Shown in pieces: positions 1-64,000 of a DNA stretch of 64,000 bases; position 1 is the first letter of the stretch, and each line of letters begins with the position of its first letter. The notes beneath the pieces were generated by a model. That model saw nothing but the letters and a program-made list of their open reading frames with translations. It made no database searches and was not told the origin of the DNA. Origin of the DNA: Euryodendron excelsum (taxonomy: Eukaryota > Streptophyta > Magnoliopsida > Ericales > Pentaphylacaceae); the NCBI GenBank assembly GCA_033060915.1, contig CM065386.1:11889501-11953500 (forward strand). Direction: 5' to 3'. Position numbers and translations under genes: made by a program.

Positions 1-2266
1 AATTCCTAAAATCTCGCATTAAGAAAAATTTTCAAAACGAAACTATGCACATATGTTATAATATTATATCGCTCTTACTCATCTCTGTTAGGCTCACATT
101 GAATCTCTATAGTTTTCTTTCTAATGATTAATCTCTATATTTCATCTCATATTTTTTTTGTATGCATAATTATTGTGAATTCAGTTGTCCTTTGTTCTTT
201 TTTTTTTTTTTTTGGTATCTTTATGACTTTTGTGTAATTTACTAATTTTTAATTTTTTTTGGATACTATTGGTAAATTTATCATTGTATTCTCTTTGTCT
301 AATGAAGCCTCTATTTTGATTTGTTATTTACTAAAGTTCAGAACAGATTATCATCCTTTAGAGAAGTTGAAAAGAACTAAAGAACTTTTGAAAGTTTAAG
401 AGTGGAGAAAGAGTCATGAAACTTGAGCAGAAGTTTAAAAGTTTAGGAAGAGCCAAGGAATTTTTGAGTAATTGAAATTTTTCTATTTCTTATTCATTTT
501 TTCTTTCATTTTTCTTTTCACTAGGAGTTTATCATTGCATTCAATACTTCAGTAGTTGGATTTTATTACTTTTCTTATTCATTTTTCCTTTATTTTTTCT
601 TTTTACGGTTTGTCCATCAAGGAATTTTTTTGCTTTTCGTTAGACATAATTGCTATTTCATTTTGATTCTTTTCTTTTTTCTTTTTATGTAGAAAAGAAA
701 TCACTGCCCTAAATTAATTAGCGATGGATTATGCATCCTTTATTCTGTCCATCTAAATCTTTTGTCTCAGCCATTTCATAATATATCATGTGTTGAAAGA
801 ATACAAATGGTTTGTCAATGAAAATTGCACATTTAAAAAAAAAAATTTAGAACATGTACGTAAATATAAATTGTATTCCTTTTTAATTGTACATTTTTTT
901 TAAAATTGTACATTTTGATGCTTGAATACAATTTAATATTGTTTCAAATTCATTCTTACCAACAAAATCGCGTCAATATTAGGTTAGATTATGTTAGATG
1001 AGATTAGATATGCCACATCGAGAGAGAATTTAGGAAATTAAAATCAGTTGCCTAATAAATTAAAAATTCTGACCACATTTTATAGTATTCAAAGTTTAAA
1101 AAATCTAAACAAAAAATTTAAATGTAGTTGGGAGAGAAGATTTGTTATGGAAAAATTGCGTTGGATAAGACATGACAAATGGAGATTAGATATGGTAACG
1201 CGTAATTCAAAATTAGAATTTTTCTATATTTTTAATGGTGATATATGTTTCCCATGTTAGATTTTTTCTATATTTTTTAAAATAACACATTTAATTCAAA
1301 ATTAAGACCGCATAGCATCTTTGGTTGTCATAATGGAAATTCCTTCCTTTTTGTTCATGTCCAAGATTTGAATCTCTTTATCTATATAAAGAGATTACAA
1401 AATTTTTAACTACACATTCTATAATATACAAAATCTGTGAATAACACAATATTCATTATGCTATTAGAAACAAAAAGGAATTTTATATATTAGTAAACTT
1501 TCGATATATTTTAACTGTGAATACCCATCTTACATATACGAGAAAAGTATACAACTTCTCTGCATCTATATCCCAAGAAAAAAAGAAACAAATCTTTGCA
1601 ATATTACTACTAACAAAAAAAAAAAAAGGCGACATTTCCTTGAAATTAAAACTCCCTAATTCGTTTAGTTTTCTTAAAGCACTCCCTATTCCCTATTGGT
1701 CAAAATATCTTTTTAAGCATGTATTTTATTATTTATGTTTGAATAAATATTTTTTATATTGTTCTATATATAAGTATAAAAAGAAATATATATGAATTAT
1801 ACCTCGATATTGGAATCAATTCATAGAAATTATTGCATCACTGGAGCACAAAAAAACTTAAAATTAAATCTTATTAGTAATTCCACTAGAACAAGAGCCC
1901 TTAGCTAATAGTTTAATTATTATCTTAGTTTCATAAATTATTTTTGTTACCTTAGTTAATACTTTAATTTTTACAATTGAAAAAGAGACCATGAAGGTAG
2001 CAAGCGTGCGATAGCGCCCATATTACCGCACGATCGCACACTCACGATTCAAATATCAGCAATTTCAGGGTCACTTCTGTTTTACGTCTCGTTTTCTCTC
2101 CTCATCTCGTGATAGCGCCCTAGGTTCTTCATCCAGTGACTAAGTTCATCTTTTTTGTTGGTTTGCACTGGTTAATCGTCATTTTGGTAAGGTTCTTACT
2201 CCCTAATCTTCTTTGTTTGATGTTTTTTCCATTCTAGGGTTTCATTGTGTTAGATTTGGGATAAGC
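1..2266. other. AT-rich intergenic sequence, no gene seen
   Basis: Strongly AT-rich with many T and A runs. The two longest open frames (1048-1260, 1517-1795) are low-complexity, Lys/Phe/Ile-rich and resemble nothing I know. The right part (about 2000-2266) is less AT-rich and leads directly into a polypurine tract and LTR. It may therefore be the internal 3' end of a decayed retrotransposon. Confidence 0.6.
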
Positions 2267-3476
2267 AAAAAGCTAGTTGGGGAGTGTGATTGCCCTCCAA
2301 AAGAGCAATCTACATGACTTAATTAGTTAATTGTTAGACTTAGGGTAGGTTTATTTATGTTGTTTTAATCTTAAGTAATCACTAACTTAGTTTATTTGGT
2401 GTAAACAGGATTCTCATGGGAAAAAGGACAAATTCGATTGAAATTGTAAACAACCGTTCGAAAGGTAGAGAAGGGCATTTGAACGCCCTGTTCGAAAGGC
2501 AAGGCTAGCGTTCAAACGTTATGGTGAATCATTTGAACAGTGTGTCAAATAGGGTCAACTATCAGAATCAGGTTCGATTCGCGTCAAAAAATTTAGAGAG
2601 CTGAATTAGAGTCAAATATGCGTCAGAAAGGCGTTTGAATGGGCGAACGCCAGTGTACACCATTTGAACGCTTAATGGGAACTGTAGATTTTCAAAGCCT
2701 ATAAAAGCTGGGATAGGTCTCCTATTTTGGATATAGTTAGTTTTTACGAGTTTTAGGTTTTCTTTAAGAGTTTTAGGAGTAGATTTGAGTAGAAATTTAA
2801 AGCTTTTTTTTGTAGTCTTTCAATTCTTGTAATTAGATTAAACAATTTTCAATAGATTTCAATATACATTTGCGTATCTAATTCTCAAATTGAGATTAAT
2901 TGTGAAGATATTGGATGAACAATGGAAGTAACTAGGGTTTCAATGATTTTATCTCATTCTTCTTAATTCTTTGGAATCAAAGTTTAGATATTTATGAAAA
3001 CTTAAATGTTTCATTATGCTTGGAATATTTATGCAAAAAATCCTAGTTTAGTATATTTATTGCACAAGTCGATGGTATGCATCTATGATTCTAAACTTGA
3101 TTTATTCTATGTTTGGTTGTTAAAGAATAAAAGTTTTTTTTTTCTCTAAATCTTCTGAATCAAAGACTCACGACGTATTCAATGATTTGAGTTATCAAAA
3201 ACCTCCATTTGAATTTTGAGTGAAGCAATTGATTGGAACAATTGGTTTTGATATTTTCTTTTATTAATTCTAAATAGTTTAGATTAGTTAAAACAAAATC
3301 TTTCAAAACTATCTTCTTTTTATTTTATTGAGTGTTTCCCAAGGGTTTCTGAACCAAGGTAAGTTTTTTTGAATGCGCTAACCCTCTTCCCTATGGATCG
3401 ACCTTGGACTTTACCGAGTTATTATTACATTGCGGTCGTGCACTTGCGGTTTTATCATACATTTCTGGAGCGATCA
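2267..3476 (+). mobile_element. Polypurine tract plus 3' LTR, Athila-like subfamily A
   Basis: The LTR runs from TGATTGCCC at 2287 to CGATCA at 3476. It is preceded by AAAAAGCTAGTTGGGGAGTG (2267-2286), a polypurine tract close to the one before the LTR at 48234. That makes this a 3' LTR rather than a solo LTR. Inside are the head hairpin (GATTGC/GCAATC), a cluster of TTCGAA and TTTGAA palindromes (about 2447-2672) and a TATA box, TATAAAAG, at 2700-2707. The block GATTTGAGTTA near 3187, which most LTRs here share, is also present. The tail around 3390-3450 resembles the tail of the LTR at 20172. No internal coding sequence is recognisable to the left. Confidence 0.8.
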
Positions 3477-4701
3477 GTTTCAAAAATGGACATTTGACTT
3501 GAAATAAGGGTTATGATTGAGGGAAAGTTTTGAAAAGAAAATTTGATTTGAAATAAGGGTTATGACGTACCTATAAAGGTTGCCTATGTATCTCATTTGG
3601 CGAGAATTAGATCATTCGTAGTTCGTGTTGGAGCACGACTTTGGAAATGGATTCTTGAAGTCTTAAAAGGTTTTTGAAACTTGAGTAGTTTTGACTTGTA
3701 TATGGATTTGGAGATTTTTTAAAGTGCCTTTGAAATACGACTTGGGATGTTTTGAAGTATTTTTAAAAGTAACTTCAGAGGGTTTTGAAATATTTTTGAA
3801 ATAACTCAAGGGAGTTTGGAAATATTTTTGAAACAACTCAAGGGAGTTTTGGAATGTTTTTGAAACAACTCAAGGGGGTTTTGAAATGTTTTTGAAAGCA
3901 ACTCAAGAGAGTTTAGGAATATTTTTTAAATCAACTTAAAATAGTCTTGGAATCTTTTGAAAGTTTGATTCGAAGATTTTGAAAATGGAATTTAGATTTT
4001 TTTGAGAAGGGTAAAAGCTCTTGTAAACTTATCTTTGAAAAGCTTTTGTATACCTTATGAAAGGTATGCTGAACATCTCATCACCTTTAAGAGATTAGTT
4101 ATTGAAAAACTAAACTCCTTTAAGGCTATGATTTTGGAAAGCATTTTTAGAAAAAAGGGAATGAAACTTCCTTTAGAATTTTGAAGACTTTTATGGTTAG
4201 GAAACTCTAGTTGGATATCTTACTTTTTTTTTTTTTTGAATAATCTTAACCATGGAAGGACTAAGGTTGCTTCAATAGTGTGATTTTTGAAAATCATTTT
4301 TGGAAAGAAATTTTGAAAGACATTTAGGGTTTTGGAACCCTAATATGAACCTTGAAGGTTACACTTAATGTATCACTTTCTTTTAGATACCCTAACCATG
4401 AGAGGGTTAGGACCACCTTAGGGTTGAGAGTTTTTTTTTTTTGAAAAATAATTTGGGAAATAGTTTTTGAAAAGGTTAAGTGTCTAGTCACTTTTGTTTT
4501 AGACAAGTTTAAAAGATCTCTTGAAAATATTTTTAAGAGAAGAAAGCATTTGAAAAGACTTTTGGAGTTAGGATTTTTGAAAACTCAAGAGAATTTGATG
4601 TTTTTGGAAACTTTTTGAAAGATCGCTTGGAATTTTAAAATGTGGTTTGAAAGAGGAATGGAATTGGAGACTTGGAGCTCACTAACCTTGGTTAGGTTAA
4701 C
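3477..4701. repeat. Decayed repeat region with degenerate short tandem units
   Basis: About 3720-3990 consists of five or six diverged copies of a unit of roughly 40 bp built on AACTCAAGGGAGTTTT followed by GGAATATTTTTGAAAC. Related text recurs at 7740-8230, on the far side of the solo LTR at 4702-6510. The two flanks therefore probably belong to one older repeat split by that insertion. No protein domain is recognisable. Confidence 0.6.
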
Positions 4702-6510
4702 TGATTGCACCTCAAAAGTGCAATTATTTGTCTCTAATGTGCCTTTATTAGGCTTAGAATAGGTGTATTTGTATTATATTATTTGTATACTGTGAATAAT
4801 CTCAAATTGGTGGTCTTCTCAGGTTTTTAATGCTAAAGAGATGGAGTTGGAGCTTTAATGATGATCTAGGACTTGTGGCATGCAAAACGAGAAAATTTTG
4901 TTGGGCAAAATCATGCGAAAGGGGGTCATATTTTGCTATGGATGTCTGAATGATCTGAGTCCTACACCGTTGGAAAGATCTCATGAAGTTACAAATGTTT
5001 GTGTCTAATAGGCATCGACCAATTTGGCTTTGAAGGGTCTCAAAATCAAGAAAAAGTGAAAACAGGGGAAAATTACCATTCGAACGCCCAAACCCAGCGT
5101 TCGAATGGCCCGAGACCTAAAAATTAAAATTTTGCCTTGCCATTCGAACCTGTGTTTGGTCATTCGAATGCCAAGGCAAATTTCAGAATTTCACTGAAAA
5201 CCTATCTCGGTATTTTGGACATAGCGTTTTACTCTGATCTCCGATTGAGTTGATTTTTACAGCGTTGGAAAGACTTCAAGGGCTACAAATTTTTCTCGAA
5301 TGTGAATTGGCTGAATCGATCTTTAAAGTGGTTAAAATCGAGCTGCAACAGATGGATAAAAAACTGGTTCAGAGTTCGAACACCCAGGCAGCCGTTTGAA
5401 CGTCCCGAGAGCTTGCATCCCAGAATTGGTCAGGCGTTCGAATGCCAATTGAGCCATTCGAACGGAAAGGAAAAAATCTGACAAATTTTAGGTTTTGAAC
5501 CTTGTACCTATAAATACCCATTTTCATTTTTGTTCAACACATGGAAGCTAGGGGCGGCGAGAGGCGACCATTTTAGGTAGTTTTCATAGTTTTTAACTTA
5601 GAATAGCTTAGATTTAATTTAGTTATTGTTTCATTGTACTTGTAATCTCTCATACATTAGTTTTAATACAAGTTCTTCAATTTCTTGCTTTAAATCTGTG
5701 TTTCCACTTATTGTCTTGCTTTAAATTTGTATTTCTAGTTTGTATTCCTTTATTTCGAAGTTCTTTCTTGTTGAATATGAGTAGCTAACTTCCCCCATCT
5801 CAGGATTGAGCATGAAAACCGATTGGAGGTCTTGGTTGACCATAGGAGGGTGTATTTTGGATTTTCAAGCTAAATATTGTGTTTGTATTGTTCTTGTTGT
5901 TCTTCATTCTAGAAACCATTGAAAACTTGGTCGATTGGTTATGTCCGGTAATGGGTATGCGTGAGTCTTCACTCAGTATATACGTTGCGTGAACTGATGA
6001 CATTCGTCCATGAATCTATAAACTCGATTTATTCTAGGAGTTGAATTTCTAAAGAATACCTCGTTTTTATCGCTAAAACTTTCGAATCCGAAACTCACGA
6101 CGTAGTTGAAAGATTTGAGTTATAAAATTATCTCCTTTCGAATTCCAAGACTTGAAATTGGTTGGAACAATTGATCCCAAGACTTTAATTTCAGTTTGCT
6201 TTAATTTAATTGTCTAGTTATTAATTGCTTTAATTTTCATTGCAATAGTTTAGGAATCCAAAACCCCATCAAAAGCTAAAAGATTTTTGGTCCTTTTATT
6301 TTTCTTTTTATTTTAGATCCAATTCCTCACATAATTGCAATTCAATCCTAGGTTAGTTTGGTGGGAGTTGAGTGCTAGAGCTTAGATTTGGCTAGGTCCC
6401 TTGGGAGAGAACGATACCAGTTTTGTCCAGTTTATACTTCATCACGACCCCCATACTCTTACAGGGTAACTAACTCCAATTGTAAGAATACTACATTTGG
6501 GGGCGAGTCA
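4702..6510 (+). mobile_element. Solo LTR, Athila-like, with perfect TTAAC target duplication
   Basis: This LTR of about 1.8 kb starts TGATTGCACCTC and ends GGGGCGAGTCA. The 5 bp on each side are identical (TTAAC at 4697-4701 and 6511-6515). There is no adjacent primer site or polypurine tract, so it is a solo LTR left by LTR-LTR recombination. It carries the head hairpin (ATTGCAC/GTGCAAT), a long cluster of ATTCGAACG and CGTTCGAAT motifs (about 5083-5470), and a TATA box TATAAATA at 5509-5516. Its last 150 bp closely match the LTR at 57849-59433, so the two belong to one subfamily. Confidence 0.92.
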
Positions 6511-7399
6511 TTAACCTAAGGTTGGTATGACTTAGGATTAACTAACTACGGTTAGGTTAACCTAAGGTTAGGTAAGGACTGCTAAGGACAGACATTTTTA
6601 TAGTCCTTTTTACACTCTAGTTTCCAGAATTCAACACGTGTACTTAATAATTGCAAGGAAACTGGTAATTTACTAATGCCGGTTGCTTAAAAAAAAAACA
6701 ATACAAAATTGTAAGATTTCTAGTTTGGAGTAGTGGGATTAAATAGTTAAAAATTATACAAATCTTCCCCAATGTTTCCCCTCGGATTAAATTTTATTTC
6801 TTTCATTCTATCCATGCACCAACATCCCTTCACCTGCGTTCTTCCAAACGCAACTAACCAGTTTGTCATTGCTGCTGCCATCGTTGATGAAGATACCACA
6901 GTTAGGGGTGGCGGTGGCGTTGATCCTACAACCACATCGTCTGGTTTTCCCTCATTAACCCTGGGTCCCTTCACTCTAGAGTCCCAAAGTTCTCTCAGAC
7001 TGCCAAAGAGAGCCTTTTGTCATTATAGGCATAGAGATTTTGTCGAAAGAGATAACTTATTGCACAAGAAGAAGGAAGACTAGTGTTGGCAAGCTCGAAC
7101 GAAGATGAAGCGTAACTTCCACAATAAAGAAATTTTTTGCGTGGGTGGGAGGGACAATGGACGGTAAGAAAAGATTGTGGGCCGGCGACAGTGGGAAAGA
7201 GTCTTTGGGGAAGGTACAGCGGGGAACTTTTGTTGCTAAAGGGGATTAAAGTTCGACAAAAGAAAAAGTATAGTACAACTTTCTTTTTGGTTTTTTCAAT
7301 TTGATTTCTCAATTCGGTTGCCAGAAATACCATCAAAAGAATTGCCACATGTCTTGGAAGCGACTGTTAAAAGGCCAACTGAATAATCGACTATCCCTA
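6511..7399. other. Intergenic sequence, no recognised gene
   Basis: Begins with several copies of a TTAGGTTAACCTAAGG-like palindromic motif (6511-6570). The open frames on both strands at 6747-7348 overlap each other, lack any domain I recognise and look like chance frames in locally GC-richer sequence. Confidence 0.45.
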
Positions 7400-9350
7400 G
7401 CATTGCCCAGGTTAACTAACTTAGAATAGGTTAACTTAGGATTTGGAGGTGTCCTAGGGTTTAGCCAATTAGGGTTGAATTAACTTAGGGTTTTGGAAAG
7501 GTGGTTTTGAACTAGGGTTTGGACTTAGTGGTTTTGGAATAGTGGTTTTGAACTAGGGCTTGATCCTAATGGTTTTGGAAGGGTTGGAAAAGTGGTTTTA
7601 TGCATGAAAATTGAAAAGGTATATTGAAAGCCAATATTTCATGTAAAAATCTTATCATTTTATGTGAGAAACCTTATCATTTTATATGAAAAACTTGAAG
7701 AAGTGTTTAGAAAAGTATCATTCTATGTAAAACCTTTTGGAAAAACAACTCAAGAGTGTTTTGAGTTTTTTAAAACCATTTTATCGAAACCACTCAAGCA
7801 AGTGTAGGGTTCATTTGGTTTATTTTTGGAAACCACTCGAGAGAGGGTTTCATTGGGACCATTCCAAATACTAACCTAAGAGAGTTAAAACTTTGAAAAT
7901 CAATATATATAGAATAAGTCATTTTGAAGACCATTTTGGTGAAAACTCAAGAGAATGTAGATTTTGAAAATCTTTTTTTGAGAGGGCTGTTTGGAAAACT
8001 AGTTTGACAAAATGAAAACCACTTAAATGAGCAAAGGCTCATATGGTCGATTTTGTGAAAACCACTTAAAAGATGGCTCCATTAGGACCATTCCAACCTC
8101 AAAACTCAAGAGAAATAAAACATTGAAAACTTCCTTAAGAGAGGGTTGTTTTGAAAGCTTTGAAAACATTGAAAACCTCTTTCAGAGAGGGTGGTTTTGA
8201 AAACTATTTTTTATGCAACCTAAAAAACACAATGATGCAAAGGTATATATTAGGGGTTTTAGGAGGGTTTTTTAAGGCATGAAAAGCTAGGGTTCTTGGC
8301 TTGAACTTCAATAAACTCCAATTTAAAGAACTTTAGAAGTACTTTTTGAAAACCATTTGAAAATGAACTTTGAAGAACACATGAAGGTAAAACCAATGCT
8401 AGTTTGAAAAAGGTTTGAAACACAAAAATGAAGCCAAGGCAAGCATAACATGAGCATTATAACAACTAAGATGTAAAGGGTCATGAATATGCAAGGTTAG
8501 GTTATACCACATAGCAAGAAGCTTAAGGCCCATACTATTCTCAGTTAGGCTTATGAGAGGTCCCCCAACCGGTGGTTCTCACAAGCATTCATCTAAGCAT
8601 GGCCTAAGAGCTCACTTGTTGCAAGCACACAAGAAGAGGTGGTTGACGATTGGTTTTAAAAAGAAAGCATAGCTCAAGTGAGCTAGGAGGGAGAAAAGAC
8701 AAAAGGGAATATCATAAGCTTAAATAGAAGTTTACCTTTGGCCTTTAGACTTCTTCAATCCACCATGGTTGAAGGAGCTTGAGCTTGAAGAGGCTTGAAT
8801 CTTTGAGAGACTTGAAATTTTTGGAATTTCAGAGGTTTTGGAGCTATTGTGGTAGAGTTTTCTCACTGTCTTTGTTTTTGAACTGAGCTGGGGGTGGCCT
8901 AGTATTTATAGGCCAAAAAAATAGGATGGGGCGTATGTGCTACATGCGCCAAGTGTGACCCTCTCATAGGGTGACACGTGGCACTACCCCACCTTAGGAT
9001 GCAAGGCAAGTATTGTCCAATCTAATCAAATTTTGGGTGCATATAGCACACGCTCCGTCCCTAGGATGTGTGCTTTTATTTGACGATGCGTTTTAATCAG
9101 GTAAGTGGGATTTAAACCAACACCGGGATGTGTGCTTTTATTTTTCCTGAGTGCTAGAAAAGTATCATTCTTTGAGCCGTAAGATCATGATCTTCAGGAT
9201 ATGTTATTAACCATCAAACCGTATCGATAAAAATCCTATCACTCAGGCTTTGAGGAATTTCCTAATGTGCACACTTTTCAAGTCATTTGACGGTACGTTT
9301 TAGTTAGGGAAGTGAAGAAAAAGTGAACTTTAGTGGAGCGTCTATGATGT
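7400..9350 (-). mobile_element. Decayed LTR-retrotransposon remnant, probable minus-strand LTR promoter
   Basis: The left half (7440-8400) repeats phrases such as 'aaaaccactcaagagaggg' also seen at 3720-3990. On the minus strand there is a good TATA box (CTATAAATAC, about 8907-8916). It is followed by a pyrimidine- and A-rich leader ending at an ATG near 8766, the layout of an LTR U3/R promoter. Repeats of GATGTGTGCTTTTATTT occur near 9064 and 9126. No coding domain remains and neither end can be placed, so the class is inferred. Confidence 0.45.
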
Positions 9351-9414
9351 ACTCCGGTTTGATTCCCAGAGCTGATATGGTTAGAAAAAGTGCCCGAGTT
9401 ACTAGGGAAAAAAT

Positions 9415-9891
9415 GGTCATTTTGACCCAAACTTGCCAAAATGAGGCCGGAATAGACTGAAATGGCATATTGAATATATCGGATTGTTCGAGAATAGTCT
9501 TAGAAAGGTGGACTTACTGTCTTGAGAACTTAGTACTTTCTCAAAGACATGCTAGAGTGCTCGGGGGCAAAATGGTTATTTCGACTAGGTATCATTGGAA
9601 TGGATTCAGAGTTGACTAGAATGACGAATTAAACATGTCGGATTGTCCAGTGACAGTCCTAGAAAGGTGAACTTACCATTTTGAGGACTTAGTACTTTCT
9701 CAAAGACGTGCCGAAGTGCCTAAGGGAAAATTGGTCATTTTGATCGGATACCACCAGAATGGGTCTAGAGTCGGCTAGAATGGCATATTGAACATTTGGA
9801 ACTGTTTGGAGATAGTCTTGGAAAGGTGGACGTATCATCTCGAGGACTTAGTACTTTCTTGGAGATGTGCAGGTGTGCCTAGGGGCAAAAT
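9415..9891. repeat. 159-bp tandem repeat, three full units
   Basis: The phrase GGTCAT or GGTTAT that opens each unit occurs at 9415, 9574, 9733 and 9892, an exact 159-bp spacing each time. Within units the phrases 'ttagtactttct' and 'agtcytagaaaggtg' recur in register. Units are clearly diverged from each other, yet no indel has changed the period. A partial fourth unit follows 9892. Confidence 0.9.
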
Positions 9892-11154
9892 GGTCATTTT
9901 TTACCATATCGGACTAGCAAGCGCCAGTGTTAACCTAGGTTTACGAGTGCTTCCATCATTCTAATGGTTGTGATGAGTTGGTTTTTGAAAGGTCACTGGT
10001 TTTTTTTTTTTTTAGAAACGTGCCATGGCCAAGGGGCGCTTTTAGTCTCGTGACACTGGGTTGTTTACGGCGTATCATTGTCGATCTGTTTATTAGTGAT
10101 TTTTTTCCACTCTAGTGGTTTAAAGGTTTGTAAGTGTTTCTGTCGCTCCGACGGTGTTGATGTTTGTTCTGGACATTGCTTGATCTCGAGAAGTTGTCGA
10201 ATGCTAAGAGGCATAATAAACATTTTACATTGGCAGGCTAGCAGATGCCAGAAGTGAATCATTTAAGGTTTGTGAGTATTTTTGTCACTTCGACGGTTTT
10301 AGTGATGATTCCGGAGATCACTTGATCTCAGGAAGGTGCTTGGAAAGCCTAACGGCATTTTGGTCATTTCGATTTTGGTGGGGCCCTCAAGGCCCAGAAG
10401 CGACCGCTTTGACAGGACTTGAGTTTTGAAAGACCAGTTTGAACCGGAGATTGCTGAGCAGGTAAAAATGTTACAATTGTCACATTTCACTAGAAGAAGC
10501 AAAAACTTTGAAAAGTGAAATTTGTGGGACTCCTAATTCTTTTTTGTTGTTTTTCAAAAGTCATTTGGTGGTTTTTTCAAAGTCCTCACATAACCGGCAA
10601 GTTTATAAAGAAAGAATCAGCAATCCTGTCGAGTATTCAATATAAAGTAACACTATGAATTTAGAAGTTTATGCTCCATGTGGTCCGTGAAGTAACAATG
10701 AGAAAAGAAAAAGCTTAAATAAGACTTCTTCCCATTCAAGTTTAAATTCAATTATTTTGTACTCATGTACCCAAAAACTGAAGTATAAATTATCTTGTAC
10801 TCTCAATATATGCAAGAGCAAACATGGCTTCCAATACCCAGAAGCTAGCACACCAACACTAATAGTATGGAAGCAGCGTTGTATAACTCAAATAATATAC
10901 AAGCGTGATTGGCCATGAAATGAATCCAACCTAAAGGGAATTCAATAAAAAAGGAAATAAAAAATAACATGAAGATTGATCATGGTACTAAAATAATAAT
11001 CCAAACTATGAAAACTAATTCAACAGAAGGAGTGATGATCAGAAGTGACCTTATATTTGCCTAAATGAGAGCAAGATACATACAAATGGGATTTGCCAAA
11101 ACTAAGATGACTGGCCTTCAATCTGCGTTCAAGATGAAATTATTTTGCACATTC
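9892..11154. other. Intergenic sequence with a second, shorter repeat pair
   Basis: Two diverged copies of 'aaggtttgtRagt' followed by 'cgacggt' lie about 142 bp apart (about 10123 and 10265). A loose relative of the 159-bp repeat phrase (TTTTGGTCATTTCG) is at about 10349. The rest shows no coding sequence. Confidence 0.5.
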
Positions 11155-11189
11155 ATCTTGAGTTTGGAGTGGGAAAGAGTCTTACCAGT

Positions 11190-11655
11190 GATTCATTTGG
11201 CACTATCTTCGATCAATAGTTAATGCTATGTTTGCATTAAGTCCACGAAAATTCTTGCTATTCGAAAGTCCAAAGTTTGGTGTTTCATATCACAACCTAG
11301 CAAAAGATTGATGGTTTTGGGATACTTGTGAATACTTTTGCAACTGGACTCATTGTGAAGGTAGAGGATACCTTGTGCAATGCCCATAGCAATTTCAAAG
11401 TGGATTAATTGGTCACTAGAGTAGTACTTTTCTATTTTGATCTACAAAATTATAATTCATGTGAGTTCTATGTCAGTTTATACAATAAAGCAAGGACTCC
11501 ATTAAAACATTGGTATTGAAATTACTCAAATCAGCTTAATGGTTGAGTCTGCAAACAAAAAGGTTTTGTTGGACTTATAATCATAGATTAGCATCCACTC
11601 TTCTCCTTCAATGCAACACAAGATAAAGGCTGTCGGCTGTCTCAAAAAGTGTGAG
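11190..11655 (-). pseudogene. Receptor-like protein kinase fragment (DUF26/S-domain type)
   Basis: Two exon-like pieces read on the minus strand. The upstream piece (about 11544-11655) gives CCIEGEEWMLIYDY, matching the kinase hinge region that normally reads GCC-x-EGEE-x-MLIYEYM. The downstream piece (about 11210-11415) gives FEIAMGIAQGILYLHNES, then a degraded catalytic loop in which HRDLK has become HKYPK. A degraded DFG follows (DFR), then ARIF and, after a frame change, RGLNAN. The order and spacing fit the exon structure of cysteine-rich and S-locus receptor kinases of plants. The catalytic Asp is gone and there are frame breaks, so it is dead. The N- and C-terminal parts of the kinase were not found. 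Confidence 0.75.
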
Positions 11656-12810
11656 TTCACGTTCTTCCAAAATCAATTTTTTAGATGGGAAAGCATTTCT
11701 TCGAACATCTAAGAAGCCTATTTTTTTTTTTTTTTCTTAAATGGAAACAATTAAGTGGCACCCAAATTTGTGAGTTGCTTGTAAAAGAGCCTACACAAAT
11801 TTCACAAATCCTATTCCATGATAACCAAACAACACAGAGTTTATTGCTGACTTTGTTTAAAACTTTTGTGTACCAATCTCAAACTATCAATAATTCAACA
11901 TGAAATAGAACAAACACAAATCAAAGCCAAATCACAAGATATGTAGTCTCCTATCATAAATACAAATGATTCACACCTCGAGATGGAGCTACAACTTATA
12001 GAATCTGATGTGATAATTTATTGAATGCTACACTTGAATAAACCCTCAACGTTACATACACAGTTCGCCATGGGGAACCTGGGTTGAAAATTTGTCCTGA
12101 AATATATGAAATATATGTTTTGTGGCTAACGTAAATGGAGGAAGGATATAAATATATAAAATCTACCTTTGGCGGGTAACGCACTGAGGAAGGCTTGAAA
12201 CGTTGGTTGTTGGTTTTGAAAAGAGAAGAGAGCTTTTCTGCTTCACGATTGATCGCAAGGATGGATAATGGTTACAAAAGCAGGCTTGAATCGTTTCGAA
12301 AAGTCGCAGCGGGGGGAAATGTCATTTGTTTTCTCACGAGGGGTGTATGTGGAACTACAAGTGTGGACAACAGTTGGGCAGGCTTCCCTCTTTTAAAATA
12401 GTAGAGATATTATTGCAAAAAATGTTATTATCACGTCATTCTGTTTAAATTTAGAGTTGTAATAACATGTGCCCTTAAAATATATTTTAAAAAAGTCCAA
12501 GAGTGTTATTTTAATATAGTAGAGTCTATCCTTGCATTAATTTCCACAGTTTTCAAGTTGTTTTTAAAACTATGTAATAAATGCTTTTAACTATACTACC
12601 CAAATGTCTAAAGTAACCTTTTTAAGTAGTTTGTGTATATGTATAGGCAGTAGAAGGCTCACACATTTTTGTTTCTAACTATTTAACTGATGGTATAGAA
12701 AAATATATTTAATACCATGATGATGTCACTTAAGAAATCCAACTAAGCAACACGAAATTTGTTGCATTGCAGAGTCACGCATTGTTTTTTCTTCTATTTT
12801 GTTTTCTTTT
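11656..12810. other. Intergenic sequence, no recognised gene
   Basis: No domain or repeat of note. The open frames at 11685-11903 (plus), 11996-12184 (minus) and 12195-12401 (plus) have no recognisable similarity. Confidence 0.5.
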
Positions 12811-12988
12811 TTCCTTTGATGGATAAGATAAGATAAAGGTTATATCTAGACATTTAGATCATGTTTAATAAAATAACAAAATAATACTTTCACTTTTTTT
12901 TTTTTCCTTTGATGGATAAGGTAAAGTAAAAATTATATCTAGACATTCAAATCATAGTTAATAAAACAACGAGATAATACTTTTACTT
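12811..12988. repeat. Tandem duplication, period about 93 bp
   Basis: Two copies of a unit starting TTCCTTTGATGGATAAG, at 12811 and 12904. Both continue through 'ttatatctagacatt' and an 'aataatactttYac' end. They differ by scattered substitutions. Confidence 0.8.
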
Positions 12989-13611
12989 GTTGCTATATAC
13001 CAGTAATTTGGGTTTGGAATTTAGACAATAAAGTACCATACATGGAGAATAACACTTTAATTTGTATGTAATATCACAAGAAAATAAATACTATTTTTTA
13101 ATTGCTCCAAAATTCATTTACATTATTTTTTATTTTTTTTATTCTTTGTTCATCACCATAAACAACAAATGAGCACAATATACCATATAGTAAATACCCT
13201 ACATTTATATGTTATCCATGTCAAATATTTTCAAATTGGTATAGTATCTAACAGTCCTTGGTTTATGTATAATTGACCTCTAATCTTCTATGTTTTCAAC
13301 CACTTGGGCATTAAATCAGCGGGTCCACTTATTGTTTACTGAATTGAGGGTGTGAATCTAATAGTTTAGAAGGCTAATTGTGTCATCTAGATTAATTATC
13401 ATAATTAAGTTTTGGAGTTAGTACTCTCATAAAATCATTACATAGAAATATGTAAATTTGTGTAAAAATCAAGAAAATAAATGCTCATTAACTTATGCCC
13501 TTAGGGCATATGTTAGCATTTGTTTAAAATTTAATATCTAGTATTTTTCTTGTAAATATCAGCTAGTCAGTAAAGTTAGAGAGATGTACCCTAACTATTT
13601 ATATCTTCAAC

Positions 13612-13770
13612 ATGAGAATTTGGATTCTAAATCATTGATTAATACGTTTCAAGCATAAGTTGGCCATTGAACCAGTGGGTCAGTTACAACCGGGCCGCCT
13701 TTAAAAAATAGATCTTTGAAGTTTGATCTGGTGTTTGAATCAATGTTTTGCAATTGTGGGACAAGATTTT
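13612..13770. repeat. Dispersed repeat, second copy near 49929-50090
   Basis: The two stretches share, in the same order, TCTAAATCATTG, TTTCAAGCATAA, CATTGAACCA or CGTTGAACCA, ACCGGRCCGCCTTT, a TTTGAATCA phrase and a GGGACA phrase. The right copy lies upstream of the LRR receptor-like pseudogene. The repeat may be flanking sequence copied with a gene, or a decayed transposon. Confidence 0.7.
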
Positions 13771-15615
13771 ATATGGTTCCCCTGCCGGTGCTCCCCCAGT
13801 TGAATTCGAACATTTGTGGACTTCCTAGCCCCCATGTTCCCGACAGCTCCTTCTCGAACATGCATGCATGAGTTTATAAAAATATGGCTTTCGTCCTAAC
13901 ATGTACATGTTATCTATCCTTATCAATGTACTGTAAAGTGTCCATGCCAAAACCTACTAGCCACCTTCTTAGTTGGAAATATTTGTATGTGCTATACAAT
14001 GTTTCGTTGGTATGTTTATGTTATGTAATCAAGTAGCTGGTGCTGTACGGACAAAATTTTCACATAAAATGATCTATTGCATTGTGCCTAACTCAACCCT
14101 CAAAAATGGCTTTCAAGTTTAGGGTTGCCCAAAGGCAAATATGGGGTGATGACCTTTGTATCCGGGCGATGTTGGACTTCACTCATACACTCCCTCACGC
14201 AAAACATGGAGACATAAGACAAGAGAGTGAGCCTGAGTAGTCTCAAGAGAAAGACCCTTCGGAACCAGCTCTAATATCATGTTGAAGAATCTATGGGTCG
14301 TAACTCAACCCTAAAAACCTACTTAAGGGATGAGGATTGCTCAAGGACATATATATAGAAGTGATGACGTTCGTTTTTGGGCAATATGAAACTTCACTCA
14401 CATGATCCATTTCACGTGAAGCCCAAAGACCCATCACTAGGGATCATAATTTTAAAATGTGATTGCTAGTTGCTTGCTACATCATTCTACGTGGACTTCT
14501 GTTAAAAAAAATAAAAAAATAAAAAGAAATCTCATTCTTTAGTATTTGATTACATCAAACAATGGTTGGCTCGTGTGAACTGAGGATGGTTATTCTCTTT
14601 TATTTTTTCCATACCAAGTGCTGGCTTCGATCTTTTTCTTTTTCTCCCTATGAATTGTATGTTTGTAACAATGGGGACAAATGTTTTGAATTCCAATTGA
14701 TTATGCGCTGGCATCATCTTTTGATTTCAGGGGATATATATTAGACTCATCGAGGCATAGTGTTTATGAGTTCATGATTATCAAATAATGATGGAGGCGG
14801 TTCATGGTCCCTAGCCTAATTCCAAAGCTATTGAGTGAATCCAAAGGACTTTTTCATGTATGAACACTCATTAAGTTCCATTGAAATAGCATCCATACAA
14901 AGAAAAGCACTTGCATATAATGACTTCAAGAAATCTTAATACATTATGAGCAATGACAATCCCAAAAGTCTCATCGCCTAGTTGAGATCTCATAGAGTTA
15001 TCAAATTGCTAAAAGCTATATGTTGGTTCAAGATTAATTTGTCACAAAATGTATCATCAAGCTGGGGCAGCGTTAGGGGTTGGCGATAGCAAAATCAGCA
15101 CACGTGGTTCTCTCCTTGGATGTGTTGGGTAATTTCTTTTTTTGTGAAGGGCATTTTGGAAAGCATCAAACATGCAAAATATATTTTATCCTACTCAAAA
15201 GAATGTGACACCTTATCGTGTATTTGCCCCGAGTGACCCTTTCCCATCGCGTGTTGGTCCGGCGGTAAGCGACGGAATTGAAACAAGATAGGCTGTGAAT
15301 GCAAAGGCGTTTGGCAGATTTCTTGTTAGGGTATCCAGCTTTGCTATCTTAAGCATTTGGCATATTGGATGTGTGTCATACAAGGTGTCTAATGAAATGC
15401 TTGAAAGAAGAAACTTTTGAGGAAAAAAAGTATGATGGGGATTTGGCTAGCAGTGGAGCTATGTTACCTATAATGCAGATCTTTTGAAACGAAATTGTCT
15501 ATTGATACATCTCAAAAGCACAATTATTCTGATTCTATTTTTTCGTTTCCTAGTAGACATTAGGTATTGCTTGAAGGGTGACGAAAGACGGGGTTTAGAA
15601 TGTCTATATATATAA
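13771..15615. other. Intergenic sequence with common plant repeat text
   Basis: About 14085-14430 holds two diverged copies of a block with 'aactcaaccctMaaaa', 'gatgacSttYgt' and 'cttcactcaYa'. Between them lies a 'ctctaatatcatgttgaag' phrase that I associate with dispersed plant repeats. At about 15513 a short TGATACATCTCAAAAGCACAAT resembles the head of the LTR family but is not followed by LTR sequence. No gene recognised. Confidence 0.45.
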
Positions 15616-15797
15616 GGTAATGCTACACAACCAAAAAAATTATACAGAATTTATTACCAGAATGATGTGGCTAAATTGTATACTTATCACTTTAAAATAA
15701 AAAGCCTACCTAGATACTTATTAATTACAAAACTGTCATCACCACATCATTCTAGTGTAGATTTCTGTACACAAATTCTGGAAAAATAGTATTTTCC
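15616..15797. mobile_element. MITE-like element with long imperfect inverted ends
   Basis: The left 55 bp and the reverse complement of the right 55 bp align along their length. Shared blocks include AATGCTAC/AATACTAT, TACAGAA and AGAATGATGTGG (ending 15670, and complementary from 15742). Total length is about 180 bp with a non-coding centre, the size of a MITE. The flanks are TATATA-rich on both sides, so no target duplication can be assigned. A likely relative is at about 49720-49850. Confidence 0.65.
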
Positions 15798-17060
15798 ATA
15801 TATATATGGTAATCTCTATAAATAATTGGTAGGATTGGGTGGAGTTAACGAGCCATCAGGCTATAACCAGCCCTACGTATTCCCCATCTTTATGGCTTTC
15901 CCATTTTTTAAGACTTTCTGTGTCCAACAGATATAGGGCTTCTCCTTTTTGTAAACTTCTATCTCATAATCAAATAGGATAACACCATGCACCATCTCTC
16001 TATCTCTATATTATATATAGATACCTGCAACTTGGTGTTGGCCATGCAAAGAGAACCGCTTTCTATAATCCTTCGCTCTATGCTTTGTCCCTGTGCTCTC
16101 ACCTCTAGGGTACTTCAATGGTGACGATAGCCACTACGTTAACAAAGTACCCAAGAAGTGGGCGGAGATGAGTCCAGGACGAGACTTGGACTATGACTGG
16201 ACTCCACCGAAAGATGAACGACCTCAAAGACAAGGACCGAATCAGGAATTTTGTTAAGGTGGGATTATGAAAGACTTAAGGTAGAATTTTTAAATTTTGT
16301 TGTGGGGTTAAGAAAAAAATTTAAGAAAAAAATTCTTAAATTTTATAAGGTCAAGGTAGAATATTTTGAATTTTGTTGAGAGGTGAATGCAAATATTCTT
16401 AAATTTTTAAAAATTTGAGAAAAAATGTTTGAATTTTATTAGGGCTAAAGAAAAAACTTAAAGTTTTTTTGAAAAGGGCCAATGTACACTCTTATTATAA
16501 AAATACTCAAAATTAATGGTTATATAAATTTTTGGCAAAGTAAAGAGGCCATGACCCCACAGTCTATATGTAGGTTCGTCCCTGCTGTCAACGTTGCGTG
16601 ATAAGGGTGTCGATCAGTCACTGGGTATATGCACCACCAAGAAGTGAAGAAACTTGCTAAAAGAGTCCAAGAAGGGGACAAGAAGCAGGACAGAGGCAGT
16701 GGCTGGGCCAAGATGTTGTACAAGGAGGAGGTTCCTATAGAAACAAGAATGCGGCGTAGTGTCCCAATTAACTTCAAAGGTTGATGCGTATTTGCAAGCA
16801 AAGCGTTCTATTTTACTAAGTTTTTGCAAGTTTCTTGAGTTTGGTGGACATTGATTGGATCAAGACGCCAAAGCCAGCTCAAACACTTTTTGAGGCTTAA
16901 AGCTGCAAATTTTAATGAACCTTTTCACATTTCCAAGTTTCGCATACCTATATTCATATTTTATAATACCAGCCTTCTTTGATACCTTGGCTGGCTGGTG
17001 TTGGTGCTTCTAGTTAGTTACAACCCCAACGGCAAGGCTCCAGGTTTGGTATCCACAAGG
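15798..17060. other. Intergenic sequence, possible unidentified exon remnants
   Basis: Two stretches have protein-like composition on the plus strand. About 16105-16225 reads GYFNGDDSHYVNKVPKKWAE and then DYDWTPPKDER. About 16625-16783 reads HHQEVKKLAKRVQEGDKKQD and then WAKMLYKEEVPIETRMRRSV, ending at a stop. I do not recognise either. The AT-rich gap between them could be a decayed intron. Both may be chance. Confidence 0.3.
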
Positions 17061-17194
17061 TTCATATTTTAATTTATTATTTATAATAAAAATAAAATAA
17101 GCTTGAAGTTTAAAAATACAAGGAGTATAGAACAATAGAACCAGATTAAAAATATAGATGAGAATTTAAACTTGGTATAACTGCTACAACATGC
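17061..17194. repeat. Dispersed 134-bp direct repeat, copy 1
   Basis: Nearly identical to 20018-20151, with the same length and only a few substitutions. Both begin TTCATATTTTAATTTATTAT and end at an ACAACATGC phrase. AT-rich, non-coding. Confidence 0.9.
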
Positions 17195-17500
17195 AAATAA
17201 AAAAAATTATAATTGAATTAGTGATATTTTTACTACCAAGGACAAAACAAATAATGAAATGAGATAAAATAAAGACAAATAATGATAAACACAAGACATT
17301 CAACAATAAAGTTAAAATATTAATTTTTAGGAATATGGACCAAATTGGGTTTAGCACCGCGAGATCAGACGGAATCGGTTGGCTAATCCATTCACCGAAA
17401 ATGGTAAAAGTTTTGAGTTTATAGTATTTTTTAGTAACATCTGTGCCTAAATAAGATTGGATAATTTATTTTCAGCATGGAACTTTGTATTTGTGACACA

Positions 17501-17520
17501 AGAGAGAGAGAGAGAGAGAG
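17501..17520. repeat. (AG)n microsatellite
   Basis: Ten AG dinucleotides, uninterrupted. A shorter GAGAGAGA lies 55 bp downstream. Confidence 0.95.
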
Positions 17521-18135
17521 TTGTATAGTTTTAGACTTTAAACTTCTTCTAGATTTCTTCAACTATATTATAGAGAGAGAAACTAGTTGTATAGGTTTAA
17601 GAATTTTGACTTACCTTATCTTGATAAAAGTAACAATTAGACATGTATTTATTTTTTAGAGTAAATTACACTGACCTCCCCTAAAGTATATGGTAATGAT
17701 AGAAAGTGACTTTGAGGTTTTTGAAATGACAATGACATCTCTTGTCAGATTTGTTGGACACACTATGTTAGCGGAGACTGGCTTTTTACCTTTTTAACCC
17801 TCAGTCAAACTGAAATATTTTAAGCGCATAAGTCAAACAAAAATTTTCAAAAAAAAAAAAATGTCATCTCGATCTCAAACCCTTATCTCCCTTTGTAATA
17901 CACATCACCAGCATTCCATCGCCTCCTTCCTCCTCTCCCTGTCCCATTATTTCTCATTTTTTCCACCACATCTACAAATGAAACCACCACCACCATGATC
18001 TCTCCCAACACGACCCCAAATCCCATTTCAAGCCACCATTGCCCCTCCTTCCACCCACGCGACCATTGTCGAACCCACATGGCACTGCCACAATTATATT
18101 TTCTCTCTCTTCACTGCCCTTATTGCCACATCCCA

Positions 18136-18137
<2 letters not shown>

Positions 18138-18170
<33 letters not shown>
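18138..18170. repeat. (TC)n microsatellite
   Basis: About 16 uninterrupted TC dinucleotides inside the inverted-repeat element. The long open frames here (17995-18261, 18039-18467) are produced by this low-complexity tract and are not treated as genes. Confidence 0.95.
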
Positions 18171-18171
<1 letters not shown>

Positions 18172-18772
18172 AGCAAATCCAACCCCCACAACCATCCAAC
18201 TTGTACTACCACAGTACACCGCAAGCCAATCCAAACCCAAGAGTACAACCTTCTATTATGACCACCGCACACCACCCAACCCACCTACTTCAACAATCCA
18301 AACCATTAAATCAGCAAGCATCACACGGGTCTTGTTTCAGCTGCCATCATGTCTGTGGGATGGGTAAAAACGTTGGATGGTGCTCTGTTTTCTTCTTATA
18401 TTTTGTTTTCTTTTGTATTAATCTTGTTCATGTTTATTCCATTGCCGCAAAACTACAAAAAGTTTAGGCGGTCTTGTTGCTTTTTCATCATATCATAATG
18501 ACAAAGATTAGATATGATGGGGTACTAAAGTTACAATTATGGTGCACAAATACACATCATGAAAAAAAAATAAAATGATAGTTGAAGGCAGCATGCTATA
18601 GTGGGTTAGCTATTTGAGGTGAGTGAATTAGGGGAATTAAAAGGATTGTGAGTAAATGAAGATTTAATATTTATAATTAGTTACAAACAAATGGATTTCG
18701 TATATGCTAAATTGCCAATAGGATTTTCAGTATGTATATACCGTATATACTATATATGTGGTAGCTTTGTGC

Positions 18773-18794
18773 ATATATATATATATATATATAT
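18773..18794. repeat. (AT)n microsatellite
   Basis: About eleven alternating AT units within the same element. Confidence 0.95.
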
Positions 18795-19496
18795 TTCATT
18801 AATGATAGTGGTGGGTCATGTGTTAACACAGTGTAATGTGTTAAGCTTCAAATGTACACAGTAGAGAGAGGATTGTGACTAAAGAGTATTTGAGAGAGAG
18901 AAAGAAAGGCGAATAACATTGATGCTTCAATGGTGATCCCATAGGTGGGTTTATGCTTCTTTTGTGACAAAAATGGTTTAGCTTGCTATGGCAGTTGCCC
19001 ATGTGACCACGAACGGTTTATGGTAAAGAAAATGAGTTAGGAAATGTTTCTCTAGATTGCAGGTTGGTCATTGCCAAAAATGGGTCGGAGGAGGAGGAGC
19101 TGCGATGGACATGAGGATGGTAGCCGAAGGAGGAGGGAGGGATGAAGGAGTAGGAGGAGTGAGGTGGTGGTGGAAATTCTCAAATTCATATATAACATAA
19201 AGGGAGGGAGGTAGGTAAGCTGAGTTAACTTAGTCTTATTTTAATATGAGTTAACTCAATTGATTATTATTGTATCAAATAATTTTAACATATTTCATTC
19301 AAGGGTAACATAGGTATTTTGAAAAATAAAAGAATGATGCTAGCAAAAAAAGTCGTTAACCCTAACAGTTGACTAACTGTTGGGAGAATCTGGAACCGAC
19401 AATCAAACTAGAAGGGAGGTTAGCGTCATTTTTAAAATCACAGGGGAACTATCTGTTATTATCAAATACCTAAAGGGAAGTCAGTGTAATTTACCC

Positions 19497-20017
19497 TATT
19501 TTTTTTTATTAGATTAGTTTTTTTTTAAAGTTAATTATTATATTCGATTTTGGACCTTCTTTGAGTGGGGCTTTTTTACTCATCTAAACTAGGGATTGTT
19601 TCAACGACAAAAAAGATGAAAACTATTCTAGACCATAAGTATAATCCTGTAATTAAAAAATTGTCCACCGCTCTGATTGTTTGACACATGAGCCGGCCCA
19701 GCGAGACGTAAATTCTTCAGTTTTGGTGAACATTGGATCAAGACACAATTATTAATATAACAAAAACGGTATTCATAATTTTTGTGCATAATCTTGAACC
19801 AAAATGTCCTAATGAAAAACTTTGTTAGTAGAAAACTCAATCTATAAAGGCCAACGCCTTGTCTTGGTTATTTCACAATCATAAACAAGGCATCCTAAAG
19901 TGTTAACAGGCCAAACCCAAACTGCTTGAAAAAAAAAAAAAAAAAAGAAGAAGGAAAAAAGAAAAACATAAACTTCAAAAATCAATGCCGTCTATAACCA
20001 AGTCTGTTTGGACAAAT
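19497..20017. other. Intergenic, no gene seen
   Basis: AT-rich with an A18 run near 19928. The minus-strand open frame at 19628-19840 has no recognisable domain. Confidence 0.5.
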
Positions 20018-20151
20018 TTCATATTTTAATTTATTATTTATAATAAAAATAAAATACGCTTGAAGTTTAAAAATATAAGAAGTATAGAACAATAGAACAA
20101 GATTAAAAATATAGATGAGAATTTGAACTTGGTATAACTTCCACAACATGC
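20018..20151. repeat. Dispersed 134-bp direct repeat, copy 2
   Basis: See the copy at 17061-17194. This copy ends 20 bp before the solo LTR at 20172. Confidence 0.9.
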
Positions 20152-20171
20152 TAGTAAAAAATATTCACAAC

Positions 20172-21593
20172 TGATTGTGCTTCAAAAGTGCAATTATAAT
20201 GCCTTAATTAGTACTTTGTTAGTATTAGTTTATGAGTATATATGTCTTTTTTAGTTATGTTTTGATATTAATTGTGTTTATAATGTTTTATATAGGTTTT
20301 GAACTTAAATAGAGTGATTTCGAATGCAATTTGATTATGGGTTTCAAGAGGTTGCTGTCAAGGTACAAGCTGCCAAAGTTGTGGTACAAGCTGCTGAAGA
20401 ACGCACAGCTGGAACTTTGGGAGCCCATATCTTGCGAACCAGAAAGGCTATTCAAGCCCATAATATGTCGATTTTACATAACTTTTCGAGACCTACAACT
20501 TTTGTAAAGTGACCCAGCCCATCGTAGCACTCTGTAAAAGTCTTCCGTATGACTGACGACGAGATATATAGATTAATACACTTTTTAGTTAGAGATAGAT
20601 TAGTAAGTAGTAGTAGAGGTTTAGGAGTTCTATATTCTGAAGGAGAAGAAGATTTCTAGGGTTTTTCTAGGGTTTGGAAGGAGGAATCATCCAATCCTTT
20701 GGAGGCTACGAATCTTTTCATCTTTCAAGGGAGCGTCTTTTATCTTTAGTTTTTATTGTGAATGTTATATTATATTTCTTTAGGGCAGCGTTTTATTTCC
20801 TCAATTATTATTTCCATTCTTGCAATCTTTATTATGTTTTTCAATAGCTAAATTTGTCCTTGGTATGGGTTGAGAATGTAATTAGGTTATAAGTAGAGAC
20901 TCAAGATAGTATTCATTTTCCAAGATTTTAAGAACTTGGATCAAGATTCATTTTCTTGCCCATGAATATCTTCGAAAACAGTATTCTTGATAATATCTAG
21001 TCATGTACGTGTAGACTGATTTGTAAGTAGGGATACGTATACCTAGAATTTTTGATAAGGATATTGATCATAACTGAATATATATTTCTATTAAGAGTAC
21101 TTTAGAAATCTATTGTTCTTGATTAAGCTTCAAACATACTTTGTAGACAGGTTTATAAACTGTGACAGGTATGAATAGGATCCTAGTATGAACACTAGTA
21201 AATAACTGAATATCAACTTTAAAAGGGTAATAGAATCTTGAATTCCTTTAATCCAAACTATCTTGGGAACCTACCTGTAGGTTTATTACTAAATCAAACC
21301 CTGCCAAGACCTTTTATCATATTTGGACAAATTCCTTAAAGTTAGTTTAATTTTATTGTCGGATAATTTAGATCAATCATCTCAAACAATTGATTTTTAT
21401 TTTCTCTTTGGAGGTTTTTTTCTGCAGATTTAGTTGATTCTGAGTTCATTATTATTTTGTCCTAATTGCAGACCTTATTCATAAAGTTTATTTCTTGTGT
21501 TTCCTATGAATCAACCTCGGACTTACCGAGATATTATTACTGCATCGCAACCGTACACTGATTGATATAAATTACACTATTCAAGGACGATCA
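20172..21593 (+). mobile_element. Solo LTR with perfect ACAAC target duplication
   Basis: It starts TGATTGTGCTTC and ends GGACGATCA. The flanking 5 bp are identical (ACAAC at 20167-20171 and 21594-21598). Its head (loop TTCAAAA, right arm GTGCAATT) and its tail match the Athila-like LTRs here; the tail resembles 3390-3450. Its middle differs. It has no clear palindrome cluster and lacks the GATTTGAGTTA block, so it is the most divergent subfamily in the window. The open frame at 20324-20512 inside it has no known similarity. Confidence 0.9.
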
Positions 21594-22357
21594 ACAACAA
21601 ACTCATCCAAAACTTTAATATATTTAAATAGATATGAGGATGCTCTACAACTTTATCTCTATCTTTATCTCTACTATTTTAAATGACGGAAGAACCTAAA
21701 TTGTTTCCTACTCTTTCTTTTCCGCAAATGCCTCTAAGAAAAGGAGAAAATTACATATTCAACCAACGCCCCAAAAAGAACAGGACCTGTGCGACAAAAA
21801 CACCTTTTCGGCAACACCGTTTCGACAAAACAAATCCAACGTTTCCGACAAAAACTCCTTTTCGGCAGCACCGTTTCGACAAAACGAACCCAAAATAAAG
21901 TAACCCATTACTACTTTCTGCACACAAACAGCATTCTAATGCTGCAGAACAGTATAAGTTTAGAGTTCGTCTTTGTAAGGCCCCCTTCGTTGCCTTAGTA
22001 TTCCATAAATTGGACAACGAAGTCCCTTGGCTTCCAAAAACCCAATTCCATTTCATGAAATGGGCATTGAATTGGAACACCCATTTCAATTTAGTTTTTA
22101 TTTTGCACATGGTTTTTTTCATGAAGTTCTATTTTTTTTTTTTGGGTAATTGGGTTTATTCAGTTTATGAATCAACCGCATCTTCCCTTTTTTTTTTTTT
22201 TTATTGAATGTGATAAATAGGATTTTATTTTCCTGGGGCCGTTTGGGGTTAAATGGGTTCATTCAGTTTCTAAATCAAAAGTATATTTCAAAAGTTGAGT
22301 ATTAGAATATTTGCATGTGCCTTTGAAAAACCCATTTCCCCTTCACGAAGTAGCCAT
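21594..22357. other. Intergenic with a 54-bp tandem duplication
   Basis: At about 21790-21893 two copies of 'gacaaaaacNccttttcgg' plus 'caccgtttcgacaaaac' stand 54 bp apart. Each copy holds TTTCGACAAAA and CCTTTTCGG, which form partial inverted matches. Downstream are T runs and two diverged copies of an 'attcagttt-aatcaa' phrase. No gene. Confidence 0.6.
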
Positions 22358-23682
22358 TGAATGAGATTTTTTTTTTTTTTTGAAACAGCAAAGAAGAAAA
22401 TATATTGAAATAGGGGTCAATTACATCAGGGGATAGGATTTAGCAGCCAAGGAAAAACGCATCAAAGCTGTAGAAATCGGCACCCAAATGAATAGACAAA
22501 AAAAGAAAAGACTTACATTCCACTGCTGATGAGGTACCAGCAACTCAGCCGAAGAAAAACCCTATAGTATCTCAATCACTCTCCTTCTCTATAATCTGAT
22601 CTTTCTCACCCCTTCTAAAGTGTATAACACATCATCGACTGAGAAGGGAGCCATATGAACCCCAGTAATTACCCATAAAGCAGCATGGATCATTGAGATT
22701 TTAAGGATATCACCCCACTTGACAGCAATATGATTAAAGATTAAGTCATTCCAAGCTTTTCAGATATGCCAGATTACTAACATGAATAAGGATTCCCATA
22801 ATAGCTTCCCCACTTACTTGAAATTCATACTCAGCCACCACTGCATGTGTATTAACAGATTATCTAAGCTAACCCACTCCAAACCCCACTATTTTATAAT
22901 ACATCTCCAGATTCTCCAAGCAAGCTTGTATGTAAGTAGCAAATGGCTTGAATCTTCTACTGCATTTTGACATAGAGCACATATAATATCACAGTCATGA
23001 GGCAAACATTTCCTGTCAAAAAGTATCACCTTAGATTGGATCTTCTCCTGTAAGGCTAACCACCCAAAAACTTTAATTCTCAAAGAAACTTTAAAATTCC
23101 ACAAAACACTGACAACAAAGGACTCGTGGCAATTCAATCTACTGCTAAATTGCAGCATGATTTTACAGAGAACACACCATCCTTCTCTAATTCCCATGAT
23201 ATTAAGTCTTTTCTTGAGCTATCCAAGCTTACCATTTCAATCATATTTTGCAAAATCATCTGGTCCTCTTCCTCCCAAACCCTGAGCTGTCTTCTGCAAA
23301 ACAAATTCCAAGATTCCCTTACACCTTTTATATCTTCGACAGACCCAAATTTCTGTAATGACAAGGAGAATAATCTTGGAAAAACACAGCGCAAAGTTTT
23401 GTCCCCTACCCATACATCCTTTTAGAGACTGGTACACTTACCATCCCCCACTCTTATTTTCAAATTTTTGATGAGAATGTCCTTGATTACATTCTGATCA
23501 AAACCCACCTTTAGTATATCTAACTAAACATTTGAACATGCTTTGCTTTCCAATTCCCCAGGAAGCCAATTCCCCTCTTCATAGTTGTATTTATGACAGA
23601 CAACCTTTCTCCACAAAGCTCGTTTTTCCTTTGCAAATCTCCACCGCCACTTAACTAACAAAGCTTTGTTCATGACTGAGAT
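22358..23682 (-). mobile_element. 5'-truncated LINE with target duplication, zf-RVT coding end
   Basis: Minus-strand LINE 3' part (22368-23672). It ends in poly(A), seen as T at 22368-22381 and preceded on the element strand by GCTGTTTC. The flanks TGAATGAGAT (22358-22367) and TGACTGAGAT (23673-23682) match at 9 of 10 bases, a good target duplication. The 5' coding edge reads KALLVKWRWRFAKEKRALWR, then YNYEEGNWLPGELESKA. Further on it gives SWELEKDGVFSVKS and KVFGWLALQEKIQSK, then the degraded zinc site CALCQNAVEDSSHLLL. This is the linker and zf-RVT region of a plant L1-like ORF2, homologous to 57270-57790 and 59440-59690. Stops and frame changes make it dead. Confidence 0.9.
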
Positions 23683-24278
23683 TGTAGTTTATCATCTTAT
23701 GAGTTATAGATTAGTTGTTATCTTAGATAGGGGTTCAATTTCAGCAGATAAACCTTAAGGTGCGTTGGCGTTTATTGTTGTGAAGCCATTCTTCCATTAT
23801 CATAATTTTGATTGCTTTTTTCATTATTTATTTTTTTTTGCTTGTTATCTTTGTATTTATTGTTGTGAAGCCATTCTTCCATTATCATAACAAAGCTCGT
23901 TTTTTGCTTGTTATCATCTTATGAGTTATAGATTAGTTGTTATCTTTGTTCGCCATTTGTGGAACGAGTGGTTTTATAAATCAGGATTGGGCTACACCTG
24001 TGCGAGGGCTAAGAGAGCTCTTATGTTGCTGAAGTGATATTATGGTCTAAGCATCTATGGACTGCTCCATTTTTTCGCTCTGTGTTTGGATTTTTTTGTT
24101 TGCTTGTTGGCCATTGGTGGAAGGAGTGGTTTTGTAATTCTGTATTGGGATACACTTGTGTTAGGGTTATGAGAGGACTTATATTGCTGGAGTGATATTA
24201 TGGTCTAAATGCTTACTTTCGAGAACACTCTTGCCTTGTATTATAAATATTCTGTGATTTGGCCTGTTCTACGTACAG
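23683..24278. repeat. Local duplications upstream of the WD40 exons
   Basis: Three phrases occur twice in the same orientation: 'atcttatgagttatagatta' (about 23694 and 23914), 'tttattgttgtgaagccatt' (about 23777 and 23856), and a block of about 105 bp starting 'ttgttSgccattKgtgga' (about 23946 and 24106). These are tandem and segmental duplications of non-coding sequence. The larger unit carries 'ggagtgatattatggtctaa', or a close variant, in both copies. Confidence 0.75.
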
Positions 24279-25124
24279 TGCATCATTTGACTCCACATTG
24301 AAGCTATGGGATGTTGAGATAGGGAGACTTATTTGCAGCCTGAATGGCCACAGGTGCGAATCTATGTATATGTATATACATATCTTCTTTCATGTTTTGT
24401 GTTAAAAATGATGGTGGTTGAATAAGCCAATATTCTGGTTTCAATTGGATCTGTTATAGCAGAACTTGATCGCAATTTAGCATGATTGTTAAGTTGGTTG
24501 TGAAGAGATTAGAGGCTCTATGTTTCTAATTATAGGAAACTCTATCTTGCGGCACAAATTTCTTTTTTCTTGTCGATTATATAATGTGCTTAGATATATT
24601 GAAATAAGTTAGTTAGGATGGAAAAAAAACTTTCTCATCTGGTCCTCTCCAGACCTCACAGTGGTGGGAGTCTCATCCTTTTATGAGGACAGGTCTTGGC
24701 ACAGTTTTTGGGTTGCTTCATTGCCAAATGGGCATCATAGGTTCCAAACACTGAAATAGAATCTCCACACACTATGGTTACATATATCTGACCCTCCCTA
24801 GACCTCGTAATTACAAGAAGATCATGCACTGGGCTGCCCACCTTAATTCAAGCAAAAGGGGCAAAAGTTGTTTCTCTGCAGTTTAGACTTAGAGAAGTTT
24901 ATTTTGTAGTGCCAATACTGGAATGCCGAAACCCCAACTAATGGTTTTGGTTTTAAGCATTTTGTTACATTTGACTGAACTAAATTGAACTGTGCAATTC
25001 AGGATTCAAGTGGTTTGCAGGTTTTGTAAAGACTTTAAAGTCATTTGTCCAGAATCTTACGAGATTTACTGTGATGCTTATGAGTTATGAATTCCATTCT
25101 TTGATTCGATGGTTCACACCTTGA

Positions 25125-25687
25125 GCCTTTGATGCAGCGGCTGTTGAAGATCAAAATAATACACTCAAATCCGTTGATTCACCACGAATACCGGATTCAG
25201 AGTCGTCCTGCAACCTATCGATTCACCACGAACGCTAGGTTCTAGGGCATCAAACACTTGTTGATTTTCGTAAAAAATACCGAATGATTGGAAAGTGCAA
25301 AACGCACACAAATTTTATTAAACGTCAAAAACTGCCGGAAAAGAGTCGCAACGCGACTATAAATATGCGACACGAAACCCTAGGCCCGAGACAAACCGGA
25401 TTAATTAAAAAGAAACAAAGGCCCAAAGCAAAAAGGCCCAAAGAAAACAAAACAGGCCAAAACGACACTTAGAAGCATTTTTTTGTGATTTCCTAGGCCG
25501 GAAAATCATTTCGTAATTTTCCCCTTGCTCCGGCTCGTCAATACCTTTTCAACGACATATTATAATGGCGAAACGGAGTTACGAGTCAAAAGTTACGGTC
25601 AATTGAAGTTTGCCGATTCCCGGTCCGAGTATATCGCCGCCTCCGCGTCTCCAAGTACTCGTCAGCTATACGATCCGCATCAGCCTT
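25125..25687. mobile_element. LTR-like insertion with perfect GCCTT target duplication
   Basis: The insertion (25130-25682) starts TGATGCAGCGG and ends GATCCGCATCA, with TGATGC/GCATCA as short inverted ends of TG...CA type. The flanking pentamers are identical (GCCTT at 25125-25129 and 25683-25687). At 553 bp it has the form of a solo LTR or a TRIM-type LTR. It contains a TATA-like CTATAAATATG near 25357 and 'attcaccacgaa' twice near the left end. It differs from the Athila-like LTRs and lies in the intron of the WD40 fragment. The orientation suggested by the TATA box is plus. Confidence 0.85.
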
Positions 25688-25737
25688 GGTCAATGTGACT
25701 ACACTAAACATTCTTGATGTTACCAAACAGAAATTAC

Positions 25738-25738
<1 letters not shown>

Positions 25739-25799
<61 letters not shown>
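25739..25799. repeat. (TC)30 microsatellite
   Basis: About thirty uninterrupted TC units in the intron of the WD40 fragment, 73 bp before the last exon. Confidence 0.97.
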
Positions 25800-25802
<3 letters not shown>

Positions 25803-26184
25803 GTTTAATGGTCGAAATGATAAATTGTTTTGTACTTACTTTTAATGAATGTATATCAATAAAATTGCCAGGGGTCCTGTGTACTCCATTGGTTTTAGCC
25901 CAAATGGTGATTATTTTTGTGAGTGGATCTCTAGATAAATCATTGCACATTTCGTCTTTGAAAGAAGGCAAGATCGTGAAAACCTATTCTAGCAATGGGG
26001 GTGTATTTAAAGTCTGCTGGAATAAGGAGGGTGACAAGATAGCTGCCTGTTTTGCGGACAACACTATTTGTATCTTGGAGTTTAGAATGTAGACGATCGA
26101 AAATTTCCCTATTCCATTGGAACTGCAGGGTTACTGTGTTTGTGCTTTGTCAGGAAGCCAATTACTTGATCTTTGGAATCCAGC

Positions 26185-26186
<2 letters not shown>

Positions 26187-26221
<35 letters not shown>
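26187..26221. repeat. (AG)17 microsatellite
   Basis: About seventeen AG units, 95 bp after the WD40 stop codon and complementary to the TC tract before the last exon. Confidence 0.97.
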
Positions 26222-26226
<5 letters not shown>

Positions 26227-27405
26227 AAGGAAGAAGGTATGTATCTCGGGAGACTTGCTGCATTTTTCGCTGTAAACGAAGGCATTACCTGCTAATTAGG
26301 ACTTTATTTGGTTACCAAGAAAATCCAGAGAACTAATTCACAACTTCTGAATGGCAACACATGGGATTAAAGAAAGAAGTCGATCTCTATCTTGCAGTGT
26401 GCTATTGAGAGTAAGTTGATTCTAAGGAACCCGTGGGATATGCATCGGAAGTCCCAACATTTTTATTTGTTTATTTGTTATACTTTTGCATGACAATGTT
26501 TAGCCAGAAATCAAATAACGTTTTCTGTAAATGTTTTACTTCAAATCATCCCCCACTATTCCAAAATTATTCTCCAGCATAAGCCTTGTTCAGGAGCAGA
26601 TAATTTCAAGTATCTAACAAGATTTATCCACTTATTTCTTCACATTAATGCTCCACACCAGTAACTAGAGAGTTGTCGTTGGAAACATTTATGAACCTAC
26701 ATATGTACCATATTGTTTAATATGTCGAGGTCCAATGATATTTAAATCATTGGAGAATGAAAAGTTACATTTCTAAAACAATATCCACGTGAGATGTCAA
26801 TTGGACTGGCCTTATAGAACTCTCATACACAAGCCAGTTCTACCATATGGGTCTCATATTCACTGTACATCCAAATTAAACATTGTAAAGTATAACCTTG
26901 TTACTGCTTAAATATTCATTGTACAACCAAATTATACGTTGAAAAGCATAACCTTGTTACTGCTTGAATATTCATTAATCGTCCAAATTATACATTGAAT
27001 TGAAAGGTACTATCTTGTTAACTAACTAAAATAGTACAATAATTGCTTGGTGGCTTATGGAGAATATTACCTTATCCATGCATACTATTCAATGAGCTAG
27101 AAGACAACTCCAAAACACTTTTCATTTATCTCTTTTCTTCTACTTCACTATTATTATTAGTATGATTGAATATTATTACCTTAAAAAGGAGTACTATGCA
27201 AGCCCCTTTGACCATGCTTGCCTACCTGAACTATTTTTGGTAAGTAACATTATATGTTATATTGTTTAATAATTTCTGATATAAAGGATTTCATGCAATA
27301 TTTAATTTTGAAATTTGCTGTTCGTTTGTAGAAGGATGGTTAAGAAAAGATAGTAAATAGTCTATATATTTGTTCTTTGTATGGACTGATGGAGATACGT
27401 AGAAG
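26222..27405. other. Intergenic with a three-copy 55-56 bp tandem repeat
   Basis: At 26857, 26912 and 26968 the phrase ATATTCA(C/T)T starts a unit that continues with 'ccaaattaNacRttg' and, in two copies, 'ataaccttgttactgctt'. Otherwise AT-rich non-coding sequence up to the outer LTR retrotransposon. Confidence 0.7.
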
Positions 27406-28763
27406 TGATTACACTCTAAAAGTGTAATCTCAATTCTCTAATTAGTGGATTGTTAGTTCTAGTTTAGGTAGTAGATTAGAATTTTATCCTTAAATTGTCC
27501 TAAACATGCCTTTTTAATCTAATTGCAAAGAATGGAGCTCAATTGTAGAATAAATGTCCAAAAGTGTATAACCAAGCAATTACTCAATGCAATCGAGCGA
27601 TTGCCAAAGCAACCGAGCGATTGCCAATCCCACCAAGCACTCGGACGTCAGGAAAATGCACCGATTGCTATATTCTGTAAGCCTGTACAGCTATTTGATT
27701 AAGGAGCGCTAACTTCAGAAAGTTGTTTTCACAGTTTGATTCAGGAGCACTAGCCTAAGCGCTCGACCGAGCAATCGGTAGTTCCACCAAGCGCTTGCCT
27801 TACGGAGCCCTACTTTTGTTTAGCGTATAAAAGACTGTTTTAGGCATTTTTTGGAGAGATCTCTCATTTTTGTACTTAGATATTGTAGATATATTGTTCT
27901 AGGAGTATTTCTAGATAGAGAGAATAAATTTTTGCTTGTTTTCTTGCACTTTCTTACATTTTCCTTGTATCCAAACACCATAGTTTATCAATTTCAATGC
28001 AAGATCTTCATTTCTTAAGGCTTCTATTATAGAATCAAGTAGCTGAACCCCAATTTCAGTGCAAGTGTGAAGATTTGCCACAGATATTCAAGGATGTCCT
28101 TGGAGTTATAAGAATCTCATTGAATTATTTTAAGAATTCTCTAATTCTACTTGATTAAGTTTTGGATCTATTAGAAAACTTAGGTTCATAACCCATTTTA
28201 GTAACTTTTATGCACAATTCTTTAACTGGCATACGGATTGCACAAATATATGGTTTGAACGTATGATTCTATTAATAGCTTATACTTTTAATCTCAAATT
28301 GCGTATGAATCCATGGTTTTATGGTCGAAATCCTTCGAATCAAGGATCCATGGAGTGATCATTGATTTGAGTTAACAAACCTCCATTGGAATTCTTGTTG
28401 AACTTGGTAAATTGAATCAATTGTATCCAAATCCCATTTGATTTCAATAGATTCTCAATAGCTTTGCTTAGTTGATAGTTTACTTGTTAATTATTCTTAA
28501 ATTCCTTGGTATAATTGTTGAATTTCAATTAGCTTTATTTGAATTGCCTAGTTGTTAGTAAATCACCCTTTTCAAAACTAAAAGCTTTTTGGTCTACTTT
28601 TGTTACCCTTAGAATCCATTTCATTTGATTTGCAATCCAATTTGAGTGATTCCATTATGAGTTGACCATTCATTTCTATATTGGAATCAATTCTATAGGA
28701 AGAACGATAACGAGAGATTAACCGGTAAACTACATTTTAAAACCCCATACAGTTGCGGGATCA
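27406..28763 (+). repeat. 5' LTR of the outer element
   Basis: Starts TGATTACACTC with a perfect 8-bp head stem (GATTACAC/GTGTAATC) and ends GCGGGATCA just before the primer site. U3 holds a cluster of GAGCGATTG, CGAGCGAT and GCGCTCGACC motifs (about 27585-27810), followed at once by TATAAAAG at 27826-27833. The conserved GATTTGAGTTA block is near 28364. Confidence 0.9.
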
Positions 28764-28773
28764 AACCAAGTTT

Positions 28774-28790
28774 TAGCGCCATTGTCAGGG
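28774..28790 (+). other. Primer-binding site, decayed tRNA-Asp type
   Basis: Reads TAGCGCCATTGTCAGGG, 10 bp after the LTR end. It differs at four positions from TGGCGCCGTTGCCGGGG, the complement of the 3' end of plant tRNA-Asp, which Athila-type elements use as primer. Confidence 0.8.
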
Positions 28791-29109
28791 ATTGGAGGCA
28801 CAAGGCGAGCTTTGGATGAACTTGGATTTAGTTGCGGATAGGTGGAATTGGATCTCTGTATCCACCTCAAAGGAAGCATTTACGGCTTAGGGCCAATCGT
28901 ATATCCTTCTTCCCTTTTTATATGAATATTTGTGCTAGATTTTTGTTTATTCTTTTCTTAGTTTGTTTTGTTTGATTAGTGTAATTGCATTGCATCTTGC
29001 TAGGAGCCTAATTGGCAGCATAGTTTGGAGGATAGGTTAGTGTGCTATATTTTTTAATTGATGGTATTGTCTTTGCATGTGGAGATTGGAGAATTTGAAT
29101 TGAATTAGA

Positions 29110-29158
29110 AAAAAGCCGTTGTCCAGTAATTACATTGAGAAAAAGTCATTGTTCGGCA
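29110..29158 (+). repeat. 30-bp-period leader motif, two copies
   Basis: AAAAAGCCGTTGTCCAG is followed exactly 30 bp later by the related AAAAAGTCATTGTTCGG. The same motif, also at a 30-bp period, lies at the equivalent place in the inner element (45711-45753). The role is unknown; the position, between primer site and gag, is where packaging or dimer signals occur in retroelements. Confidence 0.8.
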
Positions 29159-29167
29159 TTATGAATT

Positions 29168-30106
29168 ATGTTTTGTGTATGGTGTGTTGATAAGATGTTG
29201 ATGGTCCATTTAGTGTACATTCATACTTTCATGCCATATTACATTCGGGACACACACAACCGTCTTATGAGAATTGAGAGCACTAGCACCCCTTCTCCGA
29301 TTAGAGATCCCCTTCTCGATATACCCCTAGTTGTTGACTTAGAATTCATTCCCATAGCAAACATCAACGCAGGTGGTTTACTTAATGTTTTTCCTCCCAA
29401 TCCCAATAGCATCCCTAATGTCATCCCAAATCTCAATGCTAATTTTAACCCCAACCTTCCACTAAGCCCTCCTAATGTAGTTAAAGCTGATGATTTTGAT
29501 AGAAGGAGCAACCACAAAGATATGGTGGCTCCCCACCTTAAGACGCTTTGTGATTACATGAACCCACCTATGCAAGCACCGACTTCTTACATTGTCTTCC
29601 CGCCTCATCAAAACACATTGAACATTAGGCCGGGAATAATGCAAATGCTACCCCAATTCCATGGTACGGACTCCGAGCAACCATATACATTCATCAAAGA
29701 GTTCAAGGATGCTTGTTCTCTTGCAATGGACAATTCTTGTCCAATGAAGGTGTTTTTGATGAAGCTCTTTTCGTTTTGTGTCAAAGACAAGGCCAAGACA
29801 TGGTTTAATTTATTAAGGCCTTTGTCCATTCATTCTTGGACTACTCTTCAAAGGAAATTCTTGAGAAAGTTTTTTCCCGAAAATAGGACTGAGGTGATTA
29901 AACACTAAATCTCTAAATTCTCCCCCATGATGGGAGAATCATTCTTTTATTGTTAAGAAAGGTTCAAGGACCTTCTAAATTCTTGTCCACATCACAGCTT
30001 TGTCGATTGGTATGTCATCAATACATTCTACTCTTCCCTAACCCCCCAATTAAAACAATTTGTTGAGTCTATGTGTGAGGGGACTTACTTTGATAAGCAA
30101 CCCAAT
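29168..30106 (+). pseudogene. gag: gag, N-terminal half (outer element)
   Basis: It is open from 29168 to 29908, then interrupted by stops but followable to about 30106. Landmarks: NHKDMVAPHLKTLCDYMNPP, MLPQFHGTDSEQPYTFIKEF, KAKTWFNLLRPLSIHSW and SSLTPQLKQFVESMC. This is the Ty3/gypsy capsid region, which forms the particle shell. It is collinear with the inner element's gag at 45675-44818. The C-terminal half with the CCHC zinc knuckle is missing. After about 30106 the sequence is purine-rich (GAGAGGAGAATAAGAGAG-like) and joins the region just before protease. Confidence 0.88.
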
Positions 30107-30370
30107 GAAGGGAGAGGAGAATAAGAGAGAGATTGAAGAGTTAGAAACAATTTGTTGAGTTTACTTTAACATAATCCACCTAAGGAAAAGGCTTCTAAGA
30201 CAAGTGTTGCTTGGGGTAAGAAGAGAGAGGAACTGAAGAGAAGAGAGAGGAGAATGAAAGAGAGACTGAAGAGTTAGAGAAAAGAGATAAAGAAAGAGAA
30301 ACCATAGATACATCCCTTGAAACATTGAGTGAGGCCATTAAGGAAAAGAGGAAGGATGTCTTAAAAACAT

Positions 30371-31404
30371 GCTCCTTTTTCTCAAAGGTTGATCAAACCC
30401 AAACATGAACTTCTAAATGCTGAAATTTATAAAGTTTTTAAAGATTTCAAGCTCAACATTCCTATCCTTGATGTTATAAAGCAAATGCCTTCTTATGTCA
30501 AGTTCCTTAAGAACTTGCATACTTTCAAGAGAAGGTAACAAGTTAAAGAAACGGCCATGATGAATGAATGCCAAAGTGTCTTCTTGCAATGGAAAGCGGT
30601 ACCTAACTATAAAAACCCCAGATGCCCCATTATCTCTTTCACTAAAAGGGGAAACAAAATAGACCTAGCCCTCGTCGACTTAGGCTCTAGTGTCAACCTC
30701 TTGCCCTATTCGGTTTACAAAGAACTAGGATTGGGGGAGTTAAAGCCTACACGTGTCATATTAGAGCTCGCGGATCGTTCTATTAAGGTTTCCAAGGGGA
30801 TAATTAAGGATATTCTTATCCAAGTGGATAATTTTTACTTCCTCATTGACTTTATCGTCTTAGAGACTCAACAAGTTGAGGGTCATAGAACCCATAACCA
30901 TATTCCTGTCATTTTAGGACAACCATTCCTAGCAACCTCTAATGCTATAATTTATGTGAGGAGTGGTGGGTGAAGTTATCTTTTGGCAATACCACATTTG
31001 ACTTGAACATCTTTTTAGTACCCAAACGATATGATGAGGGTGAGGCCATCTGGGAGGTAGATTTTGTTGAGGCATTTGTTTAAGATAATCTTAAGAATGA
31101 GCAATCTAATAATGGTTGCTTGGACGAAGACCTTGTGGTTAGTGAGTTTCTTGCCTCACTTGAGCATGACACCATAATGTTGGGGGATTTGTCTAACCAA
31201 GGGTTAGAGGGTGGCCAATGTCTACAAGGGGGTCAATTAACCCCTATTTTTGCCCCTAGCCATCATAGAACCATTAAACCTTCTCCCTCACTAATACCAT
31301 CCCACATCCTGGAAGGGAAACCATTTCCATCCAATCTACCATTAGCATTCCTAGAGGTGGATATCAGGCGTGATGCCCACTTCCCATCCCTTGGTGTTGG
31401 GTAA
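30371..31404 (+). pseudogene. Protease and pol linker (outer element)
   Basis: The protease region begins near 30371 with frame breaks (PKHELLNAEIYKVF) and is open over 30557-30973. It has the aspartic-protease motif DLGSSVNLLPYSVY with its Asp intact, and the flap-side motif [14 protein letters not shown]. After a stop, 31120-31404 gives the linker that precedes RT in the inner element (shared phrases LEGGQC and KPFPSNLPLAFL). No RT sequence follows, so the pol deletion begins at about 31400. Confidence 0.85.
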
Positions 31405-31740
31405 TCACCCCCAATCTTTGTCACTTAGGAGTAGTTGTTTTGTTTTCTTTGTTTTTTTTTTTCTTTATATCTTGGCCTAGTCCTTGTTGGGAGGAATGTT
31501 TCTCCTTGGTTCACTCTTCTTTCCTTTGCTTTTGCCCTATCTTTCTCTCTTCCTTTGGCATGCAGTAGGGACATTGCATTGTTTAAGTTGGGGGGATACT
31601 ATCTAGGATGGTTTTAATTGTTAGTTTGTAGTTTGTGTTCTTAGCTATTTTGTAATTTGTAGTTGGTAGTTTGTTATTAGCTTGTTTAGGGTTTTATGGA
31701 ATTTTTCTTCATAGACATGTAATTTTTTTTTGTAAAAATT
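31405..31740 (+). other. pol deletion junction and internal G-tract (outer element)
   Basis: Protease-RT linker sequence ends near 31400. From about 31570 the text (ACATTGCATTGTTTAAGTT) belongs to the region after integrase. AAGTTGGGGGGA at 31585-31596 resembles the polypurine tracts before the 3' LTRs. RT, RNase H and integrase, about 3.2 kb in the inner element, are absent. Confidence 0.7.
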
Positions 31741-31750
31741 TTGGCTTTTT

Positions 31751-31985
31751 TGCTCAACTGAGCGATTAGGCTATTTCGCAAGGTCAGGTGAGTGCTCGAC
31801 CACCTCAACAACGTTTGGGCTCCTGAGAGCAATTATTACCAAAGCTAGCAAAGTTAAGTGTAAGCGAGTGCACGGCCGAGCGATCGATTACTCAAGGAAC
31901 TGCTCGTCTCATGCAAGCTAGCGCACAGTTTAAGTGACCGAGCGCTCAATGTCAAGATTTCTATATAAGGCTGAGTGCTCAGCTC
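31751..31985 (+). promoter_or_regulatory. Internal palindrome cluster and TATA box before env-position ORF
   Basis: A cluster of GAGCGATTAG, GAGTGCTCGACC, GAGCGATCGA and CGAGCGCTCAA motifs of the same type as in this element's LTR U3. It is followed by a TATA box (CTATATAAGG, 31961-31970) and, about 245 bp later, the ATG of the env-position ORF at 32214. The layout repeats that of the LTR promoter. Promoter function is inferred. Confidence 0.65.
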
Positions 31986-32213
31986 CTTTTTTATGAGCGA
32001 TTTGTTATGAGAACAGTTTCTTTGAGAGGGAGTATTACTTTGAAGTGGCGAAGCCCTGATGGAGCATTCTGGTGGACCCCGTTTCCCTATCTTTCTATTC
32101 CCAGCTTTCCTATAGGTATTCCCTAGCACTCTTCCTCTAGTCTTTTTCATTTCCTTTCTTGTTTTAGGAGTTAGGGGAGTTATGTTATTGCTCTATTGTC
32201 CTCGTCTTCTACC

Positions 32214-33478
32214 ATGGTTGGTAGCGGACAAGCTCCAGGGGAGGGATTAGAGGTTGTTCGGGTTGGAGCTCAGCGTATGCATAGAGAGGCCCAGGTGCCC
32301 TAATTTGATGAGTCCCAATTTATCAGTATTGATGCAAAGAGAGCTTTTGATCAGCTTTAGGGCTAGATAAGCACTGTTTTAGAGCGGCGTTGGGTTCTTA
32401 CTCAGTTTTATACGAAGCCTTATTTATGGCTTGAGCCTATGACCCAGCGCCATTGGTTAGGGTTGGTTAGATTCAAGAGCCAATGTCGAGCCACACTGGT
32501 TGTTAAGTTCATGGCCAACGTCTCCTTCACCTCTGATACTTAGGGGCAGGTGGCTATTAGGTCTTAGGTGAGGGGTAGGGATATTGAGATTACCCCAGGT
32601 ACTTTTGCTAGATTTTTTGACCTCCCGAGGACTGCGAACCCTCAGTTTAGGTATGACAGGTTTAAGTATGACAGGATAGGACAGGAGCTCCCGATCATAG
32701 GACGATGATTGCCGAGGTGTTAGCCCCCAGTGAGACTTAGTTTACTTCGCAGGTACTCAAGATGGTACTTACCTTTAAATATTAGCCTCTCTTCCTCTGG
32801 TCCTGTTACACTCTTTTCTTACTGGGATGGACTGTGAAGTGCAGTAGATTTAGAGGTCAGATTATGTGGGCTATTAGGCAGGGTAAGTCCATTGACTTGC
32901 CCCATTTTCTTTTCATGGCACTTTTGGCCGACACTAGATTAGTGACCATATAGGCGAGCATCCCTTTCGGATGTTTCATTATTTTGATGATAGGGCATGC
33001 TCGGGTTGGACCTATGCCCGATATTGTCACGAAGACCTCAAAGAAGGACATTGATCTTTCTTTGGGGAACAGAGCATCTGGGCAGATTTAGGGTATCCAA
33101 AGGAGAGCTCAGCAAACAGCTCAGCAACAACCTCCACTAGATCAACAGGCACAACAAGGGCAGGATGATCCCGGTTTAGTCGAGCTTTTTTAGTAGCATA
33201 GTCAGTTGATGAAGCTGCATTCTCATACTCTCGCTACTATACATGAGCAGTTAGCAGCTTCTCAGCGGTTAGTTTTGGATCAGTAAATGGAACAAACTCA
33301 GTAGCAAACTACTATTACAGGCAGATTAGATGCTCAGGACATTGCTATAGCTGCTCTCTCAACCCAGATGACTACCATTCAACAGCAGTAGTAGAGTCAT
33401 TCTACTAGTCTTCAAGAGACCATTCGGCAGATGGAACATCCACCATCAGATGGTGATGATGTCTTCCCATTCTTATAG
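32214..33478 (+). pseudogene. env-position ORF remnant (outer element)
   Basis: It starts at ATG 32214 in a good context (ACCATGG) and can be followed through several stops to 33478. Recognisable blocks are RRWVLTQFYTKPYLWLEPMT, WLGLVRFKSQCRATLVVKF, VRGRDIEITPGTFARFFDLP and a Gln-rich C-terminal part. The inner element has clear counterparts in the same order (37913-39214). The N-terminal block resembles the domain that Pfam calls a putative plant transposon protein, found after integrase in Athila-type elements. Its function is not known. I see no signal peptide or transmembrane segment, so 'env-like' describes position only. Confidence 0.75.
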
Positions 33479-34791
33479 AGATTAGATACTTGTCATACTT
33501 GCATGTCGTATCATTTCATACCATGTTGTATCTAAAACTCTATTTTTATTATAATGAAGTTATATTTTGAGCTTTGTTGTATATCTTTCATTGTATCACC
33601 TTTATCTCTTATGCGTGGATTGTATAGCTATAGGTGCGATATGACATTGTTATCTTTCGACTACTTGTACCATTTGGTAGAGACTTGGGTATTGTATGGT
33701 CTTGATATCATTTTTTTTATTGCTTTGGCACATTTATCCATGTACTCTTCATATTGATTTCTAGCTATTCATGGTGGATGTGTTAATTCTCTATTTTCGA
33801 GGTACCATAACATTACTTGTAAAAGTTCCACTTGAGATTAAAAGATAGAAATCTTTGCATGCATCTTTACTCAAGTTAATATTCATTTACTCTTTACACT
33901 TAACATATTATGGGTTTTGCTTTATTCATAAATTAGTAGAGGGGATTACATCATTACACACAATCATGCTTTATAACATCATTTATACTATCTTTTGCAT
34001 GCCCATCATTACATTAGTGGAGATTTCTATCTAATGAGCTTTAGAGCATTTTTCACCTTTCGGAATGATTACATTTACTCAATGATTAATTCTTCATCCT
34101 CATTTCCTCAATAGCTTCATTATACTTGCATTTGATTTATGAGTTGAGTATTGTTCTTGATATTGACACTTATACTCTATGAAATGCTTTGGTTGAGTAA
34201 TTTGGGATATGATTCTTGGTCCTTATGCTTCTTGATAGCCATGAGTTTTCCATTATAAAACCATATGTTCCTTTGACCCTCTTTGACCCATTTTCTTCAT
34301 TCTTTTGTTGAAATGCACAGTAATACTACTTCCTATCTTGTACTTGCAAAGTGATGCCTTTGTTGAAAAGAGTACTATGTTAAGGCATTGAAGAAAGCAA
34401 AAAAAAAAAAAAAACGAAGGAGGGAAAGAGATTGATTGGGGATTTCAATAGAAAAAAGTGCATATTATGAAGTTAAAAATATTGAATGCAAAAAAAGCAA
34501 AATAAAGAAAGAAAGAAGAAAAAGAAAGAAATGTTATCAAATTGAAAGAAGTATGAAAAAAAGAGAAAAATGCTTAGAAAAATGTTTTTGGAATTGAAAA
34601 GGAGAAGAGTTGGAATTGCTTAATCATTTATCATTTCATGCCTTGATCACAGAAGACTTGACCTTTCTCTATCATCTTTAACCCTTATCTCTTGTACCTT
34701 CTAAACTAACTTTCTACCAGAAAAGGGCCTAGTTGATCCTGTATATGCTTGATTGAGGATTTCATTAGAATATAAGTCATTTATTGTCAAC
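33479..34791 (+). other. 3' noncoding region of the outer element, left part
   Basis: AT-rich, no coding sequence. Includes an A-rich tract (34398-34560). It is broken at 34791 by the inner element and resumes at 47640. The last five bases, TCAAC (34787-34791), are the left copy of the inner element's target duplication. Confidence 0.75.
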
Positions 34792-36303
34792 TAACACGCC
34801 TCCAAATGTGCTTCAACTGGAGCCACTCCGCAAGAGTATGGAGGTCGCGCTTGCAGTAAAACCGAAGGATCCGGTGTCGTTCTCTCCCAAGGAAATTCTG
34901 CAAATATAGCAACAAAGCTCAACTAGCATGGGTACTTATCTTAATGGATTGCAAATGAAAATTCTTATCTTTTCCTAACATAAAAGAGACCGAAAATATG
35001 TTGGTTTTGAGATGATGGTGGTTCAATGCTTCATGCAATAATTTAATGACTAATAAAGACAACTAAAGCTAGTTTTATGCAATTATGAAGAAAGACTTGG
35101 TCATGGTTGTTTCAATCCACCAATTCACAACAAGGGTCTCCAATGAGAGGTTTATAACTCAAATCAAGAATCTCACCTTGGATTCTTGATTCGGAAAATG
35201 TCGACTATAAAAATGTGGGTTTTTGTTTGATTGAGCATAAAGAGGGAATCTATGATTGGCACCCTAGAATCAAACCTTAGACATGTGCAATACCTATACC
35301 AAACATTGATTTGTGCATAAATATTGTCAAGGGGTTATGAATCTAAGTTTTTCTAATGAATTTCATACTAAATCAAATGAAACCATATAATTTTGAGGAT
35401 ATGACTTTAAAGTTCATACAACCCATTTTCAACCCTTTGAAAATCCTTGGTAGATCTTCACAACCACATCCAATGGGTATTTAGCTACTAGAATCCATGT
35501 CAAATAACATAAAAGAAGCCAAATCTACCATTAAACTATAAAGAACTAGTGTTTGGTTGCTAAAAAAATGAGGAAAAGTGCCAAGAAAATGATAGAAAAT
35601 TACTAGAAAAAGTAGAAAATCATTCACTTCATATATATATCAAGCATTCATTTACAATGATCCAAAAGCAATAAATGACATTAAATACAAAGCATTAAAA
35701 GTAAATATAACTAAAAACCTTACGAGATAACAAAAATTCCCTTTTTGGAGCTTCTTCACTATCCATCTTTTGCAGAAAATGCCCTAGCACCTTTTTTGTC
35801 TCGAACATATGGCTTTTATACTCTGCAGAAAAACAGAGCCTGTACACACCGATCGATCGGTAGGCGACCGATCGATCACCTGATCGAACGGTCCAGGCAA
35901 TCGAACGCCCAATCGATCGTAAAACCGACCCCTCTGAAGTTTGCTTTTGTATAGTCTGTTGAGGAAATTCTGATGTCACCGATCGAACGACCGATTAATT
36001 GGAAAAACACCCTCTCTGAAGTTTGCTGCAGAAGGTCGAACAAAGGATCACCGATCGATCGCAAGATCACCGATCGATTGGCCGATCGAACGTTCCGTGG
36101 ACCGTTTGATCGGGCGATCGATCGGCCGATCGATCGCTCATCCCCGCATTTGCCCATTTGCCTTAGTTTAAGCTCCAATTCTTGCAAGAAGTGCACAAAA
36201 AGAGTTTTAATGGGTTTTAGGAGTTAGAATACTAAATTAACACTAAATTCAACTAATCAACTAACAATTTAAGCCAAAAGATTACTATTTCTAAGAGTAA
36301 TCA
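34792..36303 (-). repeat. 3' LTR of the inner element
   Basis: On the minus strand it starts TGATTACTCTTAG and ends GGCGTGTTA. The head stem is GATTAC/GTAATC. The palindrome cluster (35848-36142) contains repeated CGATCGATCGG. The TATA box (TATAAAA on the minus strand) is at 35814-35820. It aligns with 46167-47634 but has about 84 bp more in the right part of the cluster and lacks about 34 bp in the left part. GTTTAGTTGGGGGGTGT (36304-36320 on the plus axis, read on minus) is the polypurine tract just outside. Confidence 0.92.
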
Positions 36304-37912
36304 ACACCCCCCAACTAAACCTTTGAGAGTCCTATCAAAGTACGAGAGGAAAACAAAAATATACACATGTATTAATCTTATTCAATTCAAATCTCCATCC
36401 ACCTAGATTGTGAACCATCGCAAGGCAAAGGTATAAAGCATGGAAGAAATAAAACACATTGACGCATACTACCAATGACATATAATCCTAATGATTCAAA
36501 ACTCGTACAATTACGTCCTCGATGCTTCGATCCAAGTCTCACAAGGCATACACTCAACTTTGAACATGAACACTCATGGTCCCTCAATGGAAAGCTCTTT
36601 TAACGAGTAAATGTATAAACCATGCATGTAGAGCAATTCCGAAACCAAAAACGAAGAAATTGTAAGTGTATCGACTTGGCATAGCTTCATGAAGGAATAT
36701 TCACAGCTTAAGCATAATCTAGAAAATTGACATAAATGTCTTATACACAATTGAATTAAAGATTCATGTATCTTCAGATATCAAGGCCATAAGGGTGATG
36801 AATGAAAGAAGAGCCATGTAAGAGGATAAAAAGTGGAAAAAGGTTTCAACATATGCATGCGCATTACACATGATGATCAATGATATTCACTTCCACATTT
36901 CCAATCTTTTGAATCACTTTTGCAATCTTCCTTCACCTCACTTCTTTTGTATTTGATTTTTTTTTTTTTTTTGGGAACACCTTTTCATCCCTTTCTATGT
37001 ATATATATATTTTTTCTTTACTCTTCAACTCCATACACCTCCAACTTTACAAATATAAGAGCAATGCATCTATTGGCATTGATACTTTTTAAACTTATGC
37101 ACATGCATATGAACATTAAAAAGAAGAAGAATGGAATGAAATGGCTCAATGGAATGAAATGGCGTATGTGTTTAGAATCCGAAGAATACAACAAATCAAA
37201 ACTTCAAAAGTGTATAAGGGGTCAATAAATCTATCTAACACTCGAACATGCAAACCAACATCAAAATATAATGAAGCTATTCAATGAATGAGGATCAACA
37301 AAAAATAATCTTGAATAAATGTGATTCACTCTTCAAAGGCGATAAATAGGCTTTAAAGCTCATATGGTAAAAATCTCCACCTTATAAGGACATGCATGCA
37401 TAAGAATGAAACACAAGGCATCACATAACATGTTAGTGCCCAACAATGTGAATTGTATCTTATAATGATTTTATGCCAAAAACTTGCAATGTATCATAAT
37501 CTCTAAGGTGGGTTAATCATCAACTCAAATGTAATAAAAAACATGGTATGGTACTTGTTTGAAACAACCTTGACACCTTATCACAAAAATCCAAAAAGAA
37601 ATGGTATCAACAATTAAGGACATAGCTAAGGTGTCAAGTTATAGAAAAGAGCGATACAGATACCATACAATACCCATTACCTCAGTCGGAACAATATATG
37701 CGATATGGATATCAATCAAAAAGGATATCTGTAACTGAAATGCCAAAATATACCCGTAATAGACAAAATAATACAATAAATGTATACAAAAAGGGTATGC
37801 CACAATAGGAAAGATTACTATACAAAACAGCTCAAAAATAAATACATCCACTATAATAAAAAAGATTTAGATATATCATATGAAATAAAATGCTATGAAG
37901 TGCACAATGCAT
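36304..37912 (-). other. Polypurine tract and 3' noncoding region of the inner element
   Basis: Contains the polypurine tract TTGGGGGGTGT next to the LTR. The rest is non-coding and collinear with the outer element's 3' region; for example 36650-36710 (minus) matches 47650-47720 (plus) around 'cttccatgaagctatg'. The short open frames on either strand here have no similarity and are treated as chance. Confidence 0.7.
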
Positions 37913-39214
37913 CTAATCTAACTGGAGATCCAAAAAGAAATCTCTATCATCATCCGGAGGAGGCTGGCCAAGGTGCTGGATAATCTCCTAGAGTCGAGTG
38001 GACTGGGTCTGCTGCTGCTGCTGAATGTCAATCAGCTAACCCTGAAGTGTAGCAATGGCAGTGTCTTGAAGATCTAATCTAGCCATAATGTCGGCCTGCC
38101 ACTGCTGGTGCTCTGCCTGCTGACTGGTCAACTACTCCTGAATGGCTGCCAAAGTCTGAAGTAACGTCCCCTGAGCTGGCTTCTCCTGAGCCTAAGCCTG
38201 AGCCTGAGCCTGAGCCTGGGGCTGCGCTGGCTGCCCTGTCTGATCCTGCCGCTGCTCCCCTAACTGGGTCTCCTCCTGAGTCTGAGAAGGCGGCTGCTGA
38301 GAAGATGAGTGAGCCGAACTAACTGACCCCCCCTTCTTCGTCAACTGCCTTGCCGCTCTCTTCTCCGTCTTCTAGTCTATGTCAGTCGAAGAGGAAAGCA
38401 ACACAACATCTGCAACACTAACCCCTGCCGCCCTAATCCTCGTTGTCAGAAAACAACCAAAGGGGATACTGGACTGGGGAGTAGCAACCTAAGTCGCGGC
38501 CCACAATGCCATATACATGAAGTGGGGCAAGTCAATTGTCCTACCCATGCCAATAGCCCACATCAACTGCCCTCGCATCCTACTACACTCCACCGTCCTC
38601 CCCAGTGGAAAGATCGAATAGCATGTCCAAAGGAACAGCGGGTGGTATCTAGGGGCAATCTACCTAATCCTAATCTGAGATGCGGTCTAGGACTCTCCCG
38701 GTGCTAAAATCTCGGCACACATCTCCTCATGAGATTGTGGATACTCCCCATCACAAGAGAACTGAGGGTTAGCAGCCCTCGGTATACCAAACTGCTCAGC
38801 AAAGGAATCCGGGGTGATAACAACATCCCTACCCCGAACCCAAGAGCGAAGAATATGTCTGTCGCCACCAACGGGGTCTGATGAAATGTTAGTCATGAAC
38901 TCTGTGACGAGGGTGGCTGAGTATTGGCCTCTAAAAGAAGCTAACCCCAACCACTGGCGATCGGTCAAAGGCTGGAGCCAACCATATGGCTCAGCATCAA
39001 ACTGACTCACTGTCCAACACCTCTCCACTACTACCTTACGGGCACTCCACACCCGTCCAAACTCTCGCTCCTGATCTCTCCCCCGGAAACGAGTAGTATC
39101 ATACTCTCCCTCTCTCTCCCTCCTAGCATGCTCACGCTGGAGCTGCTGGAACTGGGCCAGAGTTTGAGAAGTCCCCGCCCCAGCTGCACCCTCAGTACTC
39201 CTAGTCTCGACCAT
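37913..39214 (-). pseudogene. env-position ORF (inner element)
   Basis: The start is the ATG at 39214, and the frame is open for 175 codons to 38687. After that stop, homology to the outer copy continues with more stops to 37913. N-terminal part: MVETRSTEGAAGAGTSQTLA, FDAEPYGWLQPLTDRQWLGL, then VRGRDVVITPDSFAEQFGIP. C-terminal part: a Gln/Ala/Pro-rich segment with QAQAQAQAQ, ending GQPPPDDDRDFFLDL. The outer copy has the same layout at 32214-33478. Known similarity is only to a plant-transposon domain of unknown function that lies after integrase in Athila-type elements. The low-complexity C-terminal half could mediate protein contacts. No membrane segment is seen. Confidence 0.75.
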
Positions 39215-39426
39215 AACTCTCTAATAAAGCCAAGTACAGCTGGAAATGAACAGAATGGACAAAGATCGGCGGAAGTAATACCTCTCGAAGCCCAGAAACC
39301 CATGAAAAGGCTAGAGAAAGTCCACCAAAATAAGCTGGCAGGGCCTCGCTGCTCCGATATACGAAAAGGCTCTCAAAACTCTCAATTTCTCACAAGTGAA
39401 ATGAGAATGAACAGTGAACAGTGGGA

Positions 39427-39675
39427 TTTTATAGACAACTCGGTTACCGATCGATCGGCTCTTTAAACCGATCGATCACCTCGCAGACCGATCGAAATGG
39501 AGCGCAACCGATCAAACGGCCGATCGAACGTCCGATCGATCGATACTGCTCCCTTTCGATCGGTGCGGTAATAAGCCCGATCGATCGCAGTCTTCACCGA
39601 TTGATCGCCCGATAGATCGCAATGTACACGATCGATCGGCCGATCGATCGGTTTGGCCCACCGATCGATCGCAAA
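39427..39675 (-). promoter_or_regulatory. Internal CGATCGATCG cluster and TATA box (inner element)
   Basis: Seven copies of CGATCGAT plus variants (CGATCGAAC, CGATTGATCG, CGATAGATCG) lie within about 230 bp. On the element strand they are followed by TATAAAA (39427-39433), then about 210 bp to the ATG at 39214. Both the palindrome and the adjoining 'ctctctgaagttttgcag' phrase (39682-39699) also occur in this element's LTR U3. It looks like a second copy of the LTR promoter module placed to drive the env-position ORF. Confidence 0.7.
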
Positions 39676-39737
39676 TACAGCCTCTCTGAAGTTTTGCAGA
39701 AATTCTCAGAAATTTTCACAGCAACAAAACAATGGTG

Positions 39738-39753
39738 CCCCCCCCCCCCCCCC
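39738..39753 (-). repeat. 16-nt G tract (C on plus strand)
   Basis: On the element strand it reads AGTTG followed by a long G run and then CACC. The context CTAGTTGGGG resembles the element's own polypurine tract (TTTAGTTGGGGGG). The outer element has AAGTTGGGGGGA at the matching place (31585). Confidence 0.8.
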
Positions 39754-40013
39754 AACTAGAATCATGCCATGACCTCAAGGTATGAGGAAAATGGACGAGA
39801 AAAAGAACAACGGGGCAGGCGGGATGCTCGGGAATAGAAATGTACACACTATCTATCAAAAAGAAAAGAGAAAGAAACCTATAAAAAGGAAAACAAAAGA
39901 ACTACTCCTAAACTATAAAACACGACAATCTAATGTCACTCAAAGGACGGTGGATCAATGAGATCCACACAATCCAACTCCCCTTGGAATGACTCAAAAT
40001 ACGGCTTTAGCCG

Positions 40014-41308
40014 CTAACCATTCACCTTAAATGCCGAGCCATTTGTGAGATTTTGCACCTCAATGGCTCCATGGGGAAAAACTTCTTTCACTAGGTATGG
40101 CCCGGTCCACTTACTCGGCAACTTGCCCAGAAATAGATGCAAGCGTGAATCATACACTAACACTTTTTGGCCAACTTTGAAAGTTTTTCGAATAATATGT
40201 TGGTCATGAAAGTGTTTCATCCAGGCCTTAGCAATTTCTCATTTTCAAATGCATCATTGCGGAGTTCATCTAACTTATTGAGTTGGAGTTTTCGGTGGGT
40301 ACCCACAATATCAATATCCTCATTACATTGACAAATCGCCCAATATGCTTTATGCTCAATTTCGACGGGAAGATGACAGGCCTTCCCGTACACAAGTCTA
40401 TAGGGTGATGCGCCAAGAATGGTTTTATAACCCGTGCGGTATGCCCACAACCCATCGGTCAATCTAAGAGACCAATCTTTCCTATTAGGATTGACGGTTT
40501 TCTCAAGAATGCGCTTGATTTCCCGATTGGCCAACTCTTCTTGCCCTTGCATTTGAGGATGGTATGGCAATCCAACCTTATAGACCACTCCATACTTACG
40601 CATTAAAGACGCAAAGGGCTTGTTACAAAAATGTGAACCGCCATCACTTATCATGGCACGAGGCATGCCATACCTACAAAAAATGTTCTCTTTCAAAAAT
40701 CGCAAGACCACTTGGTGGTCATTACTTCGGGTGGCAATTGCTTCCACCCACTTAGAGACATAATCTACCGCAACAAGAATAAAAAGGTACCCACACGAGT
40801 TAGGAAACAATCCCATGAAATCGATCCCCCAACAATCAAATATTTCCAAAATAGTGATGGGTTGAAGAGGCATCATGTGCCTCTTAGAAAATGTTCCTAA
40901 CCGTTGGCACCTATCGCAAGCTAGACAAAAAGTATGTACATCCTTGAACATGGTGGGCTAATAAAGCCCACATTGCAAAATTTTGGCCGTGGTTTTCTTG
41001 GAGGAGAAGTGTCCTCCACAAGCATGAGAGTGACAAAACTCTATTACTTGTTGAAATTCATGATTTGGGATACACCGGCGAATGATTTGGTCCGAACAAT
41101 ACTTAAACAAGTGAGGATCATCCCACGAAAAATAGCGCACATTCCGAAAGAATTTACACTTGTCAATGGATGACCATGTGGAAGGAACCTCACCGATGAC
41201 AAGGAAGTTTGCAATGTCCGCAAACCAAGGGGTTGAAACTTGCTCAACGGCACTCACATGCATGGGATGCTCATCCGGGAAGTGCTCCTTGATAGGGGTT
41301 GGGTCCAT
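40014..41308 (-). pseudogene. Integrase (inner element)
   Basis: On the minus strand an N-terminal zinc region reads CHSHACGGHFSSKKT, then, after an in-frame stop near 40955, CLACDRC. The catalytic core shows [20 protein letters not shown] (first Asp), [14 protein letters not shown] (second Asp) and [11 protein letters not shown] (Glu), so the DDE triad is visible. After a frameshift near 40218, the C-terminal GPY/F-type module reads KLPSKWTGPYLVKEVFPHGA. Integrase inserts the cDNA into the host genome. The stop and the frameshift inactivate this copy. Confidence 0.92.
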
Positions 41309-41311
41309 GGC

Positions 41312-43252
41312 TCACCCATTTAAGGGAAGCCGAGACAAGTGGTCCGCAACTACATTTTCAACCCCTTTTTTATCACGTATTTCTATATGAAATTCTTGGA
41401 GCAAAAGTATCCATCGAATGAGGTGCGGTTTTGCATCGGGTTTTGTGAGGAGATACTTTAGGGCCGCATGGTCGGTGTAGATGATGACCAATGACCCAAT
41501 CAAGTAAGACCTAAATTTGTCTAGTGCAAAAACCACCGCAAGGAGTTCCTTCTCGGTTGTGGTATAGTTGATTTGAGCTTCATTAAGAGTTTTAGAAGCA
41601 TAATAAATGACATAAGACTTCTTATTAACTCTTTGTCCTAGGATAGCCCCCACGGCATAGTCGCTAGCATCACACATTAGCTCAAATGGAAGAGAGCAAT
41701 TGGGTGCTCGAATGATTGGGGCTGTGGTCAAAAGTTCCTTCAACTTGTCAAAAGCTTGTTGACAAGAGGATGTCCACTTAAAGGGAACATCTTGGGACAA
41801 AAGATGACACATAGGCCTAGAGATTGCACTAAAACCCTCAATGAAACGCCGATAGAAACCGGCATGCCCAAGAAATGATCTAACCTCCTTCACACATGTT
41901 GGGGCGGGCAATTTTTGAATGTGTTCAATTTTTGCCTTATCAACTTCAAGCCCTTCGGCCGACACTATATGCCCCAAAACTATACCACTAGTAACCATAA
42001 AATGACATTTTTCCCAATTGAGCACAAGGTTACTCTCCCCACATCTCATCAAAACTTTTCCTAAATTACCAAGACAACCTTCATAAGTGTCCCCATAGAC
42101 CGAAAAATCATCCATGAAGACTTCGACAATTTGCTCAACCATGTCGCTAAATATGCTCATCATACACCTTTGAAATGTCACCGGTGCATTACATAGCCTG
42201 AAGGGCATAAGTTTATAAGCATAAGTGCCAAAGGGACAAGTGAATGTTGTCTTGGCTTGATCCTCAAGGGCTACATCAATTTGATTGTACCCCGAATATC
42301 CGTCTAGGAAACAATAGAAAGCCTTGCCGGACACCCTTTCTAGGACTTGATCAAGGAAGGGTAAAGGGAAATAGTCCTTTCGGGTCACATTATTGAGGTG
42401 GCAATAATCAATGCACATTCGCCACTCTGTTTGCACACGGGTTGGCACTAACTCATTGTTGTCATTTCTTATCACCGTGACACCCGACTTTTTAGGCACC
42501 ACTTGGGTCGGACTAACCCATTTCGAATCGGAGATGGGGTAAATGATACCCGCATCTAGCAATTTTAAAACCTTACCTTTAACCACTTCCTTCATATTGG
42601 GATTTAATCGCCTTTGCATTTGACGAATGGATTTAGCCTCCTCTTCTAAAAAAATGCGGTGAGTGCACACGAGAGGACTAATCCCATGAAGGTCGGCGAT
42701 AGTCCATCCTAGGGCTTTTCTATGTTTCCTTAGCAATGTTATCAACCCTTCCTCTTCGCTCCCAGACAAGCTAGAGGAAATCACAACCGGGTACGACTCC
42801 CCATCCCCTAAAAATGCATACTTTAAATTGGAAGGTAAAGGCTTCCTCTTAGGAATGGGAGGCTTCTCCTTCGACGGAATTGGTTTCTCGGCACTAGGGT
42901 GGAGGGGTTCAAAAGAAGAGGTCCATTGACCCACATGTAAACACTCCTCTCTCTCACCCTCTAAATGAGACAATTCACTTGACGCCATGCCCTCACTATC
43001 AAGTGAAGCATGCGGTTCACCTCTCACTAAGGCCCTCTCCAAAGGGTCCTCAAAAATCTCCCGCTCAAAGTGTTCTTGAACTATGCTCTCTATGATGTCT
43101 ACCTCCCGGATATCCTCACATTCCCCCTTTTGTTTGGCAACCGAAAAGATGTTAAGCTCGAAGGTGGTGTTGCCAAAAGACAATTTCACTAACCCATTCC
43201 TACAATGTATGATGGCATTGGAAGTAGCTAGGAAAGGGCGTCCCAAGATCAC
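41312..43252 (-). pseudogene. pol: Reverse transcriptase and RNase H (inner element)
   Basis: A 646-codon open stretch. It starts at the end of the protease ([16 protein letters not shown]), passes through a linker, then [42 protein letters not shown], and the active site [12 protein letters not shown] (FMDD, a normal variant of YxDD). RNase H follows with [34 protein letters not shown] and [12 protein letters not shown]. These copy the element RNA into DNA. One oddity is MPFRLCNAP where the family reads MPFGLCNAP, a Gly-to-Arg change in a conserved RT motif. A TGA at the end separates it from integrase, which lies in the same polyprotein in active relatives. Confidence 0.95.
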
Positions 43253-43870
43253 AGGAATTTGGTTGTGAGCTATACAACTCTCAACAGGTTGGGTGTCTAG
43301 GATAATGAAATCGACCGGGAAGCAAAAGTTATCAACTTAGATGAGAACATCCTCGATGATACCTCTTGGAACCTTTATAGAACGATCCGCTAATTGCAAG
43401 GTAACACGAGTAGGGCTCAACTCTCCTAGGCTAAGCTCCTTATACACTGAAAAGGGTAAAAGGTTGACACTAGACCCTAAGTTTAACAAGGCACGATTGA
43501 TCTTGTTATTCCCAATGGTACAAGAAATAGTAGGACATCCGGGGTCCATGAATTTTGGCACAATTTTACATTGCAAAATCACACTTTGATTTTCGTTCAT
43601 CATGGCGGTTTCCTTGACATGCAACCTTCGCTTAAAAGTGCATAAGTCTTTTAAGAACTTAGCATGAGAAGGTATTTGCTTGATTGCGTCAAGGATAGGG
43701 ATGTTGACCTTTACTTGTTTGAACACTTCATAAATTTTCGCATTTAGAAGTTCATTTTTTTGTTTGGTCAACCTTTGCGGGAAGGGAGCATGTTTGACTA
43801 TGTCCCTTCCCTTATCCCTCTCACTTTCACTCAAAATATCGATGGGATTGGCTAAGTTCTCCCCCCTTCT
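43253..43870 (-). pseudogene. Protease region (inner element)
   Basis: The minus-strand open frame 43834-43337 reads KNELLNAKIYEVFKQVKVN, VKETAMMNENQSVILQ and then LLNLGSSVNLLPFSVYKELS. In the outer element the same place reads LVDLGSSVNLLP. The catalytic Asp of the aspartic protease is thus Asn here, a single transition. A TAA near 43336 interrupts EDVLI-VDNFCFP before the frame resumes at 43252. Another frame change separates it from gag near 43870. The protease would cleave the Gag-Pol polyprotein, but this copy cannot. Confidence 0.9.
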
Positions 43871-43875
43871 CTCGG

Positions 43876-45675
43876 CTATTTTTCCTTTTTCTCTTTCTCT
43901 CCTTGGCCAACACTCTTCCTAGAAGTCTCATCCCGAGGTGGGATAGTTTTATCAATGGTCTTGCCACTTCTAAGGGTGGTAATGGCTTGCACTTGGTCAT
44001 GACTCGTACTAAGGTCACTCTTACCCTCGGTTATGTGCACTTGCCTAACTGCCGGGTTAGGTTGAGGTTGAGCCGGGAATCTTCCCGGGACATTTTGGGT
44101 CAAAGCCTGTGTCAATATAGACATTTGCTTTTGGATGTCCTCAAGTAACCTAAAGTGTTGGTCTAATACCTTCTCTTGTTTATCAACCCTTGAACTAACC
44201 CCCCTCATGTCATTGGCAAGTTGGTAAACATTGTCCTCTAAGGGCTTCCTATGGGGGGGTTGGTATGGCCTTGGTTGATTTTGGAATTGGCTCACGGGTG
44301 CTTGTTGGTACGGTGGAGGTGGATGTTGTGGTGGGAGTGCTTGTGGGGGTGGAGGTGCTTGGTATGATTGAGGGTTTTGATACCCTCCTTGGTAGTTGTG
44401 GGAGTTTGAAGTCCCTTCATTGTTCCTCCACCCAAAGTTGGGATGATCTCTCCATCCCGGGTTGTATGTGTTTGAATAGGGGTTACCCCCTCCTCTTGAA
44501 TATTGGCCAATTGCATTAACTTGGCCATGCAAAGCCTCCTTCACACCTAGAATGATTGGGCATGAAGAGGTGGTATGATCCGAGGTTTCACACACATGAC
44601 AACATATTTCTCTCATCTCCTCACTCTCTACCGATTGAACATTTTTCACCTCAAGAGCCTCTAATTTTCTTGCCAAGGTAGCCACCCTAGCATTGACATC
44701 ATCAACTTCCTTGAGTTGATATCTTCCCACCCCTTGTTGGATTGAGCGACCCTCAGGATTTTGGGTCCCGATAAGTGCCCAATCTCTAGCCTTATTTGCC
44801 AAGTTATCTAAATAATCCTATGCCTCATGGGGTTGCTTATCAAAAAACGTCCCCGCACACATAGACTCGACAAATTGCTTGAGTTGGGGTGTCAAGGAAG
44901 AATAAAATGTGTTGATGACATGCCAACCGGCAAAACCGTGATGGGGGCAAGAATTTAAGAGGTCTTTGAACCTCTCCCAACATTGAAAGAAAGTTTCCCC
45001 CAACAAAGGAGAAAACTGTGAAATTTGCCTTCGAATGGCCTCGGTTCGATTTTCGGGAAAAAATTTGCTCAAAAATTCCCCTTGGAGAGTAGCCCAAGAA
45101 TGGATGGACATGGGTGGCAAGGAATTGAACCAAAACTTAGCTTTGTCCTTCAAACAAAATGGGAAGAGTTTCAACAAAAATACTTCCCTTGGACATGAGT
45201 TGTCCATAGCAATTGAACAAGCATCCTCAAATTCCTTAAGAAAAACGTAGGGTTGTTCCGAATCCATCCCGTGGAATTGAGGCAACATTTGCATCATTCC
45301 TGACCTAATGTTTAGAGTGTTGTGATGGGGTGGGAAAATAATGCACGATGTTGGTGCTTGCCTTGGTGGGTTTAGGTAGTCCCGGAGAGTCTGTATAGGG
45401 CGGGCCGCCACGTTGCCATGGTGGCTCCCTCTTTCAATCTCCTCATGACCTTCCGGGTTGATTTGGACATTTGGATGCAAAGGTTGAATGTTAGGTAAGC
45501 CGGGTTCATTAGGATTTGCCATTGGAATGAAACCTAAGTCGACCACTAATGGTAAGCTAGGTGTTGGTGAAGATGTGCTTGTGCTCTCAATACTTTCAAT
45601 CCTCACAAGGCGATGATGTTCGTCCCTCGTGAAATATGATATGCAAGAATGAATGCACACATAAGGTTGGACCAA
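43876..45675 (-). pseudogene. gag: gag (inner element)
   Basis: Two open stretches, 45675-44818 and 44802-43876, separated by a single stop codon. First part: SHHGNVAARPIQTLRDYLNP, MLPQFHGMDSEQPYVFLKEF, LPPMSIHSWATLQGEF and SSLTPQLKQFVESMC (capsid region). Second part: RDWALIGTQ, a coiled region with RKLEALEV, the zinc knuckle CHVCETSDHTTSSC (CX2CX4HX4C), and a Pro/Gln/Tyr-rich segment with APPPPQALPPQHPPPP. Gag forms the particle and binds the RNA. If the one stop is ignored, length and order are those of a complete Athila-type gag. Confidence 0.92.
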
Positions 45676-45710
45676 TAGGGTCGTTCAGCACATCATAGAA
45701 AATTCTCTAG

Positions 45711-45753
45711 GCCGGACAACGGCTTTTTTTTCAATTCTAGGCCGGACAACGGC
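45711..45753 (-). repeat. 30-bp-period leader motif (inner element)
   Basis: GCCGGACAACGGC occurs at 45711-45723 and 45741-45753, exactly 30 bp apart. Read on the element strand it is AAAAAGCCGTTGTCCGGCC just before gag, as in the outer element (29110-29158). Confidence 0.85.
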
Positions 45754-46166
45754 TTTTTCTCAATTCAACTCCGTACCTCCAATCTCCACATACAATAAGC
45801 GTACCACCAATTTGAAACTTTCACACACTAGCCTAGCTCCACTAAATACTCCCGAAGAGGGATAATTTCCTAACAAAAATGTAATGCAATTATACTATAT
45901 CAAACAAAAAAAACTAGAGAAAAGAAGAAATAAAAAATAATCCTAAAAATAAAACACCTTAAGGGAAATGAGAGTGTATCGGGGCCCGAAGCCTGTAGAT
46001 GCTTCCCTCGGGAGTGGTGATGAAATCCACCCTTTTTGTGTGTGTGTGTTTTTTTTTTCTTTTTGCTTGCTCTTTTTTTTTTTTTTTTTTAATTTTCTTC
46101 CGCAATTCTTAGCGTTCGTCCAGTGTAGCTTTTGCCTATGAACTCTCTGGCAACGGCGCCAAAACT
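45754..46166 (-). other. 5' leader and tRNA-Asp primer site (inner element)
   Basis: On the element strand, TGGCGCCGTTGCCAGAG (46161 down to 46145) begins a few bases after the LTR end. It matches the complement of the plant tRNA-Asp 3' end at 15 of 17 bases. The leader between it and gag holds T-rich tracts and a (GT)n stretch on the plus strand near 46040. The open frame at 45943-46191 is chance. Confidence 0.88.
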
Positions 46167-47634
46167 TGACACGCCTCCAGATGTGCTTCAACTAGAGCCA
46201 CTCCGCAAGAGTACGAAGGTCGCGCTTGTAGTAAAACCGAAGGATCCAGTATCGTTCTCTCCCAAGGGAATTCTACAAATATAGCAACAAAGCTCAACTA
46301 GCACGGGTACTTATCTTAATGGATTGCAAATAAAAATTCTTATCTTTTCATAACATAAAAGAGACTGAAAATATGTTGGTTTTGAGATGATGGTGGTTCA
46401 ATGCTTCATGCAATAATTTAATGACTAATAAAGACAACTAAAGCTAGTTTTATGCAATTATGAAGAAAGACTTGGACATGGTTGTTTCAATCCACCAATT
46501 CACAACAAGGGTCTCCAATAAGAGGTTTATAACTCAAATTAAGAATCTCACCTTGGATTCTTGATTCGGAAAATGTCGACTATAAAAATGTGGGTTTTTG
46601 TTTGATTGAGCATAAAGAGGGAATCTATGATTGGCACCCTAGAATCAAACCTTAGACATGTGCAATACCTATACCAAACATTGATTTGTGCATAAATATT
46701 GCCAAGGGGTTATGAATCTAAGTTTTTCTAATGAATTTCATGCTAAATCAAATGAAACCATACAATTTTGAGGATATGACTTTAAAGTTCATACAACCCA
46801 TTTTCAACCCTTTGAAGATCCTTGGTGGATCTTCACAACCACATCCAAGGGGTATTTAGCTACTAGAATCCATGTCAAATAACATAAAAGAAGCCAAATC
46901 TACCATTAAACTATAAAGAACTAGTGTTTGGTTGCTAAGAAAATGAGGAAAAGTGCCAAGAAAATGATAGAAAGTTGCTAGAAAAAGTAGAAAATCATTC
47001 ACTTCATATATATATCAAGCATTCATTTACAATGATCCAAAAGCAATAAATGACATTAAATACAAAGCATTACAAGTAAATATATCTAAAAACCTTACAA
47101 GATAACAAAAATTCCCTTTTTGGAGCTTTTTCACTGTCTAGCTTTTGCAAAAAATGCCCTAACACCCTTTTTGTCTCGAACATACAGCTTTTATACTCTG
47201 CAGAAAAATAGAGCCTGTACACACCGATCGATCGGTAGGCGACCGATCGATCACCCGATCGATCGGTAGGCGACCAATCAATCGCTCGATCGAACGGTCC
47301 AGGCGATCGAACGCCCGATTGATCGCAAAACCGACCCCTCTGAAGTTTGCTTCTGTATAGTCTGTTGAGGAAATTCTGACGTCACTGATCGAACGACCGA
47401 TCGATCGGAAAAACGCCCTCTCTGAAGTTTGCTGCAGAAGGTCGAACAGAGGATCACCGATCAATCGCTCATCCCCGCATTTGCCCATTTGGCTTAGTTT
47501 ATGCTCCAATTCCTGCAAGAAGTGCACAAAAAGAGTTTTAATGCGTTTTAGGAGTTAGAATACTAAATTAACACTAAATTCAACTAATCAACTAACAATT
47601 TAAGCCAAAAGATTACTATTTCTAAGAGTAATCA
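46167..47634 (-). repeat. 5' LTR of the inner element
   Basis: Minus-strand LTR starting TGATTACTC and ending GGCGTGTCA. The palindrome cluster is at 47222-47472, the TATA box (TATAAAA on minus) at 47189-47195, and the conserved GATTTGAGTTA-like block near 46530 (reads GAGTTATAAACCTC on minus). It is 44 bp shorter than the 3' LTR. By eye I see about 13 differences in the first 205 bases from the low-coordinate end and fewer elsewhere. Confidence 0.92.
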
Positions 47635-48233
47635 TCAACTTTTTTAAATCAATGCTGAACTATGAATATTTCTTCCATGAAGCTATGTTAGGTTGATACA
47701 CTTATATCTTTTTCGTTTTTGTAATTTGTATGTTCACTTGATTTCCTTTTACATTTACTTTATTATTAAACATGCCATTGTGAAAACCATGTAGGTTTTT
47801 ATTTGTGAGTATATGCCTTGTGAGTTGTTGAATCAAAGTTTAAAGGTTTGAGTTTGCATAAGTGTGTATCATTTGAAGTTATAGAGCATGATTCTTCACC
47901 CACACAGTTGAACCTCTCTTTTATATGAATGATTGCATATTTTTGCATTTGTTAAGGGATAGGATGATATCTAATGTTTTCTTGAGATAGATTATGTATA
48001 TTTTCCTTATTCTTATCTCGAATTACAATTCACAAAGAGTTGTTTGTAGGTATCATTATTGAAAATCCTCACGAGATACCACTCATCCACTAGAGGTAAC
48101 TTAGAGGTTTAAAAACTTGATGCATAAGCTAAATGTACCCGTGACTCCTACGAAAATAGAGATTATCTTGTGTGCATACTTGCTTTAGTTGTAGATTTTG
48201 CTAGGAACTAGCAAAAAGCTAAGTCGGGGGATG
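47635..48233 (+). other. 3' noncoding region of the outer element, right part
   Basis: Begins with the right copy of the target duplication (TCAAC, 47635-47639). It continues the outer element and ends in the polypurine tract AAAAAGCTAAGTCGGGGGATG-like sequence at 48213-48233. No coding sequence. Confidence 0.85.
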
Positions 48234-49540
48234 TGAATACACTTCAAAAGTGTAATCTCAATTCTCTAATTAGTAGATTGTTAGCTCTAGTTTAGGTATT
48301 AGATTAGTATTTTATCCTTAAATTGTCCTAAACATGTTTTTTTGATCTAATTGTAGGGAATGGAGCTCAATTGTAGAAGAAATGACCAAAAGTGCATAAC
48401 CAAGCGATCGCCCAATGCAATCGAGCGATCGCCAATCCCATCGAGCGCACGAACATTGGACAAATGCACCAATTGCTAGATTCTACAAGCCATTTTAGCC
48501 GTTTGATACAGGAGCGCTAACTTCAGCGAGCTATTTTCACAGTTTGATTTAGGAGCACTAGTTGAGCACTCACCTTACGGAGCCCTACTTTTGTCCAGCG
48601 TATAAAAGACTGTTTTAGGCCCTTATTTTTTGGAGAGATCTCTCATTTTTGTACTTGGATATTTTAGATATATATTGTTCTAGGAGTATTTCTAGAGAGA
48701 GAGAATAGATTTTCTCTTATTTTCTTGCACTTTCTTACATTTTTCTTGTATCCAAACACCATAGTTTATCAATTTCAATTCATGATCTTCATTTCCTAAG
48801 ACTTTCTATTATGGAATCAAGTAGCTAAACCCCAATTTGGGTGCAATTGTGAAGATTTGCCAAAGATCTTCAAGAATTTCCATGAAGGTACAAGAATCTC
48901 ATTGCATTATCTTAAGAATTCTCTAATTTTACTTGATTGAGTTTTGGATCTATTAGAAAACTTAGGTTCAAACTCATTTTGGTAACTTCTATACACAATT
49001 CTTCAATTGGCATAGGGATTGCACAAATCTATGGTTTGAACATATGATTCTATTAATAGCTTATACTTCAATCTGAAATTGGGTATGAATCTATGGTTTT
49101 ATGGTCAAAATCATCTAAATCAAGGATCCATGAAGTGATCATTGATTTGAGTTAACAAACCTCCATTGAAATTCTTATTGAATTTGGTAAATTGAATCAA
49201 TTGCATCCAAATCCCCTTTAATTGCCTTAGAATCTCAATTGCTTTGCTTAGTTGATAGTTTAGTTGTTAATTGTTCTTAAATTCATTGGTATAATTGTTG
49301 AATGTCAATTCGCTTTATTTGAATTGCCTAGTTGTTAGTGAATTACTATTCTCAAAACTAAAAGATTTTTAGTCTGCTTTTGTTACCTATAGATTCAATT
49401 TCATTTGATTTGCAATCCAATTTGAGTGAGTCCATTATAAGTAGAGCATTCATTTCTATATTAGAATTAATTATATGAAAAGAATGATAACCGGGGATTA
49501 GCTAGTAAACTATATTGCAAAACCGTATACTTGAGTAAAA
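48234..49540 (+). repeat. 3' LTR of the outer element
   Basis: Starts TGAATACACTTC, with one change in the head stem relative to the 5' LTR. The palindrome cluster (48398-48590) is shorter than in the 5' LTR: one roughly 20-bp unit (AAAGCAACCGAGCGATTGCC) and most of the GCGCTCGACC part are missing. TATAAAAG is at 48601-48608. The end is blurred by divergence and placed at about 49540. Confidence 0.88.
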
Positions 49541-50298
49541 GTTAGGCCCGCAGTTTTGCGCAGAGCATTCAAACGCACAAGAATGTCGTTCGAAACACGA
49601 TCTCTTTCAATTGGTATATAAACGCTTGTCGAGTCCATGAAATGTCCAAATAGAATTACCACGCGCACTAACACTAGTTCATCATAAATGGGCCAAACAG
49701 GTGTAAAGGATAATAAATAAGATGATGCTATGCAACTACAATATATAAATTTCGTTAGAATGATGACCTATTCACATCCATCAATTTGAAAACAAGGCCA
49801 TCATTGTCATTTATAATTGAAGAAAATGGCACTACCACATCGAATTTTATGTAAAAAAAAAATTAATAATAAAAATTAAATGCCCTTATCACTGTTCCTA
49901 TGAATTTTCTATTTTGTTTCTTTACGTCATTGGAATCTAAATCATTGCTTAGAATATTTCAAGCATAAATTTGCCGTTGAACCAATGTGTCAATCAAAAC
50001 CGGACCGCCTTTCAAGAGTAAATCTCTGATCTAAAGTTTGAATCAGGACTGTTTGGACCATTTCAGTTGCGGGACATGAGTTCCGTTGGTTTTTTTCCAC
50101 AGAAGTCTTATGCCGGTCTTCTCAGTCTACTTAGAAGCCTGTGGTGATACTGAGTATATTTGTGGATACTAACAATGCGTGATGATAGTAACAATTCATT
50201 TGCATCATTTTCACATTGCCCAAGCCCAACGGCGGTGACTTACGAAATTTGGAGTGACTCATAGATTCAAGGAGAGGGTTGCCACCACCCTGGCCCCC

Positions 50299-50364
<66 letters not shown>

Positions 50365-50611
50365 GGGGAAGGGATGTTCCGGGTTTGAAATCACTGTTTG
50401 GGATTATTTCAGTTGTGGGACATGATTTTCCTTTGATTCTTTGTCTGCACAGAAGTTTCATTAGTTCGAAATTGTAGAACACAAATTTTCACATCGCCCA
50501 AGAGCAACCTCAGTGACTTTGACTTGAAGGAATTTGGAGGGACACTAGATATTCATACTAGAGGGCCAGTGGAGGTCCATAATCTCGAGCTCAAGCATTA
50601 TTTTTTTCTGC
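49541..50611. repeat. Intergenic with a direct duplication around a 63-nt G run
   Basis: Sequence around 50050-50230 recurs, diverged, at about 50390-50540. The order is the same: TTTCAGTTG-GGGACATGA, CACAGAAGT and TTTTCACAT-GCCCAAG, roughly 340 bp apart. Between them CCCCCCC (50294-50300) is followed by 63 uninterrupted G (50301-50363). 49929-50090 matches 13612-13770. 49720-49850 resembles the left end of the MITE at 15616. The poly-Pro and poly-Gly open frames here come from the G run and are not genes. Confidence 0.75.
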
Positions 50612-51840
50612 TTGCCCAAAAGTAGAATCATGGAAGCTCGAAGGCGAATATAGCGATCGCTGCTTGTGGTATGGCGTCGAGTGTGAGGAGATATCTGGTC
50701 ATGTGACCGGGCTTGACCTTAGTAGCAGCTTTCTCTACGGCTCTATCAACTCCAACAGCAGCCTCTTCAGCCTCTTCCGCTTTCTTTATGGCCTTGTTCA
50801 CCTTCGTAGGCTAAACCTTGCAGACAATCACTTCAATTACTCTCAAATCCCATCCCGAATTGCTCATGTTTCGAGGCTAGTAAGTCTCATCAATTTGTCT
50901 GTCTTCATTTTTTGGCCAAATCCCTTTAGAAATCTCAAAACTATCCATGCTGACTTCCCTTGACCTTTCTAAGAATTATGACCCGTGGAGGTCTGGAAGA
51001 TTCTTGGAACTTGAAAATCTCAGTCTGAGAAATCTAGTTCAGAATTTAACCAACCTCAAAGAACTTCGTCTCGCTACGGTGCATATACCCACTGTTGTAC
51101 CTTTTATCTTGGCAAATATGTCTTCTCCGAGAGTTCTTGACCTGCAATATTGTGGATTGCACGGCGAATTCCCACAAGGCATTTTCCTGCTACCAAACCT
51201 ACAGAAACTTTTTGCGAGCTTAAATCTCAATCTCACCGGCTATCTGCCTGAATTTCACAGCAGTAGTCGGCTTGAGATACTGGATCTCGGCCGCACCAAT
51301 TTCTCTAGAAAGGTACCGGATTCAATCGGTAACCTTGTATCCTTAAATCATTTGGATTTGTATCATAGTAATTTCTCAGGGACAGTTCCAGCTTCCCTTG
51401 GCAATCTGACCCGGCTCACCTTTCTGGACCTTAACGTGAACAACTTCAGCGGCCTGGTTCCTTCATCATTGACAAACCTGTCACAACTGAGTTATTTGTT
51501 ACTTGGTGATAATAATTTCGATGCTGAAACATTGTCCTTGTCACTAGAGAAGCTACCAAAACTCACTCACTTGAATTTTGGAGCTATGGATGTACAAGGT
51601 GAGATCCCGATGTCACTAGCAAATCTGACCCAACTTTCTTATTTGTTACTCGGCCATAACCAAATGGTTGGTCAATTCCTATCCTGGGTTACGAACCTCA
51701 TGCATATTGTATCATAATAGCTGTTGATCTGTCAAGCAACAAATTTTGCAGGAGAGATTACAGAAACTATTGGCAACCTCAAGGGGCGTCAGCTACTCAT
51801 CCAATTCAACAATAATCTTGGTAGCATGATTGTGAAGGTA
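50612..51840 (+). pseudogene. LRR receptor-like protein (RLP) fragment, broken
   Basis: The start lacks a signal peptide. It begins in the N-terminal LRR cap (KVESWKLEGEYSDRCLWYGV, ECEE), followed by TGLDLSSSFLYGSINSNSSL and LRRLNLADNHFNYSQIP. A frameshift lies near 50930. From 50947 to 51717 about nine LRRs run in one frame (for example LEILDLGRTNFSRKVPDSIG, LTFLDLNVNNFSGLVP). After a stop, 51722-51840 gives VDLSSNKF and ETIGNLKG. In this family those belong to LRRs near the C terminus, so a large internal segment is deleted. RLPs are plasma-membrane pattern and effector receptors of plants (Cf-like family). Cap, Cys pair and LRR consensus are clear; transmembrane and tail parts are missing. 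Confidence 0.9.
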
Positions 51841-52348
51841 AAGGAATTTGATTTTTTTTTTCTTTCCTGATTACGAAGAATCACTCTTGGGCAGAACAAC
51901 AATTCATTTAATTCTGCTGACATTGCTTAAGCCCGAATTAAGTGAATTTGATCCCAATTCGTTCTGGACCCCAAATTCTGAATTGAGGTAACACAAGTTT
52001 TGTATCGCCAAATCCAGAAAATTTGGAAACCCATGAGATAGGGAAAACAGCCAATTGCAACGCATTAGTCATGCTTTCAGCTGCCCGTATGCTACATTTA
52101 TGCAGCTGAGTTCGGAACCTGTGTGGAAATGTTGCGAAAAATTCATTACGAAGTACCAAAAAAAAAAAAAAAATGAAATGTTGCGAATCTATCTTTAACT
52201 AGCTTGTGAGAGGAAGAGGTGCATGGAAGTGCCGCATTCAAACTAATTAGCCATCAAGATAAAGCCGCTCTACCAACAACATGAGAAATCACCGCCAACC
52301 CTCCACCACCACCAAACCTACCACCGCCTTCCAACCAGTTACAGCCCC
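51841..52348. other. Spacer with an ultra-short retro-insertion; LINE 5' edge
   Basis: 51841-52120 shows nothing recognisable. 52126-52187 carries the small poly(A) insertion listed separately. From about 52200 the sequence becomes the probable 5' leader of the following LINE. No gene. Confidence 0.5.
52126..52187 (+). mobile_element. 36-bp poly(A)-ended insertion with 13-bp target duplication
   Basis: GAAATGTTGCGAA occurs at 52126-52138 and again at 52175-52187. Between the copies is a 36-bp insert (52139-52174) consisting of about 19 bp ending GAAGTACC, then A16 and T. This is the signature of target-primed reverse transcription of an extremely 5'-truncated LINE or SINE. Confidence 0.8.
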
Positions 52349-54621
52349 TTGGGATGTTTGCCCCCGGTCGTCAAAAACAATAGTATGAATCAGAATGGTC
52401 AAAGGAGTCACCTAGTCTGGGTTGATAAGGGAAATAGGATCGCAAGAGGAAGGAGATCAGATGCAGAACAAAGACATGGGAGTGTATTTACCTCGTTCGT
52501 GGATAATCTACCAGAGCAAATGAACAATATCTTGATGAGGAGGATGTTTTCTGGGTGCGGTATTGTCATTGACACGTTCATTTCCCACAAATTTCGAAAA
52601 GGAAAAAAAGGCACTTTCGGCTTCGTCAGATTCAAGCACTCGTCAGGACTTCATAAAGTGATCTCTACTTATAACGGGAGATGGCTTCTTCACCAGAGAC
52701 TCCTAGTAAAAAGAGCCGAGTTCGATGCAAGAGAAGTACATAAATTCCTGCTTAGGAGGGGCATCTTAGCATTAGAAAGGCAAGGAAACCAACAATTGTA
52801 AGTCCCTCCATGGTGGATGGCAGATCATTAAAAGAAATCCTTCTGACAAAGAACCAAATAAGCAATGGTCATGACAATCAATCTGTGAAGTACAGGGGAA
52901 GTGGGAAAGGGGAAAAGGAACTTAGACAGGTGGATTCTGAAGGATTGAGGGCGAGTGAGATGATTGAGGTGATTTAGGCAAGGGAGGTGGATGAGAATTG
53001 GTTGAAGGACTGTGCGATTGGTATAGTAAGGAATTACAATTCTACCCATCTGATTGAGGAAGAAATGCTCGGTGATGGGGTTGGATGCATCAAAGTGAAG
53101 CCATTAGGAGGATAGAGAGGGCTATTAATGTTTGAAGACGAAGGAGATAAACACGCATTCATGGAGGACGAGAGAAATTGGCTAGATCAGTGGTTCACTT
53201 TGGTGTATAATTGGTCGTATAGAGAGTTCAACCTAGCTAGCAAGTGCTGGATTGAGGTGAGAGGGGTCCCTCTGCATGCCTAGAAGGAGGAGATCTTTCG
53301 CAAAATTGGTAGCATATGGGGAAAGGTAATAGGGGTGGACCACATAACATTAGCTAAAGATATCCTTCATTATGAAAGAATCTACTTGGAGACTGAATCT
53401 TTCAACAGAATTCAAGGAAAGTGGAAGGTTAATGTAGGTAAATGGGGGTATGATATTGGGGTTCTTGAAGAATCGCCTCAATGAGCACTAGTGAGTGTAG
53501 GTGCAAATTCTGTTAAATAGAGGAGTATCAATAGTAACAGTCCTTCCAACTCTAATGAATCACAGGATGCTAAGTATGTCAATGGAGAGAATGGCATGAA
53601 TCATATCATGATTAATGGGGAGGATGTCGTAGTAGATCAGGAGGGTGAGTCTTTGGGATCTTTAGGATCGATCAAGGCAAACAATCACAGTGGAGCTGAC
53701 AAAGTCCGAAAGCATAACTAGGTGTAGGTTGATGATGTGCTGCTGGATTATGAGCTGGCACTTGTAAGCCAGGTGGTAGAATCGGAGGTGGTTGTGCTGG
53801 AGCGTCATAAGTAAGTGGCCGAATTGGAGGAGGGTGAGCTGAGCTGGAGGGTCATTCGCATGGTGTGGGGGGAACTATTGATGAAGGGAGGGTGGAGGAT
53901 GCGTTGGAACATGAAATGGCTTCGATCTCACTGTAGAAGGAAGGCGTGGGCCATCATGGTGGCATCGAGAAGACAAATGACATCTTACAGTTGGGGGACG
54001 AGTTTAAACAGGTATCAAAACCAGTTATTGCTAATAATTCCATTATAGCTTGTTAAGATGAACGATGAAGAAAGGGCAAATGCTATTGGATCAGGTCAAG
54101 AGGTAGAGGCCTTGGGCTCGGATCAGAGCTTTGGGCCTATTTAAGGGGATGAATAGGTGAAACAGGCTAGGGAGCCCACTAGAGTGGGAGCAAAGAGGGG
54201 CACCATCCAATTTATGGCAGTTGTTGGAGTGAAAAAGATATCGGGCCCTAGGAAAAAATTTAAGCAAACAAAGGTGCCAATTGGTGCTAGTAAGAAAAAA
54301 TCAACTCTCATGGGTAGTGAGAAGAGGAAAGGTAGAGTAGCTCCAATAGCTCATAACAGAGCTTCACTGTTGAAGGTTAATGGGTCAGATAGAGAGAGCA
54401 TCTCATCTATTTCTTCTCTCCCCATGCAAAACATAAGGAACAGGAACAAACTCGTTCTTAGACAAACGGAAAATCAATATGTGGAAGAGGCAGAGAAAAC
54501 GATTGAAATGGGGAAGTTGTTAGGGATTAATTTCAGTGACAATGAAGATCTAATGAAAGAGAAGTTTGGAGAAATGGAATGGAATGACATTGAAGCAAAG
54601 CATAGTAAAAGGAAGGGGTAG
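52349..54621 (+). pseudogene. LINE ORF1 with RRM
   Basis: 52349-52801 contains an RNA-recognition-motif-like domain: VFTSFVDNLPEQMNNILMRR, then KKGTFGFVRFKHSSG (RNP1-like GFVRF). After breaks, 53160-53480 reads NWLDQWFTLVYNWSYREFNL, WIEVRGVPLHA and KWKVNVGKWGYDIGVLEES, the DUF4283-type region usual in plant LINE ORF1. 54157-54621 is a basic linker with PMQNIRNRNKLVLRQTEN and MGKLLGINFSDNEDLM, which is paralleled in the third LINE (NIRNRNAIM, IGKMVGINFKDNE). ORF1 proteins bind the element RNA. Stops throughout. Confidence 0.82.
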
Positions 54622-54679
54622 GAAAATGGGTGTAGAGCCTACAGGGGGTCTTGCAGTGGAGGTGTTTGTTAATTTGTGT

Positions 54680-57600
54680 CAATTAAGCTACTGAATTGGA
54701 ACGAAAGGGGTCTTGGGGGCAGAATTAAGAAAAAAATGGTGTGTAAGCTGGTAATAGCTAGGGGGTGGATATGCTACTAATCCAAGAGACAGAGTGGGAA
54801 GTGTGCAATGAATGGATGATTAAGGCCATTTGGGGAAACGACGACTGTGAGTGGGTGGAGGTCAATTCGGAGGGTATTTCAGGGGGATTGGTGTCCATAT
54901 GGAATAGGCAGTTTTTTAAACTCAATCAAAAAATTGTGGAGAAGAATCTCATTATCTTGGAAGGTGAGATGCTGTTGGGGGGGGGGGGGGGGGGGGGGGT
55001 TCAAATGTCTTATTGTGAATATTTATAGGCCGAGTATTGATGGTGATCGTAGACAGCTTTGGCAAAAGTTTAACGTGGTGTTAAAGGTAGTGACCATCCC
55101 TATATGCTTGGGTGGGGATTTCAATGAAATTCTTAGACCAAGTGAAAGATCTACATGTACAAGTGAAGAGGTGGCTATGAAGTGCTTCAGGAAATTTGTA
55201 TCGAAATTGAGCTTGATTGACTGCCCACTCCAAGGGAAAAGGTATACGTGGTCGAATCTACAAGTCAAGGAATCGTGGATGTTGCTGGACAAGTTCTTCT
55301 TTTGTCATAAATGGAACTCCAAATTCAAGTGTGCTCAATGGGGGCTCCATCGATAGTTTTCTTACCACAATGCTATGTTTCTAAAGAATGAGCAAAGGGA
55401 CTGGAGGCCAAAGCCGTTCAAGATTTATGAGTCTTGGTACAAGGTGAAAGCATTTTCAAAGCTAGTGGAGAATCATTGGAAGAATTCAATTTTCAAAGGA
55501 TGGGGGGGTTTTGTCATGTTGAACAAAATGAAAGAACTAAAAGCCAAAATCAAAGAATGGAAAAGCTTAAGAGAGGGTAACTGGACAAAAATGATCAAAA
55601 GGGTGGAAGATGAAATTCATGACAGTGACATTGAAGGAGAAATTCAAAGTAGCAATCAAAGTGGGGTGCTGAAGAGAAGGTCCTTAAGGGGAAAACTAGC
55701 CAAGTTGTATATGAGGGCAGAAGATGACCTTAGGCAGAGATTGCGGATGTTATGGCTTAAAAAGGGAGATGGCAATTCTAGTTTTTTCCATGCATCAATA
55801 AGGCTTAGAGAAAGACAAATTTTTATTGGGCAAGTTATTTGAGAAGGTTCAGTGCTTGTTAAACCTAGCCAAATAAAAGAGGAGGTTGTTAGGTTTTTTG
55901 AGAACTATTTCAAAGAACCTTTGGAGCTTCGACCTGGGCTGGAAGGAACTTTCTCAAGGCAGCTTAGCAAGGAAAGCAGGCAAGGCCTTATAGTAGGATT
56001 TAGTGAAGTAGAGATCTGGGAGGTTGTGTCTTCATGCAATGGCAACAAAGTACCTAGGCCAGACGGCTTCAAATTGAGTTTCTATAACAAGTACTCGTCG
56101 ATAATCAAGCAAATGTAATAAGGTTTGTGAATGAATTCTAGCTCAAGTCAAATTTGGCCAAAGGGATTAATTCTTCTTTCCTGGTCCTGATTCCAAAAGA
56201 GGCAAGTCTTGAGAACCTAGCAGGGTACAGACCCATCACCTTGCTTTCTTCACTATACAAGGTGCTAGCAAAATTATTGGCAAACAGATTGAAGAGGGTT
56301 ATGGGAGAGATTATCTGTGAGGCTCAATCAACATTTATTAATGGAAGACAAATTCTTGATGGGATTTTAATTGCCAATGAACTAATTCATGAATGGAAAA
56401 GGGAGAAAGAAAGGGAGTGGTATTAAAGCTAGACCTTCAGAAAGCCTTCGACTCAATTAACTGGTCATATCTAGCCCAAATAATGGAAAGAATGGGCTTT
56501 GGGCATAAATGGATACAATGGATCACAAAGTGTGTCACATCAAGGAGGGTCTATGTTCTTGTTAATGGTTCAACTTCTAATGAATTCAAGATGCAGAGAG
56601 GGCTAAGACAAGGGGATCCACTATCCCCCTTTCTGTTTAATATTGTTGTAGAGAGCTTCAATATGTTGTTGGAAAGACCTAAAGAGATGAAAATGATCAG
56701 AGGCATAAAGGGTGGGGAAAGGGATTCTAAGGTAGTGCAACTTCAATTTGCGGATGACATGACACTATTATGTGAAGATGATAGCGATGAATTAAGGTCA
56801 TTGAAGAGGATCATAAGGTGTTTTGAGCTAATTTCTGGGCTAAAGGTAAACTTTCTCAAAAGTTCAATTTTTGGGGTAGGAGCGGTGGATTCTTTTCTTA
56901 ATGAGGCCGTAAGTATATTCAGTGTTGGTAAACTACCTCTAAAATACTTGGGGCTATCTGTTGGGGTCCAATCCAAGGAGGGTGGAATTGTGGGATCCTG
57001 TGTTGGAGAACATAAAACGAGATTGTTTCTCGTGGAAAAAAAGGCATTTATCTAGAGGTGAAAGGCTTACTTTAATAAAATCCACATTGGCAAATCTGCT
57101 ATATACTACCTTTCAATGTTTAAGGCCCCAAAAGAGGTTTGTAGGAGGATTGAAGTGCTCTAAGGAAAGTTTCTTTGGGGAGGAGAGGAGGGGAAGAGGA
57201 AAATGCATTATATCAACTGGGACAGAATTACAAGGCCGAGGAGTAAAGGAGGATTAGGAGTTGTATCCATTGGAAAAATGAATATAGCTCTATTGGCCAA
57301 ATGGTGGTGGAGGTATTCCAAGGAAAAAGGCGTGCTATGGCACAAGGTGATTAGTCAGAAATATAAGTACAAAGAAGGGGCATGGTTACCAAGTGTAGTG
57401 GATAGGAAAAAAGGTTCTGTAGTATGGGGTGATATTGTGGGCCTAGGAAATGATGAAGAAGGTGAGACAGTGGATTTGCTAAAAAAAATTCAGGTCCAGA
57501 TAGGGGATGGAAGGCTTACCAAATTTTGGAAGGACCATTGGGTGGGGGAGCGGCCTCTATCCATAGGTTTTCAGAGATTATTCTCTCTAGCTCTACAAAA

Positions 57601-57791
57601 AGAGGCTACTATGGCAAAAATGCTCAAGGATCAACCAAAAGGGAATTTAATGTTCAGAAGGCCTCTAAGGGCCTGGGAAAAGGAGGAACTCAGATCTCTA
57701 ATGACACTGATTCAGTCAATTAACCTAGTGGATTCAAGGACAGACTCATTGAGGTGGAATCTTGAAAAGAATGGGATTTTCTCTGTTAAAT
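54680..57791 (+). pseudogene. LINE ORF2: endonuclease and reverse transcriptase
   Basis: The endonuclease starts near 54680 (KLLNWNERGLGG; the usual motif is WNVRGL), then LLIQETEW, a 23-nt G run at 54977-54999 that breaks the frame, IVNIYRPS and LGGDFNEIL. The region before RT reads KKGDGNSSFFHASIRLRERQ. RT: INSSFLVLIPKEASLENLAG, YRPITLLSSLYKVLAKLLAN, KLDLQKAFDSINW, RGLRQGDPLSPFLFNIVVES, then FADDMTLL, the catalytic FADD motif. The linker to zf-RVT (57203-57793) ends RWNLEKNGIFSVK, where the LTR insertion follows. The frame changes at about 55850, 56120, 56420 and 57050. Confidence 0.93.
54977..54999 (+). repeat. 23-nt G run inside LINE ORF2
   Basis: Uninterrupted G from 54977 to 54999 within the endonuclease coding region, between EGEMLL and the IVNIY motif. 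Relatives have no such tract here, so it expanded after insertion or is an assembly artefact. Confidence 0.95.
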
Positions 57792-57848
57792 AATGTTGCA
57801 TCCTTGACAGAGCTACACCGGCACAAGATGCTATTGATCTGGTAACGA

Positions 57849-59433
57849 TGATTACACCCTAAAAGTGTAATCATAAGCCCTTAATTTGCACATTGTTAGA
57901 TTTAGATTGTAATTAATTATCTTGTTTTAATTCAATAATTGATTTATTATGTATTTTTGTGCATTTTGTAGGTTTTGGAATTAAAACAGCAAATAAGAGC
58001 CAAAATTTCAGAAGACCGCCCGGACAGTGCGTTCGGACGGTTATCAATTATTCGGACGGTGCGTTCAGACTGGTGAGATAGTGTTCGAATGCTACGTAAA
58101 ACGGTGGAGTTCCAGAGTCGTGTTTTTGCGTTCGAAGCTATTCTAGAGTCATCTTTTTGTGTCTAAAGAGTGTCTGAAGACCGTTCGAACGGTAAATAAC
58201 CTTTTGGACGCACCGTCCGAGGGCATTTCGGACGCGCATCGGACAGTAAGCGCATATTTACCCTGAAACTAGCATTCGAAGAAGAAAAGAGGGTAGAGAG
58301 TTAGGGTTAGTTTTTGGTCAAGGGGGCGGCGGGAGAGCTCCTCCAAGGTTGGTTTTTGTATCTTTTCTTTATTTTTAGGTTAGATTTATGTTTGTAATTG
58401 TAGTATAGGTGTAGAACTTGTAATTTTCTTATATGTATCGTGTTTCCTTTCACTTTCTTGCATTTTTCTTTATTTTCTTTGTAACCAAACACTCTTAACA
58501 TTTAAGTAATTTGTAGTTTTAATCTCTAAATGCTTCGTTTACATTTTGCATGCTTTTATTATGAATTTAATTAGCTAGTTCTTAGATTGGATTTAAATGT
58601 GAAAATCACTTAAGAAATCCAAGGGTTTGAATGGAGGCATCTCATGTATTAATTGCCCTATTTTCCTAGATTTCAAAATCCTAGTAATTCTATATGGAAA
58701 TTTTAGAAAACCTAGATTATTGATAAGTTTGGGGATTTTTTATCCCCCAGATCACTGGTATTAATTTAGGGATTTTTACTAGAAAATATCTCCACAATTG
58801 CTAGGAATTGATTCTCATCAATTGATTGCAAGAAAACTTAAAATACCTAGGTTATTGACTATGTTTGGCTAATCAATGCACAAACTGCAAATTTGGTATT
58901 AACTAAGTTGAATCGATAGTATTAACCTTTGATTCCCCATTGAACATGTATTTAATTTCAATTGCTTGAGAATAATTGGTTTTTAAAGGTAAATATTCCG
59001 AATCAAACACTCTTAAATGTTGTGTTTGATTTGAGTTATAAACCCCATTGAAAACCTTGGATGAATTGAGTGATTGGATCATTTGAACCCAATTTTTTTA
59101 ATTGCTTTAATTCTAGTTTGAACTTACTTTACTTTAATTGTTTGGTTCTTAATTACTTTTATTTTCATTGCACTAGTTTGGTAAATCAAATCAACCATCA
59201 AAAACCAAAAGATTTTCGGTCTATTTTATTTCTTTCGTTTATTTTAGATTTGATTCGCTTAATTGCAATTTGACCATAGTTAGGTTAGTGTGAGGTGAGT
59301 GCTAGAGCCTATATTAGGCTAGGTCCCTTGAGAGAAAACTATACCAGATTATCGATTTATACTTCATCACGACCCCCGTACTCTTGCGGGGTATTAACTC
59401 CATTTGTAGGAATACCGCATTTGGGGGTGAGTC
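57849..59433 (+). mobile_element. Solo LTR, Athila-like, inserted in LINE ORF2
   Basis: Starts TGATTACACCC with a perfect 8-bp head stem (GATTACAC/GTGTAATC) and ends GGGGGTGAGTCA. The tail matches the solo LTR at 4702-6510. It carries a cluster of GTTCGGACGG, CCGTCCGA and CCGTTCGAACGG motifs (about 58015-58256). GATTTGAGTTA is near 59026. The TATA box is weak (CATATTTA near 58253). The flanks AACGA (57844-57848) and AATGG (59434-59438) differ by two transitions, a possible decayed target duplication. The LINE coding sequence resumes directly after it. Confidence 0.88.
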
Positions 59434-59700
59434 AAATGGGATGGTCAGTTATTGCTCCATTGAAATTAAATTCTTTTGGGTGGATGGCCTTACAGGGATT
59501 GATCAAGACTAAGGGACTACTGTCCCAGAGGAACAGTCTACCACAATCTAGCTCCATTCTGTTTGAACTGTGCAAGGAAGTGGAGGAAGATTCAAATCAT
59601 CTTCTACTCAAATGTGAAAGTGTATGGAAAGTATGGTGTGTAGTGCTGAACTGGTGGGGGTGCGAATGGGTAAGTCTAGAAAGTTTAATGGATCATACAA
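59434..59700 (+). pseudogene. LINE ORF2 C-terminal zf-RVT domain, displaced
   Basis: Reads LKLNSFGWMALQGLIKTKGL, then FELCKEVEEDSNHLLLKCES and VWKVWCVVLNWWGCEW. This is the zf-RVT region that ends plant LINE ORF2 proteins and belongs to the ORF2 interrupted at 57791. It is homologous to 22890-23110 on the minus strand. Confidence 0.88.
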
Positions 59701-59892
59701 TCGTTGTCACATAATATGTTAAAAGCACAACTTATAACATTAAAACCCAAATCAACAACCTACTAAATAAAAAATTAAATAATGAAACAAATACAAATGT
59801 TCCATAGGTACCAGAGATAGACAATAAAATATGTCATATGAGTGTGAAATATGACGTTGATTGGCATTGTATTTGTTTATAAAACCATATTC

Positions 59893-59942
59893 ACTGACTG
59901 AAGTTCCTTTTTTTTTTTTTTGAACAGCCTGACTGAAGTTCC
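59893..59942 (-). mobile_element. 22-bp LINE tail insertion with 14-bp target duplication
   Basis: CTGACTGAAGTTCC occurs at 59893-59906 and 59929-59942. The insert between is T15 followed by GAACAGC, which on the minus strand is GCTGTTC plus poly(A). The longer LINE at 22368-23672 ends GCTGTTTC plus poly(A), so both could come from the same LINE family. Confidence 0.82.
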
Positions 59943-62040
59943 TTTACCTCATGCGATATAAGAAACTAGCATAAATATTGAAGTTCATGCTCAATGTTGG
60001 AAATAGCAAAAGGGATAACATGGCAAGATGGAACAAAGATTATATAGCACGAATCATGCAATATATCATGTTTAATACTAGTACAACGAAAGAAATACAT
60101 GAATAAATAAAACAAAAAGGAAAATGCATGGATGGATATGTTCTAATTCAATTTGAAATAAAATATATCCTAGCAGTGAACGCATCCTACGCATGGGAAT
60201 TAAAAAAGAAAAAAAAATAGAGTTTTAGGACAACATTTGATCAATAAGGAATTAATTTTGCTATATATGTAAGGAGATTTATAGGCATAAGTATTTTGTA
60301 TTACCCAGACCTAGTTCAAGTCAAATAGGGTGTTGGACATAAATCTAAGTATAACAAATTTAGAATGAGTTCAGAGAAAAATACATAAATGATGAAACAA
60401 AAATGACAAAATTTAAGTTACATTTACTAAAAGTGCCCAAACTAAAATTCTCAAATAAAAATTGTAAGTTTTAAGTGCTCTAAATATGTGTATCTCTGCT
60501 TCTTATAAGTTATGTTTTTCCTTCTAATATTGAAGGAGAACGCTTGCCTTTGAAAATCACATTCAACACTAAAAAGAACTGTTGAATTGCTAAAATTAAG
60601 AAAGTCATCTTACTTTTAAGAATGTTTAAATGGAAATTAAATTAATTTAAAAATGCGATTTCAGTGAAGAAGATTTTCTTGATACAGCTTCCTAAATGAA
60701 TTGGGTTTAAAAATTTGACCGGATTCGTTAAGATTTATAAGACAAACATAAAGGCACGTGTAATTCAACGTTTGTATGAAATTTTCAAAGCTAGGCACTA
60801 TGTTAATAAATTTAATGCTGCTGACATTTTATATAATATTAAGCATAAGAAACTTATGCTCACTATTTATCAGAAATAAAATAAAATAGTCATCAATTTG
60901 AAGGCTGAATGTAAATAATTGGTACCTAAAATCTGAAAAAGAAAAATAAAATTACTTATACATATTACTTTTATGAGTGACCAAGAAATGATTTTTTTAT
61001 CTATTCTTTTTTCACATTTTCTTAACCCAACTATAAAAAAAATTAGTTTCTCTCACTCCATTTCTTGTCCTATCGTTTGGGCACTTAACCCATCCATCAT
61101 GACTTGCTTTCTTGCCATTGTTCATTTGGTGTAGTTGTAGATCACTTTGTTAGCAATCTAGTGGTCCCAATAGTAAAAAAAGAAAAAGGAACTCTAACAT
61201 CAGCCAGCAAGTGTTGAAATCTGACACACCCATCGTGACTTGCTTTCTTGCCATTGATCAATTCGGTGAGGTCTTCAAGTGGGGTAGAAAAAATATGTCT
61301 AAAGCATAAACCAAAGAGGGGATACAATCTATTCTCTTTTGGGATGTTGTAAACGTTGAATCACAAATTTTCATCTAGTGAGAGAATTATTAATCTAAAT
61401 TTTCTATGTACATATTTTTACGTTCAAGCATGAGAAATATATTAAGATATAAAACTAAATTATTACATGAAAAATAAAATTAGTTTCTATTCAACATAAG
61501 TAAAATATGAAAAAAAATTGATAAATCAGTTCTTTAATTCGTACATTTCAACTCTTTTTTTCTGTTAACGGCAAAGGTATATAGAAAGCACCAAAACGTT
61601 TGCAACCTACAGACCAAAAAACGAATACAACTAAAAAGAGCTCAATTTGGAGATTGAGCTCATCTATAAAATTAATAGAGAAAAAGAGAATTCACAAAAA
61701 TTTTCTTTTACCCTAAAATGAAAACTGTGTACTAAACATTTTTTTATTGGATTGATGCACAATAGAAACCCCATTCACTATTGATTTTATTTGGTTAGGT
61801 TGTACATGTAAAAACAAATATGGTCCACTGTCCATTTTATAAAAGTTTTAATATTACATTAAGTTAGAGCCTTGTTTTAAATTGTGAAGGTGTTGATACA
61901 ACAATTTTTTGTTGAAATATTATGTATATATAGGAGGATTACAAATAAGGTGGGTTTTGCCATATACGTTCTGCCCCTATATATCTACGCTCCCATCACA
62001 CAAATCAAATGACATGAATGACAATTTAACCTAGATGTCC
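59943..62040. other. AT-rich intergenic sequence, no gene recognised
   Basis: Strongly AT-rich. A phrase of about 40 bp (GTGACTTGCTTTCTTGCCAT or variant) occurs twice, near 61098 and 61233. The minus-strand open frame 61142-61327 covers it and has no recognised domain. Confidence 0.5.
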
Positions 62041-62625
62041 AAATCGAAGAGAGATGCTGGTTGGATTTACTAGTACATCGGAAACAGCAAATTAGTAGAA
62101 GGAAATTTCCCAGCCACCCTGGGGAATGTTACAGAAGTTATTCCTCAACCACCAGCTCTCTCCCATAGTATTTGTAATGATCCTCGTTATCAACTAGAGA
62201 AGTATGTGAGTCCCTCAATTGATATAGTGGCTGGGACCTTCGATCACAGCATCTTAGATGAGGCTATCCAAGAGCCCCGAAGCAAGCTTAGGAAGAAAAT
62301 ATCCAAGATAGTTTCTCTCAAATCAAAGGATGGAGCAAAAAATAAGGTGCCATCTGGAAGGAAAAACAAACAAATTGTTTACCCCCAGTCATCAGGGTCA
62401 TCTCCTACAACATCTTCCCTTCCTTCAGATAACATTAGAAACAGAAATGCCATCATGTTAAAAGAGTTAGAATTCACAATTCAAAAGGGAGCAGAGGAAA
62501 CAATTTCAATTGGAAAGATGGTGGGTATCAACTTTAAAGATAATGAAAAAAGCATTTGCAACTTATTGTGCTCCAAGGAATGGAAAGAGAATCTTCACTC
62601 AAGGGGAATAGGCACTGGATCTTGA
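62041..62625 (+). pseudogene. LINE ORF1, C-terminal part (third LINE)
   Basis: The open frame from 62206 ends with NIRNRNAIMLKELEFTIQKG and SIGKMVGINFKDNEKSIC. These blocks match the end of ORF1 in the LINE at 54420-54570. Similar text can be followed upstream to about 62041, where the element seems 5'-truncated. No RRM is present. Confidence 0.75.
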
Positions 62626-62665
62626 CTCTCCAGTCCTGTTATTAAGGAGTTTGAAGTTGTTCATA

Positions 62666-64000
62666 ATGAAAGTATTATCATGGAATGTAAGAGGTTTGGG
62701 AAGATGTGAAAAGAGGAGAATGGTGAAAAAGGTATGCAAGAGCAAGCAGGTTGACATTCTGTTATTACAGGAAACAAAATGGACTCAGTGTGATGAAAAG
62801 AAAGTTAGATCAGTATGGAAGGGTGGCAATTTTGATTGGACAGCAGTAAATTCAATTGGAGCATCTAAAGGTCTTCTTTGTGTTTGGAATACAAATATGT
62901 TTTCTGCATCTAATCTTGTTGTTCATAAGCATTTCATTATTCTAAAAGGGAAATTCCATAATAGGGTTGAGTGCTCTATTGCCAATATTTATGGTCCAAA
63001 TGAGGAGGAAGAAAGAAAAGAGGTTTGGAGGTCATTAGTTGGTCTTAGAGGAAGTTGCAATCTACCATGGTGCATTTGGGGGGATTTTAATGAAATCTTA
63101 AAAATAGGAGAAAGAACAAGGTGCTTTAGAGTCAATTCAGGTATGAAAAACTTCAATAAATTCTTGGAAGAAGCTGAGCTGATGGACTTGGCTCTAATTG
63201 GTAGAAGATTTACTTGGTCCAACCTCTAAGTAAAGGAAGTTTGGAGTAGACTTGATAGATTCTTGGTATGTAATGGATGGCTACAACAGTTTAAATGTTC
63301 TCGATGGGGTCTTCCAAGACTTTTATCAGACCACTGCCCTATATTACTATCAAATGAAGAACTTGATTAGGGGCCTAGACCTTTTAAGCTTTTCAACACT
63401 TGGTATAACAAAAAGTCCTTCAAGGAAGTGGTTGATAAGGAATGGAAGTCGCTTTCCTTCTCTGGTTGGGCTGGTTTCAAACTTTGCAAGAAATTACAGG
63501 CTCTTAAAAAAAGGATCAAAATATGGAATTTTGAGGTCAATGGTAATGTATTGGATAGAGTGGGGTAGCTTGAAAAGGAGGTGGGCAATATTGATAAAGC
63601 AGCTGAAGATGATATAAATAATTGAGAGATCAAAAAGGAAAGAAGAAAGCTGGTTGGAAAGTTATGGAAGGCTAACAGAGATGCTGAAATTATGCAAAGG
63701 CAAAAATCAAGGGTGTTATGGCTAAGGAAAGGAGACGCAAATACTAAGTTTTTCCATGCTGCAACAAACAGAAGGTTCAGGAATAATTATATTAGTTCTA
63801 TTGTAAAAGATGGGATATTGATTTCTGATCGAAGAGGTGTTAAAGAAGAAGCTTTCCAACATTTTGAATCTATCTTCACAGAAGAATATACGCTCAGACC
63901 ACAACTGGAAGTCACGACTCAAAGTAGTCTTAGTATGGAAAGCAGGGAAATGCTAACTAAAAAGTTTAGAGAGGAAGAAGTATTCCAAGCCTTAAGTAGA
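62666..64000 (+). pseudogene. LINE ORF2 endonuclease and pre-RT region, runs off window
   Basis: Starts MKVLSWNVRGLGRCEKRRMV at 62666 and shows the APE-type endonuclease motifs: LLLQETKW, IANIYGPNEEEE, WGDFNEIL, RRFTWSNL and, after a stop near 63229, LDRFLVCNGWLQQF and LLSDHCPILLSNEE. Further stops follow. The text then gives WLRKGDANTKFFHAATNRR and SMESREMLTKKFREEEVFQA, the segment just before RT. It is cut by the window edge. It is better preserved than the LINE at 52.2-59.7 kb and is probably a different subfamily. Confidence 0.93.

What the first reader, a model, noticed from the sequence alone, without database searches (positions are those of the whole stretch)
27585..48608. Promoter palindrome cluster plus TATA box present twice per element: in the LTR and ahead of the env-position ORF
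In both nested elements a dense cluster of short CpG palindromes sits directly upstream of a TATA box in U3 (27585-27833, 48398-48608, 47189-47472, 35814-36142). A second cluster of the same palindrome, again with a TATA box, lies inside the element about 200-250 bp before the env-position ORF (31751-31970; 39427-39675). This is seen in the sequence. The inference is an internal promoter that makes a separate mRNA for the extra ORF, sharing its regulator with the LTR. I cannot tell whether this layout has been described for the lineage.
Basis: partly seen in the sequence, partly recalled or inferred. Interest (0 to 1): 0.85.

Follow-up and report, generated by a model that had tools for sequence, protein, structure and literature searches.

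The report
Repeated promoter module inside plant retrotransposons
Several families of large plant jumping genes appear to carry a second copy of their own on-switch just ahead of an extra gene, which suggests that the extra gene is switched on separately but by the same regulator as the whole element.

Summary
Two nested Athila-type (Ty3/gypsy) retrotransposons each carry CpG palindromes plus a TATA box in U3, and a second such cluster plus TATA box 219 or 252 bp before the ORF at the env position. The host genome (1.06 Gb) supplied relatives. In the inner family, 30 of 30 loci read (the window's own included) have the internal cluster and a TATA box at a near-fixed distance. In the outer family, 9 of 10 fetched copies align through the TATA site, 5 of 10 with it intact. 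Two further families have the layout with TTCGAA-type palindromes. LTR and internal module share the palindrome type in each family (three types, four families). Each internal cluster follows a polypurine tract like the 3' one. In families 2 and 3 a canonical internal TATA box is missing, but a leader intron precedes the ORF; two intron-free copies indicate splicing. Best reading: an internal promoter co-regulated with the LTR. No transcript start was measured. Ty1/copia Sireviruses showed the layout in 2010, so this is a new variant of a known kind in an unrelated lineage.

The parts
27406..28766 (+). outer element, 5' LTR (approximate ends)
   Evidence: the repeat finder pairs it with 48230-49366; LTR pair 88.1% identical, K 0.13
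27585..27820 (+). outer 5' LTR U3 palindrome cluster
27826..27833 (+). outer 5' LTR TATA box TATAAAAG
28771..28790 (+). outer PBS-like site (decayed; tRNA-Asp type by analogy)
   Evidence: sequence; no tRNA was aligned; analogy with PMC1142308
31585..31595 (+). outer internal PPT-like tract AAGTTGGGGGG
   Evidence: aligned in relatives
31751..31950 (+). outer internal palindrome cluster
   Evidence: relatives
31962..31969 (+). outer internal TATA box TATATAAG
32214..32590 (+). first part of the remains of the env-position ORF (broken; end approximate), homologous to the inner ORF
   Evidence: translation; its 58-aa piece hits inner-family ORF places at 54-61%
48226..48230 (+). outer PPT G-run before 3' LTR
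48232..49530 (+). outer 3' LTR, truncated at its 3' end (approximate)
48398..48590 (+). outer 3' LTR palindrome cluster
48601..48608 (+). outer 3' LTR TATA box
34787..34791 (.). target site duplication TCAAC (left; second copy at 47635-47639)
34792..36306 (-). inner element, 3' LTR (upper end uncertain by about 3 bp)
   Evidence: LTR pair 96.0% identical, K 0.041
35814..35820 (-). inner 3' LTR TATA box
35850..36136 (-). inner 3' LTR U3 palindrome cluster, 13 CGATCG
36307..36316 (-). inner PPT AGTTGGGGGG before 3' LTR
38687..39214 (-). env-position ORF, first 175 codons and the in-frame stop of this copy; partial PF20167 domain
39427..39433 (-). inner internal TATA box TATAAAA
39448..39671 (-). 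inner internal palindrome cluster, 16 CGATCG
39681..39694 (-). AAACTTCAGAGAGG box shared with the LTR U3
39738..39757 (-). inner internal PPT-like tract AGTT followed by 16 G
40217..40957 (-). ORF with integrase core (rve)
41312..43336 (-). ORF with reverse transcriptase and RNase H
44818..45684 (-). ORF with gag domain
46149..46164 (-). inner PBS TTTTGGCGCCGTTGCC (tRNA-Asp type by analogy)
46167..47634 (-). inner element, 5' LTR
47189..47195 (-). inner 5' LTR TATA box
47225..47407 (-). inner 5' LTR U3 palindrome cluster, 9 CGATCG

Best explanation
The internal cluster plus TATA box is a second RNA polymerase II promoter of the element. It sits behind an extra polypurine tract and drives a separate mRNA for the env-position ORF (a PF20167 protein). 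It is built from the same type of CpG palindrome as the family's U3 promoter, so one DNA-binding regulator (host or element-encoded) can set both promoters. Shown: the layout, its recurrence in four families, the within-family motif match, and intron-free copies that imply splicing of the leader in families 2 and 3. Inferred: promoter activity, the separate mRNA and the shared regulator.
For: Clusters exceed shuffles. Inner family (family 1): 30 of 30 loci read, the window's own among them, have TATAWA between -216 and -230 from the ORF ATG, 10-22 CGATCG between -600 and -200 with at most 1 elsewhere in 3.5 kb, and a G-run upstream. LTR stretches: of 7 fetched, 6 show PPT, 8-24 CGATCG and GTATAAAAG; one (L082) showed no LTR. 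The box AACTTCAGAG is in 27 of 30 internal modules and in 6 of those 6 LTRs. Outer family (family 4): 9 of 10 fetched copies align; 5 of 10 keep TATAWA in place, 4 have a decayed form. Family 2: 27 of 30 loci hold GTTCGAAC, and the one LTR read holds 8, then CTATAAATAC. Family 3: 8 TTCGAA in each of the 2 complete modules read; 7 in the one LTR stretch read, 6 of them in U3 before a TATA-like run. Three motif types counted in 6 LTR and 5 internal sequences group by family. In families 2 and 3 the region looks like a gene: cluster, T-tract/TTTAA site, exon, GT-AG intron, ATG.
Against: No RNA data. Family 1 loci were taken in order of protein score and are close copies (median dS 0.043 over 339 of 435 pairs), so their agreement partly reflects recent common origin; the independent evidence is across families, where the LTRs of families 2 and 3 rest on one copy each. 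A canonical TATA box follows the cluster in 1 of 30 family 2 loci and in neither family 3 module. The motif match is not exclusive: families 2 and 3 are not resolved from each other (for example 8-mer sharing 0.144 with the own LTR and 0.142 with the other), family 4 is weak (z 3.9 against 3.0 with a family 1 LTR), and the family 2 module shares more 8-mers with the family 1 LTRs than chance (z 5.9 and 7.4). Upstream ATGs lie between TATA and ORF ATG (one in the inner leader, four in the outer). The two intron-free copies (L055, L073) keep palindromes upstream of the presumed start, so those RNAs began further upstream, most simply in the LTR. Acceptor-like sites in the leaders fit splicing from an LTR donor.
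Confidence: 0.72

Rival explanations
1. The ORF is expressed by splicing of an LTR-started genomic RNA, as reported for barley Bagy2 (PMC7264820, passages). The internal cluster is not a promoter but a relic or an RNA/DNA element.
For: Bousios et al. state that splice acceptors were predicted for BAGY2 and Athila. Acceptor-like TTCATTTCCAG and CTATTCCCAG lie in the leaders (read by eye, not scored). L055 and L073 show that longer RNAs were spliced before reverse transcription.
Against: It does not explain why a cluster of the family's own LTR palindrome type stands before a TATA box at near-fixed distance in 30 of 30 loci, nor why the motif type goes together in LTR and internal module across families. 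The intron seen to be removed lies between cluster and ATG; it does not remove gag-pol.
Confidence: 0.15
2. The match between LTR and internal arrays comes from copying (template switching during reverse transcription, or gene conversion), not from a shared regulator; the internal array may have no function.
For: A PPT followed by U3-like sequence looks like a copied PPT-U3 segment. In the outer element about 110 bp soon after each PPT align weakly (score 47, reached by 0 of 200 shuffles, for the 3' LTR; score 39, reached by 9 of 200, for the 5' LTR). Athila families recombine often (PMC2410132, passages).
Against: No long ungapped copy was found: the best stretches are 35 bp at 88.6%, which includes one palindrome, and a 22-bp palindrome. 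Longer gapped alignments in the inner element score almost as well against the reverse complement (116 against 102, 100 against 91), as palindromes would. Copying could explain the origin but not the near-constant TATA spacing.
Confidence: 0.1
3. The CpG-palindrome arrays are mainly targets for chromatin control (silencing or anti-silencing) at both sites rather than activator sites.
For: The motif types all hold CpG. VANC proteins of VANDAL elements bind short motif arrays in non-coding regions and induce loss of methylation (PMC5735166, passages).
Against: Position directly before a TATA box favours a promoter role. VANC21 motifs are arrayed in one orientation; these are palindromes.
Confidence: 0.1

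Closest known systems
Sirevirus (Ty1/copia) repeated motifs, Bousios et al. 2010 (PMC2829016; passages and section 9 seen)
   Same: CG-rich palindromes clustered in the LTR before a conserved TATA box and again before the ENV gene (77 of 79 linker copies before ENV); the palindrome differs between elements; extra PPTs; internal promoter supported as a hypothesis.
   Different: Other superfamily (Ty1/copia). Mostly a CGG-CCG core rather than CGATCG, CGAGCG or TTCGAA. The authors could not conclusively identify an internal promoter. Their extra PPTs mostly lie after ENV.
Athila4 / Calypso lineage (Wright and Voytas 2002; not held; known here only from other papers)
   Same: Ty3/gypsy Athila clade, env-position ORF, one extra PPT in the linker (stated in PMC2829016); Calypso uses a tRNA-Asp PBS (PMC1142308).
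   Different: Splice acceptors were predicted for Athila (stated in PMC2829016). No palindrome cluster or internal TATA box is mentioned in the passages that I saw.
Foamy virus LTR and internal promoter under Tas (PMC8670036, PMC4929722; starts of abstracts in a search listing only)
   Same: One transactivator acts on the LTR and on an internal promoter.
   Different: Animal retrovirus; no homology was sought. Here no element-encoded activator is known.
VANC / VANDAL anti-silencing (PMC5735166, passages)
   Same: Family-specific arrays of a short motif in non-coding DNA that vary between related elements.
   Different: DNA transposon; motifs in one orientation rather than palindromes; relation of the proteins was not tested.
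Grande gene23 (PMC7264820, passages)
   Same: A retrotransposon accessory gene transcribed from its own promoter.
   Different: Antisense gene; no motif shared with the LTR is mentioned in the passages that I saw.

Membership tests
Athila clade (Ty3/gypsy, OTA) | gag, RT, RNase H, integrase in Ty3/gypsy order | tested here: met
   Retrotrans_gag, RVT_1, RT_RNaseH and rve in that order in the inner element; protease gave no Pfam match
Athila clade (Ty3/gypsy, OTA) | no additional RNase H domain (present in Tat) | tested here: inconclusive
   No second RNase H in the 7 ORFs scanned; ORFs under 150 aa were not listed
Athila clade (Ty3/gypsy, OTA) | placement in an RT phylogeny | not tested
   No tree was built
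Athila clade (Ty3/gypsy, OTA) | sense ORF between pol and 3' LTR of Athila type | tested here: met
   PF20167, E 2.9e-08, 34.2 bits, below Pfam's gathering score of 45 in this truncated copy; a sunflower Athila ORF is similar to PF20167 (PMC11728184, passages)
Athila clade (Ty3/gypsy, OTA) | PBS for tRNA-Asp a few bases after the LTR | tested here: inconclusive
   TTTTGGCGCCGTTGCC stands just after the inner 5' LTR; Diaspora and Calypso use tRNA-Asp (PMC1142308); no tRNA was aligned here
Sirevirus | Ty1/copia domain order and Sirevirus PPT AGGGGGAG | tested here: not met
   RT before integrase; PPT is AGTTGGGGGG
plant core promoter with TATA box | TATA box at a near-fixed place downstream of the motif cluster in related copies | tested here: met
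   Family 1, 30 of 30 loci; family 4, 5 of 10 intact and 4 decayed. Not met in family 2 (1 of 30) and in the 2 family 3 modules
plant core promoter with TATA box | measured transcription start | not testable with these tools
   No RNA data
retroviral envelope gene | signal peptide and transmembrane segment | tested here: inconclusive
   Highest 19-residue hydropathy mean is 1.58 among 7 homologues, in the conserved part; no dedicated predictor was run

The most novel reading that the evidence does not exclude
The env-position protein (PF20167) is itself the regulator: it binds the family's palindromes in the LTR and in its own promoter, as a family-specific transactivator or anti-silencing factor, so that protein and palindrome evolve together, in the manner of foamy-virus Tas or VANC.
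Probability: 0.2. Interest if true: 0.9.

Novelty: new variant of a known kind. Interest (0 to 1): 0.62.

Why it matters
How plant env-position ORFs are expressed, and what they do, is unsettled (PMC2829016 and PMC7264820, passages). A doubled promoter module, of a palindrome type that goes with the family, in a second and unrelated superfamily suggests that such elements arrive repeatedly at two co-regulated promoters. That makes a regulatory rather than envelope role testable, and it offers a direct experiment: four families, three palindrome types, one protein family.

Tried and rejected
Structure of the ORF protein: two predictions on homologue P0006 gave mean pLDDT 36.3 (8 sequences) and 50.7 (47 sequences); no fold search was run on them. 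A scan of viral contigs gave no relative of the RT protein. Search for spliced copies: one family 2 junction word gave 0 places, the other 1, which is L055 itself; the family 3 junction search did not complete. I considered the internal module as a recent transplant of the LTR and set it aside for lack of a long ungapped match. dN/dS of the family 1 ORF (median 0.20 over 339 of 435 pairs) is not used as strong evidence, because the loci were picked by protein score. A further control (elements without the ORF should lack the internal cluster) was not run.
Full report
Anatomy. Repeats in the window define two nested LTR retrotransposons. The outer one is on the plus strand, with LTRs at about 27406-28766 and 48232-49530 (the latter truncated), 88.1% identical, K 0.13. 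The inner one is on the minus strand, 34792-47634, flanked by the duplication TCAAC, with LTRs 96.0% identical, K 0.041. The inner element encodes gag, RT/RNase H and integrase in Ty3/gypsy order, then an ORF with a partial PF20167 match at the env position. The site after its 5' LTR looks like the tRNA-Asp PBS of Diaspora and Calypso (PMC1142308, passages). I call them Athila-type on domain order, PBS and ORF type; no RT tree was built.

The observation. CGATCG occurs 45 times in the window, 41 of them in the six named intervals; CGAGCG or CGCTCG occurs 8 times, all in them. Shuffles that keep dinucleotides do not reproduce CGATCG in the inner element (0 of 300 in each of its three clusters). 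The outer clusters exceed shuffles too but are thinner, and the word counted there was chosen after reading them. Each cluster is followed, in the element's own direction, by a TATA box. The palindrome differs between the two elements but is alike in LTR and internal cluster within each. In the inner element a 35-bp stretch at 88.6% identity, made of one palindrome and the box CCTCTCTGAAGTTT, is shared by the 5' LTR and the internal module.

An extra PPT. Both elements have a tract like their 3' PPT just before the internal cluster: 31585-31595 in the outer, 39738-39757 in the inner. PPT to TATA is about 370 bp (3' LTR) and 366 bp (internal) in the outer element, 487 and 305 bp in the inner (from positions). 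So the internal module has the order of a 3' LTR start: PPT, U3-like palindromes, TATA. For the outer element a weak match after the PPT was seen for one LTR (score 47, reached by 0 of 200 shuffles) and was marginal for the other (39, reached by 9 of 200). One extra PPT in the linkers of Athila4 and Calypso is mentioned by Bousios et al.; the original paper is not held.

Relatives of the inner element (family 1). The window lies in a 1.06-Gb genome; a 21-base palindrome word of the element has 420 forward and 427 reverse matches there, its reversed control none. A protein search gave 150 scored matches out of 2755 candidates; I examined the 30 best, the window's own among them, for which loci were cut. 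All 30 have TATAWA between -216 and -230 from the ORF ATG, 10 to 22 CGATCG between -600 and -200, at most one elsewhere in 3.5 kb, and a G-run upstream. Several have open frames of 427 aa. These are close copies (median dS 0.043), so part of the agreement is shared ancestry. I fetched downstream stretches for 7 of the 30; 6 show PPT, 8-24 CGATCG and GTATAAAAG, and one (L082) shows no LTR there. The box AACTTCAGAG is in 27 of 30 internal modules and in 6 of those 6 LTRs.

Relatives of the outer element (family 4). The 58-aa piece of its ORF found relatives, and also places of family 1 ORFs at 54-61% identity, so the two ORFs are homologous. I fetched the leaders of 10 of the 150 matches, the ten best after the window's own. 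One (L092) does not align (55%). In the other 9 the TATA site reads TCTWTATAAGG or a form one or two bases away, with intact TATAWA in 5 of 10. The last palindrome is recognisable in 8, though GAGCGCTC itself is intact in only 2 (L085, L090).

Two more families. P0004-like ORFs (family 2; loci were cut for 30 of 106 matches) have GTTCGAAC palindromes instead: 27 of 30 loci hold at least one. The one LTR that I read (L071) has eight, then CTATAAATAC. Family 3 has 8 TTCGAA in each of the two complete internal modules read (L074, L076) and 7 in the one LTR stretch read (L072), 6 of them in U3 before TATATATATATC. A third family 3 locus (L075) was largely N and a fourth (L073) is rearranged upstream. 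Counts of three motif types in six LTR and five internal sequences group by family, not without exceptions (for example 2 CGATCG in one outer LTR). Sharing of 8-mers is highest with the own LTR in each case, but families 2 and 3 are hardly told apart (0.147 against 0.128, and 0.144 against 0.142), family 4 is weak (z 3.9 against 3.0), and the family 2 module also shares words with family 1 LTRs above chance (z 5.9 and 7.4). I therefore count three palindrome types in four families.

The leader intron. In family 2 the cluster is followed by a T-tract ending in AAA or AAG (20 of 30 loci by a regular expression, at least one of which, L068, lies in a decayed palindrome), by a canonical TATA box in 1 of 30, and by TTTTAT in 3; 4 had none of these and 2 no palindrome. 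A donor AAGGTAAT[CT] was found in 17 of 30 loci, and an acceptor just before the ORF start is seen in the four copies printed. Family 3 is alike in L074. One family 2 copy (L055) and one family 3 copy (L073) lack just this intron, which is best explained by reverse transcription of a spliced RNA. L055 keeps upstream sequence like the end of pol, PPT-like tracts and palindromes, so its RNA began upstream of the internal module. This supports splicing, not an internal start. A search with the junction as in L055, allowing 3 mismatches, finds only L055.

The protein. Homologues of 366-398 aa exist, for example in Actinidia rufa. They have a conserved middle part, a helix near the C terminus in a low-confidence model, and an acidic tail. 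Hydropathy peaks are modest. The models are too poor for fold comparison. Nothing here shows DNA binding.

Mechanism. I favour a second pol II promoter, co-regulated with U3, for a separate ORF mRNA. The near-fixed TATA spacing, the motif match within families and the gene-like leader support it; lack of RNA data, upstream ATGs and the missing TATA box in two families count against certainty. A spliced LTR transcript remains possible, and both may operate. Concerted copying between the two arrays could keep them alike without a shared regulator.

What is known. Bousios et al. 2010 described palindromes in Sirevirus LTRs before a TATA box and, in nine ENV-bearing elements, also in the linker, 77 of 79 copies before ENV, with none in the linker of four ENV-less elements; they took this as support for an internal promoter but could not conclusively identify one (passages and one section seen). 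My ten paper searches, of which I saw listings and then passages of nine papers, showed no report of the layout in Athila elements; the library lacks most subscription papers, so this is weak evidence of novelty. In Arabidopsis, Athila env ORFs show omega of about 0.2-0.3, and ESTs are listed under env as well as gag (PMC2410132, passages).

Verdict. Real, recurrent in four families, and a new variant of a known kind, in a lineage unrelated to the one in which it was first seen.

Noticed in passing
L055 (G000:C20:28752149-28753273 region) and L073 (G000:C1:9481400-9483200): Copies of families 2 and 3 that lack the leader intron, traces of reverse transcription of spliced RNA.
   Followed up: partly
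L073, about 430-1450 in reverse orientation: By eye, LTR-like sequence sits between the RNase H region and the ORF leader, where integrase would be expected: a recombinant or nested remnant. Not aligned.
   Followed up: no
39738-39753 and L012-L040: The internal PPT G-run varies from 7 to 55 G among the 30 family 1 loci, while the 3' PPT has 6 G in the window and in the 6 copies read.
   Followed up: no
50301-50368: A run of about 68 G lies in a GC-richer stretch beyond the outer element.
   Followed up: no
31963-32216 and 39212-39433: The leaders between TATA and ATG share GCGARGCCCTG and TGGTGGAC between the two families although the palindromes differ (by eye).
   Followed up: no
9496-9900 and 12802-12988: Tandem arrays of 159-bp and 93-bp units outside the elements.
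   Followed up: no
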